DNA of 64,000 nt from a virus: positions 27,504-91,503 of IMG/VR virus record IMGVR_UViG_3300027821_000007; one strand, 5' to 3'. The translations under genes and the position numbers were made by a program. This document shows, piece by piece, positions 1 through 64,000 of this stretch (positions are counted from its first letter, which is position 1; each line of letters starts with the position of its first letter). The notes below the pieces were generated by a model, which worked only from the letters and a program-made list of their open reading frames with translations, ran no database searches and was not told the origin of the DNA.

Positions 1-188
1 AGGACAGCAAAGGCTGGACCGGTCCGCTCACCATCCAGCAGGTCGCCATCGTGCCGCCTGGTTCCTACCGCACCTGCAAGTCATGCCGCAGTGCCGATCC
101 GTTGCCGGCTAAGCAACGCTCCTACGGGCCGCGCAAGGTGCTGTCGCCGCGGCAGCGGAACCAGCACGCGCGGATGCGCGAGGCATGA
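1..188 (+). CDS. C-terminal part of an unrecognised phage protein (partial)
   Basis: An open frame enters from the left edge (first full codon at base 3) and ends at TGA 186-188, giving 61 residues. The tail is basic and carries one CxxC pair (TCKSC), followed by Arg/Lys-rich sequence ending RMREA. The stop is followed directly by the ATG of the next small gene, as in the tightly packed genes further on. The start and any N-terminal domain lie outside the window, so no function can be given. The CxxC pair might bind metal, but a single pair is weak evidence. Confidence 0.5.
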   Translation, partial: DSKGWTGPLTIQQVAIVPPGSYRTCKSCRSADPLPAKQRSYGPRKVLSPRQRNQHARMREA

Positions 189-266
189 ATGATCCTGCGA
201 TGCGCGTTGTTGCTGCTGTTCGTGCTCTCGCTGGCGGGTCTGCTGCGCTCATGTGCCAAGGTCTGA
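189..266 (+). CDS. 25-residue hydrophobic peptide
   Basis: ATG follows directly on the preceding stop and opens a 25-codon frame. The product has a basic N-terminus (MILRC) and a leucine-rich hydrophobic core (LLLLFVLSLAGLL), then RSCAKV. It would make one short membrane segment, or a lipoprotein-like signal with a late Cys. The next small membrane ORF begins two bases after its stop. Very short ORFs occur by chance. Support here is the tight spacing, the membrane composition and similar peptides at 2.5-2.7 kb. Confidence 0.4.
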   Translation: MILRCALLLLFVLSLAGLLRSCAKV

Positions 267-267
267 C

Positions 268-360
268 ATGACGACCTTCGCCCTAGGCTTCCTCGTCGGG
301 GTCGGCGTCACCTATGTCTGGTCGCGGTTGCACCGGCCTCGCTGGCTGGCCCGGCCCTGA
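268..360 (+). CDS. 30-residue single-pass membrane peptide
   Basis: ATG 268 opens a 30-codon frame. The product starts MTTFALGFLVGVGVTYVW and ends with a basic tail (Arg, His, Pro, Arg), so one membrane helix with the positive end inside is likely. The GF-LVGVGV core resembles the peptides at 2502-2585 and 2593-2685, suggesting a small paralogous family. It overlaps the 3' end of the minus-strand ribbon-helix-helix gene, so one of the two may be spurious or their ends may truly overlap antisense. Function unknown; membrane or lysis-accessory roles are guesses. Confidence 0.4.
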   Translation: MTTFALGFLVGVGVTYVWSRLHRPRWLARP

Positions 361-507
361 CAACCCGCGCTCGAGGATGTGGCGGATGGCAGCCGCCCGG
401 CTCATCAGGCGATGCTCATGCCAATAGGCATCTATCCGCTCTGCCATAGACGACGGTATGCGCAGTGGCATTGTGACGAATGCTTCCATAGCTGATGGAT
501 GATGCAT
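283..507 (-). CDS. Ribbon-helix-helix (Arc/MetJ-like) DNA-binding protein
   Basis: This is the one credible complete minus-strand gene in the window, 74 residues. Residues 13-48 fit a ribbon-helix-helix fold: a short strand with MPLRIPSSM, then helices with AERIDAYWHEH and SRAAAIRHILERGL. Proteins of this class bind operators as dimers, often as antitoxins or small phage repressors. The C-terminal 25 residues are Pro/Asp/Glu-rich and look disordered. Three in-frame Met codons exist; the one at base 471 has GGAAG about 11 bases upstream, so the real product may be 62 residues. No toxin partner is visible beside it. It is divergent from the HNH-like gene at 611, so it could control that gene or itself from the 508-610 gap. 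Confidence 0.65.
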   Translation of the reverse strand: MHHPSAMEAFVTMPLRIPSSMAERIDAYWHEHRLMSRAAAIRHILERGLSGPGQPARPVQPRPDIGDADPDEEA

Positions 508-610
508 CTGCGTCGATCATGTCAATGGCATTCACGGCAGCGTGTGTCGTGGAACTTTACACCGACACCCAGTCAGAATGGGTTTTGGCATTGAGGGGGA
601 GTTTCAATAA

Positions 611-874
611 ATGGACGAAGCGACAAAGAAAGCGGCACAAGAAGAGACAAGGCAGGCCAGACAGTCGGGACTAATCAAACCGAAGCCATGCCAAAACTGT
701 GGTTACGATGATCGGCGCGTGGTGCATGCACACCATCCGGATTACAGCAGAGTGCTGGAGGTCGTGTGGCTTTGTCGCAAATGCCACGCGAAAGAACATT
801 CCCGACTTGCCCGCGAAAAGCGGGAGCGGCTTACGGAAAGTCTGATGGCCATCCGCCGAAGGCAGTTAGTGTAA
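611..874 (+). CDS. Small HNH-like zinc-binding protein
   Basis: The product has 87 residues. After a charged helical N-terminus come CQNCG, then VHAHHPDYSR, then WLCRKCHAKEH. Two CxxC-type pairs flanking an H-HHPDY segment are the zinc and catalytic layout of compact HNH nucleases that are common in phages. An AGGGGGAG purine tract ends about 10 bases before the ATG. Small HNH proteins near terminase genes assist DNA packaging in some HK97-type phages, but this one lies more than 2 kb from the terminase and is short for that role. Whether it is an active nuclease is uncertain because helix 2 of the fold looks minimal. Confidence 0.65.
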   Translation: MDEATKKAAQEETRQARQSGLIKPKPCQNCGYDDRRVVHAHHPDYSRVLEVVWLCRKCHAKEHSRLAREKRERLTESLMAIRRRQLV

Positions 875-1013
875 GCTCTGCCTTACATACACCCTATAAT
901 CATGTCATTATCGACACTTAGTTTTGAGCGATATCCTTTTGTTGTGACCGTGGCGTCTGGTTTGCATGTCTCTTAGGCTGTCGCTTATGGCGACACAACC
1001 AAGGGGAGACACC

Positions 1014-1745
1014 ATGCGGATCCACTATCTCATCATCGGCGCGATGGCCACGGCAGTTGCCGTCGCTGCCGCGTTTCCGGCTCACGCTACACTTCAGGTA
1101 GCTGCCCAGTTCGGTGCCACCACGTTTAACTGCGTGGACAACGACAACACCTGCGACACCAATCTGTCCACAGGCACGATCCAGATCGCCAACCAGACGA
1201 TTGGTGGCGTCACGGTTAATGGCTCGGTCCAGACCTCGACCGGCACGCCGGCGAACCCTGGCGCACAGGACATCCTGAACACGTCCTCGCTGAACCTGAT
1301 CAACGTGGCAGGCGTTGCGGTCGCCTACACCGTGACGATCAGCGACACATTCTTCGCTGCTCCGGTTAATACGTTCACGGCGACCACTGCCGGGACGTGG
1401 CAGAACGCGATCGGCTCGACCGCCCAGACCCGTCTGTGGGCCGATCCGCTGAATGCGCAAGGGGCGGATGACATCAACGACCATCCCGGTGCGTTGCTGG
1501 ACAATTTCACTTCGACTGCTCTGATTTCTGCCGACAGCTACAGCCACAACGCCAGCGGCGCGTTCGTGAGTGCCAATGCGTTTTCGATTACGGAACAGGT
1601 CACCGGTTCATTGTCTGCTGGTGGTCAGCTCATCAATCGTGGGCAGACTGCAATTCTGGAGAATGTGCCTGAACCTGCTTCAATGATGCTCCTGGGTGCC
1701 GGTCTGGTCGGCCTGGGTGCGGTTTACCGTAGGCGGCGGGCATGA
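1014..1745 (+). CDS. PEP-CTERM sorting-domain secreted protein A
   Basis: The start at 1014 is chosen because AAGGGGAG (1001-1008) precedes it and the product then begins with a good signal peptide: MRIHYLII, a hydrophobic core and AHA for cleavage. An upstream in-frame ATG at 966 would bury that signal. The 243-residue product has a Thr/Ala/Asn-rich beta-type body with one Cys pair (FNCVDNDNTC). It ends with a canonical PEP-CTERM tail: VPEPASMMLLG, a hydrophobic helix, then RRRR. That tail is recognised by exosortase in EPS-forming Gram-negative bacteria, which cleaves and sorts the protein to the surface. No exosortase is encoded here, so host machinery would be needed. It overlaps the next PEP-CTERM gene by ATGA. 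Such proteins are not usual phage cargo. Confidence 0.85.
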   Translation: MRIHYLIIGAMATAVAVAAAFPAHATLQVAAQFGATTFNCVDNDNTCDTNLSTGTIQIANQTIGGVTVNGSVQTSTGTPANPGAQDILNTSSLNLINVAGVAVAYTVTISDTFFAAPVNTFTATTAGTWQNAIGSTAQTRLWADPLNAQGADDINDHPGALLDNFTSTALISADSYSHNASGAFVSANAFSITEQVTGSLSAGGQLINRGQTAILENVPEPASMMLLGAGLVGLGAVYRRRRA

Positions 1746-2512
1746 AGAACTTCCTCGTCACCGGGGTTATCGCGATGGCAGCATTCTCCGCTGCCATCAT
1801 GCTTGGTCCGAACCCTGTCCACGCCGATATCATCAGTCTGCTGGGATTCACTCCCAACCTGTCCACCAGCACGCTTACCTTGGTCGCGGTGCCGCCGCCG
1901 GGCAATCAACCGATCAATAATCCCTGCTTGATTTGCGGCACGAATCAACCGCAGCAACCTGCCAACTTCGGCTTCAACAACTACCAGCAGGGCGGCAATC
2001 AGACAGCGTTCTCTGACTTCTCGACGGCGGCGACAGGCCACCAGAGCCTTGGAAACGACACGCAGGGCACGGGATATGCTGCATCGTTCCTGCGCGCGTT
2101 CCTCATCTCGCAACTGGATTTGAACGGCGTATTGAACGTCGGCATCGACGTGAATACCGCGACGGGTGCGGGTGCTGAAGTGCTGGAGCGGTTCGTCGTG
2201 CTCGACGTGGTCAACAAGACCATCCTCGCGGACTACAACCCGCTGGTTGGGACGCCTTTGCCGACCAACAACAACGGCACCGGCTTTCCCGATTACCTGC
2301 TGACCGGCTTTAATATCGACCGGAACGACATCTTACCTAACACCCAGATCGAGTTCTACGCCCGGTGGTCGAACGCGAGTGACGGGGCGGAGAGCTTCTT
2401 CCTCGTCTCGGCTCCCGGCGACGAGCCTCCTCCCGTGCCGGAACCCGCCTCATTGGCGTTGCTAGGCGTCGGCCTCGTTGGGCTGGCCGCGCTGCGTCGT
2501 CGTGTGGTTTAG
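1742..2512 (+). CDS. PEP-CTERM sorting-domain secreted protein B
   Basis: The start overlaps the stop of protein A (ATGA), so the two are translationally coupled and probably act together. The 256-residue product has a signal peptide (MKNFLVTG, hydrophobic core, HADI), a beta-type body with NPCLICG near residue 62, and a second canonical tail: PVPEPASLALLG, helix, RRR. Apart from the sorting signal the bodies of A and B are not obviously homologous. Residues 170-225 carry acidic loops typical of calcium-binding or beta-sandwich secreted proteins, but no named domain is recognised. A role in modifying the surface or matrix of the lysogen is inference. Confidence 0.85.
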   Translation: MKNFLVTGVIAMAAFSAAIMLGPNPVHADIISLLGFTPNLSTSTLTLVAVPPPGNQPINNPCLICGTNQPQQPANFGFNNYQQGGNQTAFSDFSTAATGHQSLGNDTQGTGYAASFLRAFLISQLDLNGVLNVGIDVNTATGAGAEVLERFVVLDVVNKTILADYNPLVGTPLPTNNNGTGFPDYLLTGFNIDRNDILPNTQIEFYARWSNASDGAESFFLVSAPGDEPPPVPEPASLALLGVGLVGLAALRRRVV

Positions 2513-2585
2513 CCTGGGCTTGCTAGTCGGCTTCGCAGTCGGTGTCGTGGCGACGATCGGCACGGCGACGTTTTACTACCGCTAA
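2502..2585 (+). CDS. 27-residue membrane peptide, GTG start
   Basis: A GTG inside the last codons of the preceding gene opens a 27-codon frame. The product begins MWFSLGLLVGFAVGVV and ends FYYR, one membrane helix with a small-residue (G/A) face. It has the same MWF start and G-x3-G spacing as the peptide 8 bases downstream, which makes a chance ORF less likely. No function is known. Small helices of this kind are seen as phage membrane or lysis regulators, but there is no direct support here. Confidence 0.4.
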   Translation: MWFSLGLLVGFAVGVVATIGTATFYYR

Positions 2586-2592
2586 TCTCGCC

Positions 2593-2685
2593 ATGTGGTT
2601 CTTCATCGGCTTCGTGATCGGGGTCGTGGTCGGCGTCGCGGCGGTCATCACCCTCGCAGTGTCGACCACGTCGCGGTGGTATTAA
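2593..2685 (+). CDS. 30-residue membrane peptide, paralogue of the previous one
   Basis: ATG 2593 opens a 30-codon frame. The product begins MWFFIGFVIGVVVGVAAV and ends SRWY. Like its neighbour it starts MWF, has GF-x2-G and G-V-x2-G spacing and ends in an aromatic residue, so the pair looks like a tandem duplication. It also resembles the 268-360 peptide. One transmembrane helix is predicted by eye. Function unknown. Confidence 0.45.
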   Translation: MWFFIGFVIGVVVGVAAVITLAVSTTSRWY

Positions 2686-2772
2686 GCATTCTCGTTTGAT
2701 AAGCCGAACCTACCGGTGCGGCGGTGCCACATGGTGCCGCCGTTTCCTTGTCGCCGGGCGGGGAACAGCCCA

Positions 2773-3141
2773 ATGGGCGACCACCAGCAGCAGAAGCCCG
2801 AAAGAACGCGTCCGAATTGGATTACCCTTTCGGTGTTGGGGGTGGCTGCTTCAATCGGGCTCTACGTGTTCACCATCGGCAGCGAACTCGGCGCGATGCG
2901 CCAGAAGCTGGACACCGACGAATTCCGCATCACCGCGCTTGAGCAACACGGCAGCGGCCCGGTGCAGACCGCCGCGGCACGGGTCGAGGCCGTCGCCCAG
3001 CGCGCCGACCGGATTTTAACCGAGCTGTTGTTGATGCAGCAGCGCATTTCGGAACTGGCGGCAACCCAGCAAACCCAGGGTGTCATCCTCAACAGGATGC
3101 AGCAGGATATGCAGGGGCGTGACAAGGAGAAGACGCCCTAG
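2773..3141 (+). CDS. Membrane-anchored coiled-coil protein
   Basis: The 122-residue reading from ATG 2773 (MGDHQQQK) is preferred over upstream starts, whose extra residues look like untranslated leader. It has a short basic cytoplasmic N-terminus, one membrane helix at about residues 16-36 (TLSVLGVAASIGLYVFTIG) and then a long helical, Gln/Arg/Leu-rich segment with heptad-like spacing. This architecture is shared by XhlA-like hemolysins, inner-membrane spanins and holin accessory proteins. It sits just before the terminase block, a common place for lysis genes, but no endolysin is visible in the window. The specific role is unproven. Confidence 0.6.
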   Translation: MGDHQQQKPERTRPNWITLSVLGVAASIGLYVFTIGSELGAMRQKLDTDEFRITALEQHGSGPVQTAAARVEAVAQRADRILTELLLMQQRISELAATQQTQGVILNRMQQDMQGRDKEKTP

Positions 3142-3167
3142 AAACTTCGGGATGAGTTTCGTTAACT

Positions 3168-3208
3168 CGGCGGCCGGTCCGCGCCATCCCGGCCGCCGTC
3201 TCTTTTTT
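3168..3208 (+). terminator. Intrinsic terminator before the large terminase
   Basis: A perfect 10-bp stem (CGGCGGCCGG at 3168-3177 with CCGGCCGCCG at 3189-3198) encloses an 11-base loop and is followed by a T-rich run TCTCTTTTTT (3199-3208). It lies between the coiled-coil gene and the terminase gene, so it should end the upstream transcript and separate the moron/lysis-like cassette from the late operon. Confidence 0.85.
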
Positions 3209-3247
3209 GTGGTATGGATCCGGGAAAACATCTAACCCGCTGATCTC

Positions 3248-4750
3248 ATGCCATTCGACGATCAAGGCTCAACCAAATACCTGACCCGCCGCATCGAGAC
3301 CGAGCGCGAACTCGGCCGCCGCTCGTTCCACGATTTCTACACGATGGCCTGGCCGTTCATGGATCCGGCGCCATACGTCGAGGGCAAGCATATCCGGGTC
3401 ATCTGCTACCACCTGCAGCGCGCAGCTCGTCGCGAGGTGCGCAAGATCCTCGTCTGCATCCCGCCACGCTACAGCAAATCGCTGATCTGCAGCGTCGCCT
3501 TCCCGGCCTGGGTGTGGACCTGGTGGCCATCGGCCAAGTTCATCACCTGCTCCTACGACCAGAAGCTCGGCGCTCGCGACAGCCTCGCCACCCGCCGGCT
3601 GGTCGAGCACCCGTGGTATCGCGAGCGCTGGCCCGAGGTACGTCTCGAGCGCGATCAGCATCAGAAGATGTGGTACCAGACCACCGCCGGGGGCGTGCGC
3701 TATGTCGGCTCGCCCAGCACCGGCGTGACCGGTCACGGCGCCGACTTCGCCCTGTTCGATGACCCTCATGACGTCGTGGCGGGCGAGAGCGAGGCCGATC
3801 GGGTGCGCGCGGTGACGTTCTGGTTCGAAAGCATGTCTTCAAGGTTCAACGACCCTAGCGAGGGCGTCTCGATAGTGATCGGCCAGCGCGTGCACCAAAA
3901 TGACGTGCAAGGTGAATGCGTTCGTCGCGGCTACGACACCGTGGTGTTGCCGGCGCGTTACGAACCCGACCATCCGGAACTCAATATTTACGACTGGCGG
4001 CGCACACCGGGCGAGCCGCTGTGGCCGGAGAAGTTCGACGACGACGTGCTGATCGGGCTGTGGCAGACGCTCCGCGACTACGCCGTCGCCGGGCAGCAGC
4101 AGCAGCGCCCGACCCCGCGCGAGGGCGGGCTGTTCAAGCGCGAGTGGTTCGAGGTCGTGGACCTGCTGCCGGAAGATATCGTGTGGGCGCGCGGCTGGGA
4201 TCTCGCCGGCACCAAAAAGAGCGTCAAGGCGGACCCGGACTGGACTGTGGGTGTGAAGATCGGCCGCCACCAAGTTACGGGGGTGATCTACATCGCCTCG
4301 GTGGTGCGGCTGCGCGAGGACCCGGGTGGGGTGCAGGAACGCATCAAGGCGGTGGCGCAGCAGGATGGGCCGCACACCAAGATCGGCCTGCCGCAGGACC
4401 CGGCCCAGGCCGGCAAGTTCCAGGCTCAGGTCTACGTCACCCAGGTGCTGGCGGGCTATCCGGTGCACGTCTTCCCGCAATCGGACACCAAGATGGACCG
4501 CGCCGATCCGTTCGCGGCACAGTGCCGAGCTGGTAACGTGAAACTCTACCGGGCCAACTGGAACGACGCCTTCATGGACGAACTGACCGCGTTCCCGGCC
4601 GGCAGCCATGACGACCAGGTCGATGCGGTCAGCACCGGCTACATGCTGCTGATGGATCCGACCACCGGCATCCTCGACTACATGCGCGAGTTGTCGCTGA
4701 CCCGGCGCACCGAGGACCTCGAGATGCGCCGCCAGATGGGGCTGCGATGA
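3248..4750 (+). CDS. terL: Terminase large subunit
   Basis: This 500-residue protein is the packaging motor: an ATPase that drives DNA into the prohead and a nuclease that cuts the concatemer. The ATPase half shows a P-loop variant at about residues 71-80 (IPPRYSKSLI, where many relatives have PPRHGKS) and a Walker B strand FALFDDPHD with acidic pair 171-172. The nuclease half has the RNase H-like acidic strand GWDLAGTKK (Asp 318) and the late metal motif SHDDQVDA (Asp 455-456). Length and motif order are normal. It overlaps the next gene by ATGA. No small terminase is recognised upstream; it may lie outside the window. Confidence 0.95.
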   Translation: MPFDDQGSTKYLTRRIETERELGRRSFHDFYTMAWPFMDPAPYVEGKHIRVICYHLQRAARREVRKILVCIPPRYSKSLICSVAFPAWVWTWWPSAKFITCSYDQKLGARDSLATRRLVEHPWYRERWPEVRLERDQHQKMWYQTTAGGVRYVGSPSTGVTGHGADFALFDDPHDVVAGESEADRVRAVTFWFESMSSRFNDPSEGVSIVIGQRVHQNDVQGECVRRGYDTVVLPARYEPDHPELNIYDWRRTPGEPLWPEKFDDDVLIGLWQTLRDYAVAGQQQQRPTPREGGLFKREWFEVVDLLPEDIVWARGWDLAGTKKSVKADPDWTVGVKIGRHQVTGVIYIASVVRLREDPGGVQERIKAVAQQDGPHTKIGLPQDPAQAGKFQAQVYVTQVLAGYPVHVFPQSDTKMDRADPFAAQCRAGNVKLYRANWNDAFMDELTAFPAGSHDDQVDAVSTGYMLLMDPTTGILDYMRELSLTRRTEDLEMRRQMGLR

Positions 4751-5019
4751 AGGAGTTTGTGGAATTCGTGGCGTGGGCGTTCTGGCCGGTCGGCATCACT
4801 GCCCTCGAAGCCCTGGCGATCGTCATCCTGCTGCTCGGCCTGCGCGATCTGCGCAGTCGCCATAGGGCTCTCGGCCAGGAAACCACGTACGTGCTGATGA
4901 TGCACCAGGACAACCTGGCCGCGATCGACGCCCGACTGCGCGCCCTCGGCTCGCGCACGACCGGCGATATGCCGATCCCCACAGCCGAGGAAGCGGTTGG
5001 GGGACGCTGGATGCGATAG
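4747..5019 (+). CDS. Small single-pass membrane protein after terL
   Basis: The 90-residue product is coupled to terL by an ATGA overlap. It has a hydrophobic stretch at about residues 7-32 (AWAFWPVGITALEALAIVIL) that would cross the membrane once or as a tight hairpin, then a basic helical region with heptad-like Leu spacing and a polar tail. No family is recognised. Membrane proteins directly after terL are unusual but not unknown; a holin-like or packaging-site role is speculation. Confidence 0.65.
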   Translation: MKEFVEFVAWAFWPVGITALEALAIVILLLGLRDLRSRHRALGQETTYVLMMHQDNLAAIDARLRALGSRTTGDMPIPTAEEAVGGRWMR

Positions 5020-5079
5020 CGTGTCGGAGCCGGAAAAACGTGCTATTCGCCATTGATATGGCTCGAAAGGGGTGCAGGC

Positions 5080-5478
5080 ATGGGCCCGGGGAAGTTCCCG
5101 CTGACGCTGTATCGCGGCGATAGTGCCCGCTGGGGTTTCGTGCTGTGGGCCGATGCTGACAAGACCATCCCGGCTGATCTGGTGAGTGTCACTCCCAAGG
5201 CGGAAGTAAGGGACAAGCCGGCTGGTACCAAGATAGTAGCCCTGGACTGCGTGATCATCCTGCCCAACACCATCACCATGACGCTGACGGCCGACATGGC
5301 GCGCATCCTGCCAGCGACCGGCGTCTGGGACCTGCAGTTGACGTACGATGATGGGGACGTTGCCACCATTCTGGCCGGCTCTGTGCTGGTGACGCCCGAC
5401 GTCACTGACAGCAGCCTGGCGGTTCCCACCCCATCGACGCTGTTGGTGGTTCCGAACCGCGTGCGCGGCGCGGCATGA
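5080..5478 (+). CDS. Small beta-rich virion-type protein (BppU-N-like motif)
   Basis: ATG 5080 is chosen because GAAAGGGG (5065-5072) precedes it; a TTG at 5053 is a poorer start. The 132-residue product begins with FPLTLYRGDSARWGFVLW. This LYRGDS-x-FVLWAD pattern, followed by PADLVSVTPKAEVRD, is typical of small beta-sandwich proteins in phage structural regions and resembles the N-domain of baseplate upper proteins. It overlaps the next gene by ATGA and opens the 5-19 kb surface module. A fibre-assembly or tail-attachment role is likely but inferred. Confidence 0.65.
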   Translation: MGPGKFPLTLYRGDSARWGFVLWADADKTIPADLVSVTPKAEVRDKPAGTKIVALDCVIILPNTITMTLTADMARILPATGVWDLQLTYDDGDVATILAGSVLVTPDVTDSSLAVPTPSTLLVVPNRVRGAA

Positions 5479-6020
5479 GCGACGTCATCACCGAGACCAT
5501 CGTCGTTGACGTGGTGGTCGACGCGCCGCCGGTACTGGTGGTCGACGTCATCATGCCGGCGCCGATCGCGCTCGTGGTCGACGTGCTGGCGCCGCCGCCG
5601 CTGGTCGAGGTCGTCGAGATCGCCGATTTCGGGACGGTGCCGATCGGCTATCCCCAGCTTCCGGTCGAGTTGCGCCAGTTGCCGATCAGCTTCCCCTACG
5701 CCGGGCGCCCCGCGGCTGGTACAGAAATCAACCTGCCGATGAGCTTCGCGCTGACTGTGCCGGTCGGCCTGGCGGGCACGGTGAGTTATGCCAAGGCTCC
5801 GCCGGCAGCCAATGCGGTCTTTCTGCTCAATCGGTTGAGCGAAACGGACGGCGTCGTGGAACTGGGTACGATAACACTCACCCCAGCCAGCCGTTCGAGT
5901 TGCCTGCTTACCGGCGCTGGCGGCTTGCTCGAGGTCGGCGACGTCATGCAGCTCGTGGCGCCGGAGCAAGACTTGCTGCTCGCCGACGTCGGCATAACCA
6001 TACTTGCAAATCGGATGTGA
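5475..6020 (+). CDS. Putative structural protein with VVDV/Pro repeats
   Basis: The 181-residue protein is coupled to the previous gene by ATGA. Residues 10-50 repeat the pattern VVDVxxxAPPxxxVVDV three times, alternating Val/Asp strands with Pro-rich turns, as expected of an extended fibrous stalk. Residues 85-180 look like a compact beta domain (SFALTVPVGLAGTVSYAKAP), a pattern seen in phage fibre-associated proteins. The neighbours suggest a virion surface component. No named family is certain. Confidence 0.6.
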   Translation: MSDVITETIVVDVVVDAPPVLVVDVIMPAPIALVVDVLAPPPLVEVVEIADFGTVPIGYPQLPVELRQLPISFPYAGRPAAGTEINLPMSFALTVPVGLAGTVSYAKAPPAANAVFLLNRLSETDGVVELGTITLTPASRSSCLLTGAGGLLEVGDVMQLVAPEQDLLLADVGITILANRM

Positions 6021-6022
6021 CC

Positions 6023-6649
6023 ATGGGTTCAACGATCTTCGACTGCGCCACGATCGAAGAAGCAAAGTCGATCATCCTCACGCCCGAAATGGGGCTGTCG
6101 ACCGACGAGCGCTGGAAGCTCGAGACCGAGTGGCTGATCGAGAAGCTCGATTTCGTGCCGCTCGACATGGTCGTGGACTACGGCTGTGGCATCGGCCGGA
6201 TGAGCAAGGCCATGGTCGACCGGACGAGCTGCTGCGTGGTCGGGGTCGACCAGAGCGCCTCGATGCGCGCCATGGCCACGACGTATGTGGGCAACCCGGA
6301 GTGGTTCCAGGCGGTCACGCCGCGGTTCTTCAACTGCATGGTCGAGAACGCTTTCCTGGCAGATGGCGGGCTGACGGTGTGGTGTCTGCAGCATATCCCG
6401 ATGCCGATCCTCGACGGGGTGATGCGCACGCTAAAGGCGGGGATCAGCCCTGGTGGCACTCTGTGCACGATGGAACGGCCGGAGCGTTTCGTGCCGGTGC
6501 GCGAGGGCCAGATCTGGGGATGGGCCGACGATGGCGTGTCGGTTTTTGAACGGCTGGATCACCACGGCTTCACGTCGGTATCCGCGCTGCCGGTGCCGGA
6601 AACGCTCTGCCAGCCGGGGGCAATGCTACGCAAATGGAGGAATGAATGA
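6023..6649 (+). CDS. Class I SAM-dependent methyltransferase
   Basis: The 208-residue product has a Rossmann-type methyltransferase core. Motif I is MVVDYGCGIGRMSK (residues 49-62), the SAM-ribose acidic strand is CCVVGVDQS (Asp 76), and a later TVWCLQHIP region stands where motif IV lies. The start at 6023 follows the preceding stop (6018-6020) by two bases. It overlaps the next gene by ATGA and lies two genes before a family 9 glycosyltransferase, so a small molecule or glycan is a more natural substrate than DNA. No DNA-methylase catalytic motif (DPPY or PCQ) is seen. It may act on a surface sugar added by the neighbour. Confidence 0.8.
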   Translation: MGSTIFDCATIEEAKSIILTPEMGLSTDERWKLETEWLIEKLDFVPLDMVVDYGCGIGRMSKAMVDRTSCCVVGVDQSASMRAMATTYVGNPEWFQAVTPRFFNCMVENAFLADGGLTVWCLQHIPMPILDGVMRTLKAGISPGGTLCTMERPERFVPVREGQIWGWADDGVSVFERLDHHGFTSVSALPVPETLCQPGAMLRKWRNE

Positions 6650-6882
6650 CTGAAGAAGCTCTATTGGGTGCGGCCGATGACTACCCGGCCCTGGCGGCTT
6701 GGGTAAAAGAGAAGGCAGCTGAATTACACCAGTTGTGGCAGACCTCGCCCGACAAGTATCCGGCGGCGCTCGAGGCGACGCGGGCGGAATACCAGGCCAA
6801 GCGGCCGCCGGGCGACGGCCAGCCCAAGACCGTTGTCATCGACGAGATCATCCACATCAGCGCCCAGGGCAGCGCAGGGTGA
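6646..6882 (+). CDS. Small unrecognised protein between methyltransferase and glycosyltransferase
   Basis: The 78-residue product overlaps both neighbours (ATGA at its start, GTGA at its end), so the three genes should be co-translated. It is mostly helical (ALAAWVKEKAAELHQLW), then basic with a short beta segment TVVIDEIIHIS. No motif is recognised. Its position inside the modification cassette suggests an accessory role, but nothing in the sequence defines it. Confidence 0.6.
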   Translation: MTEEALLGAADDYPALAAWVKEKAAELHQLWQTSPDKYPAALEATRAEYQAKRPPGDGQPKTVVIDEIIHISAQGSAG

Positions 6883-7919
6883 GCCGGGCCCTCGTGGTTC
6901 GGCTCGGCGGCATCGGCGACAATCTCATCGCCGCTTCAGCGCTATCGCTGCTGGCCAAAAACCACGAGGTCGACGTCATGGCGCAGGCGCCGCAGGCCTG
7001 TGTTTTCGAGAATAACCCCTACGTGTCGCGGATTATCGTCAAGAAGGAAGGTGATATTCCGTCCGGTGGCAACGGCGAGCAATGGCATGCCTGGATGCGC
7101 GACCGCGGCAGCGAATACGACTGGTGGGTGAACCTGTCGCACAGCTGCGAAACCAAGCTGGCGCTGTTCAGGAATGAATGCGCGTTTTGGTGGCCAGATG
7201 CCTTCCGACGCAAGATGTGCGGTCACAACTACCTCGAATATGTCCACGACATTTGCGGCGTGGCGCACCAGTTCGATCCCGGTCCGCGCTTCTACCCGAC
7301 CGAGAAAGAGCAGATGCAGGCCGGGGACACGCTGGACAACGTACGTGACGGCGTGAACCGCCGGGTGGTCGGCATCGCCATCTCTGGTTCGCGCCTTGAT
7401 AAGATTTGGCCGTACTTGCCGATGCTGGTGGTGCGCCTGCTTGGCGAGCTCGAGGTCAGGGTAGTGCTGTTCGGGGCCGGCGAGCGCGATCACAAGATGG
7501 CGCAGCACGTCCAGGACTTCGTACAGCTCTGGCGTGGCTCGCTTGACGGACTGCACGCCGCCATTTCCCCCGATCCCAAGAACCCATCCTGGCCGATCCG
7601 CCGGGCGCTCGCCACCATTCAGCAATGCGACCTGGTGCTCACGCCCGACACCGGGCTGGCCTGGGCGGTGGCGATGGAGAAGATGCCGAAGGTGGTGGTG
7701 TTGTCGCACGCTTCGGAAGAGAACATCACCAAGCACTGGGTTAATACGACGTCCTTGCACGCCGATCCGGAGCGCGTGCCCTGCTATCCCTGTCACAGGC
7801 TGCATGACGACGCGAGCACCTGCGTCAAGGCTGCTGACGCCGAGGCGTCGAAGTGCATGGCGGACATCGCACTCGACACGGTTTTCACCGCCGTCCGCTC
7901 CAACCTGAAAGGACACTGA
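6879..7919 (+). CDS. Family 9 glycosyltransferase (heptosyltransferase-like)
   Basis: GTG 6879 overlaps the previous stop (GTGA) and puts the diagnostic N-terminal strand at the very start: SRALVVRLGGIGDNLIAAS. This is the GIGD-x-h signature of ADP-heptose:LPS heptosyltransferases. The 346-residue length is normal for the family. The C-terminal half has CDLVLTPDTGLAWAVA, matching the conserved D-x-G-x-x-H/W-A-A donor-site loop, and a late cluster of four Cys (CYPC, then two more). Enzymes of this family add heptose or related sugars to LPS core. In a phage this could remodel the host surface, for example to exclude superinfecting phages, or glycosylate a virion part. Both are inference. Confidence 0.85.
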   Translation: MSRALVVRLGGIGDNLIAASALSLLAKNHEVDVMAQAPQACVFENNPYVSRIIVKKEGDIPSGGNGEQWHAWMRDRGSEYDWWVNLSHSCETKLALFRNECAFWWPDAFRRKMCGHNYLEYVHDICGVAHQFDPGPRFYPTEKEQMQAGDTLDNVRDGVNRRVVGIAISGSRLDKIWPYLPMLVVRLLGELEVRVVLFGAGERDHKMAQHVQDFVQLWRGSLDGLHAAISPDPKNPSWPIRRALATIQQCDLVLTPDTGLAWAVAMEKMPKVVVLSHASEENITKHWVNTTSLHADPERVPCYPCHRLHDDASTCVKAADAEASKCMADIALDTVFTAVRSNLKGH

Positions 7920-7920
7920 T

Positions 7921-8319
7921 ATGGCTGGCATTACTCCATATGGCGTGAAAGCGATGCTCGATTACACGCTGGGCGGCGCGGCCGAGCCGGCGATCGCCGC
8001 CTGGGCGGTGGCGGTGGCGACCAGTACGGCGCCGACCACGGCGAGCATGTACGAGATCGCCACCGGCGAGGGCGCCAACCGGGCGACGGTGACGATGGGC
8101 GCCGCGGCCTCGCCGGCCGGGTCGTGCTCGAACGCCAACACGCTCAGCTACGGGCCGTTCAGCAGCGCGCGCACGATCTCGGGGATCTCGATCTGGGACA
8201 CGGCGGCAGTGACGGGCGGCAACGCGCTGTGGTTCGGCACGCTGTCGGTGGCGCGCACCCTGGCGATCGGCGACAGCCTGCTGATCAACCCGGGATCGCT
8301 GCTCATCACCCTCGCCTGA
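7921..8319 (+). CDS. Small beta-rich virion-type protein
   Basis: The 132-residue protein starts MAGITPYGVKAMLDYTLGG and has the pattern of a widespread phage protein group: N-terminal helix, Ala/Thr-rich strands, then SARTISGISIWDTAAVTGGNALWFGTL and a C-terminal strand SLLITLA. Members usually lie beside tail fibre or receptor-binding genes and are thought to be small virion attachments. It starts one base after the glycosyltransferase stop and shares TGATG with the next gene. The exact role is unknown. Confidence 0.65.
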   Translation: MAGITPYGVKAMLDYTLGGAAEPAIAAWAVAVATSTAPTTASMYEIATGEGANRATVTMGAAASPAGSCSNANTLSYGPFSSARTISGISIWDTAAVTGGNALWFGTLSVARTLAIGDSLLINPGSLLITLA

Positions 8320-8576
8320 TGTGGGTCCGGTCAGGTGAGTGCTGTCACTGCGGTGACTGTTGTATCGGCTCGCCGCCGGGGGAAGCCGCCCCCGTCGACG
8401 GCATGTGCCCCCGTCTGCGCCCTGGTCCGGAGGGCAAACGGCTATGTTCTGTGCATGATACCGATCACGCCTACTGGCAAGGTGCGTGCAGGCTCTGGCC
8501 AAGTCACCCAATACACGTTGAAGCCTATGCTCGGTGCACGTTTAGCTTTGCCTGGGTCGAGGAAGGACAGGGTTAA
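8319..8576 (+). CDS. Cys-rich metal-binding protein (YkgJ-like)
   Basis: The start at 8319 overlaps the previous stop. The 85-residue product has ECCHCGDCC near the N-terminus, followed by separate Cys at MCPRL, LCSVH, ACRLW and RCTFS. The CxxCGxCC core and spaced later Cys match the putative zinc- or iron-chelating domain of YkgJ-type proteins. Such small proteins occur in phage structural regions with no known role. Cys positions are clear in the sequence; the metal is inferred. Confidence 0.65.
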   Translation: MWVRSGECCHCGDCCIGSPPGEAAPVDGMCPRLRPGPEGKRLCSVHDTDHAYWQGACRLWPSHPIHVEAYARCTFSFAWVEEGQG

Positions 8577-9046
8577 TGCCCTCATATAGCGCCAACAATC
8601 GTCTGGGCGGCACCCAGCAGGTCATGACGACGACCTACAAGACGTGCCTGTCGGTGAGCGCACAGACGACGGGCCTGCGTCGGGCGCACATCTACGAACT
8701 GAACCTCGGGGTAGATGGCACGCCGGCCGACAACGTCGTGGTCTGGGATGTTTCACGCCAGACGACGGCGGGCACGGGCGGGGCCGCGGTTACACCGCTG
8801 GTGACCGAACCGGCCGATACCGCCTCGACGATGGTTGCCTACGCCAACCCGACTGCTGAGCCCGGTATCACGGCGACCAGTTCCATGCTGACCGTCGCGG
8901 TCAACCAGCGGGCGACCTATCGCTGGGTCGCGGTGCTCGGGCAGGAGTTGGTTATTCCGGCGACCAACCTGAACGGCATTGCCACGCGCGCGCTCAGTCC
9001 GGTCTACACCTCGACTTTCCTCGCCACTGTGATGTGGCTGGAATGA
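8576..9046 (+). CDS. Small phage structural protein, beta-sandwich type
   Basis: The start is embedded in the previous stop (TAATG). The 156-residue product is Thr/Ala/Val-rich, with RRAHIYELNLGVDGTPADN and RATYRWVAVLGQELV as recognisable blocks. The Y-E-L-x-h-G-x-x-G-T-P-x-D pattern is common in small virion proteins next to decoration or fibre genes. A beta-sandwich is likely. It belongs to the coupled gene chain from 7921 to 10045. Head decoration or fibre adaptor are equally possible. Confidence 0.65.
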   Translation: MPSYSANNRLGGTQQVMTTTYKTCLSVSAQTTGLRRAHIYELNLGVDGTPADNVVVWDVSRQTTAGTGGAAVTPLVTEPADTASTMVAYANPTAEPGITATSSMLTVAVNQRATYRWVAVLGQELVIPATNLNGIATRALSPVYTSTFLATVMWLE

Positions 9047-9049
9047 GTG

Positions 9050-9313
9050 ATGCGACGCCCGGGCGGTTACGCGGTCATTACCGGGCCTGACGGCACCAAG
9101 GAGCGGGACACTTTCACCTGCTTCCACTGCCAGCACATTGTCCACGTTCCGCCCAAGGCCGATCCGGCCGCGATTGGCGGCATGTGCTACCAGTGCATGC
9201 GATTGATTTGTCCGAACTGCGTTGGTTTCGGTGGCTGTACTCCGTTCGAGCGCAGGCTCGAGGCCATGGAGCGGCGGGCTGACGCGCTGCGGTCGTATGG
9301 GGTGGGAGAGTGA
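9050..9313 (+). CDS. Zinc-ribbon protein
   Basis: GTG 9047 and ATG 9050 are adjacent in-frame starts; the ATG is chosen. The product of about 87 residues has FTCFHCQHIVHV, then MCYQCMRLICPNC, a two-knuckle CxxC arrangement that should hold one zinc, or two with the third pair. The C-terminus is a charged helix (ERRLEAMERRADALR). Similar small zinc-ribbon proteins are frequent in phage late operons. Function is not established. Confidence 0.65.
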   Translation: MRRPGGYAVITGPDGTKERDTFTCFHCQHIVHVPPKADPAAIGGMCYQCMRLICPNCVGFGGCTPFERRLEAMERRADALRSYGVGE

Positions 9314-9314
9314 G

Positions 9315-9632
9315 ATGGAGTGGGTCAGTGGCAACGTCTTCATTCGCAAAATCCAGCCGACGAAAGGCGCTACATCAGGCGGCCATACCCACAATTTTGA
9401 TCACACAACGATTGTCTTTAAGGGCGCCGTGCATGTCTCGGCCACGCTGCCCAACGGCACGGTCATAGAGCGTGACTTCCATGCCCCGACGCACTTCCTT
9501 GTTCGTCGCGACGTGTTGCACGCGATCACCGCGCTAGAGGACGGCACTGAATACTGGTGCGTCTACAGCCACCGCACCCCGCAGGGTGAGGTGGTGCAGG
9601 AATGGGACGGGTGGCGCGAGGCCACCGTGTGA
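9315..9632 (+). CDS. Small cupin-fold protein
   Basis: The 105-residue product has cupin motif 1 in GGHTHNFDHTTIVFKGAVHV (His 24, His 26, His 30) and a motif 2-like segment around FLVRRDVLHAITALEDG with another His. The whole protein is little more than one beta barrel. Cupins bind a metal and act in sugar or small-molecule chemistry or as plain binding barrels. It lies 1.4 kb after the glycosyltransferase, so a sugar-related role is conceivable, but single-barrel cupins also occur as phage structural parts. It overlaps the next gene by TGATG. Confidence 0.7.
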   Translation: MEWVSGNVFIRKIQPTKGATSGGHTHNFDHTTIVFKGAVHVSATLPNGTVIERDFHAPTHFLVRRDVLHAITALEDGTEYWCVYSHRTPQGEVVQEWDGWREATV

Positions 9633-10045
9633 TGGCGGAAATGCTGCTCTGGATGCAGGACCGGCAAGGCGCTGACATCGAGCACACCAGCAAGCTGTCG
9701 CAGCGTGGCGACGTGATCGTGGTGCAGCCTGACGGCTGGGGCTGGAGCTTGGCCGAACAAACCGACCCATTTGTTGTGGTCGTGGTGCCCGATGCTACCG
9801 TGACCGATCTGGAATCATTCTTATCGCCCGAAATGCCGCAGCCGGGGAACGAGGACGCCCAATGGTGGGACACCACCAACACCCTGCAATTTCGCGGCTT
9901 CAGGGTGGACGTGGACAGCTACACCGGCGGCGTCTTGCGTTCCGGCGCCAATGTTCCCCTGGATGAAGTGCTGGCCTTGAAAGTACAGAAGCCCCCGCTC
10001 CCCGATCCGAAGGTGATCGGTGATAGCGGAAAGATAATTGGTTGA
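9632..10045 (+). CDS. Unrecognised phage protein before the giant fibre gene
   Basis: The 137-residue product starts at ATG 9632, overlapping the cupin stop, and its own stop overlaps the TTG of the giant gene (TTGA). It has a short beta-rich N-terminal half (GDVIVVQPDGWGWS, then PFVVVVVPDA) and a polar C-terminus. Proteins of this kind, with a DVI-x-V-x-PDGW-x-W pattern, are found in several phage structural clusters. A virion or assembly role is likely from context only. Confidence 0.6.
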   Translation: MAEMLLWMQDRQGADIEHTSKLSQRGDVIVVQPDGWGWSLAEQTDPFVVVVVPDATVTDLESFLSPEMPQPGNEDAQWWDTTNTLQFRGFRVDVDSYTGGVLRSGANVPLDEVLALKVQKPPLPDPKVIGDSGKIIG

Positions 10046-13000
10046 CCGTCACCAGTAACATCCACACCGGCCTGGCAGCCTGGAGCAACCACAGCTTCGC
10101 GCTAAACGAAGCATGCTCGAATGCCGGCAACGCCTACCGATGCACCACGGCAGGATCATCGACCGCTGCCCCTACCGGCACCGGAACCGGGATCAACAAC
10201 GGCGGCGTTGCCGTCTTCAAATGGCTCTCGACCTACGGGGCTTCGGACTATTCCACCATCGATGCGTGGGTCACGTCGATCCCCGGCACGCTGGCGCAGG
10301 CATACGAAGGCTTGATCTGGAACAACGGCGACATTGTTCGCACCACGTATGTGTCGATTACGGGGCACACGACAACCGCCGCCAACATCATCTCCCTGAA
10401 ATGCGCGCCGGGTGAAAGTTTCGCCGACAATCCGAACCGCGCCACCAACCCGCTAATCCCCAGCGCAAGCTATGGCGTGCAGATATCCCGATCAGGCAAC
10501 TATAGTTACAATATTATCCTCCAAGAGGATTATGGGCTTCTGGACGGCCTGCAGCTTGTTCGAGCGCCAGGCGCGATCCATCAGAATGCCAGTCTGGCCC
10601 TGGGAAAAAACGGCAGCAGCGGCACCACGACGGTCAGCCGGATGGTTGTGCGCGGGGAAAATTTCGAGCAGGCCAACAACGGCATCATCGGGGCTGGCGG
10701 AAGCTCATCGGTCGATCATGTCAACTGCGTGTTCATCGACGAATCGGTGGCAGGGTCAGGCAGCCCGATATGGAACGGCCAAAACAATAGCTGCAGCTTC
10801 ACCAACTGCGTGATGATCGCGCTGAACTCACAAGCCGGTTTCGATGCCATCCACCGCAACTACTCCGGCACCACGACGGTCACGAATTGCATAATCATGG
10901 GGTGGGGCGGCATCGGTAATGCCAACCTGACCTCGGGCGTCGCGCGCAACAACGTCGTGAACTGGACCAGCTATCCGTCAGGATGGACCGATACCGGGAC
11001 GCTGTTCAGCAAGACGGCGGCAAACCAGTTCGTAGGCATTGGCACCGACTTCAAACTGAAGGCGGGAGCCGACGCGCTCAACACGGGCTACACCGACACC
11101 GTCCACATCCCCAGCGCCACAGACATCTATGGCACGACGCGGCCGCAAGGCAGCGCGTGGGACGTCGGCCCCTATGAAACCCCTGCGTCGTCTGCGGCCT
11201 TCTTCGACTACATTGCGGAGGCTCGCCTTGTCCGCCAGCCGCCGCGCGCGCGACAGCCGCCTGCCCTGATAGCGCCGGTCTTGCGGCCGGTTCCCGGCGC
11301 GGGCTCGCCCAAGACCCTCTACATGCTGAACACGGCGGCCACCACGCCGGACTGGTTTGGCGTGATGCAGGACGGCGGCACCGCACCCACTGCCGCAGCT
11401 AGCGCGTTCGGATGGACGACTGCCAAAACTGCCACCACCACGCCTTTCTGGCGCGCTCGAATTGGCGCCACCGCCACCGCCACAGTTGCGTCCGCGACGA
11501 GCAATCTCGACTTTGCCGTTGATCCGAACGCCGGCACCGGCGCCACCATCACCACCTCGGGCGATGCGTTCCGTTCGCCCGTGCGCTATGCCGGTACGTT
11601 TGGCGCCGGCAACTGGACGCTCAATTTCGGCATGCGAACCCTCGCGGCAACGGTCGTGGGGAATATGCGCTGCCGGATCTGGGCCGGCCCCGCTTCGAAC
11701 GGCGTCAACGCGCGAGAGCTGACCAGCGGCGCTCTGACCGGCTCGACCGTGTCGATGATAGCGACTGCGACGACCTACACGTCCACCATCACCTGGAACG
11801 CGCCGACCATCATCCTGGATGGCGAATACCTGTTCTTCCAGGTCGAGTGGAACGAGACCACCGCGGGCACGTCCAATTCCTGCGCAGTGGTCTTTTACCA
11901 GTCCGCCTGTACCATAGCGACCGCGAACTGGTCGGCGGCCGCGGGGGTCACGGCGGCAACGACGATTGCCGGACAAGGGCAGTTCGACACGCCGGATAAT
12001 ATACCCCAGGTCTTCGCGATCGGCACGGCACAGCAAAAAACGGGCGGCGGCGCAACGCCGGTCACCTTAACGGCTAACGTGCCGGCCGGCTCCTTGATCG
12101 TAATATACAGCGCGTCAGTCACGGCTTCCGGCGGTGCCAGTTTCAACAGCCCCCCTACTGATTCGGCAGGGAATGTTTACACCCAGGTCCCCGGAAACTG
12201 GATCCTTACTACACCCTCATTCGGTGTAACCAGAGCTTACTGTCCCAACTGCCTGGCGCTAAGCGCCGGCCAAACCATTACGATCCCTATTGTTGGAACC
12301 GCTCTAACCGCCGCCATTTCGATCTTTTATGCGACCGGATTGCAACGGAGCGTGCTTCCGACGCCTCAAAGCTCATTTACTCAAAATACCGCCATTACTA
12401 ATCCGAGCCGGAATTTTAACCCTAGTTTGGCTTATGGCGTGTTGATAGGGGTGAGTGCCGTCGCCGGCGACGTTGTCGAGACGTTCACTAACGACACCAC
12501 CCATAATTGGACTACTCCGCCGCTTACTCGTGTCGGCAATACCGGCGGCGTCGCGAACACGAATGCCACTCTCAACGGAGCGTGGAAATACATTCAAGAC
12601 ACCACCCAGCAAACCTACTCTCCGACGTTGGGAACCGCTCGCGAGAATGTAATCGCAGTAGAAAACTGGGGTGCGGCCACCCAGGGCAGGCTCAGCCAGA
12701 ACCTGGCCGCCGCCGTTTCTATTGCCGGCGTCGGCGCCGTCGCGGTCGATGCGACGCGGATAGGCCCTGCTGTCTATACCGCCAATGCAACTCTTGCTGG
12801 CGTCAGCGGTCGGACCAATTCGATCCGCAACCCCCGCGCCGAGGGCGCTGTCGCTGGCACGCCAGGCACCGCTCCTACTTTCTGGAACGGATGGGGCGAC
12901 AATTTAGGCCTGACGTTCAGCATCATCGGTATCGGCACCGAAGACGGCATTCCCTACATTGATGTCCGCTACGCCGGCACGACTAACGTCGCTGGTTTCT

Positions 13001-16000
13001 TCACCACCGCTTACTTCGAGCCCACTGGGACGGCGGGCATTCCCAGCGGATTTGCCGACACGTGGTGGTTGAGTTTCTACCACCGCTTAGTTGGCGGCAG
13101 CACGGTCAACACCACCGGGGTCCAAGCTGGCTGGCGTGAATTTAATGCCGCCGGCACTGCGGTTGCGGTCCACAACAACGGCGCTCCCTTCGACCCGACC
13201 ACGGCGCCCCTCATAAGCCAACGTCAGTTGGTTGTCGGGCCCGGCCAAAATCTGGATCGCAATACCTACTATGTTTCTCCATTTTGGGGATTTGGTGTTA
13301 CCGGAAGTGGTGTTGCTATCGACATCACTTTTAGGATCGGCGCTCCGCAATTTGAACTAGGGAGTAACGTCTCCGGCCTGATCCTGCCGCCGATCGGCAC
13401 ACCGGGCATCTCGTCGCGTGCCATCGAGATCCGCGAGCGTGTCAGCGCGGTCGCGAAATCGACGATCGCGGGCCTCGGCGCCGTCGCGGCCGATGCGACA
13501 GTCGTGGCGGGCACGGCCGGAACCACCTACACCGGCGCCGTCACGATCGGCACGCTGCCGTCGTGGAACCCGCTGTCCCCGGACGCGCCGGCCACGACGC
13601 TGTTCACGAACAACAACCGCACGATCACGAAAACTGCCGGCGGTTTCGACGGCGCCAAGGGCAACTCCGTCGTCAGCAGCGGCAAGTTCTACGCCGAATT
13701 CACGCCGGGCAGCGGCTTCGACGGGAACAGTAGCTTTGGCGTCGCCACGACGGCCCTCACCACCTATTTCGAGGTCTATTCCCCGAGTACCCACTGCTGC
13801 ATAGCCGTACCCGGCATGGGAGTGCTGCTGAACGGCTCTAACACGGGAATACTGTTCTCCTGGTCGACCGCGTCGATCGCCATGGCGCTCGACATGGACA
13901 ATAAGCGGATTTGGTTCCGTCAGCTCCCGAGCGGCAACTGGAACGACAACGCCTCGAACAGTCCGACCACGCCGTCGACCGGCCTGGACATCAGCGGCCT
14001 GGTGCCGGTCACGCCGCTTTTCATAGTGACCCAACTGGGGGTGAATTCCGGTATCAGCGCCACGGTCGAGATGGGCCTGGGCTCCTTCGCCAACACTCCG
14101 CCCTCGGGTTACACGGTTTGGCCCTCCACCCCGGGCGGCACCGGCTACGTCAAGGCGTACGCCACGGTGCACACCGGCACGGTGACTGCTGCAGCCACCA
14201 TCGCCGGCGTCAGCGGCAGAACCAACTATATCCGTAACCCACGCGCGGAAGGCGCGGTTGCCGGAACGCCGGGCTCCATTCCGACCTACTGGAGACAGAT
14301 AGTAAACAACGCCGGTCTTACCCAGCAGATCGTCGGGACCGGGGTCGAGAATGGCATCGACTACATCGACGTTCGCTTCACCGGGTCCACGCCCGGCGGC
14401 GGTGAGATCACCATACAGCCTGCCCAGGATGGCGATGCGACACCGGTCCCAAGAACCTCGACCTGGGCGTCGTCGTTCTACATGCGCATTATCCCCGGCG
14501 ATGCGTCGTTCATCGATTACCTCTGGGTGTCGATGCAGAGCTACGCCAATAGCGGCGGGCAAGTCGATTGGATTACTGACACCTACTTCACCCCTTCGAC
14601 CCTGGTGCAACCAGGCGGATTGGGCACCCGCTACGTGTCGGTGGCGAACAACGCCACCACGACAGCCGGCGCCGACTACATGCGTCAATATATCTATGTC
14701 GATACCAAGATAAGCGGAGCCGCGCTTGACTTCACGCTGCGCATTGGTTGGCCACAACTGGAGAACGTCGAAACCACCGGCAATATCCTGCCGCCGGTCG
14801 GTGCTCCAGCGATAATCACACGCGCGATCGAGATCTACCCCAGGTTGCAGGCCGTTGCGGCAGTGACGATCGGCGGCGTCGGCACCATCGCGGTCGACGC
14901 GACCCGGGTGGCCGGTGCGGGCACCCAGTGGACCGGCGCCACGACGATCGTGGCTGCCGGCAACGTCGCGGTCAGTGCCGTTCAGCGCCAGGTTGCGGTC
15001 AGCACAATCGCTGCTGCCGGCAATGTTGCGGTCGATGCGCGGCGCATTGTCTATGCAGCCAGCACGAGCGCCGGCGTTGCTGTGGTCAGTGTTGCCGCGG
15101 TTCAACGCCAAGTTGCCGCCAGCACGATCGCCGGCCTGGGTGCGGTTAGCGATAGCGCTGTTCTGAGAGCGCGAACTGTCAGCACTATCGGTGGCTTGGG
15201 CAATGTCAGGGCCTGGGATTTTCACCCGGTCTACACAGCCTCGACGACTGCGGGCGTTAGCGGCCGGACCAACGTCATTCGCAATCCGCGCGGGGAAGGC
15301 GGAAGGGCGGGCGATCCCTCCACCAGTGAAGGATCGCCGCCGACCTACTGGACCGGGTGGGGAAACCCACCGTCCGGCCTGTTCGAAACTATTGCCGGCG
15401 TCGGCTACGAAGACGGCATTCCCTACATCGACATTCATCTTGTTGGTACGGTGGCGGGGAGCACGGCCTACTATCCGCATTATTTCGAAGACTACGACAC
15501 CATCCCGGTACCCCCGAGGAAAACCTGGTCAAGCAGCATCTACGTCAGACTGGTTGGAGGCAGCACCTCCAATGTTGCGTCTCTTGCCGTTGGCTGGACA
15601 GAATATAGTAGTAAATTTGCTGATATAATCGGAGATTTCGATACCGGGCAAGTGCCGACGTCGGCGCCTTTGTCAAGCCAAAGATACAGCTACGCTAATC
15701 CTACCACCGCTCTCGCCACCTACATTCGTCCGTATTGGAAAATATACTTTACCAGTCTGGGCGTTCCGGTTGACATCATCATTCGGATCGGTGGCCCGCA
15801 ACTCGAGTTGGGACCATCTGCTTCCGGTCTGATCCTGCCGCCGGTCGGTGTTCTCGCGGTCACGTCGCGCGCGATTGAAATCCGTGACAACGTCAAGATC
15901 CAGACGAACGTGGCTATGGGTGGAGTTGGCCGCGTCGTCTGCGAAGCGCTGGTCCGAAATCCGGCAGGACATATTGCCTACGATGCTTTTGCCACCATCG

Positions 16001-19000
16001 CTGCCACCACAACCTTCAGCCCAGTCAACGTTTTTCTTCGACAGTCGGCAGTCACTTCCATCGCCGGTCTTGGCGGCCAGGCGAACTACATCCGCAACCC
16101 ACGCTTCGAGGGCGCGGTCGCGGGCACTCCGGGCACCGTCCCGACCTACTTCTCGGACTGGAGCGCCGCAGCCGCGAGCGTGGGACTGAGCTTAACCATC
16201 CTCGGCACGGGTTACGAAGACGGCATCCCCTACATCGACGTCCGCATCTTCGGCACCACCGACGGGGTACACTACAGCTCGGACTTTTATTATTTCGAAA
16301 CCAACACAGCCATCCCGGCAGGCTACGACCAGGGATGGCTATTCAGCTTTTACCTCAAGCAACTGGTGGGCGAGGGCATATGGGGCCCCGTCAGCATGTT
16401 CTACATAGGCTGGGAAGAGCTCGACGAAAACGGAGTCCACTACAGCAATCATTCCGACGGAAAATCCGCTTTCACGGGACCGTTGTGGGATTGTAGGCAC
16501 GACATCTCGGACACCAACACCTTTTCAGATGTCCGCTTCATCAGGCCTTACTGGGGCTTTGGCCTCGACAGCGCCGCCGCCGTTCCCTTCGACAACACTC
16601 TACGAATTGGCGCCCCGCAACTCGAACTCGGCTACTCGGAGGACGGTCCCAGCGATCTGATCTTGCCGCCGGTCGGGGCGCCGGCCGTTTCGTTCCGCGC
16701 CATCCAGATCCGCGAACGCGTCACCATGGTCGCGGCAGTGACCATTGCCGGCGCGGGCAACGTCGCCGCGATACTGGCCCCCGACTGGGTGTCACCAGGT
16801 GCGCAGATCCACATCGACTTCATCGGAGGATCTCCACAGGGCCGAGCTTGGGTGCAAGGGGTCGGCGTCGTCGGCATCAACACCCTCGTCGGCAACGACC
16901 CGCTCGCGGACGCCGGCTGGACGACTACGGGCTACAACAGCGCCGAACTGACCCCCGACGGCTATCTGCCAACGATGTCCGCGGCTTTCATCGGCGAAGC
17001 CCGTAACTTACTGCTGACAGCTACGACGGTGCGAACCGTCCACACCCAAACCGGTCAAAATATTTCAGGATCATCTACCGGATGTGTGGTTCTTTCTGTT
17101 TTTTCGCCGTCCGGCGACAACGGCGTGGAAATTGACTTAACCCCCTTCGCCCCTGGCGCCTCTAGCCATCTCGACGTTTCTACATGGGGCGGTCCGGCCT
17201 ACGGCGACATCTTAGGCGCAGCCAATTCCGCCGTCGGCGCGATCAACGTGACGGCCTACACCGTCACCGCGAACCGTCTCGAAGCCGACATCAACGGCTA
17301 TTCCACCCCCATCGCTTTGACTTTGATCGATGCGGACCGTCCGACAGCGGACTCCTTCAAGGCGGCAATATTCGATCACAGACCAATCCAAGGCGGCTAT
17401 GTCGCCGTCCGGTCAATCCAATTCTATGCTCCCTTACCCACAGCGGCAGGCCTGATTCCCCTATCTGCTTTGCCGGCAACTATCGAACCTGTGGCGAGCA
17501 TGGCCGCGACGGGAAACGTTGCCGTCAGCGCACGGCAAGTTTCCTATGGCGCCACGACGATCGCGGGCGTCGCCAGCATCGCGGTCGACGCGACCAAGGT
17601 AGCCCCAGCAGGCACTGTATGGACCGCTGCCGTCACTATCGCGGCCATTGGCAACGTCGCGGCGTCTGCCGTCCAGCGTCAGGTCGCGGCCAGCACGAGT
17701 GCTGGCATTGGCAGCGTTGCGATCAATGCCATCAGGGCGCAGCCGGCCGCCAGCACGAGCGCCGGCCTGGGCGCAGTCGGCGTTGCCGCTATCCAGCGCA
17801 TGGTGGCGGCCAGCACGAGCGCCGGTGTCGGTACCGTCGGGGTAGCGGCCGGCAAGCTGATTTATGCTGCGACGACGATTGCGGGCGTCGGCAACGTCAG
17901 CGCCGCTGCCGTAACGCCGGAAGCTGCTGCCGCTGGCATCCCGGGTTTCGGCACCGTCAGCGTCACGGCGATACAACGGCAGTTCGCGACGATCGCGATC
18001 GCTGGCGTTGGCGCGTTCGGCGCGAATTCGGCCGGCTCGCAGCCGGGCAATGTCGCCATTGCGGGCCAGGCCGCGGTCAGCGTTGACGCGATCGCGCGCC
18101 GGTTCGCGACGATCCCGATTGCCGGACAGGGCAGCGTTGCGGTCGATGCCGGCAAGATCGTCTATGCCGCGGCGACGATCGGCGGCGTTGGCAGTGTCGC
18201 GGCCTCGGCCGGCAAGCTGATCTATGCCACGGCCAGCATCGCGGGCGTCGGCAACGTCACGGCTGATGCGCAGTTCGTCAGCGGGGCGGTTTCCTACACC
18301 GCCGCCACGACGATCGCTGGCGTCGGCAGCATCACGGCATCCGCCACCCTTAATCTACCGGCAGCAATCGCGATCGCGGCCACCGGCAGCGTCGCCGCCT
18401 CCGCCGTCCTGAACCTACCGGCCGCCACGACCATCGCGGGCCTTGGGGCGTTCGCCGCAAGTGCCGCAGCGGCCGGCGTGCAGACAGCGACCATCACGAT
18501 CGGCGGCCTGGGCAACGTCGCGGTCGACGCGCGGCGCAGCTCACCAGCCATAGCATCGATCGACAGCCAGGGCGCGGTCAGCGTCGCGGCCGCGCAGCTC
18601 CAATTCGCTGCCGTCAGCGTCGCCGGCGTCGGCAACGTCCTCGGCGCGGGGGGTGAAGCGCAACCCGCAGCCGCCTCGATCGTTGGCGTCGGCGCGGTCA
18701 GTGCTGCCGCCGGCGGTATACGCCCGGCGGCGGTGGCGACGGCCGCGCAGGGCGCGGTTAGTGCCGGCAGCGTCCTGACCCAAGTTACGGCGGTGGCGGT
18801 TGCTGGACTGGGCACAGTCAGCATCGCCGCCGGCGTACGCCAGTTCGCCACGGTCTCGATCGGCGGCGTCGGCACCCTCCTCGTCAACGCAATCCAGCAA
18901 GGGCGGCAGGAAGGCACCACCGCGATCGCGGCCTCGGCCACGGTCAGCATCTCCACCACCCAGCGCATGGTCGCGGCCAGCGCGATCGCGGCCCAGGCCA

Positions 19001-19425
19001 GCGTCAGCATCGATGCCGCGCGCATCACCTACGGCGCCACATCGATCGCGGCCCAGGGCAGCGTGGCCGTCGATGCCTACAAGGCGCAGTTCGCGACAAT
19101 CGCGATCGCCGGACAGGGCGCGGTCAACGTCAACGCTACGGCGTTGCGTGCTGCCGTCGTTACCATCGACGCTCAGGCCAGCGTCACCGTCAGGGGCAAC
19201 ACCCGCCAGGTCGCAGCCACGCAGATCGACGGCGTCGGCGGCGGCGGCTTCACCGCCTATGCGATGTGCCCGGTTTCGGCGATCATCGTCGGCCAGGGCA
19301 ACGTCCAGATTGGTTCGGCACGAACCATCTTCATGGGCGTTGACATTGCTGGTGCGGGTCACGTCGCCGTTTCGGCCAGAACCCAGGCCCTCGCCAGCCA
19401 AGCGCGCGTCATGATGATGGCGTGA
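10042..19425 (+). CDS. Giant modular repeat protein, probable virion adhesin or fibre (3127 aa)
   Basis: Translation starts at a TTG overlapping the previous stop. By eye the protein reads: a right-handed beta-helix (residues 1-380, closing with a RPQGSAWDVGPYE cap); two beta-sandwich domains (about 420-640 and 650-880); a 20-residue repeat; a carbohydrate-binding-like module (about 920-1135); a SPRY-like domain (about 1170-1365, GKFYAEFTPGSGFDGNSSFG); three more copies of the carbohydrate-binding-like module; a LamG-like domain (about 2250-2480); and then about 31 tandem 20-residue repeats to the C-terminus. No signal peptide or membrane anchor is seen. Sugar-binding modules on a repetitive shaft suggest receptor or polysaccharide binding. 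Its place between terminase and portal rather than after the tail genes is odd. Reading frame and repeats are clear; the adhesin role is inferred. Confidence 0.85.
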   Translation: MTVTSNIHTGLAAWSNHSFALNEACSNAGNAYRCTTAGSSTAAPTGTGTGINNGGVAVFKWLSTYGASDYSTIDAWVTSIPGTLAQAYEGLIWNNGDIVRTTYVSITGHTTTAANIISLKCAPGESFADNPNRATNPLIPSASYGVQISRSGNYSYNIILQEDYGLLDGLQLVRAPGAIHQNASLALGKNGSSGTTTVSRMVVRGENFEQANNGIIGAGGSSSVDHVNCVFIDESVAGSGSPIWNGQNNSCSFTNCVMIALNSQAGFDAIHRNYSGTTTVTNCIIMGWGGIGNANLTSGVARNNVVNWTSYPSGWTDTGTLFSKTAANQFVGIGTDFKLKAGADALNTGYTDTVHIPSATDIYGTTRPQGSAWDVGPYETPASSAAFFDYIAEARLVRQPPRARQPPALIAPVLRPVPGAGSPKTLYMLNTAATTPDWFGVMQDGGTAPTAAASAFGWTTAKTATTTPFWRARIGATATATVASATSNLDFAVDPNAGTGATITTSGDAFRSPVRYAGTFGAGNWTLNFGMRTLAATVVGNMRCRIWAGPASNGVNARELTSGALTGSTVSMIATATTYTSTITWNAPTIILDGEYLFFQVEWNETTAGTSNSCAVVFYQSACTIATANWSAAAGVTAATTIAGQGQFDTPDNIPQVFAIGTAQQKTGGGATPVTLTANVPAGSLIVIYSASVTASGGASFNSPPTDSAGNVYTQVPGNWILTTPSFGVTRAYCPNCLALSAGQTITIPIVGTALTAAISIFYATGLQRSVLPTPQSSFTQNTAITNPSRNFNPSLAYGVLIGVSAVAGDVVETFTNDTTHNWTTPPLTRVGNTGGVANTNATLNGAWKYIQDTTQQTYSPTLGTARENVIAVENWGAATQGRLSQNLAAAVSIAGVGAVAVDATRIGPAVYTANATLAGVSGRTNSIRNPRAEGAVAGTPGTAPTFWNGWGDNLGLTFSIIGIGTEDGIPYIDVRYAGTTNVAGFFTTAYFEPTGTAGIPSGFADTWWLSFYHRLVGGSTVNTTGVQAGWREFNAAGTAVAVHNNGAPFDPTTAPLISQRQLVVGPGQNLDRNTYYVSPFWGFGVTGSGVAIDITFRIGAPQFELGSNVSGLILPPIGTPGISSRAIEIRERVSAVAKSTIAGLGAVAADATVVAGTAGTTYTGAVTIGTLPSWNPLSPDAPATTLFTNNNRTITKTAGGFDGAKGNSVVSSGKFYAEFTPGSGFDGNSSFGVATTALTTYFEVYSPSTHCCIAVPGMGVLLNGSNTGILFSWSTASIAMALDMDNKRIWFRQLPSGNWNDNASNSPTTPSTGLDISGLVPVTPLFIVTQLGVNSGISATVEMGLGSFANTPPSGYTVWPSTPGGTGYVKAYATVHTGTVTAAATIAGVSGRTNYIRNPRAEGAVAGTPGSIPTYWRQIVNNAGLTQQIVGTGVENGIDYIDVRFTGSTPGGGEITIQPAQDGDATPVPRTSTWASSFYMRIIPGDASFIDYLWVSMQSYANSGGQVDWITDTYFTPSTLVQPGGLGTRYVSVANNATTTAGADYMRQYIYVDTKISGAALDFTLRIGWPQLENVETTGNILPPVGAPAIITRAIEIYPRLQAVAAVTIGGVGTIAVDATRVAGAGTQWTGATTIVAAGNVAVSAVQRQVAVSTIAAAGNVAVDARRIVYAASTSAGVAVVSVAAVQRQVAASTIAGLGAVSDSAVLRARTVSTIGGLGNVRAWDFHPVYTASTTAGVSGRTNVIRNPRGEGGRAGDPSTSEGSPPTYWTGWGNPPSGLFETIAGVGYEDGIPYIDIHLVGTVAGSTAYYPHYFEDYDTIPVPPRKTWSSSIYVRLVGGSTSNVASLAVGWTEYSSKFADIIGDFDTGQVPTSAPLSSQRYSYANPTTALATYIRPYWKIYFTSLGVPVDIIIRIGGPQLELGPSASGLILPPVGVLAVTSRAIEIRDNVKIQTNVAMGGVGRVVCEALVRNPAGHIAYDAFATIAATTTFSPVNVFLRQSAVTSIAGLGGQANYIRNPRFEGAVAGTPGTVPTYFSDWSAAAASVGLSLTILGTGYEDGIPYIDVRIFGTTDGVHYSSDFYYFETNTAIPAGYDQGWLFSFYLKQLVGEGIWGPVSMFYIGWEELDENGVHYSNHSDGKSAFTGPLWDCRHDISDTNTFSDVRFIRPYWGFGLDSAAAVPFDNTLRIGAPQLELGYSEDGPSDLILPPVGAPAVSFRAIQIRERVTMVAAVTIAGAGNVAAILAPDWVSPGAQIHIDFIGGSPQGRAWVQGVGVVGINTLVGNDPLADAGWTTTGYNSAELTPDGYLPTMSAAFIGEARNLLLTATTVRTVHTQTGQNISGSSTGCVVLSVFSPSGDNGVEIDLTPFAPGASSHLDVSTWGGPAYGDILGAANSAVGAINVTAYTVTANRLEADINGYSTPIALTLIDADRPTADSFKAAIFDHRPIQGGYVAVRSIQFYAPLPTAAGLIPLSALPATIEPVASMAATGNVAVSARQVSYGATTIAGVASIAVDATKVAPAGTVWTAAVTIAAIGNVAASAVQRQVAASTSAGIGSVAINAIRAQPAASTSAGLGAVGVAAIQRMVAASTSAGVGTVGVAAGKLIYAATTIAGVGNVSAAAVTPEAAAAGIPGFGTVSVTAIQRQFATIAIAGVGAFGANSAGSQPGNVAIAGQAAVSVDAIARRFATIPIAGQGSVAVDAGKIVYAAATIGGVGSVAASAGKLIYATASIAGVGNVTADAQFVSGAVSYTAATTIAGVGSITASATLNLPAAIAIAATGSVAASAVLNLPAATTIAGLGAFAASAAAAGVQTATITIGGLGNVAVDARRSSPAIASIDSQGAVSVAAAQLQFAAVSVAGVGNVLGAGGEAQPAAASIVGVGAVSAAAGGIRPAAVATAAQGAVSAGSVLTQVTAVAVAGLGTVSIAAGVRQFATVSIGGVGTLLVNAIQQGRQEGTTAIAASATVSISTTQRMVAASAIAAQASVSIDAARITYGATSIAAQGSVAVDAYKAQFATIAIAGQGAVNVNATALRAAVVTIDAQASVTVRGNTRQVAATQIDGVGGGGFTAYAMCPVSAIIVGQGNVQIGSARTIFMGVDIAGAGHVAVSARTQALASQARVMMMA
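12806..13440 (+). repeat. Carbohydrate-binding-like module, copy 1
   Basis: This encodes about 210 residues beginning GRTNSIRNPRAEGAVAGTPG and ending ILPPIGTPGISSRAIEIRER. Internal landmarks are GTEDGIPYIDVRYAGT and DITFRIGAPQFELG. The same landmarks recur in order in three more copies. The fold looks like a jelly-roll sugar-binding module. The ends of the module match the positions where 20-residue repeats begin, as if modules and spacers had been shuffled as units. Confidence 0.8.
14212..14860 (+). repeat. Carbohydrate-binding-like module, copy 2
   Basis: Starts GRTNYIRNPRAEGAVAGTPG and ends ILPPVGAPAIITRAIEIYPR. It is the most divergent copy internally (GVENGIDYIDVRFTGST instead of the EDGIPYIDV form) but keeps the TLRIGWPQLE segment. 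It follows the SPRY-like domain directly. Confidence 0.8.
15259..15890 (+). repeat. Carbohydrate-binding-like module, copy 3
   Basis: Starts GRTNVIRNPRGEGGRAGDPS, contains GYEDGIPYIDIHLVGT and RIGGPQLELGPSASGLILPP, and ends near TSRAIEIRDNV. It has a short insertion after the first 20 residues. It is preceded by five 20-residue spacer repeats. Confidence 0.8.
16075..16725 (+). repeat. Carbohydrate-binding-like module, copy 4
   Basis: Starts GQANYIRNPRFEGAVAGTPG, contains GYEDGIPYIDVRIFGTTDG and RIGAPQLELG, and ends FRAIQIRERV. The central part is longer than in copy 1 and is rich in aromatic residues. It is followed by one spacer repeat and the LamG-like domain. Confidence 0.8.
17491..19422 (+). 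repeat. About 31 tandem 20-residue (60-bp) repeats
   Basis: The last 644 residues of the giant protein read as about 31 units with consensus A-A-x-T-I-A-G-V-G-x-V-x-V-x-A-x-x-x-x-x. Most units are exactly 20 residues (60 bp); a few carry 1-5 extra residues. Related single units also occur inside the protein (for example near 12720, 13450, 14870-15200 and 15900). Strong alternation of small and hydrophobic residues with a central Gly suggests one beta turn per repeat, as in a solenoid or fibrous shaft. At DNA level units share many identical short blocks, so slippage and recombination are likely. Confidence 0.85.
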
Positions 19426-19453
19426 GGCAGTAATCATGGTATAGGAGAATGTG

Positions 19454-19828
19454 ATGAGTAACGCATCGCGGAGACGCGAGATGGGCGAACCGCCCGAGCT
19501 ACCGCTACCCCCCGACGCCGCCGATTTCGACCTGTTCAAGGTCGCCTGCCCGGCGCGCGAACTGGTGCGCATCCGCTACCTCCAGCGCCTGCCGGACGAC
19601 CCCGACCTGCCGGAGGAAATCCGCGAGCGCGGGCTCGAGACCATCGTCGAGGCCCACGCGATCTCTATCGACGAGAAGGGCATCACCTTCACCCCCACCG
19701 TGCTTGAGCCGGAAAGCGAGAACGCCGAGGCGATGCAGAAGATCGCCGAACGCTTCGTGGCCCGTAAGCGGGTGCTGGAAATCCGTCGCATCGGCGAAGG
19801 CACGCCAGTCGTCGAGCACCGCAGGTGA
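19454..19828 (+). CDS. Unrecognised small protein
   Basis: TAGGAGAAT lies just upstream and two starts are adjacent, GTG 19451 and ATG 19454. The product of about 124 residues has a Pro-rich N-terminus, then an alternating basic/acidic region (ELVRIRYLQRLP, DDPDLPEEIRERGLE) and a helical C-terminus. It overlaps the next gene by GTGA. No domain is recognised. It opens a group of small cytoplasmic-type genes after the fibre gene. Confidence 0.6.
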   Translation: MSNASRRREMGEPPELPLPPDAADFDLFKVACPARELVRIRYLQRLPDDPDLPEEIRERGLETIVEAHAISIDEKGITFTPTVLEPESENAEAMQKIAERFVARKRVLEIRRIGEGTPVVEHRR

Positions 19829-20157
19829 CCGACCCGGTCATCATCGGCAAGTGGCACGCGTTGGTACATCAATGCGATGCCAAGGTTGCCGCGTGCATGG
19901 CCGATCCGCAGAACGCCGCCCTCGAGGGGATAGCCCCGGCCTACGAGGGCGGCGCCTCTGAATTCGTCACCTTCGGCGGCTATCGCGACAAGCAGGTGCA
20001 GAACGACACCGCGGCGTGGTTGCGCGCGGTGGCCCGCGAACTGATCGACGACAGCATCTGGAACTACAAAGTCGTGGAAGCGATGGGCGGAACGGCCTAT
20101 CTCGCGCTGATATCCGTCAACGAAACCGGCTACCGGTTCGGAGAGGATGATGAGTAG
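19825..20157 (+). CDS. Unrecognised small protein
   Basis: GTG start within the previous stop; 110 residues. It is mixed alpha/beta with WHALVHQCDAKVAACM near the start and TAAWLRAVARELIDDSIWN in the middle, ending in an acidic GEDDE tail. It overlaps the next gene. No family is recognised. Confidence 0.55.
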   Translation: MTDPVIIGKWHALVHQCDAKVAACMADPQNAALEGIAPAYEGGASEFVTFGGYRDKQVQNDTAAWLRAVARELIDDSIWNYKVVEAMGGTAYLALISVNETGYRFGEDDE

Positions 20158-20458
20158 CGAGCATGGCAAGGATCCGCTGGGGCATTTGCGCTCGATGTTC
20201 GAGGTCGGCCGGCGGCGCCAATACGCCCGCGGGGAATTCGCCAAACGCCAGCAGATAGGGCTCACGCCGGGCTGGATCACCTGCGGTTTCTGCAGCGGGC
20301 AGACGATTTATAGCCGGTTGGAATGGCGACAGCATCTGAGCTGCCTCATGTGCGGCGGCCAGATGATTGCCCAGATCACCACCGAGGACGACAAATTTCA
20401 GTTGGTCCTCTATCCGGTGGTACGCGGGCCGCCCTATCGTGAGTGGAGCGTCGAATAA
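20147..20458 (+). CDS. Zinc-knuckle small protein
   Basis: ATG 20147 lies inside the 3' end of the preceding gene behind GAGAGG. The 103-residue product has TCGFCSGQTIY and, about 25 residues later, LSCLMCGGQMI, two CxxC pairs that fit a single zinc ribbon. N- and C-terminal parts are basic and beta-like. It may bind nucleic acid. The gene is directly followed by the homing endonuclease insertion. Confidence 0.6.
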   Translation: MMSSEHGKDPLGHLRSMFEVGRRRQYARGEFAKRQQIGLTPGWITCGFCSGQTIYSRLEWRQHLSCLMCGGQMIAQITTEDDKFQLVLYPVVRGPPYREWSVE

Positions 20459-20461
20459 TTT

Positions 20462-21010
20462 ATGAGCAAAAACAACACTCCGGCTGATCCGGTTCCACCC
20501 GATGCGGAATGGCGCGTTGTGGAATGGAACGACAATTATGGTGTGAGTGAGTATGGACACCTTCGTCGTGAGCGCGACGGATCAAATAGCAAGGCCGGCA
20601 AGATCATTAAGCCCCGATGGAACGGACGGTATTTTCAATACGGGCTTCAGCGAAATTGTGAAAAGCGATACGTCACTGCGCATGTTTTGGTTTGTGAAGC
20701 CTTTCATGGACCGCGACCAAGTCGCTTTCATCAGACGGCTCATTGGGATGGAAACAGTCGCAACTGCCACAAAGGCAATCTTCGATGGGCAACGGCGCTC
20801 GAAAATTCTGATGATCGCGATCGGCACGGCCGCATACCACGAGGAACTGATCATCCCTTGTACCGAAGCAACCTCACGGAACAGAAGATCCGAGAAATCT
20901 GCTCATCTACTGACAGCCAACGAACGCTTGCGCGCAGGTATGGCGTTGGACAACCAATGATCTGGTCAATCCGCGCTGGAAGAATTTGGAAGCACGTGCC
21001 TCGGTGTTGA
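20462..21010 (+). CDS. NUMOD4-HNH homing endonuclease
   Basis: The 182-residue product has a NUMOD4 domain at about residues 15-55 (EWRVVEWNDNYGVSEYGHLR). An HNH_3-type domain follows at about 70-125: VTAHVLVCEAFHG, then HWDGNSRNCHKGNLRWAT. A C-terminal helix-turn-helix (SQRTLARRYGVGQPMIWSI) would contact DNA. This is a classic freestanding homing endonuclease that cuts a cognate site and spreads by repair. The gene is visibly less GC-rich than its neighbours and its 3' end overlaps the start of the next HNH gene, both signs of recent insertion. The active-site His and Asn are present. Confidence 0.9.
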   Translation: MSKNNTPADPVPPDAEWRVVEWNDNYGVSEYGHLRRERDGSNSKAGKIIKPRWNGRYFQYGLQRNCEKRYVTAHVLVCEAFHGPRPSRFHQTAHWDGNSRNCHKGNLRWATALENSDDRDRHGRIPRGTDHPLYRSNLTEQKIREICSSTDSQRTLARRYGVGQPMIWSIRAGRIWKHVPRC

Positions 21011-21321
21011 TTGAGAAGCCGGCTCGACCACGTTCGCGAGATCATCTCGTCTTCGTCTGCACTCTGCGATGCATCGTCTGTGGTGCCGCCCCACCTTCCG
21101 ATCCGCATCATCTGAAATTCATGCAGCCTCGGGCAAGGGGGCTGAAATCCGGCGATTGTTGGGTTATTCCAATCTGTCGCCGCTGCCACGACGCGGTGGA
21201 GAATGCGGGCAACGAACTGGCGTGGTGGGAGCGCCTGGGGATCGACCCGGTGCCGCTGGCCAACGAGCTCTGGATGGTCTCGCGGGCGCAACTGGCAAGG
21301 CAAAAATGGCCATATCCTTGA
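20986..21321 (+). CDS. DUF968-like HNH protein, start possibly disturbed
   Basis: The core is clear: HLVFVCTLRCIVCG, DPHHLKFMQPRARGLK, then VIPICRRCHDAVENAG and WWERLGIDPVPLANELW. This is the layout of DUF968/NinX-like HNH proteins of phages (Cys pair, D-x-HH, then C-x-x-CH), which act as small nucleases in recombination or DNA processing. The start is unclear: only TTG 20986 and GTG 21004 are available, both inside the homing endonuclease gene. The N-terminus may have been replaced when that gene inserted. Reading from 20986 gives 111 residues, close to the expected size. Confidence 0.75.
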   Translation: MEARASVLIEKPARPRSRDHLVFVCTLRCIVCGAAPPSDPHHLKFMQPRARGLKSGDCWVIPICRRCHDAVENAGNELAWWERLGIDPVPLANELWMVSRAQLARQKWPYP

Positions 21322-21379
21322 AATAAACGAACATCGCTGCCTATGGTCGCGGACATAGCCGCTTCCTGGAGCAGAGCTG

Positions 21380-21661
21380 ATGCCCGATCCGCTTTATTCA
21401 GACCGCTGGACCCAGATGTTCGTGGTGACGCCCTCGGCCGGGCCGATCACCGGGCCCAACCTGCCACAACGCGTCGCCCCGGCCGGCAACATCACCTGGA
21501 TCTCCGGGTTCATGGTCGACGCCACCGGCACCATCACCTTCGAGCCCAAGGAAAGCTCCTCGGTGATCACTCTGGCGGTGACCGCCGGGGTCAAATACGA
21601 CATTGCCTGCAAGCGCGTGATCGCGATCACCGGCGCCACCACCGTCTTCGGCGCCCGTTAA
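21380..21661 (+). CDS. Small beta-rich protein before the portal
   Basis: The 93-residue product is Thr/Val/Ile-rich with FVVTPSAGPITGPNLPQ, WISGFMVDATGTITFE and a closing VIAITGATTVFGA strand. Its stop is immediately followed by the portal GTG. Pattern and position fit a small virion protein such as a decoration or tail-spike adaptor, but no family is certain. Confidence 0.6.
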   Translation: MPDPLYSDRWTQMFVVTPSAGPITGPNLPQRVAPAGNITWISGFMVDATGTITFEPKESSSVITLAVTAGVKYDIACKRVIAITGATTVFGAR

Positions 21662-23440
21662 GTGGCGCTCACGCCTAGTTCCTGGAACATGCCGCACCGG
21701 CCGATGAACCTGCCGGGAATGAACCGCGACAACGCCCCATCAACCCCGGTCGAGGCGGGACTGATACAGCGGATTTCCGGGCAGATGCGAACCTGGTTGG
21801 GGATGGGGCAGGCAGGGTCTACGGAACTGCCGTTCTTTCCGCCGGGCCGGCCGCTCGATCCCGTGGCGCCCGGGGCGGGTGGTCGGCGTTTCGATTACCC
21901 CACTTCGTACAATACTATCTATACGCCGCGCTCCTTCGAGCCGATCAACTTCGAAAGCCTGCGCGCCATCGCCGACCCGGCCGTGGGCGGCTACGACCTG
22001 ATCCGCCTCGCCATCGAAACCCGCAAGGACCAGATCGGCAACCTCAAGAAGTCGATCATGCCGAAGAAGCAGGGCGATCAGGCGTCGCGGCCCAAGACCG
22101 ACGACCGCTGTCGCCAGCTCGAGGCCATTTTCGAGCGCCCCGACGGTGAGATCGGCTGGCAGCAATGGGTGTCGCAACTCGTCGAGGAACACCTGGTCAT
22201 CGATGCCGCGACCATCGTGCGCAAGAAGAACCGCGGCGGCGAGACGGTCGGCTTTGAGCTCATCGACGGCTCGATGATCAAGCCGCTGCTCAACTACGAC
22301 GGCCGCACCCCGCTCGACGGGCCAGCCTACCAACAGGTCATGAAGGGCATCGTCGCGGCCGAGTTCTCCAAGGAGGACATGATCTACGCGCCGCGCAACC
22401 GGCGGGTGAACAAGGTCTACGGCTGCAGCCCGGTTGAGCAGGTGCTGGTCACCGCGAATATCGGCCTGCGGCGTCAGGCGCAGCAACTCGCCTACTTCAC
22501 CGACGGCACCATCCCCGACGCGGTGTGGCAGGTGCCTCCGACCTGGACCACGCAACAGATCGCCGAGTTCCAAGCCTATTGGGACACCATCGTCAACGAC
22601 GCGGTAACCCGGCGGAAGATGCGCTTTGCCCCGGGCGGCGTGACCCCGGTGATGACCCGCTCGCCCGAGGCGCTGGTCGACCAGTTTGACGAGTGGCTGG
22701 CGCGTATCATCGCCTTCTGCTTCTCGCTGCCGCCGACCCCGTTCGTTCGCCTGGTCAACCGCGCGACCGGCGAGACGATGTACGAACAGGCCCTGCAGGA
22801 GGGCCTCGCCCCACTTATGACGTGGATAAAGAGTCTCCTCGACTACATCATTGCCGATTGGTTCGGGTTTCCGGACATCGAGATGGTGTGGGACGATTTC
22901 AGAAAAGTCGACCCCGCGGAGAAGGAACAGCGCGACGTCGTCCTGGTCAACGAGGGCGCGATCTCGCTCGACGACATCCGCACCGAGCGCGGCATGGAAC
23001 CGCTCGGCGTGCCGCCCTTCGTGCGCGGCATCGGCCCGATGGGCTTCCTCTCGATCGAGGGCATCAAGAAGATCATCGCGAACGGCTGGGACGTCACCGG
23101 CCTGCCGCAGCCGACGATGCCGGGCCAGGAGATGGCCGGACTGGGCGGCGCGCCCGGCGAGGGCGACCCATCGGTCGACGAACTCGTGCAGGGCCTGCCG
23201 CCGGAGATCATCGAGGCGCTGGGGATCGCGCCGCAAACTCCGGCAAACGGCGCCGAAACTCCGGCAAATGGCCAAATGACGGGCGCCATGGTGGGCGCTG
23301 AAGGTCAAATGGTGGACGCTGCCGGATCGAATGTCGTGCCTTTCCATGAACATCCCGGCGTTAAAGCAGCCTTGGCGCACGGCGAGCAGATGGCGCACAA
23401 ACATGCGGCGCAGTTGAGGTCGGCAAAGCGCGGCAAATGA
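21662..23440 (+). CDS. Portal protein
   Basis: The 592-residue protein forms the dodecameric DNA gate of the capsid vertex. Residues 100-460 have the Phage_portal pattern: VGGYDLIRLAIETRKDQIGNL, ENVI-type segment EEHLVIDAATIVRKK, YAPRNRRVNKVYGCSPVEQVL, and the late helix GEGAISLDDIRTERGMEPLG-like region. The first 90 residues are Pro-rich and the last 100 are Gly/Ala/Gln-rich, both likely flexible. The GTG start at 21662 follows the previous stop directly. It overlaps the next very large gene by ATGA. Length and gene position (head of the capsid operon) agree with the call. Confidence 0.9.
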   Translation: MALTPSSWNMPHRPMNLPGMNRDNAPSTPVEAGLIQRISGQMRTWLGMGQAGSTELPFFPPGRPLDPVAPGAGGRRFDYPTSYNTIYTPRSFEPINFESLRAIADPAVGGYDLIRLAIETRKDQIGNLKKSIMPKKQGDQASRPKTDDRCRQLEAIFERPDGEIGWQQWVSQLVEEHLVIDAATIVRKKNRGGETVGFELIDGSMIKPLLNYDGRTPLDGPAYQQVMKGIVAAEFSKEDMIYAPRNRRVNKVYGCSPVEQVLVTANIGLRRQAQQLAYFTDGTIPDAVWQVPPTWTTQQIAEFQAYWDTIVNDAVTRRKMRFAPGGVTPVMTRSPEALVDQFDEWLARIIAFCFSLPPTPFVRLVNRATGETMYEQALQEGLAPLMTWIKSLLDYIIADWFGFPDIEMVWDDFRKVDPAEKEQRDVVLVNEGAISLDDIRTERGMEPLGVPPFVRGIGPMGFLSIEGIKKIIANGWDVTGLPQPTMPGQEMAGLGGAPGEGDPSVDELVQGLPPEIIEALGIAPQTPANGAETPANGQMTGAMVGAEGQMVDAAGSNVVPFHEHPGVKAALAHGEQMAHKHAAQLRSAKRGK

Positions 23441-26400
23441 AAAAGCGGGAGCCTGACAAACCCGGTTGGGCGTCCAGGATTGCTGGGGCCGGGTTATTGG
23501 CGGGTGGTGGTATCGCGGCCGGCATGCTTATGCGAGGCAAAGGGGCGCGTATTGCCGGGGCGATGCGGCGCAGATTCCGTTCAACCGCCGCGTCTGCACC
23601 GCGGACAGCCTTCAAAACGCCACCCCCGGCAGCGGCGGCTCCGCGTCCCTCCGTGGCGCCCAAATCGGCCGCGCCTTCGCCGGCGCCGAAGCCACAGCAG
23701 TTTCACGGGCCGCCGCCCGCGCACGGTCCTGAACCCACCACCGACCTGGGGCAGCGCCGGAGAAAGGCGTTAAACAACTGGGTCAGCCACATCCACGATC
23801 ATGTCGGCAAGACCGTCAAGTTCAGGGACGACATCAACCAACTGCACCATTCAAAAGGGCAGATCATAGCCTCCCACGGCAAGGATGGCGGCGCGACCGA
23901 TGCGCATGTCGAGTGGGCGAAGAACATTGTCGAACCCATCGTGGCAGGCGAACCGATCGGATTGAAGAAACGCGACACCACCGGCTTGCTGTCGGCGGCC
24001 GAGCATCAGCAACGCGTCGCGGCCGCGCGCAGTCCCCGCCATCACGCCGAAACCGCGATCTCGGTACGCCAGGGCAGCACCGGAGCGCCGTCGAAGGCAG
24101 CGATCGGCCTGTTCCGGCAGGGTCAGCAACGCTCCGATACACGCGCCAGCCGCAGCGTCTGGGACACCCGCGGCACCGAGCAGGCGGTTGGCTCGATGAA
24201 CGCCCGCTTCAAGCTGCACCTGCCCCAGGCCTATCGCAGCACGCTGCCGGAATCGCTGCTGCCCTACCCGATGGGACGGCCTTTGCTGGCCGAAGCGTTG
24301 GCCGAGCCGCCGAAAAAGAAGGGCAAACAGAAGGTTGGGCCGCATCGTGACCTGACGATCGAGAACCCCAGCACCTTCACCGAAGCGATGCGCCATCCGC
24401 GCATGGTCGAGATCCTGCGCCGTTCGATTGGCGTGGTGCGCGATCACCAGAAAGGCGCGGTCGAATACGGTTACAAGAAAGGCCTTATCCCCAAAGGCAC
24501 GCCGCCGGGGCTGGCGGCACGGGCCTACAAGCATGCGGCGCTGATGGCGGTGCACAAGGTCGGGGTCGGCCACTACGACTTCGCCATGGACGCGACGATG
24601 CAGCGCGAACTCGAGCCGCTCCGGCTGTTCATGCAATACGCTCATCGCCGGGTATTCGACCGCCTGCACACCGAGAACCAGCCCGAGACGTTCGAGCCGT
24701 TCAAGCGCGAGTTCGGCAAGAAGTTCAGCAGCCGCAAGCACGGCAAGCTGACCGGCACCGAGCGTTACCGGATGTCGCCGAACAACGTTTTCATCAAGCG
24801 AGCGCCACTCACCCGTGTGCTGCGAATTGCCGGGCAGCATATTGGCGATCTGATCCGGCGGCCGACGGCGATCGGCAAAAAACCGTCATTTCCTGAGATC
24901 AAGCGAGATCTGTTGCGGGCCAATGCTTTGCGCAGGGAACGGCTGATCATCACCGATCCAAAGGGGCATGTAAGTCATCGCGTCACCGGAAGGCCGTATT
25001 CCACTCAGGTTAAAATGCCGATCAAAGGATTTCGTGATTTCCAAGGGTCAAACACATTTCACAACCATCCGACCAAAATCCCTCCAGGGGCATCAAGTGC
25101 TGACTATTCTTTTTCGATGGCTCTCGGTGCAACGCCTGAGAAGCCTCACACTATCATAACGCCCCATCATCGAGCGATCACACGCTACTTTTCCTCGCTT
25201 AAGCACGGAGTTGGTCTGAAAACGAGATACACTTCAGGCAAGGTTGAACAGCAGGGTGATTTCCCGCGGTCCCGAAAGGCGCCGCAACTCGGCAAGAAGA
25301 ACGAGGGTGCGATGCGCAAGGGTTGGACCAACGCCACAGGGGTCATCAACGCACCCGGTCGCGGCCCGACCGACCAGCCCGGCGACCAGCCGCCCGGCAA
25401 GATCCATCATGCCCGGCTGAAGCAGGCGATGAAGCATGGCCATGGCATACGGCTGTCGTTGAGCGGGCCGGTGCCCGAGCCACCGGGCGGTCTGCCGCCG
25501 CCGGCACATCCTGGGCTTCACGTGAAACACGCCGCACGCGAGGTCGAGCGGCATTTCGGGGTTGGCAAGATCAGCGGCGCCGCCGGGCTGCGTAAGGACT
25601 TCGACGATTTCATGCTGGCCGATCCCGGTTACTCGCCGGGGTTCAGCTACACCGACAACCCGGCCCTGCTGTTGCGCCGCTCGATGCGGCCGCGAATTCG
25701 CCGACGCCGCCAGGGATTGCGGCTGAACACCCAGAAGCACATGCGCCGCGCCTTGTCCGGCGGGATCACCCGCCACGAACGCTGGCTGTTGGGCGTCAAG
25801 CCGGCGCGGTGGGAAGCGTCCAAGAGTGGGGACTCTGCTGACGCCAGACTGCAGAAAGGCATCATCGGTTCGGCGATGAACTTCGGTGCGACCCACCTGA
25901 AGCCGTTGTTGGGCCAGATCAGCGGCGCGGCCACGCGCGCGAAGGGCGCGATCGGCAGCGGCTTCAAGCGTGCCGGATCGGCGATCGCGGGCAGCCGTGG
26001 CGGCCAAGCTATCGCCGGAAAGGCGAAGCAGTTGGCGGCCACGCCAAGAGGTCAGCGCATCGTCGGCAGCTCGCGCGTTCAAGCGTTGCACCACGAAGCC
26101 AAAGCCTTCCGTGGTGGCGGGTTTCGCGAGGGCGTCATGGCGAATGTTGGCGGGTTTACCGGGGCGGCGCTTGGTGGCCATCGTGGCGCCAAGCTCGGGC
26201 GCACCGTGGGTTTCGCTGCCGAATACGCGCCGTATGCCTATGCTGGAGCCAAAGCCGCGCAGCACTTCATGGGTGGCAAGGATAAGGAAAAGGCGGTGGA
26301 GAAGATCTCGCCGCGGATGATGTTCGGGGCCGGGGTTGCCGCGGTCGCGGCCCGACGGGCGGCAGCCAAGCTTGCGACCCATCCGCGCGTTGCTCCGGTC

Positions 26401-26826
26401 GTGAACGAACTGCGCGCGCAAGGCACCATGAAAACCCCGCTCTGGCGCCTGGGACGTCTTACCGGCGCGGCCATTGCTGGCGAGAAGGGTGCCAGGATCG
26501 GCGGCCATGTCGGGCGGACGCTTGAAATCGCTCCGATTGTCGCCGGCGGCACGCACATCCTGATCAACCGCAAGAAGCGCCAGCAGGAAACGAAGAAGCA
26601 GATCGACCGCCTGAAGGCGATGCCCGGCCAGTTAGTGATGGGCAAGAACAGTCCGGCCCGCGATATCTATACCAGCGACCTCAACGAGACCGTGCGGGCA
26701 CATCTGCGCTCGATTTCCGGCGGCGGCTATTCGCCGCACCAGCTCGCCCAGGTCAGAGCAATCCTGGCCGCAAGTAGACGTCACACCCAGTCTCGGGCAC
26801 AACCCGCGGCACAACAGAGCCAATAG
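23437..26826 (+). CDS. Large Gly/Ala-rich basic protein with JAMM-like insert (1129 aa)
   Basis: Coupled to portal by ATGA. Residues 8-35 form a glycine-rich hydrophobic segment (RIAGAGLLAGGGIAAGMLM), followed by a Pro/Ala-rich linker and a long basic helical region. Residues about 490-610 hold a separate alpha/beta domain with FHNHPTKIPPGASSADYS, close to the H-x-H-x7-S-x2-D metal motif of JAMM peptidases but with one extra spacer residue. The C-terminal 350 residues are glycine-zipper stretches (GGFTGAALGGHRGAKLG and similar). No full-length homologue is recognised. Such proteins between portal and capsid are candidates for internal virion or DNA-ejection proteins. That role is inference. 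Confidence 0.7.
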   Translation: MKKREPDKPGWASRIAGAGLLAGGGIAAGMLMRGKGARIAGAMRRRFRSTAASAPRTAFKTPPPAAAAPRPSVAPKSAAPSPAPKPQQFHGPPPAHGPEPTTDLGQRRRKALNNWVSHIHDHVGKTVKFRDDINQLHHSKGQIIASHGKDGGATDAHVEWAKNIVEPIVAGEPIGLKKRDTTGLLSAAEHQQRVAAARSPRHHAETAISVRQGSTGAPSKAAIGLFRQGQQRSDTRASRSVWDTRGTEQAVGSMNARFKLHLPQAYRSTLPESLLPYPMGRPLLAEALAEPPKKKGKQKVGPHRDLTIENPSTFTEAMRHPRMVEILRRSIGVVRDHQKGAVEYGYKKGLIPKGTPPGLAARAYKHAALMAVHKVGVGHYDFAMDATMQRELEPLRLFMQYAHRRVFDRLHTENQPETFEPFKREFGKKFSSRKHGKLTGTERYRMSPNNVFIKRAPLTRVLRIAGQHIGDLIRRPTAIGKKPSFPEIKRDLLRANALRRERLIITDPKGHVSHRVTGRPYSTQVKMPIKGFRDFQGSNTFHNHPTKIPPGASSADYSFSMALGATPEKPHTIITPHHRAITRYFSSLKHGVGLKTRYTSGKVEQQGDFPRSRKAPQLGKKNEGAMRKGWTNATGVINAPGRGPTDQPGDQPPGKIHHARLKQAMKHGHGIRLSLSGPVPEPPGGLPPPAHPGLHVKHAAREVERHFGVGKISGAAGLRKDFDDFMLADPGYSPGFSYTDNPALLLRRSMRPRIRRRRQGLRLNTQKHMRRALSGGITRHERWLLGVKPARWEASKSGDSADARLQKGIIGSAMNFGATHLKPLLGQISGAATRAKGAIGSGFKRAGSAIAGSRGGQAIAGKAKQLAATPRGQRIVGSSRVQALHHEAKAFRGGGFREGVMANVGGFTGAALGGHRGAKLGRTVGFAAEYAPYAYAGAKAAQHFMGGKDKEKAVEKISPRMMFGAGVAAVAARRAAAKLATHPRVAPVVNELRAQGTMKTPLWRLGRLTGAAIAGEKGARIGGHVGRTLEIAPIVAGGTHILINRKKRQQETKKQIDRLKAMPGQLVMGKNSPARDIYTSDLNETVRAHLRSISGGGYSPHQLAQVRAILAASRRHTQSRAQPAAQQSQ
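24900..25270 (+). other. Lower-GC domain insert in the 1129-aa gene
   Basis: Base composition drops sharply here. The line 25021-25080 has about 24-25 G or C in 60 bases, while flanking lines have roughly 38-42. The stretch encodes the JAMM-like HNHP domain and its edges fall near codons for RDLLRANALRRERL and KVEQQGDFPRS. A local composition shift with exact domain borders points to acquisition of this domain from another genome. Confidence 0.6.
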
Positions 26827-26835
26827 GAGGATTAA

Positions 26836-27360
26836 ATGCCGACCGCCATGTTGATCGCGCCTTCCCCCGGATCGTCCTTCCTTTCCCGCAATGGCCACAC
26901 CTATACCGCCGACAATCGCGGGGTGATCCGCGACGTGCCGTTCGGCACCGAAGTGCAGGATCTGCAGTCCAGCGGCTGCAACCTGGTGCAGGCCGGCCGC
27001 TATCCGATGATGGCAATCAACGCTGACCTGAACACGCTCGAGGACCAGCGCTTCGACACCTCGCTGATCGGCAGCGGGTTGTTCCTCCCCGACAAGGTCG
27101 TGGCGTCGGGCGCCAGCATGCCGCTGACCGCCGCGGCCGGCAGCATCTACACTCGGAACAACAAGGAAGGCGACAAGATCGCCTCGCTGACGTTCTCGGC
27201 GCTGGACGGCACGACCGAACCGCAGGCGGTCGTGGTCCTCCTCGACCCGACGGTGGCCGGCAAGGTTCAGCACGGCGATCTGTGGTTCACGATGGATACG
27301 GTGCAGGGCGAGCCCGCCACCTGCACGATCTTCGTCTACGGGGATCTCGTCGCGGTCTGA
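26836..27360 (+). CDS. Structural protein of the head region (174 aa)
   Basis: TAGGAGG lies just upstream, a strong ribosome-binding site and one of the few uncoupled starts in this region, so high expression is likely. The product is beta-rich: SFLSRNGHTYTADNRGVIRDV near the N-terminus, then an SLIGSGLFLPD block and EGDKIASLTFSALDG. The N-terminal SRNG-x-x-Y-x-x-D-x-x-G pattern is typical of small capsid-associated phage proteins. A capsid decoration or accessory role is plausible. Confidence 0.65.
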   Translation: MPTAMLIAPSPGSSFLSRNGHTYTADNRGVIRDVPFGTEVQDLQSSGCNLVQAGRYPMMAINADLNTLEDQRFDTSLIGSGLFLPDKVVASGASMPLTAAAGSIYTRNNKEGDKIASLTFSALDGTTEPQAVVVLLDPTVAGKVQHGDLWFTMDTVQGEPATCTIFVYGDLVAV

Positions 27361-27383
27361 CCTAACCCAAAGGAGCCCATGCC

Positions 27384-28178
27384 ATGAGCGGCGTCCTACC
27401 TCCAGTCAATGTCGACGTCCCCTACGCGTCCCAGAATGGCAATGTGTTGAATTGCACAATGGGCAACTGGCAAAACGAACCGACCGCATACTCTTATCAA
27501 TGGAATGACGGGACAGCGGATGTCGGCACTGACACTGCCGACTTCCCCATCTATCCGGCATACGTGGGCAGGACCTTCACCTGCGTCGTGACCGCGACGA
27601 ATGCCGGCGGCTCGACAGTGGCGCCGCCGTCCAACGGCGTTGAAGTCGTCGGTTCGGAGCCTCCCACCCAGGAGGATATCGATCGCGTGTTCAGGGCGGT
27701 GCGAGCGCAAAGCACGTTCCTGGAAACCCGCGAAAACTGGATCGAGCAATGCGAGCACTACAGCGTCTCGCTCAATGAAGCTTTGATCTTCTGCACCGGA
27801 CCGGAACCCGAGACGCATCTTGCCGAGATCGGCGAACGGCTCGACTGGGCGATCGACCACGTCGGCGAACTGCGCGCCGAAGTGGCGGCGGTAGAACCGC
27901 CGGCGCCGGCGGAACCATCGGGAACGCCGCCCGCGTCGTTGACCCAGCAGGAGGTCGATGCCGCGGAACGGATCGCCAACGCACTGCGCATGCTGGCCGA
28001 GTTGCAGGGCAACGTGCTCCGGCAATGCGACCAGATTACCGTGACACTGCAGGTCGCCAAGCAGTGGAGTATCGAAGAGGACGCCGCCGAGCATGTACCC
28101 GCGATAACCAACGGGGTGCATGGCAGCATCGAGCAAACCGCCCGGCTACGCAGCATGCTGGGATCAACCCAAACCTGA
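27384..28178 (+). CDS. Ig-like domain protein, probable capsid decoration
   Basis: The 264-residue product has an N-terminal immunoglobulin-like domain (residues 8-90). Its marks are the strand-Cys VLNCTMGNW, AYSYQWNDG with the core Trp, and YVGRTFTCVVTATNAGGS. This is the usual phage Ig-like repeat, often displayed on capsids or tail tubes for weak carbohydrate binding. Residues 95-260 are helical with a Pro/Ala linker (EPPAPAEPSGTPPA) between two helical halves that share an RxQ/LRxE pattern. AAGGAG precedes the start. Surface display on the head is inferred from position. Confidence 0.75.
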   Translation: MSGVLPPVNVDVPYASQNGNVLNCTMGNWQNEPTAYSYQWNDGTADVGTDTADFPIYPAYVGRTFTCVVTATNAGGSTVAPPSNGVEVVGSEPPTQEDIDRVFRAVRAQSTFLETRENWIEQCEHYSVSLNEALIFCTGPEPETHLAEIGERLDWAIDHVGELRAEVAAVEPPAPAEPSGTPPASLTQQEVDAAERIANALRMLAELQGNVLRQCDQITVTLQVAKQWSIEEDAAEHVPAITNGVHGSIEQTARLRSMLGSTQT

Positions 28179-28240
28179 TGTCTGACAGGCGACGGACAGG
28201 CGGCAGCCGCCGCCGGTTCGGCCCTTGGAGAGAGAATTCT

Positions 28241-28657
28241 ATGAGTGACGCGAAACCCATTCCGCCCGCCCGCGTGGCCGCGCAGGCCGGCGACAAGAGC
28301 TACGTGCCGGACTGGGATCCGGGGCAGAACGCGCTAACGGGCCAGCCGCCCCAGGTGGTGCCGGTGATGAACCGTCCGCTTGATGTCGGCGCGCCAGTGA
28401 TGGTCGAGGGACTGACCATCCGGCCAGCCAAGCTGATGGACGCGCCCGAAGCGCGCAACACCATGTCGCGGATAATCAACGACATGCTGGTGTGGATCGA
28501 GGATTTCCCGCACGACCTGGTGGGCGAGGGCGCGCATGTGCTGAAGGTGTTTCAGGACCTCAAGGCGCGCCGCTTTGCTCGCGTGATGGCGGCGCAGCAC
28601 GACCAGGACATTGAGCCGGACGCGATCGACAAGGCGCGGTTCAAGCCCGGTCCATGA
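28241..28657 (+). CDS. Unrecognised head-region protein (138 aa)
   Basis: ATG 28241 has GGAGAGAG upstream and is preferred to upstream in-frame codons. The N-terminus is extended and Pro-rich; residues 55-125 are helical (APEARNTMSRIINDMLVWIEDFPHDLV). It overlaps the next gene by ATGA. No family is recognised; context suggests an assembly or minor virion protein. Confidence 0.6.
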   Translation: MSDAKPIPPARVAAQAGDKSYVPDWDPGQNALTGQPPQVVPVMNRPLDVGAPVMVEGLTIRPAKLMDAPEARNTMSRIINDMLVWIEDFPHDLVGEGAHVLKVFQDLKARRFARVMAAQHDQDIEPDAIDKARFKPGP

Positions 28658-29172
28658 TCCTTCCCACGCCGTTTCCGAAGCCGCCGGACCCTCCCGACCC
28701 GCCGGTGCCGCCGGCGCCGCCCGAGATCCCGCAAATTCCCGGCGGCTTGCCGTCGCTGCTCTACTATCCGCCACCGATCAGCCCGAAGCCCGACGCGGTG
28801 CGCGGCCATCTGTTCGAGAAGCCGCGCTGGACTATCGCGGAGATCGGCCGGCCGGAGCGGCGGGCGCCCGATCAACGCGTTGGCGACGAACCGGTGCAAT
28901 GGGGTGCCGTTCCCCAGGCGAAACCGCCGCCGACATTTTCCTGGCAGTGTCCCGAATGCCTGATCGGGCACTGGGAAAGCGCGGTGATCAAGCGCAGCAC
29001 GTACAAGAGCACGATGCCGGTGGCGACGTTCTACGACAAGGCGAACACCCTGCATGTCCACGACCCCAACCTGCTGACCACGTGGTTCACCTGCACCCGC
29101 GCGCACATCTGGTCCATTCAGGAAACCCTTACCTGCCCGAACCTGAGCTGCATCTGGCCGACCGTTGTATAG
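28654..29172 (+). CDS. Pro-rich protein with a zinc-ribbon-like domain
   Basis: The 172-residue product begins with about 40 residues dominated by Pro (PKPPDPPDPPVPPAPPEIP), an extended polyproline arm. The C-terminal half has FSWQCPECLIGHW, WFTCTRAHIWS and LTCPNLSCIWP, a Cys/Trp-rich region that may bind zinc. A polyproline arm followed by a compact domain suggests a bridging role. No family is recognised. Confidence 0.55.
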   Translation: MILPTPFPKPPDPPDPPVPPAPPEIPQIPGGLPSLLYYPPPISPKPDAVRGHLFEKPRWTIAEIGRPERRAPDQRVGDEPVQWGAVPQAKPPPTFSWQCPECLIGHWESAVIKRSTYKSTMPVATFYDKANTLHVHDPNLLTTWFTCTRAHIWSIQETLTCPNLSCIWPTVV

Positions 29173-29184
29173 GAGGCCTTCACC

Positions 29185-29352
29185 ATGCTGATCTTGCTGA
29201 TCGTGCTGCTCGTGCTGCTGCTCGCCGGAGGCGGATGGGGCTACAATGCCGGGCATGTCGCCTGGGGCAACCCTCTGGGCATCATCCTCTTCATCCTGCT
29301 GATCATGGTCATCTTCGGCCTGGTCGGCGGCCCGCGCTTTGGCTGGTACTAG
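29185..29352 (+). CDS. 55-residue two-helix membrane protein (DUF3309-like)
   Basis: AGGAGG (29171-29176) precedes ATG 29185. The product starts MLILLIVLLVLLLAGGGWGY, has a short polar GHVAWGNP turn, a second helix (LGIILFILLIMVIFGLV) and ends FGWY. The two hydrophobic helices around a Gly/Trp turn resemble DUF3309 mini-proteins. It is unexpected inside a head-protein operon. A holin-like or membrane-scaffold role is possible. A similar two-helix protein lies at 50514-50690. Confidence 0.6.
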   Translation: MLILLIVLLVLLLAGGGWGYNAGHVAWGNPLGIILFILLIMVIFGLVGGPRFGWY

Positions 29353-29401
29353 TAAATAAACCCTTGCCGGTGTGCTGAATTCATGCGGGCATGGGCCCGT
29401 C

Positions 29402-29785
29402 ATGGCCATTCTTCCCGCTGACAAGCTGAAGCGCCTGATCCAGTTCTGCGGCATGCTCGGCAGCGATTTCCCCGGCGAACGGGCGAACGCGGCCAAGATG
29501 GCCAACGACCTGTTGCGCGAGCACAAGCTGACCTGGGAAGAAGCGCTGGGCGGCGCCAAGCCGAACGGAGCGAACCCGTTCACGCCGCCGCCCCCGGGTT
29601 GGAAATCGTCGAAGCCGGTGGCCTGGCGCGAGCAGGCACGCGAGTGCCTCGAATATCCCAGCGAAATGAGCTCGTGGGAGGCCGAGTTCCTCGCCTCGAT
29701 CCTGAAGCAACCCCGGGCCACGTTGTCACCCAAGCAGGCAGCGGTCCTCGACAAGATCTACGGGCGGCTTTTCGACGCCGATTGA
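29402..29785 (+). CDS. Unrecognised protein, DUF2786-like N-terminus
   Basis: The 127-residue product begins MAILPADKLKRLIQFCGMLGSDFPGERANAAKMANDLL in pattern. The L-I-x-h-h-G-M-L-G-S-x-x-x-G-E-R-A-x-A-A sequence is found in many phage and bacterial small proteins related to DUF2786. A Pro-rich linker is followed by a second helical block ending LSPKQAAVLDKIYGRLF. Similar proteins tend to be cytoplasmic and DNA-related. It is the last gene before a strong terminator. Confidence 0.65.
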   Translation: MAILPADKLKRLIQFCGMLGSDFPGERANAAKMANDLLREHKLTWEEALGGAKPNGANPFTPPPPGWKSSKPVAWREQARECLEYPSEMSSWEAEFLASILKQPRATLSPKQAAVLDKIYGRLFDAD

Positions 29786-29830
29786 GGAAAAGTTGCTTTT
29801 GTTTCAGTCATCGGGCAAAACTTGACTTCA

Positions 29831-29854
29831 AGCGGCCAGAGGGCCGCTTTTTTT
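29831..29854 (+). terminator. Intrinsic terminator overlapping the MuF-gene start
   Basis: A perfect 7-bp stem (AGCGGCC 29831-29837 with GGCCGCT 29842-29848), a four-base loop AGAG and a run of seven T (29848-29854) make a compact strong terminator. The T-run touches the first possible start (TTG 29853) of the next gene. Transcription of that gene must come from readthrough or antitermination, because no convincing promoter is seen between the terminator and the gene. Confidence 0.85.
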
Positions 29855-32093
29855 GTGGGTTCAGTGCCGATTGTCCCTGCTCAAACATAGTCCGGGCGCG
29901 CCCCTGACGCCGGCGGAATTGATCCAGCGGCGCAATGCCGCGCGTTCGCGCTGGAAGGCCGGCGGGGTGCAGGCTGGCGTTCTCGCGGCAGGCGGCGGCG
30001 TCGGCGGGGGTATCGGTGCGGGCGTCGGCGCCTACCACGGACTCAAGGAAGCTGGCGCGCGCGAATTCAAGCGCCGGTCGCAGGCTTCGGCCGAGGCCGA
30101 GGCGGCGTTCCGCACCAAGGCGGTCGAGGCGCAGCACGAGATCAACGCCGCCAGGCGCGCGTTGCGGGAGGCGCGAACCCGCGATTGGATGAAGCAGTAC
30201 AATCGCTGGGCCGAGCAGCTCCGCGAGACGGTGCCGAAGCAACGGGGCAAGAAGCAGCCGAAGAAGACCCTGATCGAGGCGATGTACGGTTCGGAAACCG
30301 TGCTCGAGATGAAGGCGCGCAAACTCGTCAACGAACGCAACGAAATGGGCATGGCGGGCGGCGCGCCGCGGATGACCAACGAAGAGGTCCACGAGACCTA
30401 CAACGAGATCCTGAACGATCTGAAGCGGCAGGCGCGTCCGGCGCCCGCGGTCGAGTTCAAGCCGTTCCGGCCGATTATCGGCAACAAGCAGAACAAGCTC
30501 ATCTACGACCGCGAGATCTGGGACCTGAAGGAGAAGAAGCTCAAGCCGGCGATAGCGTGGCGGGAGCGGTTGATCACCAAGGAGGTCCTGGCCGTTGGCG
30601 GCGATCCGACCAATGCGGCCGAACGCGCCGAAGCCGCCGCGACAAACGCGGTAAGGCCGGCACATCTCGAGATTTCCGACATCAACCGGCAGATCAAGGA
30701 TTTCGAGGACCTGAAAACCCGCGGCTTCCGGCGTCAGGCGCGCTCGGGCCATGTCCAGCAACGCAAGACCGGCAAGGTCAACATCGCCCCGCAGATCGTC
30801 GAGCAGCATCGCGGCGGCGACACTGTGGCCGGGATGATGGGTCGGCGCAGTAAGAAGAAGGCCAAGATCGAAGCGGACATGAAGCGGTTCCTGGGGCGGC
30901 ATGACCTCCAGACCGCGCGCCGGGTCAAGGAACTCGAGCGCCACATCGCCGACCGACTGGTGAACGAGGCGAAGATCGAGGCCGGGTTTCGCCAGTTCAA
31001 GCAGCCGATCTGGGAAGCTGGCCCGGCCGCCGCCAAGGCCGGCGCGATCCATGGCGGCAAACTCGGCGCCGCGATCGGCCTGACCGCCGCCGGGGTTTCG
31101 CTGCTGGCCTACCACGCCGTCAAGGCGGTGCATCGCCGGCTCAAGAAGTCCGCCGACGGCCTGCCGCTACTGGCCAAGGCGGCCACGCCCGAGGACGAGG
31201 CGTCGATCAGCCTGGCGCGGGCCTATCGTCGCTGGATCGATCGCCTGCTGGGCCTCGACGAACGGCCGATCAATTTCGGCGACGGCTTCGCCGAGGCGCT
31301 GGCCCCGTTGATCTCCGACTCTTTCGCCAAGGGATTGACGACGGCGCCGGTCGTCCAGCCGGACGATCCGCGCTACCGCATCGACGTCGATTTCGACCTC
31401 TTCGATCCGGCGCAGGAGCGCCACATCGCCGAATACGCGCTGCGCCAGATCGTCGAGATGAGCAACGCTCAACGCGAGGCGATCCGCGCCGCGGTGCGCG
31501 ATCAGTCGGTGCTGGAAGGAATTGGTCCGATCGAGGTCGCGCGCACCATCCGCCAGGCGATCGGCCTGACCACCTACCAGCAAAGCGTCGTGGCCTCTTT
31601 CCGTACCCAACTCGACCAGCTCGACCCGCGCGCGCTCGAGCGCGAACTGCGCGACAAGCGCTACGACCGCACGCTGCGCGCCGCGATCGCGAGCAACACG
31701 CCGCTCGATGCCGACAAGATCAATGCCATGGTCGACGCTTATCACCGCCGGATGCTGGCGTTGCGGGCGCAGACCATCGCGCGCACCGAATCGATCCGGG
31801 CCGAAAGCTATGGCGGCCTGTCGCGGGCGCAACAGATCCTCGACCAGAACCCGGAGCTCGAGGTTACCAAGCGCTGGCTGGCGACGGCTGACAACCGTAC
31901 CCGCGACACCCACCGCGACCTCAACGGCAAGGAGGTCGACGGCATGACCACGCATTTCATCACCTCGGCCGGCAATCAGATCCGCTGGCCGCTGGATGAC
32001 ACGGCGGCGGCCGACGAGGTCATCAACTGCCGCTGCACGCTGCAATACATCTTCAAACCGAGACGGGGGCATCTCATGGCGGTCGCGGCATGA
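29853..32093 (+). CDS. MuF/SPP1 gp7-type minor head protein with large N-terminal extension
   Basis: The C-terminal 130 residues match the phage Mu F-like minor head domain: LRAQTIARTESIRAES, TKRWLATADNRTRDTHRDLNG, then PLDDTAAADEVINCRCTLQYI. These proteins bind portal and often enter the cell with the DNA. The reading gives 746 residues, far longer than usual. The first 600 are helical and charged with two Gly/Ala-rich hydrophobic segments, near residues 35-60 (VLAAGGGVGGGIGAGVGAY) and 395-425. The start is uncertain: the frame opens with TTG 29853 in the terminator T-run, and TTG 29871 is the next option. It overlaps the next gene by ATGA. Confidence 0.85.
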   Translation: MWVQCRLSLLKHSPGAPLTPAELIQRRNAARSRWKAGGVQAGVLAAGGGVGGGIGAGVGAYHGLKEAGAREFKRRSQASAEAEAAFRTKAVEAQHEINAARRALREARTRDWMKQYNRWAEQLRETVPKQRGKKQPKKTLIEAMYGSETVLEMKARKLVNERNEMGMAGGAPRMTNEEVHETYNEILNDLKRQARPAPAVEFKPFRPIIGNKQNKLIYDREIWDLKEKKLKPAIAWRERLITKEVLAVGGDPTNAAERAEAAATNAVRPAHLEISDINRQIKDFEDLKTRGFRRQARSGHVQQRKTGKVNIAPQIVEQHRGGDTVAGMMGRRSKKKAKIEADMKRFLGRHDLQTARRVKELERHIADRLVNEAKIEAGFRQFKQPIWEAGPAAAKAGAIHGGKLGAAIGLTAAGVSLLAYHAVKAVHRRLKKSADGLPLLAKAATPEDEASISLARAYRRWIDRLLGLDERPINFGDGFAEALAPLISDSFAKGLTTAPVVQPDDPRYRIDVDFDLFDPAQERHIAEYALRQIVEMSNAQREAIRAAVRDQSVLEGIGPIEVARTIRQAIGLTTYQQSVVASFRTQLDQLDPRALERELRDKRYDRTLRAAIASNTPLDADKINAMVDAYHRRMLALRAQTIARTESIRAESYGGLSRAQQILDQNPELEVTKRWLATADNRTRDTHRDLNGKEVDGMTTHFITSAGNQIRWPLDDTAAADEVINCRCTLQYIFKPRRGHLMAVAA

Positions 32094-33595
32094 ACCCGAA
32101 CAACCTTGGCCTGCTGGTGCCGGATCTCTTCGAGATCGGTGGGCGCATCTACGCCGGGCGGCAGAACCAGGACCAGCGTCCCCACAACGTCACCACCGCC
32201 ATTCCGAAACCTCCCAGGCGCAGGAAGCCTGGTTTCATCAGCAAGCAGGAGGGTCCCGTGACCACAGAAACCACTGATCAGGCCGAGACCCAGCAACTGC
32301 TGGATGACGAACTCGCCGCCTTCGTTGATGCCTGTCCCACCCCGGAGCGCAAGGCCGAGCTTCTGGTGAAGATCGGGTTCTATCGAACCGAACTCGCCAA
32401 GCAGGCCAACATGCTGGCCGACGTCGATGAGAACCTTGCCACCGAGGTGGCCGAGGAATGGTTCGCCGCCGGCGACGAACCGCTCAAGCGGGCGATCTGG
32501 AATTCGGCCGCCGGGTCGGAAGAGATCCCACTGCGCAAGCAGGCCCCGATCCCGGCGCCCGAGCAGGCGCTGGCGAAGATGGTCGAGGAGGCGCTGAACG
32601 ACAACGTCCGCGCCCACCTGCTGCACAAGATCGGCAGCTACACCAGCGAGTACCACAACATGATCCACGGCTTGTATGGCCAGCCCGACGACCGCGTCGA
32701 GGCAGTGGTGGAGGCGTGGCTGACCGCTGATCCGGCCGAGACCCAACTGAAGAAGAACATCCTCGACGCCGAGATGCCCTCATCCGGCAAGCGGATCTAC
32801 GCCCAGGGCGTGCAAGCCGGCGACGTGGTGGATTCGCTGGCCGGCAACGCCTCGACCTACGCTGGCTCGAAGCTGCACGGCAGCGAGACCAATTCGGACG
32901 GTGCGATCAAGCGCACCATTCCGCACCGTGGCAGCGGCCCCGGCGGCGGCAGCCGGGTCGGCAACAGCAAGGCGATGCCGGGGCAGACCGGTGGCGAAAG
33001 CCCGAGTCCGGGGTCGGGCACAGCCGGGCCAGAGGGTGGCGCACCCAACCTGCAGCCCACTACGGTGCTCCGTCGCAGCGGCACAACTGGCGGCCTGGGC
33101 AGCGTGGCCGGGGCCGATGGCGGCAGTGGCGCCGCGACAGTGCAGAACGACGAGACCCGCGGCGCGAGCCAGTGGAACGGCAAGAAGGGCAAGAAGAAGG
33201 TCAGCAAGTCCGACGACGACGTCGAGTACGACGAGATCGAGAAGGCCGATTTCATCGCTGACCTGATGAAGATCGCGCCGGACGAGATGGTCGAGGCGAT
33301 TCTCGAACTGGACGAGGACGACCAGGGCGCCGCGGCCGAAATCGCCGCCGACCACGCCGCCGACCTGCTGGCCTGGACCGCGATGGAAGTGCCCGAGGAG
33401 GGCCTCGCCAAGCGCGATGTCGACGCCTCGGTCACCGAATGGCTGATGGAGAACCCTGACCAGATCCAGTTGAAGAAATGGGTCACCGAGGCGCTGGCCT
33501 CGGCGGAGGAGATCCCGCTCGACCTCGCTCAGGCGATCATCGACTGGGAACCGGAGGTGACCTCGCGCGTATCGGTTCGCCGCGACGCGGCCTGA
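32090..33595 (+). CDS. Acidic, Gly/Ser-linked head-region protein (501 aa)
   Basis: Coupled to the MuF gene by ATGA. It has two acidic helical parts, about residues 60-250 and 365-500, joined by a Gly/Ser/Pro-rich linker (residues 270-365). Both helical parts use a recurring pattern: A-E-x-W-x-x-x-x-D-E/P followed by L-K-x-x-I/W, for example EWFAAGDEPLKRAIW, EAWLTADPAETQLKKNI and EWLMENPDQIQLKKWV. These look like three or more copies of a short helical repeat. No family is recognised. Acidic helical proteins next to protease and capsid genes can be scaffolding-like; that is one option. Confidence 0.6.
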   Translation: MNPNNLGLLVPDLFEIGGRIYAGRQNQDQRPHNVTTAIPKPPRRRKPGFISKQEGPVTTETTDQAETQQLLDDELAAFVDACPTPERKAELLVKIGFYRTELAKQANMLADVDENLATEVAEEWFAAGDEPLKRAIWNSAAGSEEIPLRKQAPIPAPEQALAKMVEEALNDNVRAHLLHKIGSYTSEYHNMIHGLYGQPDDRVEAVVEAWLTADPAETQLKKNILDAEMPSSGKRIYAQGVQAGDVVDSLAGNASTYAGSKLHGSETNSDGAIKRTIPHRGSGPGGGSRVGNSKAMPGQTGGESPSPGSGTAGPEGGAPNLQPTTVLRRSGTTGGLGSVAGADGGSGAATVQNDETRGASQWNGKKGKKKVSKSDDDVEYDEIEKADFIADLMKIAPDEMVEAILELDEDDQGAAAEIAADHAADLLAWTAMEVPEEGLAKRDVDASVTEWLMENPDQIQLKKWVTEALASAEEIPLDLAQAIIDWEPEVTSRVSVRRDAA

Positions 33596-33619
33596 TCCGT
33601 CAGTGATGGAGGTCCATCG

Positions 33620-36600
33620 ATGACGGAGTTCACCTTCTTCCTGCCGCTGACCAAGGCGGACGAGGAAAAGCGTCTGGTGTGGGGACGGGCGGCGGTCGAG
33701 GAGCCGGATAAGTCCAAGGAGATAATGGATTATCTCTCGGCCAAGCCCGAGTTCCAGAAATGGAGCGACGGCTACTCCAAGGCCACAATGGGCAAGAGCT
33801 TCGGGAACATCCGCGCGATGCACAACCCGAAGCACCTCGCCGGCAAGGTGGCCGAGATCGTCTACAACGACGACGCCAAGGCGGTGGATATCTGCGTCAA
33901 AGTGTTGGATCCGGTCGACTGGGCGAAGGTCGAGGAGGGCGGCTACACCGGCTTCTCGATCGGCGGCGGCTACGTCAAGAAATGGGCGGACCAGGCCTCG
34001 GGGTGCACACGCTACACCCCGCGCATCCAGGAGATTTCGTTCGTCGACAGTCCGTGCATCCCCGGCGCGCGAATCATGGAGATGCAGAAGCAGGACGGCA
34101 GCCTCGAGGAGGTCCTGCTGAAAGGTGTCCCGCGCAGTTTCGCCGAACTGCTGCCGCCGCCAAGCTTCGCGCAGTTGCGCAAGGGCATCGCCGGGGAACT
34201 GGCCGGCAGCGTTGCCGGCAACTTTATCGGCAGCAAGATCGGCGCGGTGGCGGGATCGGCGCTGGGCCCGGCCGGAACGGCGGTCGGCCATGTCGTTGGT
34301 GGTGAAATCGGCAGCATGGCGGGCAGCGCGCTCGCCGGCGCTAAGGCGCCATCGATGGCGGAGGCGGCGCAGGTGGCGGGAGGAAAGGCCCCCTCCAGCA
34401 ACCTGAGGATCCCCAAGGCGCCGAAACCCAAGCAGGGGTTTCGCATGTCGAGCACCTTCAAGGGTGCGCCGGATGGCGGCATGGTCAAGCGTTGGGATGT
34501 CTCCAAGCATCCGCGCGAGCATACCGGCGCGTTCGCCAGCAAGACCGGCGAGAAGGTCGGACGGTTCACGCTCGGTGGCGCCGGCGCGGTCGGCGGCACG
34601 CTGCTTGGGCTGAAGCACGGCGAGAAGTTGGGCACGCAAGCTGGCCTCCATGCGTCATCGCTCTACCACCGCATGAAGGGCAGTCCCGGGTTCGCCGCCG
34701 GCGTGAAGGCCGGGGATATCGGCGGCTGGGCGGGCCGTCGCTATGGGGGGTTGATCGGCGCCGGCGCCCTCGGCCTCGGCGGCGCCCTGGTGGGCGGTGC
34801 AGGCGGAGCGCTGCTCGATACCGCCATGCGGCGGCGGCGGGCGAAGAAGGCAGGGCGGCTCGAAATCTACCACCGGTTGAACGCCAAGACGTCGGCGCGG
34901 CCGAACAGCTTCAAGCAGGTGAAGGCGTCCACGATGCGCGCGGTGAGCGCGGGCAAACGCGTGCGCGGCATTGCCGACGCGGTCATGGGAAAGGGCCACG
35001 CCATGGATAAGCCGGTCGAGAAAGGCCTTGGCGGTGCGGCGCTCGGCGCCGGGCGGGCGTTGGGCGCGGCCGGGTTGGCGATGGGACGCCATGCCGGGAT
35101 CAAGGTTCTTCCGCACTATATCGGCATGGCCGGCGCCGCGGCCGGCGTGAAGGCGGGTTTCCAGGGCGGTCGCCGGCTCGGGGCGAAGATCGCGGACAAG
35201 ATGATCGCGCGCAACCAGGCCAAGGGGATCGGGCCGATCACGGCGACGGCCGGCGCCGGCAAGCCCGGCCTGATCCGGCACGGCGAGAAGATCGTGCGCG
35301 GGGTTGGCGAGCAACTGACATCGCGGCAGAAGAAGATCCTGCTGGGCACGGTGGCGGGCACCGCAGTTGCCGGCGGCCTTGCCGGCGGGGTTGCCGCCCA
35401 TCAGGCGTCCCACCACACCGTCAAGCATATCGACAAGAAGCTGACCCAGCGTTTCGGCCGGCCACGCGCGCCGGGCGAGCGGATGCAGTTCGACGCCAAG
35501 AAGTCGGCCCCGACCGGCAAGATGAACAAGTTCATCGTGCCGCTTGCGTTGGGCGTCGGCGGCGCAATGCTGGGAGGCCACCTCGGCGCAAAGGGCGGAG
35601 CGCGGTTGGCGGCTCACGGCCTCCATCGGCGCATGCTTAGCGGTACTGCCAGTCATTATGACCTTACCGGCGCGCCGATCTTTACCGGCGCGGGGACTGG
35701 CGGCGTTGGCGGCATGATCAGTGGCGGCGGACTTGGCATCCATATCGGCCGCAAGATCGAAAACCGCGACGGCAAGGCCAAAAAGCAGGAACGGCGCGGC
35801 GATCTCGACAAGGCGTTCGGAGCGAAGCTTGCGCAGGGCGCGATGGCGGCGTTGCGCAAGCCAGGACGCGTGGGCGAAAGCATTGGCGCGAAAGTAGGAC
35901 AGCGTGTTGGCAGCAGAATGTTCACTGCCGCCAAGGCCCGCGGAGCAAGCGACCACGAAGCAGCCCAACGCATGTGGCGCGCGATGGGCACCGGACGAAC
36001 CGTTGGTCGTAACGTCGGCCATGGTCTCGCAGCCGGCGGCGCGGCCGCGACCGGCCTGGGCATCGCCGCCATGTCGCGGCGCCGCAATGCCGAGAAGCAG
36101 GAGCGTCGCGGTGATCTCGACAAGGGGATCGGCGGGTCGATCATGCGCGGCGCGCTCAACGCCATCGAAAGCCCGACCGGGCGCAAAGTCATCGGTAGCC
36201 TGGGCCAGGCCGGACGTTCGGTTAAAGGAGCCGCGACGTCGTTGGGGCAGAAAGCCAGCGGGGCCGCGACGTCGTTCAGGCAGAAGGCCACCGGCATGGC
36301 CAGTTCCGCCATGGCGAGCCCGGCCGGACAGTCGGTCGCGGCGGCCGGCAACAAGGCGAGCGGCATGGCGCGGCGCGGGGCGATGAAAGCGATCAACAGC
36401 CCGATAGGCGCGCAGACCATTAAAACCGCAGGCAAATTTGGGCAAACGATTGCCGCGCATCCTCGCGCCGCCACGGCTGTCCTGGCGACCGGGGCGGCAG
36501 GATATGCCCTAGGGCAGCGCCGCGGCCGGTCAGAAATGTCGGACAAGCAGGAACGTCGTGGCAATCTCGAGAAAGGCATGATCGGAGCGATCGGCCAAGG

Positions 36601-38332
36601 CATCAAAGCCGGCGCGAAAGCTGTCGGCAGCCTACCCGGCAAGGCGGTGGTCGGAACCATCCGCAAGCTCCCCAAGACATCCGTCGGGGCCGCTCTCGTT
36701 GGCGGCTACATGCTGGGCAAGCCGAAACGTCCGTCCTACGCCGACCCCGAAGCCATGAAGGCTGAACTGATCGGCCGGCTGCGCAAGAACATCCTGCTGC
36801 AGGACGACAACACGGTCAGCCAATGGAAGCAGGCGCGCGCCGACCAGTGGGGGCCGAAGCCGTTCTGGTCGATGCCCAAAGACAACAACGATCCCAAGCA
36901 GGTGACGATGCCGGGCATGCCCGAGCAGCAATACGGCCCCTCGGGCGGCCTGCTCAGCAACATCTTCAAGGGCGAGAACCCGTATGGCGAACTGGCCAAG
37001 AAGGCCAGCGCGGCGGAGCAGGAGAAAATCCACGAGACCATGCACGAGTTCAAGCATGGCAAACTGAAGTCGTTCCGCTCCAACCTGCCCAAGCGGAAGA
37101 TGCCCAAGGTCACCGATCGCAAGCAGGCTATCGCTATCGCGCTCAATCAGGCGCGACGCATGGGCAAGAGCGATGACGGCCTGTTGGTGGCGATGCTGGC
37201 TGACCGGCTGGTCAAGAACGACGTCACCATCTTCAACGACAAGACCCTTGGTCGTGGCGATCGGGCCAAATTCCAGGATCGGCAGAAGAGCAAGAGCTAC
37301 ATCCGGGCGGAGCGGGGCGGCACCGGCATCGCCGGGCAGCTCGCCGAAGCGCAGTTCAAGGGACCGCTGGTCGGGGGGGCCAGCATGGTCGGCTCCCATC
37401 TTGGCACGGGCGCGGCCGTGCGGATGGCCGAACGCCTCTGGCCCAGAGGACGCGTGCCGTATGTCGGCATGACCGCCACGCAGGCGGCAAGCCGGGTCGG
37501 TAGCAAGCTTGGCGGTATGGTTGGCAAGGACGTCGTTGGCGTGGCGGGGGCCGGCGCGAAATCGCTGATGCATTCCGCCCAGAGCGCTTACGCCTCGCGC
37601 ACGACCCGCAAGGCCATCGGCCAACTCTCGTCAGCCGAGCACGCCCAGCGGGTCGCCGCGGCCAAGGCGCGATGGAAGAAGGAAATGGGCCACGTCGACA
37701 TGGAGGGCCATCACAAGGCGGTCGAGGACTGGGCCGGCAAGGCGATCCTCGGCCGCGATGCCAAGGTCGCTCGGGCGCGGGAGCATGCCGAGCATTTCTG
37801 GCACAACGTCGCGGACGCTCATGCCGCGCACGACAAGATGCGGCCGCACGTCGACAAGGACGCGGCGATCGTCATGAAGATCCCGGGCACCTCGACCGAG
37901 CACTCCGGTCACCTGGTGCACAACCCGGATGGCATCGGCACCGATCATTTCACCCGGTTCGGCAAGCCGACCAAGAAGATCTACCTGATGCACCCCGACG
38001 AGGTGGACGACTGGGTCCGGCTGCACGGCAAGAAGGACACCAGTCTGAACATGCCGTTGTCGGAAGCCCGGCGCCATCCGACCATGGGAGCAAAGCTTGC
38101 CGAACTCGACGCGCATGAGCGCGCCGCTATGGGCAAGAGCGCCCCGTCCGGAGAAATCGTACATTTTGACGAGCTATATGAAGCGCTCGATTTATTGTCC
38201 GATTTGCAGAAGTGGCGCGGCTACACCAACGCCCTGGCCCACACGGTTTCCGGGGGCACGATCGGCTCCTCGAACGAAGAGCTCGCCGCCGAGACGCGCG
38301 CCCGTAAGCGCAAAGCGATACGGGCGACATGA
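33620..38332 (+). CDS. XkdF-type prohead protease fused to a giant glycine-zipper protein (1570 aa)
   Basis: A GGAGG site precedes the ATG. Residues 1-160 match XkdF-type prohead serine proteases: FFLPLTKADEEKRLVWGRA, then IRAMHNPKHLAGK (His 68) and GGYTGFSIGGGYVKKW (Ser 113), closing with PRIQEISFVDSPCIPGARI. Such proteases are normally about 200-350 residues and mature the prohead. Here about 1400 residues follow: repeated Gly/Ala hydrophobic zippers alternating with basic linkers. Three linkers near 35.78, 36.10 and 36.54 kb repeat KQERRGDLDK or a close variant. Near residue 1150 a HEFKHGKLKS plus KQAIAIALNQARRMGK segment resembles DUF6496. The protease call is firm; the tail is probably an internal virion protein, perhaps cut by its own protease. 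Confidence 0.85.
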   Translation: MTEFTFFLPLTKADEEKRLVWGRAAVEEPDKSKEIMDYLSAKPEFQKWSDGYSKATMGKSFGNIRAMHNPKHLAGKVAEIVYNDDAKAVDICVKVLDPVDWAKVEEGGYTGFSIGGGYVKKWADQASGCTRYTPRIQEISFVDSPCIPGARIMEMQKQDGSLEEVLLKGVPRSFAELLPPPSFAQLRKGIAGELAGSVAGNFIGSKIGAVAGSALGPAGTAVGHVVGGEIGSMAGSALAGAKAPSMAEAAQVAGGKAPSSNLRIPKAPKPKQGFRMSSTFKGAPDGGMVKRWDVSKHPREHTGAFASKTGEKVGRFTLGGAGAVGGTLLGLKHGEKLGTQAGLHASSLYHRMKGSPGFAAGVKAGDIGGWAGRRYGGLIGAGALGLGGALVGGAGGALLDTAMRRRRAKKAGRLEIYHRLNAKTSARPNSFKQVKASTMRAVSAGKRVRGIADAVMGKGHAMDKPVEKGLGGAALGAGRALGAAGLAMGRHAGIKVLPHYIGMAGAAAGVKAGFQGGRRLGAKIADKMIARNQAKGIGPITATAGAGKPGLIRHGEKIVRGVGEQLTSRQKKILLGTVAGTAVAGGLAGGVAAHQASHHTVKHIDKKLTQRFGRPRAPGERMQFDAKKSAPTGKMNKFIVPLALGVGGAMLGGHLGAKGGARLAAHGLHRRMLSGTASHYDLTGAPIFTGAGTGGVGGMISGGGLGIHIGRKIENRDGKAKKQERRGDLDKAFGAKLAQGAMAALRKPGRVGESIGAKVGQRVGSRMFTAAKARGASDHEAAQRMWRAMGTGRTVGRNVGHGLAAGGAAATGLGIAAMSRRRNAEKQERRGDLDKGIGGSIMRGALNAIESPTGRKVIGSLGQAGRSVKGAATSLGQKASGAATSFRQKATGMASSAMASPAGQSVAAAGNKASGMARRGAMKAINSPIGAQTIKTAGKFGQTIAAHPRAATAVLATGAAGYALGQRRGRSEMSDKQERRGNLEKGMIGAIGQGIKAGAKAVGSLPGKAVVGTIRKLPKTSVGAALVGGYMLGKPKRPSYADPEAMKAELIGRLRKNILLQDDNTVSQWKQARADQWGPKPFWSMPKDNNDPKQVTMPGMPEQQYGPSGGLLSNIFKGENPYGELAKKASAAEQEKIHETMHEFKHGKLKSFRSNLPKRKMPKVTDRKQAIAIALNQARRMGKSDDGLLVAMLADRLVKNDVTIFNDKTLGRGDRAKFQDRQKSKSYIRAERGGTGIAGQLAEAQFKGPLVGGASMVGSHLGTGAAVRMAERLWPRGRVPYVGMTATQAASRVGSKLGGMVGKDVVGVAGAGAKSLMHSAQSAYASRTTRKAIGQLSSAEHAQRVAAAKARWKKEMGHVDMEGHHKAVEDWAGKAILGRDAKVARAREHAEHFWHNVADAHAAHDKMRPHVDKDAAIVMKIPGTSTEHSGHLVHNPDGIGTDHFTRFGKPTKKIYLMHPDEVDDWVRLHGKKDTSLNMPLSEARRHPTMGAKLAELDAHERAAMGKSAPSGEIVHFDELYEALDLLSDLQKWRGYTNALAHTVSGGTIGSSNEELAAETRARKRKAIRAT

Positions 38333-41300
38333 GCAAGCCGATGTTCAATCCGGACATCATCGGCGAGTTAAGAAAGCGTGTCGCCGCGCATAACGAGATC
38401 GTCAAGGCGACGCATCCCGACATGGTGGTCAAGCTCGGCGGGGTGAAGAAGCTCTACAAGCGCTGGTACTCGGGCCCCGACCCGCATGCCCACGCGCTGG
38501 CCATGCTCGATGCCCGGTTGCTGACGCAGCAGACCATGGCGCTGGGCGAACTGGAGAAAGCGCGCCAGCCCTTCGAGGGCGCCCGTCATCCCCGCGGTCG
38601 CGGCGGCCAGTTCCGCTCGAGCGGCCGGGGCGGCGGTGGAACTGGTGGAGGTGGCGGCGGCGGCACCGTGGCGCCGCGTCCAGCCGGCGGCGGTCCCGGC
38701 GATGGCGACAACGCCCTGCTGCAGGCGGCGCAAACCCAGGTCATCCCGGAAACCCGCTACACGGTGTTCGGCCCCAAGGTCGCGGCCGCGGCGGGCATCG
38801 GCCTCGGCGCCATTGCCGGGGCGACGGCCCGTCCCGGCCTGCCCTGGCAGGGCGGAGGGTCGGTGATCGATCGCGGCGTCACCAGCATTGCCGGAGCGCT
38901 CGGCCGTCAGGGCGGCAAACTCGTCGGGATCATGGGCCGTGCCGCCGGGATCGACGCGCCGATCGGCGTGGCGCGCCGGGTGGTTCCCATCCTCAATCGT
39001 CATGGCGGCGCGTTTCCAATGCCGGGACCGACCGCCGGGGTGGCGGCGGGCGATCGGCTCGTGAACGCGGCGGGGCGGGGCGGGCGCGCGGTCGGCCGCG
39101 GCATCAGCCACGCTTTTTCGCTGGCGAACTACCCGGCGGCGCGGGTCGGACAGATGGTCGCGCGCACCAAGGGCCCGATCGCTGGCCGTGCGGCCGCTGC
39201 CATGGTCGGGGCGGCGCTTCCCGGCATCGCCTATGCCAGGACGCTGCATCACGTGCAGGGCACGATCGGGCCCTACCAGGACACGCTCTTTCCGCGACGG
39301 GTGAAGAAGATCGACGAGCAGGTCAGGGACATGGTCGGGCCGATCTGGGACGATCCGGCGGTGCTGGCCAAGCAGGCCGAACTGCTGACGTTGCCGGACC
39401 TCGCCAAGCAGGATCTGTCGGAGTTTCTCACCAAAGTATCGTTCGGCCCGGCTGTGAGCGCCGGGGGCGCCGCCGCGATGCGCTCGCTGCGCTTCCTGCG
39501 CGGCCCGGTCGCGCGCGCCACCCGGATGTTCACCAAGCCGCCGCCACCCCCGCCGCCGATGCAGGGGCCGCCCAGCGCGATCCAGCACGCGGCCGAGACC
39601 GCGTTCGGCGAGCAGGCGGGGCATTTCCGGGTGCCGCGCAATGTCGGCGTGCGTGCCGGCGTGATCGCCGGGCATGTCGCCGGACTTGGCCTTCTCGGCG
39701 CCGGGGCCGGGGCATTGACGGGCGCTGGGTTGGCGGCGTTCGCGATCCAGCATCCGCGCGATCCGCACACCGGCAAGTTCCGCTCGAAGGGGCAGGCGGC
39801 GCGGACGGGCGCGCTCCACGGCGCCGTGCTCGGCAGTGGCCTGGGTTTGGCGCTTGGCATTGTCGCGGCTCGCGGTGGGCAGAAGGAATTGCTGCGCGCG
39901 GCGCTTGGCCGATTGCGTGACCAGGTGGCGACCAAGGAAGGCGCGATGGCGCGCGCCGCGATGCATGACCGCGCCGAGAAGAGCGCCACCGACACCTTCT
40001 CCGCGACCTATATGGCCGACAATCCGCACCTGAAGATCGAGGTGCCGGACGGCTCCAGGGTGAAGCCGTCGCAGATCAGGAAGCATCAAGGCGACATCGC
40101 TGTCGAGGATTGGGTTGCGCGCGAGGGCGCCGCGATGCATGCCGGCCCGGTGACCTGGTATCAGAAACAGGTCGAGGACCACTTCGAAGCGTTCGTCGAT
40201 CGCCAGTTGCTCGCGCTGAAAAGCAAGAGACAGCGCAACCTGCCGCGCCGGAACGATGCCGATCGCCTGATCGACAGCGTCGACGATCAGATCGTGACGA
40301 CGCATAACGAACTGGGCGAGGCCATACATCACGACCCGCTCACCGTCGACCAACGCAGGATCTGGAACGGCGCTTTAGAAATGCGCCAGCGGGCGCGCGA
40401 CGAGATCGAGGCGGTCTATGCCGGCCGCAGAGCGCAGGTCAAAGAGCATGGGACCGCCGCCATCGGCCTCAAGCACGAGCAAGGCCAGCTTATCGCCAAA
40501 CTCGGTTCGGTGCGGGCGGATTGGAACCACGTCCTGCTGACCAAGCCGTCACCGTCGGTCGAGCAGTTGCGGGCGGTCGCAACCAGCATCGGCCACAAGC
40601 TGGAAGCCAAGACCAAGGAAGGCATCGTCGCGGAACTGCAGGAGCGGATCCCGCGATGGGAGCATGAGGTCGACTCCCGCATCACCCAGATCAAGGACGA
40701 AATTCCGCAACTCGAGGATGCCGCCGAGGTGGCGCGGGCGTCCGAGAAGGAGGACCTGACCCAGGAAGAACAGCGGCTCATCCGCAACCCGTTTATCAAG
40801 ACGCGCAAGGCAAGAAAGGGCAAGCCGGCGATAACGGGCTTCTTTGAGCCGCGTCTGCCTGGGGTCGGCACGGCCGCGGGCTACGACGAGATCAAGGCGG
40901 GGATCGCCGACGAAGCGAACAAGGCTTTCAACCAGGGGTTGGAACGGCACGTCATCGCGGCCAAGCAGCATCTCGAGGAACTGGCCCTGGCCGAGGAGGC
41001 CGCGATCCAGGCGCGGATCCCGGCGAACAACGTCTTCGCGGAGTGGATCAAGCGCAAAACGCCGGAATTCTCCGACAAGATGGCGCAGGGCTGGGCCGAC
41101 TACAACGAACTCACCGCGGCCTATCGGGGTCAACTCAAAGGCCAGATGAAGCAGTTATACGACGGCGTCCACGCCCACCGCGACCCGAAGAAGGCTTTCG
41201 ATACGATTAAGAAGATGGCCAAGGGGGCGGCCGATTTCTGGAACAGCGATGCCGGCAAGTGGCTGCGGCAGAACTGGAAATACGTGGTCGGCGTGGTCGG

Positions 41301-43278
41301 GCCGATGGCCGCGATAGGCATCATCGATTTGCAGGCCGGGCCGGGCAAGAAGAAGGTCGAGCTCAACCCGAAGAAGTGGCGGTGGCGTAATGTCCAGGCG
41401 CATTTCGAGCTGCCGGGCGGCCTGAAACGGCCGGACGAGGCGGTCTTCGGCGTCAAGTTCAAGGACAAGGATGGCAAGGAAAAGTTCCTGCATGCCATCC
41501 ACGTCAAGAACAAGGAAGGCGAGTACCAGAACATCGGATACGGCTCCGAGGTCAACAGCGTCAGTAACTTCTTGCGTGGCGGGGACCAGCAGGGTGGTGG
41601 GGGCCATGGCGGCAACCGGCCGAACAAGGCTCAGGTGAACAACGGCGCGGAGGTCGACAAGGCGATCGCGGACGGGATTGCGGCGGGTCACATCAACGAA
41701 GTTGGCCCGACCAGCTTCACCTATGCCCAACGCAAGATGGGCGAGCCGCAGGGCAAGAAGGAAGAGGAGTCGGTCCGCAAGTGGTTCGTCGAGAAGCACA
41801 TCAACGGATTGCAGCATATCGGCAACCAGCACTTCTCAAGCGACAAGCACGACCGGTTCTACGCCTCGCTGCGTGATCTGTTCGAGGGCGGCCGGACCGA
41901 ACTCTTCGACCGGGACACCCGCAAGCAACTGCTGCTGGGCAGCGATTTCGACAAGAGAAACCGCGGCATCTTCGGCAATCAGAAGGTCTGGCACGATATC
42001 CCGCACGATCCCGCGGCGGTCGGCGGAGCCCTGCTGCGGCAGCTCAAGATGGCCGGCGCCATGCCGTTGAACCCCGAAGAATACACCCAGATGCATCGGG
42101 CGCTGTCGTTCGTCGCCAACCTCGCTGGCCTCGACCAGAACCAGAAGAGCAGCCTGAACAAGGCGTTGCAGGACGGCTATCTGAACATCACCAAGCGAAC
42201 CTCGGTGCCCACGGTGAGCGCGAGCGGATTGGAGAACCAGAAGTCGATCGAGAGCTTCAAGACCGAGATGCTGAACAACGACAAGATCACCGAGGCGCGC
42301 CAGCGCAAGGGCCTCGACGATCAGGGTGCGTTCACCGATTTGCTCGATACCCTCTACCAGAAGGGCCGCGAGGGCGCCGTCGCCCGGAACAACAGCGCCG
42401 ACGACAACGAGCAGCACGTCGCCGGCATGCAGCATGTGCGTGAGCAGGTGTTCTTCCGGCTCAACACGCTCGGCAAGGCGGCGCCGCTGGGCGATCTCTA
42501 CAAGCTCTTCGGCATGGCCGACCGGTTCGACGAGCAGCGCCATCCGCGCGGCCATATCGGTCAGTTCCGTGCTGCGGGCCACAACGCCCCGCCACAGGTG
42601 GGCGCGATCAGCGGGGCGCGGCAGCACATGCCCACCCCGGACTCGCCCGGGCCGCAATCGGTTGGTGACTTCGCCATGCGGCGGCCGCCGGAAAGCCCCG
42701 GGATGGCGCCAACCCAGGCGCCTGCCGGCCATGGCGGGAGGTTTGGCGGCGCCGATTTCGGCGCATCGCACATGCTCGGGCAGGTCGGCACCTACGGGCT
42801 GAGCCAGGCGGGGTGGGACGTGGTCGGCAACCTCGCTTCGCACATGATGCCGGCGGGCGGCATGGTTTCGAACGCCACCAAGTTCGGGCTGCAGACGATG
42901 GGCGGCTTCGCCGGCTCGATCGGTGGCCTGAAGGGCGGCCAGGCGCTGGGCCACGCGATGGGCGACCGCAGCCCGCACCACGAGGCGCCGGCAGCCGAGG
43001 GCATCGTGCGCAACCTCGCCGGCGGCGGAGCGCAGATCGCCTTCAACGAATATGCCGGGCCTGCGGTCGGACGGGTGATCGCCGGGGCAGCCGGGCGGGC
43101 GCTGGGTGGGACGGCCGGGTCGTTCCTGGGACCCGCCGGGACGATCCTGGGATCGGCGCTGGTCGGGGCGCTCACCGATGAAGGCGTGGGAATTCTCTAC
43201 CGGCATCTGAGTCGCTACGGCGAACACGTGCCGGAGCACGCGATCAAGCATTTCCGCCACAAGGGCGCCCCCGCATGA
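38329..43278 (+). CDS. Giant Gly/Ala-rich virion-type protein (1649 aa)
   Basis: Coupled to the protease-fusion gene by ATGA. Residues 80-130 carry a RHPRGRGGQFRSSGRGGG segment and a Gly-rich linker. Residues 145-560 are hydrophobic Gly/Ala zippers separated by basic linkers, including HPRDPHTGKFRSKG. Residues 570-1000 are charged and helical, likely coiled coil. Residues about 1030-1150 look like a folded alpha/beta domain. A second RHPRGHIGQFR near residue 1405 opens a final Gly-zipper block (GGFAGSIGGLKGGQALG). No enzyme motif is recognised. The mix of membrane-like zippers and long helices resembles phage proteins injected to line a DNA channel, but this is inference. Confidence 0.65.
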   Translation: MSKPMFNPDIIGELRKRVAAHNEIVKATHPDMVVKLGGVKKLYKRWYSGPDPHAHALAMLDARLLTQQTMALGELEKARQPFEGARHPRGRGGQFRSSGRGGGGTGGGGGGGTVAPRPAGGGPGDGDNALLQAAQTQVIPETRYTVFGPKVAAAAGIGLGAIAGATARPGLPWQGGGSVIDRGVTSIAGALGRQGGKLVGIMGRAAGIDAPIGVARRVVPILNRHGGAFPMPGPTAGVAAGDRLVNAAGRGGRAVGRGISHAFSLANYPAARVGQMVARTKGPIAGRAAAAMVGAALPGIAYARTLHHVQGTIGPYQDTLFPRRVKKIDEQVRDMVGPIWDDPAVLAKQAELLTLPDLAKQDLSEFLTKVSFGPAVSAGGAAAMRSLRFLRGPVARATRMFTKPPPPPPPMQGPPSAIQHAAETAFGEQAGHFRVPRNVGVRAGVIAGHVAGLGLLGAGAGALTGAGLAAFAIQHPRDPHTGKFRSKGQAARTGALHGAVLGSGLGLALGIVAARGGQKELLRAALGRLRDQVATKEGAMARAAMHDRAEKSATDTFSATYMADNPHLKIEVPDGSRVKPSQIRKHQGDIAVEDWVAREGAAMHAGPVTWYQKQVEDHFEAFVDRQLLALKSKRQRNLPRRNDADRLIDSVDDQIVTTHNELGEAIHHDPLTVDQRRIWNGALEMRQRARDEIEAVYAGRRAQVKEHGTAAIGLKHEQGQLIAKLGSVRADWNHVLLTKPSPSVEQLRAVATSIGHKLEAKTKEGIVAELQERIPRWEHEVDSRITQIKDEIPQLEDAAEVARASEKEDLTQEEQRLIRNPFIKTRKARKGKPAITGFFEPRLPGVGTAAGYDEIKAGIADEANKAFNQGLERHVIAAKQHLEELALAEEAAIQARIPANNVFAEWIKRKTPEFSDKMAQGWADYNELTAAYRGQLKGQMKQLYDGVHAHRDPKKAFDTIKKMAKGAADFWNSDAGKWLRQNWKYVVGVVGPMAAIGIIDLQAGPGKKKVELNPKKWRWRNVQAHFELPGGLKRPDEAVFGVKFKDKDGKEKFLHAIHVKNKEGEYQNIGYGSEVNSVSNFLRGGDQQGGGGHGGNRPNKAQVNNGAEVDKAIADGIAAGHINEVGPTSFTYAQRKMGEPQGKKEEESVRKWFVEKHINGLQHIGNQHFSSDKHDRFYASLRDLFEGGRTELFDRDTRKQLLLGSDFDKRNRGIFGNQKVWHDIPHDPAAVGGALLRQLKMAGAMPLNPEEYTQMHRALSFVANLAGLDQNQKSSLNKALQDGYLNITKRTSVPTVSASGLENQKSIESFKTEMLNNDKITEARQRKGLDDQGAFTDLLDTLYQKGREGAVARNNSADDNEQHVAGMQHVREQVFFRLNTLGKAAPLGDLYKLFGMADRFDEQRHPRGHIGQFRAAGHNAPPQVGAISGARQHMPTPDSPGPQSVGDFAMRRPPESPGMAPTQAPAGHGGRFGGADFGASHMLGQVGTYGLSQAGWDVVGNLASHMMPAGGMVSNATKFGLQTMGGFAGSIGGLKGGQALGHAMGDRSPHHEAPAAEGIVRNLAGGGAQIAFNEYAGPAVGRVIAGAAGRALGGTAGSFLGPAGTILGSALVGALTDEGVGILYRHLSRYGEHVPEHAIKHFRHKGAPA

Positions 43279-44879
43279 GCGGGGCAGGTGGCGGAGGGAC
43301 TTCGACGGGAGGCGGCGGAGGTGGTTTCACCCAGGGCACCAACGCTTTCGGAGGGCTGACGAACACCGATTTGCGGCCACGCCAGCGCCGCAAACGGCCA
43401 GTCCCGCTGCTCGACACTTCCTGGGTAACACCGCCGCACAGAAAGGAGCGCACCATGCGTAAAGATGTTTCAGGGCTCGTCGACACGCTTTACGACAGTG
43501 TCGCCGGAATAGTCGCGTCGGCATCGCCGGACACCAACGACCTGCTGACCAAGAGCTTCACCGAGTTCGGCAACGCGCTTGGGGAACAACTCGAGGCCGA
43601 GTATGGGCCGGACCCGGAGCCGTTGGCCAAGGGACTGAACCACGTCTCGGCGTTCGCCAACGCGCTGATGAAGATGGAAGTGAGCGTCCAGGCGATTAAG
43701 GCCGGCACGCCGATCTATGCCGACGACAACGAGCCCGTCGTGGCCTCGACGGCCGCCGCTCTCGACCGCTTCATGGGCCATGGCATCGTGCTGCTCAAGC
43801 AACTCGCCAACGACACCGCCCGGATCCCCGACGACGAGGAGGACATGGAGCGGGCGGAGCAGGCCGGCGAGTTGATCAAGATCGAAAGCCAGTTCGGCGA
43901 TGAGATGCTGCTGAAGACTGATCTCCCCGAAGATCTGGCGGCGTATCTCACCGACCCGCTGGACCTGATGACCGAGATCGCCGGGCTGGGCTCGAGCATG
44001 ATCGAGGACGCGCGCGGCATCGCCGACGCCTTGCTGGGGAGCGATCCGGATTCGATCCCGGAGGAAGTCGCGGAGCAATATCCGCTGGTGTTCGAGCCGT
44101 TGGAGAAGGAGTTCCCGCCGAAGAAGAAGGCCAACGGCGGCGGCTCGCCCTTCGGTGCCCAGCGCGGCCAGAGCAGTGACCAGAATGACAGCGGCGACGA
44201 CGAGGGCGACGAACCCGATGACGGCGGCGACGAACAGGGTGCGCAGGGTCAGGGCGCCATGGCGGCGCAAGGCGGGCCGGGCGGTGCCGGCGGCCCGGCT
44301 GACATCTCCGACGACACGCCGCAGAACCCGATCGACACCATCACCCGGTTGGCCAGCATCATCGTGGTGATCTCGGGATCGCTGCAGCAGGCGATGGGTG
44401 GCGGGCAGCAACCGCAGCAGCCGGACATGGCCGGCGGCCAGGGCGGCGATCCGCGCAATGTGGGCCTGCAGCGCGGCGAGCCGATCCTCGACCAGCCGTT
44501 GCAGAAGATCCTGCAGGGCGAGGCCGAGATCCAGATCCCGGGCATGGGCCAGATGACGATGGCCGAGGCGTTGGAGGAACTGGGCGAGTTGCGCAAGGCG
44601 GTGCCGCAACTGAGCAAGGCGCTCAACGAGAAGGGTGACGCGCTCAGCCTGTTGAAGACGCGGTACGACCAGATCGCCAGCCAGTCGGTGCGTTCGCCGG
44701 GGATGCAGAAGGCGGTGCCGGTGAGCAAGGCCGAGGACAGCGTGCCGGGAACGCACACGCAAGAGAACGACATGGAGAAGTTGGAGCAGTTGCAGAACGC
44801 GGATCCGGAGGGCGGCAGCGCCGCGAAGTTCCTGATCGGCCGGGTGCACCAGGGCGGCGGGGTGCCGTTGGTGCCGTAA
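43275..44879 (+). CDS. Probable scaffolding or capsid-assembly protein (534 aa, with internal start)
   Basis: The frame begins at an ATGA overlap with the previous gene. Its first 60 residues are Gly-rich then basic. An in-frame ATG at 43455 has a strong AAAGGAG and opens the compact, acidic body (MRKDVSGLVDTLYDSVAG). The body is helical and very acidic at about residues 305-325, Gln/Gly-rich in the middle, with a late helix LEELGELRKAVPQLSKALNEK. It is the last gene before the capsid transcription unit, where scaffolds are encoded in related phages, and its acidic, helical, low-complexity make-up fits. A 534- and a 474-residue product are both possible. The scaffold role is inferred. Confidence 0.65.
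   Translation: MSGAGGGGTSTGGGGGGFTQGTNAFGGLTNTDLRPRQRRKRPVPLLDTSWVTPPHRKERTMRKDVSGLVDTLYDSVAGIVASASPDTNDLLTKSFTEFGNALGEQLEAEYGPDPEPLAKGLNHVSAFANALMKMEVSVQAIKAGTPIYADDNEPVVASTAAALDRFMGHGIVLLKQLANDTARIPDDEEDMERAEQAGELIKIESQFGDEMLLKTDLPEDLAAYLTDPLDLMTEIAGLGSSMIEDARGIADALLGSDPDSIPEEVAEQYPLVFEPLEKEFPPKKKANGGGSPFGAQRGQSSDQNDSGDDEGDEPDDGGDEQGAQGQGAMAAQGGPGGAGGPADISDDTPQNPIDTITRLASIIVVISGSLQQAMGGGQQPQQPDMAGGQGGDPRNVGLQRGEPILDQPLQKILQGEAEIQIPGMGQMTMAEALEELGELRKAVPQLSKALNEKGDALSLLKTRYDQIASQSVRSPGMQKAVPVSKAEDSVPGTHTQENDMEKLEQLQNADPEGGSAAKFLIGRVHQGGGVPLVP
43443..43457 (+). promoter_or_regulatory. Strong internal ribosome-binding site and ATG
   Basis: AAAGGAG at 43442-43448 is followed by ATG 43455 at ideal spacing, in frame with the gene from 43275. 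This is one of the best ribosome-binding sites in the head region and lies inside a coding frame, so it probably yields an N-terminally shortened second product. Confidence 0.6.
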
Positions 44880-44951
44880 CAGTTTATTCTTGTCCCCGGG
44901 AAGCGTTTTGGGTGCATAGCAGGCTCGGGACGTTTCCTTCCTAACAACTTC

Positions 44952-44983
44952 AAGGCCGTGCTCTGGGGGCACGGCCTTTTTTT
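44952..44983 (+). terminator. Intrinsic terminator upstream of the capsid gene
   Basis: A perfect 10-bp stem (AAGGCCGTGC 44952-44961 with GCACGGCCTT 44969-44978), a seven-base loop and a T-run (44977-44983) form a strong terminator. It separates the giant head proteins from the major capsid gene, allowing different expression levels. Confidence 0.9.
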
Positions 44984-45207
44984 GGGCTTGAAATGAGAGT
45001 CCCGATCTGAAAAAGCTTTGTTCCAGGTAGCGCTCGCTATGCCGGATTGAGCACCGGCTGCCCGAGAGGCCGCGTCCGGGCACGCGGCAGGAACGATGCT
45101 TTCGCGGATCCCTCGCCGAGAGGGGCGATCTGCTCGACCGCGCCGGGTGGCGCCGGTCTTCCCGTTGAACACCGCAACTGCGGGCGCGGTGGTGAGAGAC
45201 CCCTCAT
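44984..45207 (+). promoter_or_regulatory. Structured leader of the capsid gene, no convincing ORF
   Basis: Together with the terminator this is the longest gene-free stretch in the window (44880-45207). It lies in front of the gene whose product is needed most. A perfect 7-bp hairpin (GCCGCGT 45069-45075 with ACGCGGC 45082-45088, loop CCGGGC) and further GC-rich complementary segments at about 45140-45165 suggest a folded 5' leader. A promoter should lie here, but no clean -35/-10 pair can be picked by eye. GTGAGAG just before the ATG is the ribosome-binding site. Confidence 0.45.
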
Positions 45208-46719
45208 ATGTCAGGATCCGTGTCCGAGAGCGTGCGGGCGGTACGTGAAGTCATGGCCGCAAACACGCCGCAGCTTGGCGCTTCGCCGCTGACCAAGTTC
45301 TTTGTCCAACCGAGCACCGCGACCACGGGCCTGCAGGTCTACGACCTCGAGGCACCGGCCAAGCTGCTCTATCCCGTCCTCACGCCGCTCCGCAATAAGA
45401 TCCCGCGGGTAAGTGGTGGACGCGGGATCCAGGCGAATTGGAGAGCAATTACAGCTATAAACACCACTAATGTGTCCGCTGGCCTCGGTCAGGGCAATCG
45501 TGGTGGCGTGATGGACCAGACGGTCAAAGAATACTTCGCAGCGTATCGTGGCATTGGTCTTGATAACTACGTGTCGTTCGAGGCTGACATGTCCTCGGAA
45601 GGCTTTCAGGACTTGAAGTCTACTGCTGTGCAGTCGCTATTGCGCGCTTTGATGATTCAAGAGGAGCGCATTCTCCTCGGCGGCAACGGCATCACCGGGC
45701 TGGGCACAACGCCCACTCCATCGGTCACTAATATTACCACCGGCGGGACCATCGGCACCGGCATCACGGTGCAGGTCGGCTGCGTGGCGCTGACGATGGA
45801 AGGCAAGCGACTGGCGAACATGACCACCGGCGTGCCCGGGGTCATCTCGCGCACCAACGCGGACGGCACGGTCGACACCTATGGCGGCGGCGCCGCGGCG
45901 CCCTCGACGCTGGGCACGGTGGCCACGACGACAGCGACTGCACAGATCTCGGCCCGCGTGGCGCCGGTGGTCGGTGCGTTCGGTTATGCGTGGTACGTGG
46001 GCTCGGCGGGCACCCAGTATCTGGTCGCCATCACCGCCATCAACTCGCTGCTGTTCCCTGGCCCGATGCCCGGCGCCGGCACCCAGACCTTCGCCTCGGT
46101 TTCGGGCGACAACAGCGTCAACAGCCTGGTGTTCGACGGCTTCGCCGCGATCGCGGCCAAGGCCGGCTCGGGCGCCTACTGGGCCGCGATGCCAACCGGC
46201 ACCGACGGCATCGGCACGCCACTAACTCCGGACGGGTCTGGAGGTATAGTTGAAGTAGATGCAGCACTACAGTCGTTCTGGGACAACTATAAGCTAAGTC
46301 CAGATGAGATGTGGGTGTCGTCGCAAGAACAAAATTACTTTCGCAGGAAAGTACTTACTGCGCCATCTGGCTCTGTTCCTCTGTCTCGATTTACCATTGC
46401 TACCGCGCAGAACCAGGTTCGCGGCGGTTCGTCTGTGCGCGGCTACCTCAACCCGTTCGGCATGGGGCAGGCGCAGGAAATTCCAATAAAACTGCACCCA
46501 GACATGCCGCCCGGCAATATAATGTTCACCACTTCCGAGTTGCCGTACGCCCTGAACGACGTAACCAATGTATATCAGGTGCGAACACGCAAAGATTACT
46601 ATCAGATTGAGTGGCCGTTACGCACGCGGAAGTATGAATACGGTTGCTATAGTGACGAGGTCCTACAGCATTACTTCCCGCCATCGCTTGGCTTCATCAC
46701 GAACATCGCCCCGGGTTAG
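45208..46719 (+). CDS. Major capsid protein
   Basis: The 503-residue protein is the shell subunit. Evidence is its position (own transcription unit between scaffold-like and adaptor genes) and a sequence pattern of HK97-fold capsids: N-terminal helix region, TPLRNKIPRVSGGRGIQANW, then YVSFEADMSSEGFQDLKSTAVQSLLRALMIQEERILLGGNG. The late segment is WDNYKLSPDEMWVSSQEQNYFRRK, then TRKDYYQIEWPLRTRKYE near the C-terminus. Residues about 165-335 are Gly/Thr/Ala-rich and much more GC-rich than the rest, as if a surface domain had been inserted. No long N-terminal delta domain is seen, consistent with a separate scaffold. Confidence 0.9.
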   Translation: MSGSVSESVRAVREVMAANTPQLGASPLTKFFVQPSTATTGLQVYDLEAPAKLLYPVLTPLRNKIPRVSGGRGIQANWRAITAINTTNVSAGLGQGNRGGVMDQTVKEYFAAYRGIGLDNYVSFEADMSSEGFQDLKSTAVQSLLRALMIQEERILLGGNGITGLGTTPTPSVTNITTGGTIGTGITVQVGCVALTMEGKRLANMTTGVPGVISRTNADGTVDTYGGGAAAPSTLGTVATTTATAQISARVAPVVGAFGYAWYVGSAGTQYLVAITAINSLLFPGPMPGAGTQTFASVSGDNSVNSLVFDGFAAIAAKAGSGAYWAAMPTGTDGIGTPLTPDGSGGIVEVDAALQSFWDNYKLSPDEMWVSSQEQNYFRRKVLTAPSGSVPLSRFTIATAQNQVRGGSSVRGYLNPFGMGQAQEIPIKLHPDMPPGNIMFTTSELPYALNDVTNVYQVRTRKDYYQIEWPLRTRKYEYGCYSDEVLQHYFPPSLGFITNIAPG

Positions 46720-46746
46720 TTCCCCGCAACCCCCCCGGTGCGATTA

Positions 46747-46788
46747 GGGTTGATGGGACGGGACAGCCTCCCCCAGTCCCGTCAACCC
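46747..46788 (+). other. Strong hairpin between capsid gene and next gene
   Basis: GGGTTGATGGGAC (46747-46759) pairs with GTCCCGTCAACCC (46776-46788) over 13 bp with a single G-U pair, leaving a 16-base loop. No T-run follows; AAAAGGAG, the next ribosome-binding site, comes at once. It is more likely an mRNA-stabilising 3' structure or processing site for capsid mRNA than a full terminator. Confidence 0.7.
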
Positions 46789-46804
46789 AAAAGGAGAGAA
46801 CGTG

Positions 46805-47080
46805 ATGGCCCAGTACTACAAGCTGCAACCCGGCATCGGCTCGATCTCGATCGACGGCGTCGAGCACATCTGCGACCCCGAAACCGGCATCCTGACCGTC
46901 GAGATGCTGACGCCGAACCTCGCCGCGGAAATGGCCGCCCGTGGTGCGGTCGCGGTCGAAGGCCCCGGCGGCGAACCCAAGGCAGCCAAGGCCAAGGCCG
47001 AACCCGCGTCAGCACGGCACGGCCGCGCCGGCCATGCGGACACCCCCGGCAACCACGCAAGAGGGGGTTCTTCCCAGTAA
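46805..47080 (+). CDS. Small head-accessory protein (91 aa)
   Basis: AAAGGAGAG precedes the adjacent GTG 46802 and ATG 46805. The first 55 residues are a compact beta-type unit (YKLQPGIGSISIDGVEHICDPETGILTVEML). The pattern of small proteins often found between capsid and adaptor genes is visible: f-x-G-x-x-x-I-D-G then D-x-x-x-G-x-x-x-V. The remainder is Ala/Lys/Gly-rich and disordered. Function not established. Confidence 0.65.
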   Translation: MAQYYKLQPGIGSISIDGVEHICDPETGILTVEMLTPNLAAEMAARGAVAVEGPGGEPKAAKAKAEPASARHGRAGHADTPGNHARGGSSQ

Positions 47081-47083
47081 CTG

Positions 47084-47698
47084 ATGGCCAGTTGGATCTC
47101 AGCCGAGGATGTCGCGGCCTATCTCTGCATCGAGGATCTCGAGCGGTCGCAGATCATCGCTGACGCGGTGACCGGCGCCTTCCGCGACTACCTCGCGCGC
47201 GATCTCGAACAGGCCAGCTACCACGAACTCTACCAGACCAACTACACCGACTACGTCATGCTCCAGAACAGCCCGGTGGTGTCGATCTCCTCGGTCGAGA
47301 TCGACGGCATCGGCAAGATCCTGCCGGCCGGGATGCGACAGCCCGGCTGGCGGATCGACCACCAGGTGCCGCGCAAGCTCAGCTTCATGGGCTACGGCCG
47401 GCTCCCCCGCAGCACCGTGCCCAACATCGAGGTGCGCTACGTTGCCGGATACCCGGTCGGCGTGCCGCCCGACCCGTTCAGCTCCGCCTGGCAGGTCGGC
47501 GACGGCCTGCCAACCGCGATCTACGAGGCGATGCGGCTGACCGCTTCGGCCATGCACACCGCCCAGGCGGCCGACCCGAACCTCGCCATGGAACAAACCG
47601 CCGGCATCTTCACCGGCCAGTTCTACCCGACCGGGGTCGGCGCCATCCCGCCCGGCGCACGCACCCTGCTCGAAGCCTACATCTCGGTGACGCCATGA
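47084..47698 (+). CDS. Head-tail adaptor (HK97 gp6-like connector)
   Basis: The 204-residue product starts WISAEDVAAYLCIEDLERSQIIADAVTGAF in pattern, followed by NSPVVSISSVEIDG and VRYVAGYP, then PTAIYEAMRLTASAM. This is the classic adaptor that docks under the portal ring: N-terminal helix pair, a beta insert with P-V-x-S-I-x-x-V, then G-Y and a final helix. It sits after the capsid gene as expected and is coupled to the next gene by ATGA. Confidence 0.85.
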   Translation: MASWISAEDVAAYLCIEDLERSQIIADAVTGAFRDYLARDLEQASYHELYQTNYTDYVMLQNSPVVSISSVEIDGIGKILPAGMRQPGWRIDHQVPRKLSFMGYGRLPRSTVPNIEVRYVAGYPVGVPPDPFSSAWQVGDGLPTAIYEAMRLTASAMHTAQAADPNLAMEQTAGIFTGQFYPTGVGAIPPGARTLLEAYISVTP

Positions 47699-48408
47699 GC
47701 AGCACACTCAAATGCTACTCCCGCGCGCAATACGTCCAGGACCGCGTCGCCGGCCGCATGCAGAGCCGCGGCGAGGAAATCATCCTGCGCGCGGTCTCGG
47801 AACTCGCCGGCCCCGAACCCTACCGCAACCCGCCCGACCTATCCCTTTCAGATCTCATGGTCATCGCCGGATCGGTCACCGGCGGCCAGGCATTCATCGC
47901 CATCTCCGGCACCACCGTCACCGGCCGCCTCGTCCCCGGCGACAAGCTGATGGTCAACAGTTCCCTGCTCACCGTCATGGCGATGCCGCCCACGGTGATG
48001 ACCGACGGCGACGGTATCCCGCTCACCGACATCGCCGGCAACCCGGTGTTCGGCACCCCCACCGTCACCTTCACCGACACGCTGTCGCGCGACAACGGCT
48101 TCCCGGTGGTCGCGGTCTCCGGCACCACCGCCCCGGCCAGCCTGATCGGCAAGCGCGTCATCCGCACCAACTACGCCGCCGACCTGGCGGTCTACGGCTA
48201 CCAGCTCTCGCGCACCAAGATGTGGGCGATGGGATGGGTCGAGCTCGACAGCATCGGCGTCATGATCGCGGGCAAAGGAGTGCCCGCACCTCAGCCCAAG
48301 ATCAACGACCAGCTCATCTTCGCCGGCGGCGACATCCGCTCGATCATGTCGGTCGGCGTGCAGAGCCTGAACGGGGTCAACTTCTCCTTTCAGATACAGG
48401 CCAGGTGA
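47695..48408 (+). CDS. Neck-region protein, possible head-closure component
   Basis: The 237-residue product is beta-rich (VTGGQAFIAISGTTVTGRLVPGD; DNGFPVVAVSGTTAPASLIG) and lies between the adaptor and the gp10-like gene, where a stopper or head-closure protein is expected. The order adaptor, stopper, gp10, terminator, tube is known from HK97 and related GTAs. Sequence alone does not show a named family, so the role is from context. It shares TGATG with the following gene. Confidence 0.6.
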   Translation: MSSTLKCYSRAQYVQDRVAGRMQSRGEEIILRAVSELAGPEPYRNPPDLSLSDLMVIAGSVTGGQAFIAISGTTVTGRLVPGDKLMVNSSLLTVMAMPPTVMTDGDGIPLTDIAGNPVFGTPTVTFTDTLSRDNGFPVVAVSGTTAPASLIGKRVIRTNYAADLAVYGYQLSRTKMWAMGWVELDSIGVMIAGKGVPAPQPKINDQLIFAGGDIRSIMSVGVQSLNGVNFSFQIQAR

Positions 48409-48842
48409 TGGCCGATTTCTCCACCGACGTTTCCGCCTGGGCCACCAAGATGGGTGCCCGCGCCGACATGTTCGTCCAGGTGCTGGCGTTCGAGGCGGTC
48501 AACCGGGTCAAGGAACTGACCCCGGTGCGCACCGGCTTCCTGCGCGCCAACTGGAGCGTCATCAAGAAGGGCGACGCGACACCGAAGGCCAGCGCCGAGG
48601 CGATCAGGAATTCCCAGGGGGTCGACAAGGCCAAGGCCGCCAAGGAGGTCGAGAGGATCAAGGCCGGCGACGTCGTCACCATCATCAACCCGACCGTCTA
48701 CGCCCGGCGCATCGAGTATGGCTTCGTCGGAGCCGACAGCGGCGGGCACCATTACCACCAGGGCGGTCGCCACATGATGACCCAGACCGTCACCGAATTG
48801 CCGGCAATGGCGCGCGAACTCCTGACCCGGTTGGGAGGCTGA
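48408..48842 (+). CDS. HK97 gp10-like tail-completion protein
   Basis: The 144-residue product matches the gp10 pattern: VSAWATKMGARADMFVQVLAFEAVNRVKELTPVRTGFLRANW in its first third, then ARRIEYGF and a late helix TVTELPAMARELLTRL. The V-x-x-L-T-P-V-x-T-G-x-L-R-x-x-W sequence is diagnostic of this neck protein family. The central Lys-rich stretch (residues 58-85) is a variable insert. It starts within the previous stop. Confidence 0.85.
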   Translation: MADFSTDVSAWATKMGARADMFVQVLAFEAVNRVKELTPVRTGFLRANWSVIKKGDATPKASAEAIRNSQGVDKAKAAKEVERIKAGDVVTIINPTVYARRIEYGFVGADSGGHHYHQGGRHMMTQTVTELPAMARELLTRLGG

Positions 48843-48843
48843 G

Positions 48844-49281
48844 ATGGGCCTCGACCTCGAACTCCGCCACTTCGACGACGCTCTCAACGGCATCCTGGCC
48901 AACGCGGTGTTGCCCGGCATCAACGGCGACGCGGCGATCGCGTGGCCCGAAAAGGTCTACGTGCCGACCAAGGGCAAGCCGTATCTCAAACCCGAAATGG
49001 CCGGTCGCGCCCGCATGCCCATGGGCGTCGGGGCGGACAGCGTCCAGCAATGGACCGGGACCTACCAGGTCTCGGTGATGGTGCCGCGCGACACCGGCAC
49101 CCGGCTGCAGAACCAGCTCGCCTCCGCAGTCATCCGGGCCTTCCGGCGTGGCCTGTCGGTCACCACGCCGCAAGGCATCGTGCTCTACGTCACTTCCTCG
49201 ACCGTTCCGGCGCCAGTTCCGTTTGAAGACTGGATCAACCTGCCCGTGCAAATCCAATGGTTCGCGCACGAGCCCCCGTAA
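48844..49281 (+). CDS. Tail terminator protein (DUF4128-like)
   Basis: The 145-residue product follows the gp10-like gene and precedes the tail tube, the standard place for the tail terminator that caps the finished tube. Its pattern fits DUF4128: Y-V-P-x-x-G-x-P-Y-L, W-x-G-x-Y-Q-V-S-V-M-V-P, LQNQLASAVIRAFRRG and a C-terminal WINLPVQIQWFA strand. Confidence 0.8.
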   Translation: MGLDLELRHFDDALNGILANAVLPGINGDAAIAWPEKVYVPTKGKPYLKPEMAGRARMPMGVGADSVQQWTGTYQVSVMVPRDTGTRLQNQLASAVIRAFRRGLSVTTPQGIVLYVTSSTVPAPVPFEDWINLPVQIQWFAHEPP

Positions 49282-49298
49282 CCTAACGGAGAAGTCGG

Positions 49299-50504
49299 AT
49301 GCCCACATTCGCCACTGGCGTTGCCAAACAAGTCTCCATCGTCGAGGAGATCGCCGAAGGCGTGAGCCCGGTCACCGGCGGCAAGTACCTGCGCCGCGTC
49401 TCAAGCGATCTGGCCCTCGGCAAGGATACCTACGAAAGCCAGGAAATCCTGGTCAGCCAACAGATCCGCGACGCCCGCCACGGCGTGCTGCGGCCGCAAG
49501 GCACCTTCGCCGGCCAGATCAGCCCGGGCAGCTTCAACGATTTCTGGCAGGGGATCCTGAGGAACAATTTCACTGCCGGGATCCAGGTCGGGCCAATCTC
49601 GCCGACCCTGGCCCTCGTCACCGGGCCGCCGGCTTACGGCACCATCACCGGCACCGGCTTCCTCACCGCCGGCCTGCGCAACCACGACGTCATCCGGTTC
49701 TCCGGGCTGACCGCGCCCAACGTCGCGCTGAACGGGCTCAACATCCGCATCAACACGCTGAGCGACACGGTGATCACCTCGCGCGACATCCCGAGCACGT
49801 CCACGCCCGGGGCACTGACCGGCGGCACCATCAAGGTGGTCGGCAAAAAAATCTCCATCCCGCCCAGCGGCGCGCTCTACAAGAGCTACTCGATCGAGCA
49901 CTTCTTCTCGGACATCTCGCAGTCCGAACTGTTCGTCGGCTGCAAGTTCGGCCAAACCAGCATCGCCCTGCCGGCCACCGGACTGGTGACGTTCAGCAGC
50001 CAGGTCATCGGCATGAACATGATCCAGAGCCCAACCCAACAGCTCACCACGCCCACGCCCACCACGACCTCGTCCTCGCTCGCCGCGGTCAACGGCATCG
50101 TCGAGTTCAACGGCGTCGATGTCGCGGTCATCACCGGGATGAACATCCAGCTCGCTGGCGCGCTCGGCGCCGATCCGGTGGTCGGCAGCAACATCGTGCC
50201 GCACATCTTCCAGGGCCGCTTCCGCACCACCGGGACGCTCACGGCCATGTTCGAGAACGAGAACATCTTCAACACGTTCCGCAACGAAGTCGAGGTCGGC
50301 ATCCACCTCATGCTGACGATCGGCTCGGGGCCGAGCGCCGATTTCGTTTCCTTCGTCATGCCGCGCGTCAAGCTGATGGGCAGCACCAAGTCGGACAGCG
50401 ACATGGCACTGATCCAGTCCTTCAACTACTCCGCGCTGGAGAACGTCACCTTCGATGCCACCGGGCCGCTCACCACGTTCCAGATCCAGGACAGCCTGGC
50501 TTAG
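49299..50504 (+). CDS. Major tail tube protein
   Basis: The 401-residue product lies between tail terminator and chaperones and is beta-rich. The pattern ISIVEE-x-x-x-G near the N-terminus, RRVSSDLALGKDTYESQEI, and RHGVLRPQGTFAGQISPGSFNDFWQGIL is typical of phage tail tube proteins with a repeated Ser/Thr-rich insertion. IVEFNGVDVAVITGMNIQL and VGSNIVPHIFQGRF mark the second half. CCTAACGGAGAAG provides the ribosome-binding site. The protein polymerises as stacked hexamers around the tape measure. Confidence 0.85.
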   Translation: MPTFATGVAKQVSIVEEIAEGVSPVTGGKYLRRVSSDLALGKDTYESQEILVSQQIRDARHGVLRPQGTFAGQISPGSFNDFWQGILRNNFTAGIQVGPISPTLALVTGPPAYGTITGTGFLTAGLRNHDVIRFSGLTAPNVALNGLNIRINTLSDTVITSRDIPSTSTPGALTGGTIKVVGKKISIPPSGALYKSYSIEHFFSDISQSELFVGCKFGQTSIALPATGLVTFSSQVIGMNMIQSPTQQLTTPTPTTTSSSLAAVNGIVEFNGVDVAVITGMNIQLAGALGADPVVGSNIVPHIFQGRFRTTGTLTAMFENENIFNTFRNEVEVGIHLMLTIGSGPSADFVSFVMPRVKLMGSTKSDSDMALIQSFNYSALENVTFDATGPLTTFQIQDSLA

Positions 50505-50513
50505 GACACCCAA

Positions 50514-50690
50514 ATGGACATCGGCTTTATCTTTTGGCTGCTCATGCTGCTGTGGATCATGTTCTGGGGCTTCGGCGTCTGGGGCGGTCCGCAGGGGCAG
50601 GTCTACTGGACCCGCGGCGGATGGTTTCCGCTGTTCATCCTGCTGTTCCTGCTCGGCTGGAAGGTCTTCGGTTTCGTGATCCGGGGCTGA
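50514..50690 (+). CDS. 58-residue two-helix membrane protein
   Basis: ATG 50514 follows the tail tube stop by nine bases. The product has two Trp/Leu/Phe-rich helices (IGFIFWLLMLLWIMFWGFG-like and GWFPLFILLFLLGWKVFGF) around a polar QGQVYWTRGG turn. The hairpin topology with both ends on one side recalls class II holins and the 29185-29352 protein. A membrane protein between tail tube and tail chaperones is not expected from known phages. Function unknown. Confidence 0.6.
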   Translation: MDIGFIFWLLMLLWIMFWGFGVWGGPQGQVYWTRGGWFPLFILLFLLGWKVFGFVIRG

Positions 50691-50769
50691 CCTCCAGCCC
50701 GTAAGTTGTTGGTTCCTCTGGCGCCGCCTGCCAATCGTGGGTACAGGTGGCGCCGAGGAGGACCTCATC

Positions 50770-51114
50770 ATGAGTGGAACCGGCGAAGAGCCGATCGAAG
50801 GATTCCCCACGATCGGCCAATATGAGATCGTTCCCGGCCCGGGCGATCCCGGCTACGAGCCGCCGCTGGACGACCCCGCGGCGATCCAGCAAGCCATCCT
50901 CGAAGCCCTCGGCGACGACGATTACGACGAAGCCGACGTGCTCGAGGACCCCGACGAAGACGAAGATGACGACGACGATGACGACGATTACGACGACGAC
51001 ATCGTCGGCATCACCGATGAGGACGAGGACGAGGAAAACGAGGACGACGTCGAGGAAAGTGTCGAGGAGGACCAGCCCGAGGACGACGAAGACACCCCCT
51101 ACGAGGAAGGGTGA
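50770..51114 (+). CDS. Extremely acidic protein (114 aa)
   Basis: GAGGAGGA (50755-50762) gives a strong start at 50770. After a 45-residue Pro/Gly-rich N-terminus, the last 70 residues are mostly Asp and Glu, including runs such as DEDEDDDDDDDDYDDD, with almost no hydrophobic residue. The stop overlaps the chaperone start (GTGA), so the two are co-translated. The base composition is GA/C-rich as the codons require, and the alternative frames give unnatural Thr-Lys-Arg repeats. Possible roles are a DNA-mimic decoy or an electrostatic chaperone for tail assembly. No homologue is recognised. Confidence 0.7.
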   Translation: MSGTGEEPIEGFPTIGQYEIVPGPGDPGYEPPLDDPAAIQQAILEALGDDDYDEADVLEDPDEDEDDDDDDDDYDDDIVGITDEDEDEENEDDVEESVEEDQPEDDEDTPYEEG

Positions 51115-51656
51115 GCAGCATGTCCGAGAGCGAAATCAAACCGAACGGCCACGACAAAACGAAATTCAGCCTGGTCAGCGTCATGCCGGTGCGCGCCAAC
51201 GACGGCGCGCCGATGGAAATCCGCCACTCCGAAACCTTCGAGAAAATGCACAACGCCGACGGAACCGTCGCATCGATCACCCTGCGCGGCCAGACCAGCA
51301 AGGCGTTCCGCCAGACCATCACCGCGATCAACCGCATGCGCGCCGACCAGCAGTTGACCGCCGAACAGATCGCCGACCCGCAGCATGTCTACGAGACCGA
51401 CACGCTCCTGCTGGTCGCCTGCACCGTGGGGTGGAATTTCGACGAACTCACCCCCGGCGAACCGCTGCCCTACTCGGAGGAGAATGCCAAGATCTTCTGG
51501 AGCGACGAGCGTTTCGACTACCTGCGTCTCCAGGCCACCAACTTCATGCTGAACAACGGAAATTTTTTGCCGGCGCCACCAGTGCCCTCGAACGCTACGC
51601 CCGATACCAGTTCCGAATCCACAAGCCCCTCCCCGGACCTGCAGGCAGCGGAATAG
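51111..51656 (+). CDS. Tail assembly chaperone, short form (gpG-like)
   Basis: The start is GTG 51111 (overlapping the acidic gene) or ATG 51120. The 181-residue reading contains SLVSVMPVRANDGAPMEI, ITLRGQTSKAFRQTITAINRM and a late LRLQATNFMLNNGNF. This alpha-helical protein with a C-terminal Ser/Pro/Glu-rich tail precedes the tape measure, the position of lambda G. It coats the tape measure before tube polymerisation. Near its end the frame passes over a T TTT TTG slip site leading into an overlapping frame, giving a second fused product. Confidence 0.85.
   Translation: MSSMSESEIKPNGHDKTKFSLVSVMPVRANDGAPMEIRHSETFEKMHNADGTVASITLRGQTSKAFRQTITAINRMRADQQLTAEQIADPQHVYETDTLLLVACTVGWNFDELTPGEPLPYSEENAKIFWSDERFDYLRLQATNFMLNNGNFLPAPPVPSNATPDTSSESTSPSPDLQAAE
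51563..51569 (+). promoter_or_regulatory. Programmed -1 ribosomal frameshift site (T TTT TTG)
   Basis: The heptamer TTTTTTG is in the right register (T, TTT, TTG in the zero frame). After slipping back one base the ribosome reads TTT, TTT, then GCC GGC in the -1 frame. The new frame is open from here to 51976. The preceding AAAT makes a second slip heptamer, A AAT TTT, at 51560-51566. Both are classical -1 signals and this is the normal place for them in tail chaperone genes. Confidence 0.85.
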
Positions 51657-51976
51657 TCGCGGACGCGCTCAGAAACTATCGGCGGGCGCGCAAGAAACCG
51701 CACAAGATCGCATTGATGGCGCCACCGCAGCCACGGCAGCTATTCTACCTGTTCGAGTGGTTCAACCTGATCTCGCGCGGCCGTCACGAGATCTCGGCGT
51801 TGAACTGGATGGAGATCGACGCCTGGTGCCGGCTTTCCCAGATCTCGCTAGAGCCTTGGGAAATCGACGTGATTTTGAGCCTCGACCGGGTGTGGCTTAA
51901 GGTCTGCAACGAGAAAGGTCATCCGTTCGAGGATATCGAGGATGAACACAAGGCGGCGGAACAACGAGGTGGGTAA
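51569..51976 (+). CDS. -1 frame extension of the tail chaperone (gpGT-like)
   Basis: This is the T part of a G-T fusion made only after the -1 slip at 51563-51569; the full product would have about 288 residues from GTG 51111. The extension adds 135 residues: FAGATSALERYARYQFRI, then a basic RRARKKPHK stretch, and QPRQLFYLFEWFNLISRG and MEIDAWCRLSQISLEPWEID. This is the domain that contacts the tube protein in lambda-type tails. It ends seven bases before the tape measure ATG. No independent start with a ribosome-binding site is seen. Confidence 0.85.
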   Translation, partial: AGATSALERYARYQFRIHKPLPGPAGSGIVADALRNYRRARKKPHKIALMAPPQPRQLFYLFEWFNLISRGRHEISALNWMEIDAWCRLSQISLEPWEIDVILSLDRVWLKVCNEKGHPFEDIEDEHKAAEQRGG

Positions 51977-51982
51977 ATCGCG

Positions 51983-54900
51983 ATGAGCGGCAGCAGCGCC
52001 TCACTCTCGTTCGACATCGACTCTTCCGCCGCACAACGCGCTGTTTCCGTTCTCCAGACCCTGGTCCAGCAAGCCCAACTGACCGGGGCCGCCAGCAAGC
52101 AACTGGTCTCGAACTTCACCGACCTCTCCACCTCCTACAGCGCGAATGCCAGCGAACTGAGCAAGCTGGCCGACGCCACCAAGAGCTACGGCGGCACCCT
52201 CGAAGGACTGGTGACGCAACTCAATACGCTGCGCGGCGCGATGTCGGGCTCGCAGCAGGCGTTCGCCCAATACTCCCAGATGCTGACCCAGGCGCAGGGC
52301 TTCGCGCTGCAGATGCAAACTTCGGTCGAGGGCATCGACCGCTTCGTCAGCAAGGCCCAGCAACTCAACGTCACCAACGCCGACCTGGCAACCGGCTTGT
52401 CGCGCATCACCGCGGCGCTGCGCGGGCAAACCGCCGAGGGTAACCAGACCCGGGTGATGCTCGACCAGTTGAAGGTCAGCCTCGAGGGCATCCCGGTCAA
52501 CCGCGCCGACATGGTGCTCGACCGGATCAGGAACCAACTCGGCCAGTTCCGCGATTCGGAAGCCGGCTTGCGGGTCGCGCAGGGCATCTTCGGCAACCAG
52601 TTCTCCGGCGCCGACATGCTCCGCCTGGAGCGGCAACCCTACATTCCCGAACTCACCCGTCAGCGCGAGGCACGCGAGGCAAGCGTACGCGCGCTGATGG
52701 ACCAGCAGAATGTCAGCACCCAGCGGCAGGAGCAGACAAACCAACGGCGTCGCGACGAACTCGAGGACCTCGAGCGCAAATACAGCCTTACCGGCAACTT
52801 TTTTGGCCGGGCCGGGCTCTGGGGCCGTGGCTGGGCCACCCCCGACAACGAAGAACGCAGGGAATTCGCGCGCATCCAGGGCCTGCCGCCGGAAGAGCGC
52901 GCCCAGTACGAGAAATACTACAACCGGTTTGCTGAGTTCTCCGAAAACAACACGGTCACCAACCTCTTCCGCCACCTGACGCAGGGCCAGTACGGCCAAA
53001 ACGAGCAGGAAATCCGGAGTCGCCAAGGCAGAGAAAAGGAAGACAGCCTCTTCGGCGCGTTCTTCAACCGCCTGGGACGCGACGCCCAGAACCTCGTCAA
53101 CGCTTACGAACCAAAGCCACAAGAAGACACGCGGCCGCTCTCGGCAGCCGAGATCTGGCAGCGACGCACCGACGCCGCCGGGGTTCTCGGCCCGCTCGGC
53201 CAGACCCGGCCGGAGCAGATCCTCGGCGTCGAAGGCATCCTCAAACTAACCGACGACCCCCGCGGCAAGGTCGCGGGGGCCTACGCGCAATCATTCGGCG
53301 GCGCTGAAGAAGGCGAACGGCAGCGCCAGTTCGACATTTCGCGGCTGGAGCGGTCGCGACGCATCCTGCAACGCCCCGAGGAAGCGGCGCTCGAGCAGGG
53401 GCAGATCTCCGAATACCTGATGGGACTGGATCCCAACCAGCGCCAGCGGGCCCAGGAAGCGATCCAGTATTACCAGCAGATACGCCCCGGCCAGCCGGTC
53501 ACCCTGCGGCGCGGCCAGGGCCTCGACGCCGCCCTGCAGCTTGACGATCGCTCGAACCGCGGCCGCGTCGAGCAAACGATCGAACAGCTCACCCATCAAC
53601 AGCGGATGCAGCAGACTTTCCAGCCACAGCACGAGGCTGTGCAGGAACAGATCGAACTGCAGAACCAGCTTGCCGTGGCGATGGAGAAAGGCCAAAGCGC
53701 CGCCGAGGACCTGCTGCGCGCCGACACCGCCTACAAGGCGGCCCTCAAAGTCAGCGGCGATCCGGTGCGCGCCGACGCAGCCGCGTTCGACGCGCTCTCC
53801 GTGGCGATGTCGCAACGCATCACCCAGGGCCGCGCCCTGGTTTCGCAGATCACCGCCGAAACCGCGGCGGTCAACCAGCGCGCCACCGACGCCCAGCGTT
53901 TCGCCGGGGCCGACCCGATCGCGCGCCAGGCCTACGCCCTGGCCAGCGGCGTCGAGGCCGACATCCTGCAGCGCAAGCGCAGCGGCCAGTTGCCCTCCGG
54001 TGAAGGCGCCTACACGCCGCGGAACCAGTACGGCGTCGAGATCGGGAAAGAGGTCAGGCTCACCAGCGACCAGGCCAGAGCCACCGAGGAAGCCTACCGT
54101 CGCGAAAGCTACCAACTGTTCGGCGCCCAGGCGGCAGAGCAGGCCGGCCGACTTCGCGGCGCCGTCCAAAGTCGCCAGGAAGGCAACATCCAGGTCCAGG
54201 GCCTGCTGGACCAGGGCGTGCCGATGCAGCAGGCCCAGCAACGGGTCCAGCTTCAGCAGGAGTACCAGAAAGCCTCGGCCATGGCCCTGGCTTCGCTCGA
54301 GGCCGCGTTACGCATCGAAGGCGAGGAGGGCGAAAAAGCCAAGGCAACCGCCGAGGCCAAGGTCCGGCAGGTCGACGCGGAACAGCGCATCGCCGAGGCG
54401 CTGCAGAAGCAGTCGGGCATCATCGAGGCGATGAACCAGTTGCACGAGAAAAGCCGGCAACTGGCGGAACAGACCGCGGCCACGATCGCCGGCACGGCTT
54501 TGCCGCCCTGGATGCGCGGCTTCGGCGACGAACTCAGCAGGATACTCCAGACCTTGACCCAGGCTGGTCAGATGCCCGGCCCGACGCTGACCGGCGGCGG
54601 CGCGCGGGCTTCGATCACCGGCATCTATGGCATCATCGCGGGCCCCGAAAGCGGCGGCGGCCGCGCGGGCTTCGGTTCCAATATCGTGCAGAAAGAGGGC
54701 CGGTATGGCGACGCGCCGGCCGAGGGCTACATGCAGATCGAGCCCAGCACCTGGCGGGATTTCGCGCCGAAAGCCGGGGTCGATCTCAAACAATATCCTT
54801 CCGCGCTCACCGCTCCGCCCGACGTGCAGATGCAGGTGGCCTCGAAAATCCCCGGCGCGCGCTGGGGCAACGCCGCGCGCGAGGCCCTGCTCAGGGCCCA

Positions 54901-57610
54901 TCCCGGCGTCAACCTGAATTTGCCATTGGGCCAGATCGCTACCTCGGTTGGCGAGCCCGAATTGCCGACGGTTACCCAACTCACTCCGGGCACACCGGTA
55001 ACCTCGACCCCAGCTCCCGCCGGTGGCGCGACCGGCGGCGGCACGGGCGGGGCGGATCCAAACGACATCCTGACCCCCGAGGATGCGGCCGACGCTTACA
55101 GGATCATAACGCGCGGCGGCGATATCCAGCCAAACTGGCGCAACAAGACCCCCAGGCTGATCGGGGAAATAAACGCCGTCGCGCAACGACTGAAGGCGAA
55201 CAACCTCGCTACCGGCCAACGCACGCTCCAGGGACTGAAGGACGCCCTCGACGCCGAGGTCCAGACCTCGAACCGGCGCATCGCGCTGGGCAACCAGCCC
55301 GGTGAAGCGCAGCGGGTCATCACCCCCGATGTAAACCAACTGCCGGAGTTGCAGGGTCCGACCACCGCTCTGGAACGCCGGCGGGTCATTCAGGGACAAA
55401 CCCAGGAACAGCGCCTGACCGAGGCGCAAACCCAGACCGCGATCGGAGACCAGCAGCGCATCCAGCAAACCTATACCGGCACGCTCGCGGAGCAGACCGA
55501 GAAGCTGCGTGCGCTGAACGCGCAGATGCAGGTCGAGGCCGAAGTGCGCCAGCGCGGCAGCGGCATCGTCGACGAGCAGGCGCGCAAACAGCAACTCCTC
55601 AACCTGGCGAAAGCCCAGGAATTCACCCAGTCCCAGGCCCAGGCCAAGAGCGACCTGGAAGGCATGCAGCGCAGCCAGCAGGTCCAGAACGCGCTCAACG
55701 CGGCCGGCCCGTTCGCCGATCCGCTCGAGCTCGACCGCACCAGGCGCTACACCGAACTGGCGCAAAGGTTCTCCAAAGAACCCGGGCTGCAGGATTCGCA
55801 GGCCGGCAAGGATCTGATCCGCGCCAACCAGGAGCAGGACGCGCTCAACGAACGCACCAGGTCGATGCAGGAATACCGCGACGCGGCCCAGAGTGCGGCA
55901 CACGCGATTTCGGGCTCGTTCGAGAGCGTGCTCACCGGCTCGCAAACCGCCGGCGAAGCGGTGCTCGGCCTCGGCAACGCGCTGCAGAAGATCGCCATCC
56001 AGACCTTCATCACCAAGCCGTTCGAAAAGGCGATGCAGGGCCTGTTCAACTCGATATTCGGCAGCGACACGCCCGAGAAGGGCAGTGCCGGGGATTCGCA
56101 AGGACCGGGCGGCGGCGTTTACGACATCCTCGGCACGCTCAAGAAGGCTTCCAATCAAGCCTTGAGCGGCGGCGGTGGTGGCGGGGGCGGCGGAGGCGGT
56201 GGCGGCGGCGGGGGCGGCGGGGGCGGCAGCAGCGGAAGCGGCACCTCGGATTACGGCATGCTCGGCCGCGTCGGCAGTTGGATCGGCAACCTGTTCAGTT
56301 CCGGCAGCGGCGACAGCGGCACCAGCACCAGCGGCGGCACCTGGGGCACCGGCGGGGCGGTCGCCGGCAGCAAGCAAACCGCCGGCAGCTACGCTACTGC
56401 TACGGAACAATACGCCGCCGAGGGCGGCGGAATGGCCGGCGGCACTACCGCCGACATGAGCGGCGGCGGCACCTGGGGCTTTGGCGGCATCGCCGCCACC
56501 GCCACAGACGCAGTCGTCGGCCTCTACAACGGCGCCGAGGAACGCCCCGACGGCAGCGGCGCCAGCGATGGTCTGTCGGTCGGCGGCGGTCCGCGCCTCA
56601 GTGCGGCCGACGACAAGAGCGGCACCAGCTACGTGCCGTCGTGGCAGCGCGACAGCCAGACCAAGCCCTTCGCCGCCACCACCGGCGGTGGCGGGGGCGG
56701 GGGCGGCGGGGGCCTCTTCAGTGGCATAAGCAACCTGTTCCAGGGCGGCCTGCTCCAGCGCATCATGCAGCACGCCGGCGGCTTCACCGGCTGGAGCACC
56801 GACAAGCTGTTCGGCGAGGGCACCTACAAGGCCGGCGGCCTGATCGGCCGATACATCCTCGGCAACCCGGTCAAGGGAACCGGCGGTGCCACCGATTCAC
56901 TCAGCGGCAGCCCGCGCGCCTCGATCGGCAGCGGCCCAGGCAACCGCCTCGAAGGCTCCAACATCTATGGCGGCGGCGGAAGATACTACGGCACCGAGAG
57001 CACCGCGGACTCAGGCTTCTACGACAGCTCCTACGACGTCGGCGGCGCCTACAAGAGCAGTTTTAGCGGGGATTACGGCGGCGGGGATTTCGGCGGCGGC
57101 GAGGGCGGCTGGACCGACGTGCCAACACCCAGCATGGCCGGCGATTTCAGCGGCGGCATGGGCGGCATGGGCGGCGATTTCGGCATGGGCGGCGGCATGG
57201 GCGGCGGCTTCGGCGACTTTGGCGGCGGCGGCGCCACCTTCGCGCCCACCGGCATCTACGCCAAGGGCGGCGTGCCCGGCCTGCGCCGTTTCGCCAATGG
57301 CGGCGTGACCAACCTTTCCAGCCTGCGCAACTCCGTCGTCGAGGCCCCGACGGTATTCCGCTTCGCCGGCGGCCAGGGCATCGCCGGTGAGGGCGGCAGC
57401 GAGGCGATCCTGCCATTGCGCCGCGACGGCTCCGGCCGGCTCGGCGTCTCGGCCGGCAATTTCGGCGGTGGCGGGGGTGGCGGGGATGTTCACAACCACA
57501 CCTGGAACGTCAGTACGCCTGACGCGCAGAGCTTCATGGCCTCGCGCGACCAGGTCCAGAACCACATGAACACGGCGATGGCCCGGGCGCGCGCGAGGAG
57601 CATTCCGTAA
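51983..57610 (+). CDS. Tail tape measure protein with lytic transglycosylase domain (1875 aa)
   Basis: Residues 1-850 are helical and Gln/Arg/Ala-rich coiled coil. Residues about 875-985 form a soluble-lytic-transglycosylase-like domain: IIAGPESGGGRAGFG with catalytic-type Glu 889, EGYMQIEPSTWRDFAPKAGVD, and IPGARWG. It should open a small hole in peptidoglycan during DNA entry. After more coiled coil (1050-1380), a Gly-dominated region begins with a Gly run of about 19 residues near 56.17-56.22 kb and continues in Gly/Ser/Asp patches to residue 1755. The C-terminal block has IYAKGGVPGLRRFANGG and GIAGEGGSEAILPLRRDG, a common tape measure end. At three bases per residue, length predicts a long tail. 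Confidence 0.9.
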   Translation: MSGSSASLSFDIDSSAAQRAVSVLQTLVQQAQLTGAASKQLVSNFTDLSTSYSANASELSKLADATKSYGGTLEGLVTQLNTLRGAMSGSQQAFAQYSQMLTQAQGFALQMQTSVEGIDRFVSKAQQLNVTNADLATGLSRITAALRGQTAEGNQTRVMLDQLKVSLEGIPVNRADMVLDRIRNQLGQFRDSEAGLRVAQGIFGNQFSGADMLRLERQPYIPELTRQREAREASVRALMDQQNVSTQRQEQTNQRRRDELEDLERKYSLTGNFFGRAGLWGRGWATPDNEERREFARIQGLPPEERAQYEKYYNRFAEFSENNTVTNLFRHLTQGQYGQNEQEIRSRQGREKEDSLFGAFFNRLGRDAQNLVNAYEPKPQEDTRPLSAAEIWQRRTDAAGVLGPLGQTRPEQILGVEGILKLTDDPRGKVAGAYAQSFGGAEEGERQRQFDISRLERSRRILQRPEEAALEQGQISEYLMGLDPNQRQRAQEAIQYYQQIRPGQPVTLRRGQGLDAALQLDDRSNRGRVEQTIEQLTHQQRMQQTFQPQHEAVQEQIELQNQLAVAMEKGQSAAEDLLRADTAYKAALKVSGDPVRADAAAFDALSVAMSQRITQGRALVSQITAETAAVNQRATDAQRFAGADPIARQAYALASGVEADILQRKRSGQLPSGEGAYTPRNQYGVEIGKEVRLTSDQARATEEAYRRESYQLFGAQAAEQAGRLRGAVQSRQEGNIQVQGLLDQGVPMQQAQQRVQLQQEYQKASAMALASLEAALRIEGEEGEKAKATAEAKVRQVDAEQRIAEALQKQSGIIEAMNQLHEKSRQLAEQTAATIAGTALPPWMRGFGDELSRILQTLTQAGQMPGPTLTGGGARASITGIYGIIAGPESGGGRAGFGSNIVQKEGRYGDAPAEGYMQIEPSTWRDFAPKAGVDLKQYPSALTAPPDVQMQVASKIPGARWGNAAREALLRAHPGVNLNLPLGQIATSVGEPELPTVTQLTPGTPVTSTPAPAGGATGGGTGGADPNDILTPEDAADAYRIITRGGDIQPNWRNKTPRLIGEINAVAQRLKANNLATGQRTLQGLKDALDAEVQTSNRRIALGNQPGEAQRVITPDVNQLPELQGPTTALERRRVIQGQTQEQRLTEAQTQTAIGDQQRIQQTYTGTLAEQTEKLRALNAQMQVEAEVRQRGSGIVDEQARKQQLLNLAKAQEFTQSQAQAKSDLEGMQRSQQVQNALNAAGPFADPLELDRTRRYTELAQRFSKEPGLQDSQAGKDLIRANQEQDALNERTRSMQEYRDAAQSAAHAISGSFESVLTGSQTAGEAVLGLGNALQKIAIQTFITKPFEKAMQGLFNSIFGSDTPEKGSAGDSQGPGGGVYDILGTLKKASNQALSGGGGGGGGGGGGGGGGGGGGSSGSGTSDYGMLGRVGSWIGNLFSSGSGDSGTSTSGGTWGTGGAVAGSKQTAGSYATATEQYAAEGGGMAGGTTADMSGGGTWGFGGIAATATDAVVGLYNGAEERPDGSGASDGLSVGGGPRLSAADDKSGTSYVPSWQRDSQTKPFAATTGGGGGGGGGGLFSGISNLFQGGLLQRIMQHAGGFTGWSTDKLFGEGTYKAGGLIGRYILGNPVKGTGGATDSLSGSPRASIGSGPGNRLEGSNIYGGGGRYYGTESTADSGFYDSSYDVGGAYKSSFSGDYGGGDFGGGEGGWTDVPTPSMAGDFSGGMGGMGGDFGMGGGMGGGFGDFGGGGATFAPTGIYAKGGVPGLRRFANGGVTNLSSLRNSVVEAPTVFRFAGGQGIAGEGGSEAILPLRRDGSGRLGVSAGNFGGGGGGGDVHNHTWNVSTPDAQSFMASRDQVQNHMNTAMARARARSIP

Positions 57611-58266
57611 TGGGCATCTCCTTCGACGAAGTGCAGTTCCCGCCCGATATTTCCCAGGGTGCGGTCGGCGGCATGCGGTTTTCCACCAGCGTCGTGACGC
57701 TGTCGTCAGGCTCCGAACAGCGCAACATCAACTGGGGCAAATCGCGCGGCAAATGGGACGTCAAGCACGGGCTGAAAACCCAGATGCAGATCGAAACCCT
57801 GATCGATTTTTTTGCCGCCCGGTACGGTCGCGCCTACGGATTTCGCTTTCGTGACTGGATCGATTATCGTGTGCCCCGCTGGCAATACGCCCCCGGCGAC
57901 CTGCTGCCGATCCCGGTGATGTTCATCACCAACGCCAACAGCAAGGTCTTTCAGATCGTTAAGACCTACGGCGACGGCAGTCGCGTCTATACCCGCAACA
58001 TTACCAAGCCGGTGTCGGGCAGCGTTCGCGTGATGGTCAACGGCATCGAGGTGTTCCAGCCGCGCTGGTCCGTCAACACCACCAACGGCCTGATCACGCT
58101 CAACGACAATGCGATCTGGGGCGTCGCCAACAACCAGATCGGCGTCGCCTGCGAATTCGACGTGCCGGTGCGCTTCGACGTCGACCAGATGCAGGCCACC
58201 ATCACGACGACTGAAATCTACTCCTGGGATTCGATCCCGGTCGTCGAAATCCGGGAAATCTCCTGA
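57610..58266 (+). CDS. Distal tail protein, DUF2460 (GTA gp12-like)
   Basis: The start is embedded in the tape measure stop (TAATG). The 218-residue product has DUF2460 landmarks: FDEVQFPPDISQGAVGGMRFSTSVV near the N-terminus, then QRNINWGKSRGKWDVKHGLK and FFAARYGRAYGFRFRDWIDY, closing with EFDVPVRFDVDQM and SWDSIPVVEIRE. In GTA-like tails this protein forms the distal ring linking tube and hub. It is the first of four consecutive GTA-type genes. Confidence 0.9.
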   Translation: MGISFDEVQFPPDISQGAVGGMRFSTSVVTLSSGSEQRNINWGKSRGKWDVKHGLKTQMQIETLIDFFAARYGRAYGFRFRDWIDYRVPRWQYAPGDLLPIPVMFITNANSKVFQIVKTYGDGSRVYTRNITKPVSGSVRVMVNGIEVFQPRWSVNTTNGLITLNDNAIWGVANNQIGVACEFDVPVRFDVDQMQATITTTEIYSWDSIPVVEIREIS

Positions 58267-59630
58267 TGCCGAAAAACTCCGTCGACAGCACGATGAAAGC
58301 CCACCTCGCCCAGGGGGTGACCACCCTGGCGGCGTGCTGGCACATCGTGCGCACCGACGGCGCACAGTTCGGCTTCACCACCTTCGACGTCGACATCGTG
58401 GTTGAGGGCATCACCTACCTGTCGACCGCGGGGTTCTCGCAGACCGCGATCCAGTCGGGCTCGACCGGCCAGATCGACAACCTCAACGTGATGGGGTTTT
58501 TCAGCGACAGTCCCGGCGGGGTCACCGAGCGCGACGTCAAGAACCGCATGTTCGACTACGCCCGGGTCTACCTGTTCTTCATCAACTGGAAATCCCCGGG
58601 CTTCACGCCGATCCGCATGCGCACCGGCTGGCTGGGCGAGACCGTGGTCTCGCCGAACGGTACCTTCTCGGCCGAACTGCGCGGCCTGACCCAGGCGCTG
58701 GTGCAGGAGTTGGGCAATTTCTACTCGCCGCTGTGCCGGGCCGATCTCGGTGACAGCAAGTGCAAGGTGCCGATCAAGCCGCAATACTGGCAAGCCGGCC
58801 AACTCGTCCCGGCCGGGTTCTACGTGCGCCCGACCAACCCGACCGACGAAGGACTGATGCAGGCGATCTTCAAAGCGAAGAACCAGGGCACCACCGGCCC
58901 GGGCGAGCCACCGTGGGCGATAACGGTCGGCGCCAACGTCGAGGACTTCCAGGTGGTCTGGGAATGCGTCCCCGCCTACCGCCAGATCGGCATCGTGCTC
59001 GGCGTCCTCGATCGCCACAGCTTCCACTCCAATCCGCTGTCCTATCCGGCCGGGGCGAGCTACGGGGCCACCGCCTCGATCATGACCACCAACAGCGTCT
59101 CGATCCGCACCCTCGTCGAGATCAGCGACGGCATCAACACCTGCACGGTCGAGTTCTTCACCGACACCAAGAAGGAGCAGGCGATCGGCCGTATCGCCGA
59201 CGTGCTGATCCACAGCAATCTCGCCCTTGCCGGCCTTGCCTGGATCGGCCCCAACGACCGGCCGATCGGTCTCACCATAACCATCGGCACCGGCCTTCGG
59301 GGCAGCGTCACCAAAAGCGGCGACATCCTCGGCGGCATCATCATCGAGAATTTCGGCGACCCCTATCTCGATGCCGGTTCGCTCGAGTGGATGACCGGCA
59401 ACAATACCGGCGTGTCGATGGAACTGAAAACCTACGACCCGGCCAGCAACACCGTTTCGATGTATCTCGGCATGATGATGCCGATCGCGATCAACGACAA
59501 GTTCTGGTACCACCCGGGCTGCGACAAGAGGCGCGATACCTGCCTGAAAAAATTCAACAATATCCTCAACATGCGCGCCGAGACCGACATCCCCGGCATC
59601 GACCGCATGCTGTCCTATCCGGACGCATGA
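58266..59630 (+). CDS. Tail hub protein, DUF2163 with BR0599-type C-terminus (GTA gp13-like)
   Basis: The start overlaps the DUF2460 stop region. The 454-residue product has LAQGVTTLAACWHIVRTDGAQFGFTTFD near the N-terminus, then FSQTAIQSGSTGQIDNLNVMG, and RADLGDSKCKVPI. The end, HPGCDKRRDTCLKKFNNILN with PGIDRMLSYPDA, is the Cys-containing C-terminal domain of this family. Typical members are about 290 residues; here an extra Thr/Ile-rich block (about 190-330) lies in the middle. The conserved Cys residues in GTA gp13 are thought to bind an Fe-S centre. It overlaps the next gene by ATGA. Confidence 0.9.
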   Translation: MPKNSVDSTMKAHLAQGVTTLAACWHIVRTDGAQFGFTTFDVDIVVEGITYLSTAGFSQTAIQSGSTGQIDNLNVMGFFSDSPGGVTERDVKNRMFDYARVYLFFINWKSPGFTPIRMRTGWLGETVVSPNGTFSAELRGLTQALVQELGNFYSPLCRADLGDSKCKVPIKPQYWQAGQLVPAGFYVRPTNPTDEGLMQAIFKAKNQGTTGPGEPPWAITVGANVEDFQVVWECVPAYRQIGIVLGVLDRHSFHSNPLSYPAGASYGATASIMTTNSVSIRTLVEISDGINTCTVEFFTDTKKEQAIGRIADVLIHSNLALAGLAWIGPNDRPIGLTITIGTGLRGSVTKSGDILGGIIIENFGDPYLDAGSLEWMTGNNTGVSMELKTYDPASNTVSMYLGMMMPIAINDKFWYHPGCDKRRDTCLKKFNNILNMRAETDIPGIDRMLSYPDA

Positions 59631-60061
59631 GGATGACCCGCGACGAAATCGTCTTCCAGGCGCGCCAATGGCTTTACGTGCCGTTCGTGCATCGCGGCCG
59701 CACCGAACGCGGCCTCGACTGCCTCGGCCTCGGCATCGTCGTGGCGAAATATTTCGGGGTGCCGCACGAGGACATGCCGGACTACTCCCATCAGCCGCAT
59801 CCGCGCCGCCTGGTGCTGACCACGATGCGCAAATGGCTCAAGCCGATGTCGCTCACCGGCAACCTCACCGGCTGCATCGGGGTGTTCGCCCAGGTCAAAT
59901 TGCCCTGTCATGTCGGCTTCTTCACCATGAAGGAGTACCGGCCGCACATCCTGCACGTCCGGATCGATGCCGGGGTGGCCGAGGAACCCTACGACGACAA
60001 CCCGGTCACCCGGTCGCTGCGCGCGATCGACGTGCTGGCTTTCCCCGACATGGAGATCTGA
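59627..60061 (+). CDS. NlpC/P60-family tail peptidase (GTA gp14-like)
   Basis: The 144-residue product has ARQWLYVPFVHRGRTERGLDCLGLG with catalytic-type Cys 32 in the D-C-x-G-L motif, and LPCHVGFF with His 95. These are the Cys and His of NlpC/P60 cysteine peptidases, which cut peptide cross-links of peptidoglycan. In the tail tip it would help local cell-wall penetration together with the tape measure transglycosylase. ATG 59627 and ATG 59633 are both possible; the first overlaps the previous stop (ATGA). Confidence 0.9.
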   Translation: MRMTRDEIVFQARQWLYVPFVHRGRTERGLDCLGLGIVVAKYFGVPHEDMPDYSHQPHPRRLVLTTMRKWLKPMSLTGNLTGCIGVFAQVKLPCHVGFFTMKEYRPHILHVRIDAGVAEEPYDDNPVTRSLRAIDVLAFPDMEI

Positions 60062-60064
60062 ACC

Positions 60065-63000
60065 ATGGGCTCGCAGATGGGAGCCCAGGTCGGCACGTCA
60101 GCTCTGAGCATGGCCGGCGGCTATATCGGCGGCATGGTGGGCGGGCCGTTCGGTTCCATGATCGGCTCCCTGGCCGGCGGCATCATCGGCTCGCTGATCT
60201 TCGGCCGCGCCAAGGCCAAGCCGCTGGTCCCCGACGTCCAGATCATGAACTCGAGCTACGGCAAGCCGATCCCCATCGTGTGGGGAACGATGCGGCTGCC
60301 GGTCAACATGATCTGGCAGGGCCCGATCTCCACCCACGAGCATACCGTCGGCAAGGCCTTCGGCACGATCGCCTACAACTACAACCAGAGCGTGGCACTG
60401 GCGGTTTGCGAAGGGCCGGTGACGTTCAAGAAGCTCTATCTCGATGGCAAGCTATTCATGGACTGGACCGCGCTGTTCCCCGAGGACCAGTGCAAGTACC
60501 GTTTCACCATCCGCACCTACCCCGGCGACGAGGCCCAACTCCCCGACCCGAAAATGGTGAAATGGGTGCAGGAGAACGTCATTCCGGGCGCCTCGTGCCC
60601 GGCCTATCGCGGCCTTGCCTACATGCTCTACGACGAGGCCGATATGTCGCATTTCGGCAACCGCATGCCGCAATCGACGGTCATTGTCTCGACCACGGCC
60701 GAGAGCTACACCGCCTGGAAGATCCTCGCGCGTCACACCACGAAATGGTGGAGCAACTACCGCACCGCGGTCGACTGGGATCGCGGCATGGTGTTCTGCC
60801 TCTACTACCCCCGCAGCGTCTACGACAACCTGTTCTCCTACGTTAATTGGGGGGTGATAACCTACAGCATCTACACGATGTCCGAGGTGTTGTCGGCCGA
60901 CTACGACCGGATCTTCTTCGAGGGCGGCCTGCTGCCAACCGCCCTCGGCCCGCAATTCGAGGCGGACTGGATTGCCGGCGGCCCGTCCGGAATGGTCTAT
61001 GTCGCCGGCCATAACGGCGTGCACAGCGCCCTGATCACCATCCAGCCGGGACCGATGACGTTCAGCGGCGCCTACACCCTCATGGTGCCGCGCACCGCGC
61101 CCGACCGCTACTACACCTGCAACGGCATCGCCGTTTACGGCCAGGGCAACTCGACCGCCGGCGTGTCCGACATGATCGTGGGCGTGCTCAGCGGACCCGG
61201 CGTGTTCCTGATCGACCCGCTGGGAATGCTCATCAGCAACCCGTATCCGGTCGAGTATCCGAACGGATACCACGAGTTCCAGTTGGGCAACGACGACCAG
61301 ATCTCCGGTACCCGCCAGCTCTGGATCCTCAACGGCTACGGGGGGAGTGTCGACCCGCTCTACCGAGTGTTGCTGTACACCGACATCATCGCCGGCCAGG
61401 ACCCGTCGGTGCAGGGCTCCTCGGGCAACTTCAAGCTGACCGGCACCATCAACCTCGCGGACTGGGGCGAACCGCTGATCACCAGCGTCAGCATGAGTTG
61501 GCGGACATTCTATTACGCCACCGATGACAGCATCATCATCGATGCCGGCGGCCAGAATTACATAAAATGGTCATCCCTGACGGGCGTCGGCTGGACCGGC
61601 CGCGGCGCCGGGCTGGGCTGGACCAACCGCTACGCCGACACCACGCTGGGCTACATCCCGCTCACCGGCGGCGGCCTGTTTCAGATCTTCTTCGACGGCG
61701 ACCACCTGTTCATCGACATCGACATGGCGACCGGCCGGGTCACCGAAAGCCCGGTCCGCACCGAAGAAGCCTACAACAACATCCACTGGGCGAACTCCGC
61801 CGCCGGGGTCAATTCCAACTCCTACGGCAATTACGTCGCCTACGTCGCCTCGAACGTGGGAGGCTTCGCCGCCGCCGGCGCGGGCGAGCTCGTGGTCGCC
61901 TACATGTTCCGGGTGGACGACAGGAACGCCGTGCCGGTCGCCACCATCATCCGCGACATCTGCCACCGGGTCGGCATGACCGACGAGATGCTGGACCTCA
62001 ACCTGGTCACCCAGACGACGCGAGGCTATTGCATCCAGGAACTGAAATCGGCCGGCGCGGCAATCGCGGACCTCTGCCACGTCTACCAGATCGATATGAT
62101 CGAGAGCGACTACACGCTCAAATTCATCCCGCGCGGCCAGCCCTCGATGGTCACCATTCCGCAGCGCGACCTGGTCAGCCTCGACGAAAACGACCCGTCG
62201 CAGTTCTGGCGAGTCAAGGAAGCCCAGCAGCAGGAACTGCCGATGATCCTGTCGCTGCGGTTCCAGGACGTCGATCTGGATTTTCAGACCGGCGCCACCT
62301 ACGCCAAGCGCACCGAGGCGCCGGTGCCGACGGTGTGGTCGAAACGCCGCATGACCATCGACCTGCCGATAATCACCAACAATCTCGAGGCCACCCAGAT
62401 TGCCACCAAGTGGCTGTGGACGATGTGGGCCGAGCGCGACACGGTGCAGACGGTGCTGCCGTGGAAATATCTTTGGCTCGATCCGGCCGACAACGTCACC
62501 GTCAACATGGACAGCGGCGACATCTACGAGGTGCGCATCGAGGAGCAGCACATCGGCGCCGACCTGTCGATCCACATCAACGCCGCCTTCGAGGACAACA
62601 CCACCTACGAACTGCCGTCGACGATCAAGGGCGCCACCTACGGCAGCCTGCCGCAGACCGTCGCCCAGGCGCCGTTCGCCGATTTCCTGCAGTTCAACGT
62701 GCCGCTGCTGCAGGACAGCGACGACACCGGCGGGGTCTCAACGCGGATCTACTACGCCGTCGGCAGCACCGCGGGCAGTTGGATCACCGGCGAGATATTC
62801 CGCTCGACCGACAATTCCGCGACCTGGAACGACTACATCAACATCCCCTTCTCCGTGAACTGGGCCACCACGCTCGACGCGCTCGGCGACACCGCGGCGA
62901 AGTTCTCCACCGACTACCTCAACACCGTCACCATCATCCTGAACGGCAGCAGTACATTCCCGCTGAGCTGCACCTATGACCAGATGCTGCAGGGGACCAA

Positions 63001-63664
63001 CGCGGCGCTGCTGGGCGCGGAGATCATCCAGTACCAGACCGTGACCCTCAACAACGACGGTTCGTACACGCTGTCCGAATTGCTGCGCGGCCGCCGCGGC
63101 ACCGAGTGGGCCACCAACACCCACACCGCCGGCGAACGCTTCATCATGCTGCAGGCCGGCAAGATCGGCGGCAACACACTGTCGCTGGCGGAAATCAACG
63201 TCCAGGAGTTGTGGAAGCTGGTGCCCAGCGGCCGCTTCCTCGACCAGGCCCCGATCAGCGCCTTCACCTATCGCGGTTTCGACCTGATGCCTTACGCCCC
63301 GGTCTGGATGCGCCGCGGCGCCGTCGACGGGACCGGGCTGAATATCTACTGGACCCGGCGCACCCGGATGGGCAGCCCGCTGATCGACGGCACCGACACC
63401 GCGCCGTTGTTCGAAGCCGCCGAGCTCTACAACGCCTACATCCTGCCCGGCCCGGGCGCGATCCTGGTGTTCAACCCGGCCAATCCGCTGTCATACACGC
63501 GGTCCTACATGGGCCTGACCGCGGCGACCTTCGTCTACACGTCGGGGCAGATGACCACCGACAGCTTCTACCAGGCGACGTCGACGCTCTACCTCGCGGT
63601 CTACCAGGTCTCATCCGTGGTCGGGATGGGCTTCCAGGGCTACGCCGAACTGCCTGCTTACTGA
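60065..63664 (+). CDS. Tail tip attachment protein, Phage-tail_3 type (GTA gp15-like, 1199 aa)
   Basis: The N-terminal 50 residues form a glycine zipper (GGYIGGMVGGPFGSMIGSLAG), followed by NSSYGKPIPIVWGTMRLPVNMIW, the start of the hub beta barrel. Residues about 260-600 look like a beta-propeller or Gly/Tyr-rich insert. Residues about 610-760 are the Phage-tail_3 core: VATIIRDICHRVGMTDEML, YCIQELKSAGAAIADLCHVYQ, then LKFIPRGQPS. The last 300 residues hold fibronectin-like beta domains (LLGAEIIQYQTVTLNNDGSY, RGRRGTEWATNTH), a usual ending. It is the central receptor-proximal hub. Confidence 0.9.
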   Translation: MGSQMGAQVGTSALSMAGGYIGGMVGGPFGSMIGSLAGGIIGSLIFGRAKAKPLVPDVQIMNSSYGKPIPIVWGTMRLPVNMIWQGPISTHEHTVGKAFGTIAYNYNQSVALAVCEGPVTFKKLYLDGKLFMDWTALFPEDQCKYRFTIRTYPGDEAQLPDPKMVKWVQENVIPGASCPAYRGLAYMLYDEADMSHFGNRMPQSTVIVSTTAESYTAWKILARHTTKWWSNYRTAVDWDRGMVFCLYYPRSVYDNLFSYVNWGVITYSIYTMSEVLSADYDRIFFEGGLLPTALGPQFEADWIAGGPSGMVYVAGHNGVHSALITIQPGPMTFSGAYTLMVPRTAPDRYYTCNGIAVYGQGNSTAGVSDMIVGVLSGPGVFLIDPLGMLISNPYPVEYPNGYHEFQLGNDDQISGTRQLWILNGYGGSVDPLYRVLLYTDIIAGQDPSVQGSSGNFKLTGTINLADWGEPLITSVSMSWRTFYYATDDSIIIDAGGQNYIKWSSLTGVGWTGRGAGLGWTNRYADTTLGYIPLTGGGLFQIFFDGDHLFIDIDMATGRVTESPVRTEEAYNNIHWANSAAGVNSNSYGNYVAYVASNVGGFAAAGAGELVVAYMFRVDDRNAVPVATIIRDICHRVGMTDEMLDLNLVTQTTRGYCIQELKSAGAAIADLCHVYQIDMIESDYTLKFIPRGQPSMVTIPQRDLVSLDENDPSQFWRVKEAQQQELPMILSLRFQDVDLDFQTGATYAKRTEAPVPTVWSKRRMTIDLPIITNNLEATQIATKWLWTMWAERDTVQTVLPWKYLWLDPADNVTVNMDSGDIYEVRIEEQHIGADLSIHINAAFEDNTTYELPSTIKGATYGSLPQTVAQAPFADFLQFNVPLLQDSDDTGGVSTRIYYAVGSTAGSWITGEIFRSTDNSATWNDYINIPFSVNWATTLDALGDTAAKFSTDYLNTVTIILNGSSTFPLSCTYDQMLQGTNAALLGAEIIQYQTVTLNNDGSYTLSELLRGRRGTEWATNTHTAGERFIMLQAGKIGGNTLSLAEINVQELWKLVPSGRFLDQAPISAFTYRGFDLMPYAPVWMRRGAVDGTGLNIYWTRRTRMGSPLIDGTDTAPLFEAAELYNAYILPGPGAILVFNPANPLSYTRSYMGLTAATFVYTSGQMTTDSFYQATSTLYLAVYQVSSVVGMGFQGYAELPAY

Positions 63665-63674
63665 GGAACACGCC

Positions 63675-63787
63675 ATGCCCGTTTCGCCCATTCTCGAGAT
63701 CAACCAGGTCGCCCCGACTCAGATTGATAAGGTCCCCGCGATCAACGACGCGGGCCAGGTGGCGTTCACGGCGAATCTGCGCGGCAC
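63675..63787 (+). CDS. N-terminal part of a + strand ORF, truncated at a junction
   Basis: ATG 63675 follows the tail tip gene with GAGGAAC upstream. The first 39 or so residues read as a plausible protein start, MPVSPILEINQVAPTQIDKV then PAINDAGQVAFTANL. The N-D-A-G-Q-V-A-F pattern resembles DUF7453-type repeats of bacterial secreted proteins. The + frame stays open to the right edge, but beyond about 63790 it no longer looks like a protein, while the minus strand does. The true end is therefore probably lost at the junction. Confidence 0.5.
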
Positions 63788-64000
63788 GCCCGGCGGGATC
63801 GCCATCCGGAGCATCATCGTGAACGGCGCCATCGTCGGAAACAGCGACATGCCGACGGCCAGGCCGGAGTCGGGTGCGCGCATCGCGACAAACGATCCGA
63901 GATACCCGAGCAACATCAGCATCATCGCGGGCTGGAGGAGGCTCTGCGCGTCGCTGATGCTGGCGCACGCCGAGCCGAGGGCCAGGAAGATCGCGCCGAA
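63788..64000 (-). pseudogene. Fragment of an ABC-2 type transporter permease (NatB-like), cut at its 3' side
   Basis: Read on the minus strand from the right edge, the frame gives FGAIFLALGSACASISDAQS, then LLQPAMMLMLLGYLGSFVAM, RAPDSGLAVGMSLFPTMAPF and TMMLRMAIPPGVPR. The order Gly-Ser/Ala near a D-A-Q-S-L, two hydrophobic helices, and S-x-F-P-x-x-x-P-F-x-M-x-x-R-x-A is characteristic of ABC-2 permeases (sodium or drug exporters). Resemblance stops near base 63788; the frame then runs on to a stop at 63719 with unrelated residues. The gene is thus interrupted. Its 5' part lies beyond the window. This is the only cellular-type metabolic gene seen. Confidence 0.7.

What the first reader, a model, noticed from the sequence alone, without database searches (positions are those of the whole stretch)
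10042..19425. A 3127-residue modular adhesin located between terminase and portal
One TTG-initiated gene of 9.4 kb joins a beta-helix, several beta-sandwich domains, four copies of a carbohydrate-binding-like module, a SPRY-like domain, a LamG-like domain and a long repeat shaft. Fibre genes are usually found after the tail genes. A protein this size in this position may be a separate head or neck fibre or a secreted matrix-binding protein rather than a tail fibre.
Basis: partly seen in the sequence, partly recalled or inferred. Interest (0 to 1): 0.75.

Follow-up and report, generated by a model that had tools for sequence, protein, structure and literature searches.

The report
Giant rope for a bead-chain fibre
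A very large virus gene appears to encode a long string of about forty identical-length docking segments, with sugar-binding domains spliced in between, that would thread small bead proteins into a flexible fibre on the virus particle, which makes a poorly understood kind of phage fibre readable from sequence.

Summary
The 3127-aa ORF is real: open throughout, found again in a second IMG/VR contig, and its TTG start overlaps the upstream stop codon in the same way as in a 52%-identical homologue. It lies between TerL and portal. A gp80-like bead gene (PF23140, bead of phage GP4 fibre I; PDB 8jou) lies 1.7 kb upstream. Across phages, the gene just downstream of such a bead has the same period: 68 of 78 IMG/VR loci, against 0 of 67 upstream genes. 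Rope lengths differ by multiples of 20. In a contig whose bead is identical to GP4's, the rope has 11 units; 8jou holds 10 bead chains. Phage Slicko01 has a second giant of this type beside a bead, matching the region that a 2026 paper on LSH1 could not model. In L050 the rope is fused to tail-tip protein J. Best reading: a 'rope' threading bead proteins into a chain, with an N-terminal beta-helix-like domain and four CBM4/22-like domains inserted. Neck or tail attachment is undecided; virion presence is unproven here.

The parts
10042..19425 (+). 3127-aa rope protein with inserted and N-terminal payload domains
   Evidence: ORF; period 20, z=123
10042..11190 (+). N-terminal beta-helix-like payload domain, aa 1-383, ending in a choice-of-anchor-Q domain
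   Evidence: NF041518 5.6e-7; homologues L193-L202; AF2 pLDDT 37 only
11308..12681 (+). two beta-rich-looking regions of unknown family, aa ~423-880; limits read by eye
   Evidence: sequence; no Pfam match for aa ~407-663
12694..12753 (+). rope unit, aa 885-904
12790..13467 (+). CBM-like module 1, aa 917-1142
   Evidence: AF2 and PDB folds
13438..13497 (+). rope unit, aa 1133-1152
   Evidence: only phrog_10080 (unknown function) 2.5e-5; no Pfam SPRY match; not confirmed
14194..14871 (+). CBM-like module 2, aa 1385-1610
14842..15219 (+). six rope units, aa 1601-1726
15244..15918 (+). CBM-like module 3, aa 1735-1959
16054..16746 (+). CBM-like module 4, aa 2005-2235
   Evidence: no Pfam match; not confirmed
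17473..19377 (+). main rope array, 20-residue units, aa 2478-3112
7921..8319 (+). gp80-like bead protein, 132 aa
   Evidence: PF23140 1.2e-19; PDB 8jou_a 2.8e-6; phrog_240 head protein
6735..7919 (+). glycosyltransferase-9-like gene next to the bead, also next to the bead in L050
   Evidence: PF01075 5.9e-4, below the curated cut-off; L050 36% identity
5900..6649 (+). methyltransferase-like gene (start uncertain); an alike gene lies upstream of GT9 and bead in L050
   Evidence: sequence read by eye; no family search
8576..9046 (+). 156-aa protein of unknown family between bead and giant
   Evidence: ORF; no family
9602..10045 (+). 147-aa gene overlapping the giant's start; a related gene also precedes the N-terminal homologue in L194
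5475..6020 (+). 181-aa protein, possible fibre-tip type; related to the end of long PHROG proteins and to a 1452-aa protein in L194
   Evidence: phrog_9625 4.5e-5; 43.7% identity in L194

Best explanation
The gene encodes the rope of a bead-chain fibre like fibre I of podophage GP4, enlarged to a giant. Each 20-residue unit is a docking segment for a small bead protein, most likely the gp80-like product of 7921-8319. About 39-46 units would thread a few dozen beads into a long flexible chain. An N-terminal beta-helix-like domain and four CBM4/22-like modules sit at the end of the rope and between its units, so that one chain carries several glycan-binding sites. Shown here: the ORF, the 20-residue period, the bead gene nearby, the general coupling of beads to genes with a 20-residue period, quantised rope lengths, and the CBM fold of the module. 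Inferred: that beads bind the repeats, that the count of units sets the count of beads, that the domains bind host glycans, and that the fibre is in the virion. Attachment at the neck (as in GP4) or tail is open.
For: (1) Exact 20-residue period, z=123 at d=20; among window ORFs listed with z>5 no other has 20, 40 or 60 as best offset except the hub 60065-63664 (z 10.3, tied with offset 8 at 10.1). (2) Bead gene 1.7 kb upstream: PF23140 1.2e-19, 8jou 2.8e-6. (3) 23 annotated phage loci with a bead: best period 20 or 40 with z>4 in 11 of 19 testable genes directly downstream, 1 of 19 upstream, 1 of 161 others. (4) 80 further IMG/VR bead loci: 68 of 78 downstream genes, 0 of 67 upstream, 10 of 152 others. 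(5) Among ropes with similar ends, 142 of 152 length differences over 6 residues lie within 2 of a multiple of 20. (6) Contig L164, whose bead is identical to 8jou: the next gene, 325 aa, has 11 units (12 shuffles give 2-6), and 8jou has 10 bead chains. (7) An HMM of the giant's own repeat finds 12 of 98 ropes at E<0.01, 0 of 957 other ORFs (the one further hit is the giant's own copy in L063) and 0 of 98 shuffled ropes. (8) Slicko01, prompted by PMC13243795: one of 126 ORFs tested has period 40/20 (z 107/69); it is 1843 aa with long N-terminal domains, and a bead-HMM hit (9.4e-7) lies one small gene away. (9) L050: MTase-like gene, GT9-like gene and bead together with three rope-bearing ORFs, one fused to tail-tip J and carrying two modules. 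(10) Module fold CBM4-2, Z 13.3.
Against: The giant is not directly downstream of the bead; three or more genes lie between. The giant's repeat HMM gives no hit to the GP4-like rope, BcepMigl or several other ropes, so a shared period could in part be convergence. Unit counts depend on the finder (39, 46), and the GP4-like rope gives 11 units for 10 chains. By a looser criterion 7 of 161 and 16 of 152 other genes also pass z>4 at 20 or 40, and some bead loci show no clear period in the +1 gene (phiM5 z 3.2 and ctXG6705 z 3.6 at 20; Venkman, DB2, Domovoi and ctvy9321 negative). Loci are related to each other, so the counts are not independent. No bead-rope complex was modelled, and no virion data exist for this phage.
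Confidence: 0.74

Rival explanations
1. A tail-tip or side fibre whose 20-residue repeats are a self-folding beta-solenoid shaft that needs no beads; the bead gene nearby makes another structure.
For: The repeat weakly resembles the adhesin 3pet (E 0.012) and MEP401's rope resembles DUF2807 (E 0.094, below cut-off). PMC13243795 reports that AlphaFold draws such stretches as a beta helix, with poor scores. In L050 a rope is fused to tail-tip J.
Against: It does not explain why genes with this period follow the bead gene in 68 of 78 loci and precede it in 0 of 67. The LSH1 authors themselves doubt their beta-helix model.
Confidence: 0.15
2. Rope and bead fibre as proposed, but placed at the tail tip or along the tail, not at the head or neck (a variant of the best explanation, so its weight is not exclusive of it).
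For: J-rope fusion in L050; beads among minor tail protein genes in mycobacteriophages and beside baseplate J-like genes in Lietuvens and PVJ1.
Against: The gene lies with TerL and portal, far from TMP and hub (51983-63664); phrog_240 is labelled head protein (a label, not a test).
Confidence: 0.45
3. A secreted or cell-surface matrix-binding protein expressed from the phage, not a virion part.
For: CBM-like modules; two PEP-CTERM genes at 966-2512.
Against: Rope homologues in Lessievirus are annotated as virion structural proteins, and the phiM5 bead is noted as detected in the particle proteome. No secretion signal was looked for with a predictor.
Confidence: 0.05
4. The long frame is an assembly artefact of a repetitive locus.
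For: Repeats can collapse or expand in short-read assembly, so the unit number may be off.
Against: Open frame with coding-like GC3 throughout and the same sequence in a second contig; 1843-aa and 881-aa ropes exist elsewhere.
Confidence: 0.03

Closest known systems
Fibre I of Ralstonia podophage GP4 (gp80 beads linked by an elongated rope protein; PDB 8jou; Zheng 2023, J Mol Biol, not read, recalled)
   Same: gp80-like bead by sequence; rope-type protein with 20-residue units in the same cluster; the gene after the identical bead in L164 has 11 such units
   Different: Here the rope protein is about ten times longer, holds four inserted CBM-like modules and an N-terminal beta-helix-like domain, and the phage has siphovirus-type tail genes; no HMM hit between the two repeats
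Extra structural module gp34-gp36 of Alishewanella phage LSH1 (PMC13243795; passages and sections 16 and 25 read) and Slicko01 WGH49683
   Same: Beta-helix payload at the N-terminus of a large protein, a long poorly modelled stretch, and a gp80-like bead gene nearby (Slicko01 repeat and bead). LSH1 itself is not in the collections, so its repeat was not tested
   Different: Payload domains differ; CBM-like modules were not searched for in Slicko01; the LSH1 authors propose that gp36 attaches the gp35 fibril to the virion and do not identify a 20-residue repeat
Bead-chain neck fibre of Anabaena myophage A-1(L), gp80-gp82 (PMC10966104; abstract, passages and section 8 read)
   Same: A chain of small beads with a larger distal part, leaving the neck as five fibres
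   Different: A-1(L) beads (gp81) are described as trimers joined head to tail, with no rope; homology to the bead family here was not tested
CBM4/CBM22 carbohydrate-binding modules and phage tail fibres with the same fold (2y6j, 4xuo, 9b45)
   Same: Beta-sandwich fold of the module
   Different: 7-18% identity over the listed matches; no ligand tested

Membership tests
GP4-type bead-and-rope fibre (fibre I) | gp80 homologue (PF23140) in the gene cluster | tested here: met
   1.2e-19, cut-off passed (71.3 vs 27 bits); 8jou_a 2.8e-6
GP4-type bead-and-rope fibre (fibre I) | Rope-type protein with 20-residue units encoded in the same cluster | tested here: met
   z=123 at d=20; 1.7 kb downstream of the bead, not the very next gene
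GP4-type bead-and-rope fibre (fibre I) | Sequence homology of the repeat to rope proteins of bead loci | tested here: inconclusive
   12 of 98 ropes at E<0.01, 0 of 957 other ORFs, but no hit to the GP4-like rope
GP4-type bead-and-rope fibre (fibre I) | Beads physically strung on the rope in the virion | not testable with these tools
   needs protein or virions
GP4-type bead-and-rope fibre (fibre I) | Attachment at the tail vertex or neck with five-fold symmetry | not testable with these tools
   Location in GP4 recalled only
A-1(L) neck fibre | Trimeric beads joined head to tail, no rope | not tested
   Described in PMC10966104 section 8
CBM4/CBM22-like module | Beta-sandwich jelly-roll fold | tested here: met
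   2y6j Z 13.3, rmsd 2.8, 158 aligned; 4xuo_A E 2.5e-4
CBM4/CBM22-like module | Glycan binding | not testable with these tools
   needs protein
Choice-of-anchor-Q domain protein | Match to NF041518 above cut-off | tested here: met
   29.7 vs 25 bits, aa 335-380
SPRY domain | Match to the Pfam SPRY model | tested here: inconclusive
   No match at E<=1; AF2 pLDDT mostly <50
Lambda J central tail fibre | J core domains | tested here: not met
   No PHROG or Pfam match for the giant; the J core is present in L050's rope ORF instead

The most novel reading that the evidence does not exclude
The rope is a ruler written in the gene: each 20-residue unit docks one bead subunit, so the number of units sets fibre length, and here CBM-like adhesins hang between beads like charms on a bracelet, giving a multivalent glycan-binding chain of some forty beads. 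The same rule would let bead number and fibre length be read from sequence in hundreds of phages.
Probability: 0.45. Interest if true: 0.78.

Novelty: new variant of a known kind. Interest (0 to 1): 0.64.

Why it matters
Bead-chain fibres are known from a few structures. The rope sequence behind the beads has no general Pfam or PHROG family (three ropes scanned and six ropes; only the GP4-like and BcepIL02 ropes share one PHROG over their length), and a 2026 paper on LSH1 says of the corresponding stretch that its authors do not know why it cannot be modelled. An exact 20-residue unit, tied to the bead gene in most loci tested, makes ropes recognisable, gives testable fibre lengths, and shows that giant ropes carry glycan-binding-type payloads and can be fused to the tail tip.

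Tried and rejected
Even-number rule (two repeats per bead dimer): counts of 6, 8 and 10 units looked preferred, but only 39 of 152 length differences fall near a multiple of 40, against 142 near a multiple of 20; rejected. Bead-rope gene fusion as direct proof: the one long bead ORF, L189, has a bead only at its end and no 20-residue period; its N-terminal part reads like an out-of-frame extension; not used. One search did show that the bead ORF of cta39025 is two beads in tandem. AF2 of the N-terminal domain was too poor for a fold search. SPRY fold: of the two SPRY homologues put into A6, L204 aligned to the module instead and L206 spread over both, so that part of the model is uninformative. 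Direct homology of the GP4-like rope to the giant by HMM: no hit. PDB search with the GP4-like rope: none; chains of unknown residues are not in that file. Host of the phage by TerL in genome contigs: none. GP4 by accession: not held. Paper searches for the bead, rope and repeat found no paper describing a 20-residue repeat in such ropes; the GP4 paper itself is not in the library, so it may state this. Fold searches listed no SPRY or LamG match, which says little, as those parts were modelled badly.
Full report
WHAT IS THERE. The ORF at 10042-19425 is open for 3127 codons from a TTG. The start overlaps the stop of the 147-aa gene before it (TTGA), and in L194, whose homologue is 52% identical over the N-terminal part, the homologous pair overlaps as ATGA. 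GC3 stays at 0.66-0.83 along the frame, and a second IMG/VR contig carries the same ORF. TerL (3248-4750) and portal (21662-23440) lie on either side. Downstream genes include head-tail connector proteins, tail tube, tape measure, glycoside hydrolase, phiJL001 gp84-like and Rcc01698-like hub proteins: a siphovirus-type particle. The window is the last 64 kb of a 91.5-kb viral contig.

THE REPEAT. A profile scan finds 39 units, mostly spaced by exactly 20 residues within arrays; most are in aa 2478-3112, the others stand before, between and after the folded modules. A second finder, which also counts degenerate flanking units, gives 46. By self-comparison at all offsets from 8 to 64 the giant has z=123 at 20, 85 at 40 and 66 at 60. 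The four ~230-aa modules and the other folded stretches are therefore insertions in, or extensions of, one repetitive chain.

THE BEAD GENE. At 7921-8319 lies a 132-aa protein of Pfam family PF23140, 'Podophage GP4 fiber I protein gp80' (1.2e-19), matching PDB 8jou (2.8e-6). From memory of the abstract of Zheng 2023 (not held in the library), GP4 fibre I consists of five gp80 dimers linked by an elongated rope protein. PMC13243795 (passages and sections 16 and 25 read; [quoted passage not shown]

TEST OF A BEAD-ROPE RULE. I took 23 annotated phage loci with a bead and measured periodicity in every typed CDS of at least 100 aa. Best offset 20 or 40 with z>4: 11 of 19 genes directly downstream, 1 of 19 directly upstream (a mycobacteriophage with the order reversed), 1 of 161 others. 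With the looser criterion of z>4 at 20 or 40, the counts are 13 of 19, 1 of 19 and 7 of 161. Four of the 23 loci had no downstream CDS of 100 aa in my list; in one of them, Atu_ph08, an unannotated ORF there has period 20 (z 9.7). A further 80 IMG/VR loci, chosen only by bead similarity, gave 68 of 78 downstream, 0 of 67 upstream and 10 of 152 others (looser: 73 of 78, 0 of 67, 16 of 152). Two loci had no downstream ORF. The loci are related, so these are not independent events.

ROPE LENGTHS. Among 128 different complete downstream genes (of 170), 374 pairs share similar ends. Of the 152 pairs differing by more than 6 residues, 142 differ by a multiple of 20 within 2 residues; only 39 by a multiple of 40. 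Single units are gained and lost. An earlier impression that even counts are preferred did not hold.

GP4. L164, from a 61,129-bp contig, encodes a bead identical over 140 aa to 8jou, so it is GP4 or a near twin. The next gene, 325 aa, shows 11 units; 12 shuffles give 2-6. The PDB entry has 10 chains of the bead. One unit per bead subunit is the simplest reading; 10 against 11 is close, not exact. The rope is not in the PDB by sequence.

A CHECK PROMPTED BY THE LITERATURE. The LSH1 paper reports a three-gene virion module with a beta-helix payload protein, gp34, whose C-terminal part AlphaFold could not model; the authors write that they do not know why and that Slicko01 and Slickus01 have related proteins. 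LSH1 is not in the collections. In Slicko01, of 126 ORFs tested, one has period 40/20 (z 107/69): an 1843-aa protein, and a bead-HMM hit (9.4e-7; PF23140 only 0.0036, below its cut-off; phrog_240 1.7e-9) is one small gene away. This is a second giant rope with long N-terminal domains. That it is the protein the LSH1 authors mean is my inference from their description.

RELATIVES OF THE WHOLE CASSETTE. L050 has a methyltransferase-like gene, a GT9-like gene and a bead in the same order as the window, plus ropes of 515 and 881 aa, and a 2146-aa ORF whose residues 255-1455 match central tail fibre J (1.9e-228), with rope units and two modules in its C-terminal part. So ropes can also hang from the tail tip. 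L018 (46-47% identical TerL and portal) has, in the same TerL-portal interval, a 1451-aa frame with four modules, whose best offset is 56, with 20 second at z 10.4, and a 1724-aa spike-like protein. The N-terminal domain exists without a rope: L194 has it twice in tandem in a 718-aa protein, preceded by the 147-aa partner gene, and L193 (81-85%) ends soon after it. The giant is thus a mosaic of an N-terminal payload and a loaded rope.

THE MODULES. Copy 1 folds with pLDDT mostly above 90 as a beta-sandwich. The best PDB matches are CBM4-2 (Z 13.3, 2.8 A, 158 residues) and CBM22 (Foldseek 2.5e-4), with phage tail fibres and tailspikes in the same lists. Single copies occur in many phage proteins, including gene 49 of Azospirillum phage Cd, annotated just before a tail fibre gene. 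Sugar binding is inferred.

HOW IT LIKELY WORKS. Bead proteins bind successive 20-residue units of the rope and make a chain; the CBM-like modules and the N-terminal domain are displayed between and at the end of the beads, giving many weak glycan contacts at a distance from the particle. Shown: the sequence period, its link to beads, quantised lengths, the CBM fold. Inferred: binding, stoichiometry, glycan target, virion location. The giant's repeat HMM links it directly to 12 of 98 ropes at E<0.01, with 0 of 957 other ORFs apart from its own copy, but not to the GP4-like rope.

KNOWN OR NEW. The kind of fibre is known (GP4). The giant form with inserted CBM-like modules, the 20-residue unit as a general signature of ropes, and the J-rope fusion were not found in print by the searches listed under Tried and rejected; the GP4 paper was not available and may describe its own rope's repeats.

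Noticed in passing
window 966-1745 and 1742-2512: Two tandem genes each ending in a PEP-CTERM motif (1.9e-7 and 5.1e-7), unusual for a phage genome.
   Followed up: no
window 5900-7919; L050:11780-13856: A methyltransferase-like gene and a GT9 heptosyltransferase-like gene stand next to the bead gene in two distant phages; they may modify the fibre or the host glycan.
   Followed up: partly
L083:4773-5327 (Agrobacterium phage Atu_ph08): A rope ORF with period 20 is missing from the annotation, which has an antisense gene over part of it.
   Followed up: partly
L073:4501-5283 (phage cta39025): Bead ORF that is two bead domains in tandem, as if a dimer had been fused.
   Followed up: partly
L286:7570-13101 minus strand (Slicko01, WGH49683): 1843-aa giant rope annotated as hypothetical protein, one small gene from a bead-like gene.
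   Followed up: yes
window 33620-43278: Two consecutive very long ORFs (1570 and 1649 aa) in the head region; the first starts with a head-protease-like domain (phrog_9427 1e-5), the second has no PHROG match.
   Followed up: no
window 20462-21010: HNH endonuclease gene between the giant and the portal, a possible agent of insertion of the cassette.
   Followed up: no
window 9222-9632: Cupin-like small protein (by eye) upstream of the 147-aa gene; a related gene precedes the N-terminal homologue in L195.
   Followed up: no

What the first reader, a model, noticed from the sequence alone, without database searches (positions are those of the whole stretch)
23437..44879. About 21 kb of giant glycine-zipper proteins wedged between portal and capsid
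Typical phages of this gene order spend 3-5 kb here. This one encodes proteins of 1129, 746, 501, 1570, 1649 and 534 residues, four of them with repeated Gly/Ala membrane-like zippers and basic linkers. Together they could form an internal core or an injected trans-envelope conduit in a phage that also has a long siphovirus-type tail. Systems of this size are known from podoviruses and jumbo phages, not from this architecture.
Basis: partly seen in the sequence, partly recalled or inferred. Interest (0 to 1): 0.8.

Follow-up and report, generated by a model that had tools for sequence, protein, structure and literature searches.

The report
Protease-cut glycine-zipper head proteins in siphophage
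A little-known group of long-tailed phages of alphaproteobacteria carries 11-29 kb of extra giant head-assembly proteins that look like polyproteins, cut at a Leu-x-Lys signal by the phage's own capsid protease into basic, possibly membrane-active pieces that are probably packed with the DNA and delivered into the host.

Summary
The ORFs are real and at the stated coordinates. The 21 kb is an expanded head-assembly module: the 746-aa protein ends in a MuF domain, the 1570-aa protein begins with an S78_2 prohead protease, and the 534-aa protein is scaffold-like. Compact relatives spend a median of 2.4 kb here. Giant and compact forms are split by one branch of the capsid-protein tree (15 giant, 75 compact). 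The 1649-aa family is intact in 11 phages, including a Rhodovarius crocodyli prophage, and absent from 50,697 sequenced phages. GxxxG is the most enriched of 2800 residue pairs in the 1570- and 1649-aa proteins; the 1129-aa protein shows no zipper excess. New finding: L-x-K is the top pair in the 501-aa protein and nearly every scaffold, [LIM]xK sits just before the capsid-protein body in 113 of 116 phages, and LxK recurs at conserved borders in the giants. I infer it is the prohead-protease cut site, so the giants are polyproteins processed inside the prohead. Swappable cargo (InPase, DUF6496, JAMM-like) points to injected 'polyvalent' effectors. A zipper-assisted membrane-crossing role is plausible but untested. 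Novelty: new variant of a known kind.

The parts
21662..23440 (+). portal protein (592 aa), left border of the module
   Evidence: Pfam Phage_portal 2.7e-13; homologues in all long relatives
23437..26826 (+). 1129-aa protein, basic; conserved core about residues 180-450 and 700-790; JAMM-like motif HNHP...SxxD near residue 540-555; LxK sites at 178 and 720 shared by four phages
   Evidence: family of 442-1384 aa directly after portal in relatives; motif; sites; InPase cargo in the G004 homologue
26836..27360 (+). 174-aa protein conserved in two relatives
   Evidence: 48-49% identity in G002 and G003
27384..28178 (+). 264-aa protein; N-terminal 100 residues match a phage virion structural family
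   Evidence: phrog_12736 7e-6
29853..32093 (+). 746-aa protein: basic zipper extension (1-442) plus MuF head-morphogenesis domain; conserved candidate cut site LAK442
   Evidence: Pfam Phage_Mu_F 4.3e-11, phrog_3517 1e-65, LAK site in 6 of 6 homologues
32090..33595 (+). 501-aa acidic protein dense in LxK (9 against 2.0 expected)
33620..34189 (+). prohead protease domain (residues 1-190 of the 1570-aa protein), S78_2 type, invariant H68 and S113
   Evidence: Pfam Peptidase_S78_2 24.7 bits against cut-off 24; invariant residues; 50% identity to Brevundimonas phages
34184..36787 (+). glycine-zipper arrays in the tail of the 1570-aa protein, separated by KQERRGDLDK/KQERRGNLEK repeats that hold LxK
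   Evidence: GxxxG rank 1 of 2800 pairs; zipper and site map
37001..37168 (+). DUF6496 domain bounded on both sides by conserved [LM]xK
   Evidence: PF20106 8.5e-9; sites 1127 and 1183
37598..38218 (+). conserved C-terminal domain of the protease tail, unknown fold
   Evidence: 40-53% identity in four relatives; AlphaFold pLDDT 70; no PDB match
38329..43278 (+). 1649-aa protein: N-terminal, central hairpin (about 444-510) and C-terminal zippers around a long middle region; conserved LxK at 77, 348, 369, 1383, 1392
43275..44879 (+). 534-aa acidic scaffold-like protein directly before the capsid gene; 11 LxK against 2.1 expected
45208..46719 (+). major capsid protein; candidate maturation site SPLTK30|FF
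   Evidence: phrog_13692 1.2e-132; L28 and K30 invariant in ten giant-module phages; [LIM]xK at this place in 113 of 116 loci

Best explanation
The region is an expanded head-assembly module whose proteins are loaded into the prohead and cut there by the phage's own S78_2 prohead protease after L-x-K (sometimes M/I-x-K). The scaffold is broken down and the first 30 residues of the capsid protein are removed in the same way. The basic, glycine-zipper extensions on MuF and on the protease, and the 1129- and 1649-aa proteins, with their cargo domains, stay in the capsid as separate pieces among the DNA and leave with it through the long tail. In the host envelope the zipper pieces help cargo and DNA across the inner membrane, and cargo domains act as early effectors. 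Shown: gene order, protease and MuF identity, zipper and LxK statistics, conservation, cargo exchange, single-branch distribution. Inferred: that LxK is cut, that fragments stay in the virion, that they are injected, and that zippers act on membranes.
For: Protease and MuF domains are within the giants. LxK is rank 1 of 2800 residue pairs in the scaffold and the 501-aa protein, rank 1 in scaffolds of 9 of 10 relatives (pooled 112 against 22.5), and not enriched in tape measure or tail tip protein. [LIM]xK precedes the capsid-protein body in 113 of 116 loci against 8.7% of body segments. In the 1649 family, lysines in LxK are conserved in 62% of sequences against 27% for other lysines (p<5e-5). 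MuF LAK442 is in 6 of 6, and DUF6496 is bounded by conserved sites. GxxxG tops the 1570- and 1649-aa proteins and zipper positions persist in 11 homologues. InPase, DUF6496, zipper segments and JAMM-like motifs occur in different module proteins in different phages. One branch on the capsid tree separates giant from compact forms.
Against: No virion proteomics. By count LxK is not enriched in the 1570- (14 against 9.0), 1649- (10 against 7.0) or 1129-aa (4 against 5.3) proteins, and in the 1129 family LxK lysines are not significantly better conserved. Only a few segments reach transmembrane-like hydrophobicity. The S78_2 match is just above Pfam's cut-off. No fold was obtained for the JAMM-like region and no match for the C-terminal domain.
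Confidence: 0.5

Rival explanations
1. Assembly-only: the giants are an enlarged scaffold or core that shapes the head and is fully degraded by the protease, and nothing is injected.
For: They are encoded among protease, scaffold and capsid genes; the acidic 501- and 534-aa proteins are dense in LxK, as expected of material that is chopped up.
Against: The 1129-, 1570- and 1649-aa proteins have few, positionally conserved sites rather than many, carry conserved zippers and cargo domains such as InPase, and are strongly basic. Compact relatives with the same capsid protein assemble without them.
Confidence: 0.2
2. Cargo delivery only: polyvalent-type effectors are packaged and injected to fight host defences, and the zippers are linkers or DNA-organising segments rather than membrane elements.
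For: Exchangeable InPase, DUF6496 and JAMM-like domains; basic charge; weak hydrophobicity; precedent in PMC5512222 and P1 Dar proteins (PMC12810830).
Against: GxxxG spacing exceeds local composition and keeps its positions across 22-42% identical homologues, which a mere linker need not do.
Confidence: 0.25
3. LxK is not a cleavage site but a by-product of helical packing or of an interaction motif in scaffold proteins.
For: Some scaffolds also show ExL or LxxxL excess.
Against: In the window scaffold LxR (2/1.9) and LxE (5/3.5) are not enriched, so the signal is specific to lysine. The same tripeptide sits just before the capsid-protein body and between domains of MuF and the protease tail. 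Three-residue motifs ending at P1 are normal for prohead proteases, e.g. A-x-E in SPN3US (PMC10052503).
Confidence: 0.15

Closest known systems
Polyvalent proteins of phages (Iyer et al. 2017, PMC5512222)
   Same: Large multidomain proteins encoded with portal/head genes; InPase and MuF fusions in relatives; predicted packaging and injection
   Different: Own proteins of the window lack the named polyvalent domains at Pfam thresholds; glycine-zipper arrays; processing inferred to be by the prohead protease at LxK rather than by a built-in metallopeptidase; extensions grafted onto the prohead protease itself
[quoted passage not shown] PMC12810830)
   Same: Several internal head proteins, one trimmed by the prohead protease, co-ejected with DNA in a long-tailed phage of similar genome size
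   Different: P1 is a myovirus; no sequence relation was found; no zipper arrays described there
SPN3US/phiKZ-type jumbo-phage ejection proteins with prohead-protease processing (PMC10052503)
   Same: Large mass of internal proteins, propeptides cut at a fixed three-residue motif
   Different: Motif A-x-E rather than L-x-K; T=27 myovirus of 240 kb; no homology found here
Podovirus ejectosome (T7, P22, N4)
   Same: Would work alike if the zipper pieces form an envelope channel
   Different: Short-tailed phages; no homologue found by Pfam or PHROGs; here a long tail and tape measure are present
T6SS effector Tde1 glycine zipper (PMC10240207)
   Same: GxxxG repeats that let cargo cross the inner membrane; similar zippers noted in phage tape measures
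   Different: A secretion-system effector, not a head protein; homology not tested
Brevundimonas phages Polewnik and Strzyga (ON529863, ON529867)
   Same: Homologous portal, protease and capsid protein; compact relatives also carry LxK-rich protease-scaffold proteins
   Different: 1.9 kb between portal and capsid gene in Polewnik; no 1649-family gene found

Membership tests
Phage polyvalent proteins | Two or more effector-type domains in one virion-associated polypeptide | tested here: inconclusive
   Relatives: InPase in the 1129 homologue of G004 and InPase plus MuF in G008. Window itself: protease plus DUF6496, and MuF plus extension, but no recognised effector domain
Phage polyvalent proteins | Encoded with portal-terminase head genes | tested here: met
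   Between portal and capsid gene, with TerL upstream
Phage polyvalent proteins | Packaged in the head and injected | not testable with these tools
   Needs virion proteomics
Prohead protease-processed head proteins | An S78-type prohead protease in the module | tested here: met
   PF14550 24.7 bits against cut-off 24; 19 of 46 homologues S78_2 and 7 S78; invariant H68 and S113
Prohead protease-processed head proteins | Shared cleavage motif in capsid protein, scaffold and internal proteins | tested here: met
   LxK by statistics and conservation; actual cutting not shown; count not enriched in the giants
P1 Dar internal proteins | Sequence relation to DarA, DarB, DdrA, DdrB or Hdf | tested here: not met
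   No Pfam or PHROG hit to such families in the module proteins
Podovirus ejectosome (T7, P22, N4) | Homology to known ejection proteins | tested here: not met
   No Pfam, PHROG or PDB match
Podovirus ejectosome (T7, P22, N4) | Short tail that needs a channel | tested here: not met
   1875-aa tape measure and siphovirus/GTA-like tail genes
JAMM/JAB metallopeptidases (part of the 1129-aa protein) | HxHP...SxxD motif and MPN fold | tested here: inconclusive
   Motif in three giant-module phages; Prok-JAB 0.019 in one, below cut-off; model failed, pLDDT 36

The most novel reading that the evidence does not exclude
A siphovirus lineage evolved a polyprotein ejection system: its prohead protease carries zipper peptides as its own C-terminal tail and cuts itself and its neighbours at LxK into an array of glycine-zipper peptides and exchangeable effectors that are fired through the long tail and make their own inner-membrane passage.
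Probability: 0.3. Interest if true: 0.85.

Novelty: new variant of a known kind. Interest (0 to 1): 0.66.

Why it matters
How long-tailed phages move DNA and proteins across the inner membrane is unsettled, and which virion proteins they inject is mostly unknown. This lineage offers a large, compactly encoded and conserved set of candidates, a readable candidate cleavage code (LxK) that predicts exact mature N-termini, natural compact relatives as controls, and a prophage in a sequenced bacterial strain (Rhodovarius crocodyli CCP-6) in which to test it. The LxK code extends to the compact relatives, so it could serve as a general rule for annotating head maturation in these phages.

Tried and rejected
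Nucleotide search of the 21 kb in 50,697 phages: no match. tblastn of the 1649-aa protein in phages and plasmids, and of its Rhodovarius homologue in phages: none. IMG/VR pattern scans with the 1649-aa protein alone or as an alignment recovered only already known contigs; the capsid protein was the productive bait. PDB profile search with the 1649 alignment gave only weak, mostly coiled-coil matches; with the protease alignment nothing. Fold search of the C-terminal domain: nothing significant. JAMM-like region: no Pfam, PDB or phage hit and a failed model. Searches for more prophages in relatives of Rhodovarius failed technically. Rejected: assembly chimera (identical second record); decaying genes (intact ORFs, pN/pS 0.3-0.5 in alignable parts, a measure biased low because only windows with at least 50% identity were used). 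The G004 and G010 spans assume circular records and are not proven; G003 has a 127-bp terminal repeat.

Full report
OBSERVATION. The six large ORFs exist at the stated coordinates between portal and capsid genes. The window is the last 64 kb of a 91.5-kb IMG/VR virus record. The same 25 kb recurs at 100% identity in a second record. The tail module is siphovirus/GTA-like: 1875-aa tape measure, tail assembly protein, and a tip protein with an Rcc01698-like C-terminus. Zippers are significantly above local composition in the 1570- and 1649-aa proteins, moderately in the 746-aa protein, and not in the 1129-aa protein.

WHAT THE PROTEINS ARE. The 746-aa protein ends in a MuF minor head domain. The first ~185 residues of the 1570-aa protein are an S78_2 prohead protease (Pfam cut-off passed for the domain; 19 of 46 homologues hit S78_2 and 7 hit S78; invariant His68 and Ser113). 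The 534-aa protein is acidic and lies directly before the capsid gene, like a scaffold. So the 21 kb is the normal portal-MuF-protease-scaffold-capsid block with large additions.

RELATIVES. Capsid-protein scans of IMG/VR and of bacterial genomes gave 118 loci. Compact relatives, including Brevundimonas phage Polewnik (1.9 kb) and loci in genomes of Methylobacterium, Rhodoblastus and Beijerinckia, have a median of 2.4 kb between portal and capsid gene (n=57). Giant-module phages have about 19.5 kb (G002), 21 kb (G003, with a 127-bp terminal repeat), 15.8 kb (G008), 14 kb (G009), 12.3 kb (Rhodovarius crocodyli CCP-6) and, if their records are circular, 29 kb (G004) and 10.7 kb (G010). On a capsid-protein tree the giant and compact forms are split by one branch (support 92; 0 of 500 label shuffles as low). 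The 1649 family (1506-1773 aa where complete) sits directly before the scaffold-like gene, with the protease gene upstream wherever the contig reaches it. Zipper positions are kept across 11 members at 22-42% identity. The Rhodovarius copy lies in a 552-kb contig; its left flank encodes what I read as an acetylglutamate kinase (my reading of the sequence), which fits an integrated prophage.

CARGO EXCHANGE. The 1129-family protein of G004 and the MuF protein of G008 contain an InPase domain (PF18823, 1.7e-42 and 8e-39). DUF6496 is in the protease tail of the window phage and of G004 but in the 1129 homologue of G009. A zipper segment of the window's protease tail occurs in the 1129 homologue of G002. 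A JAMM-like motif occurs in three phages. InPase domains and fusions to MuF or portal are marks of packaged polyvalent proteins (PMC5512222).

THE LxK SIGNAL. Without a motif given in advance I ranked all 2800 residue pairs at distances 1-7. LxK came first in the window's scaffold (11 against 2.1), in the 501-aa protein (9 against 2.0), in scaffolds of 9 of 10 relatives (second in the tenth), and in the pooled compact protease-scaffold proteins (146 against 56.9). It is not enriched in the tape measure or the tail tip protein. In the window scaffold LxR and LxE are not enriched, so the signal is lysine-specific. I had noticed LxK by eye before running this screen, but the screen and the relatives are independent of that. 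The capsid protein has [LIM]xK just before its conserved body in 78 of 80 IMG/VR and phage loci and 35 of 36 genome loci, against 8.7% of body segments; some of these loci are near-copies of each other. In the 1649 family, lysines in LxK are conserved well above other lysines; sites 77, 348, 369, 1383 and 1392 stand out. MuF LAK442 separates zipper extension from MuF domain in all six homologues; the protease tail has conserved sites around DUF6496 and the C-terminal domain. By count alone LxK is not in excess in the giants, and conservation is not significant in the 1129 family; this limits the claim for them.

MECHANISM. The economical reading is that the prohead protease cuts after LxK, breaks down the scaffold, trims the capsid N-terminus, and divides the giants into basic zipper pieces and cargo that stay with the DNA. 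Prohead proteases with three-residue motifs and packaged substrates are known (SPN3US A-x-E, PMC10052503; P1 DarA trimming, PMC12810830). Zipper-dependent passage of cargo through the inner membrane was shown for T6SS effector Tde1, whose authors also note zippers in phage tape measures (PMC10240207). Virion presence, cutting, injection and membrane action are all inferred here.

NOVELTY. The pieces (MuF, S78 protease, InPase fusions, injected head proteins) are known kinds. The combination is a new variant: zipper arrays grafted onto the prohead protease and MuF, a conserved 1500-1770-aa family absent from sequenced phages, LxK as an inferred maturation code, and an 11-29 kb module in a siphovirus-type phage. 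I found no paper describing LxK as a prohead cleavage motif in the held library, which lacks most subscription journals.

Noticed in passing
window 10042-19425: A 3127-aa ORF (TTG start, GC3 0.74) with no family hit, rich in A/G/T/V with degenerate repeats; looks like a beta-rich adhesin or fibre-type protein encoded between TerL and portal.
   Followed up: partly
window 38587-38620, 39751-39790, 42541-42575, 34508-34545: Recurrent motif HPR[DEG]...GxF (e.g. FDEQRHPRGHIGQF), usually preceding zipper segments in the giants; present in several relatives, function unknown.
   Followed up: partly
L065:1969-2712: Free-standing GIY-YIG/NUMOD3 homing endonuclease gene between MuF region and protease in G009.
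   Followed up: no
L064:7078-9945: A compact-type phage whose 955-aa protease-scaffold protein also has GxxxG as its top residue pair (22 against 6.2), next to a 1240-aa portal-containing ORF: zippers may have been gained more than once.
   Followed up: no
window 28611-29378: The 255-aa ORF here is probably not a gene (GC3 0.51); the genes are more likely 28654-29172 and 29372-29785.
   Followed up: yes
window 57610-58266: A 218-aa tail-module protein matches a glycoside hydrolase PHROG (phrog_2913, 1.9e-61), as in GTA-like tails.
   Followed up: no
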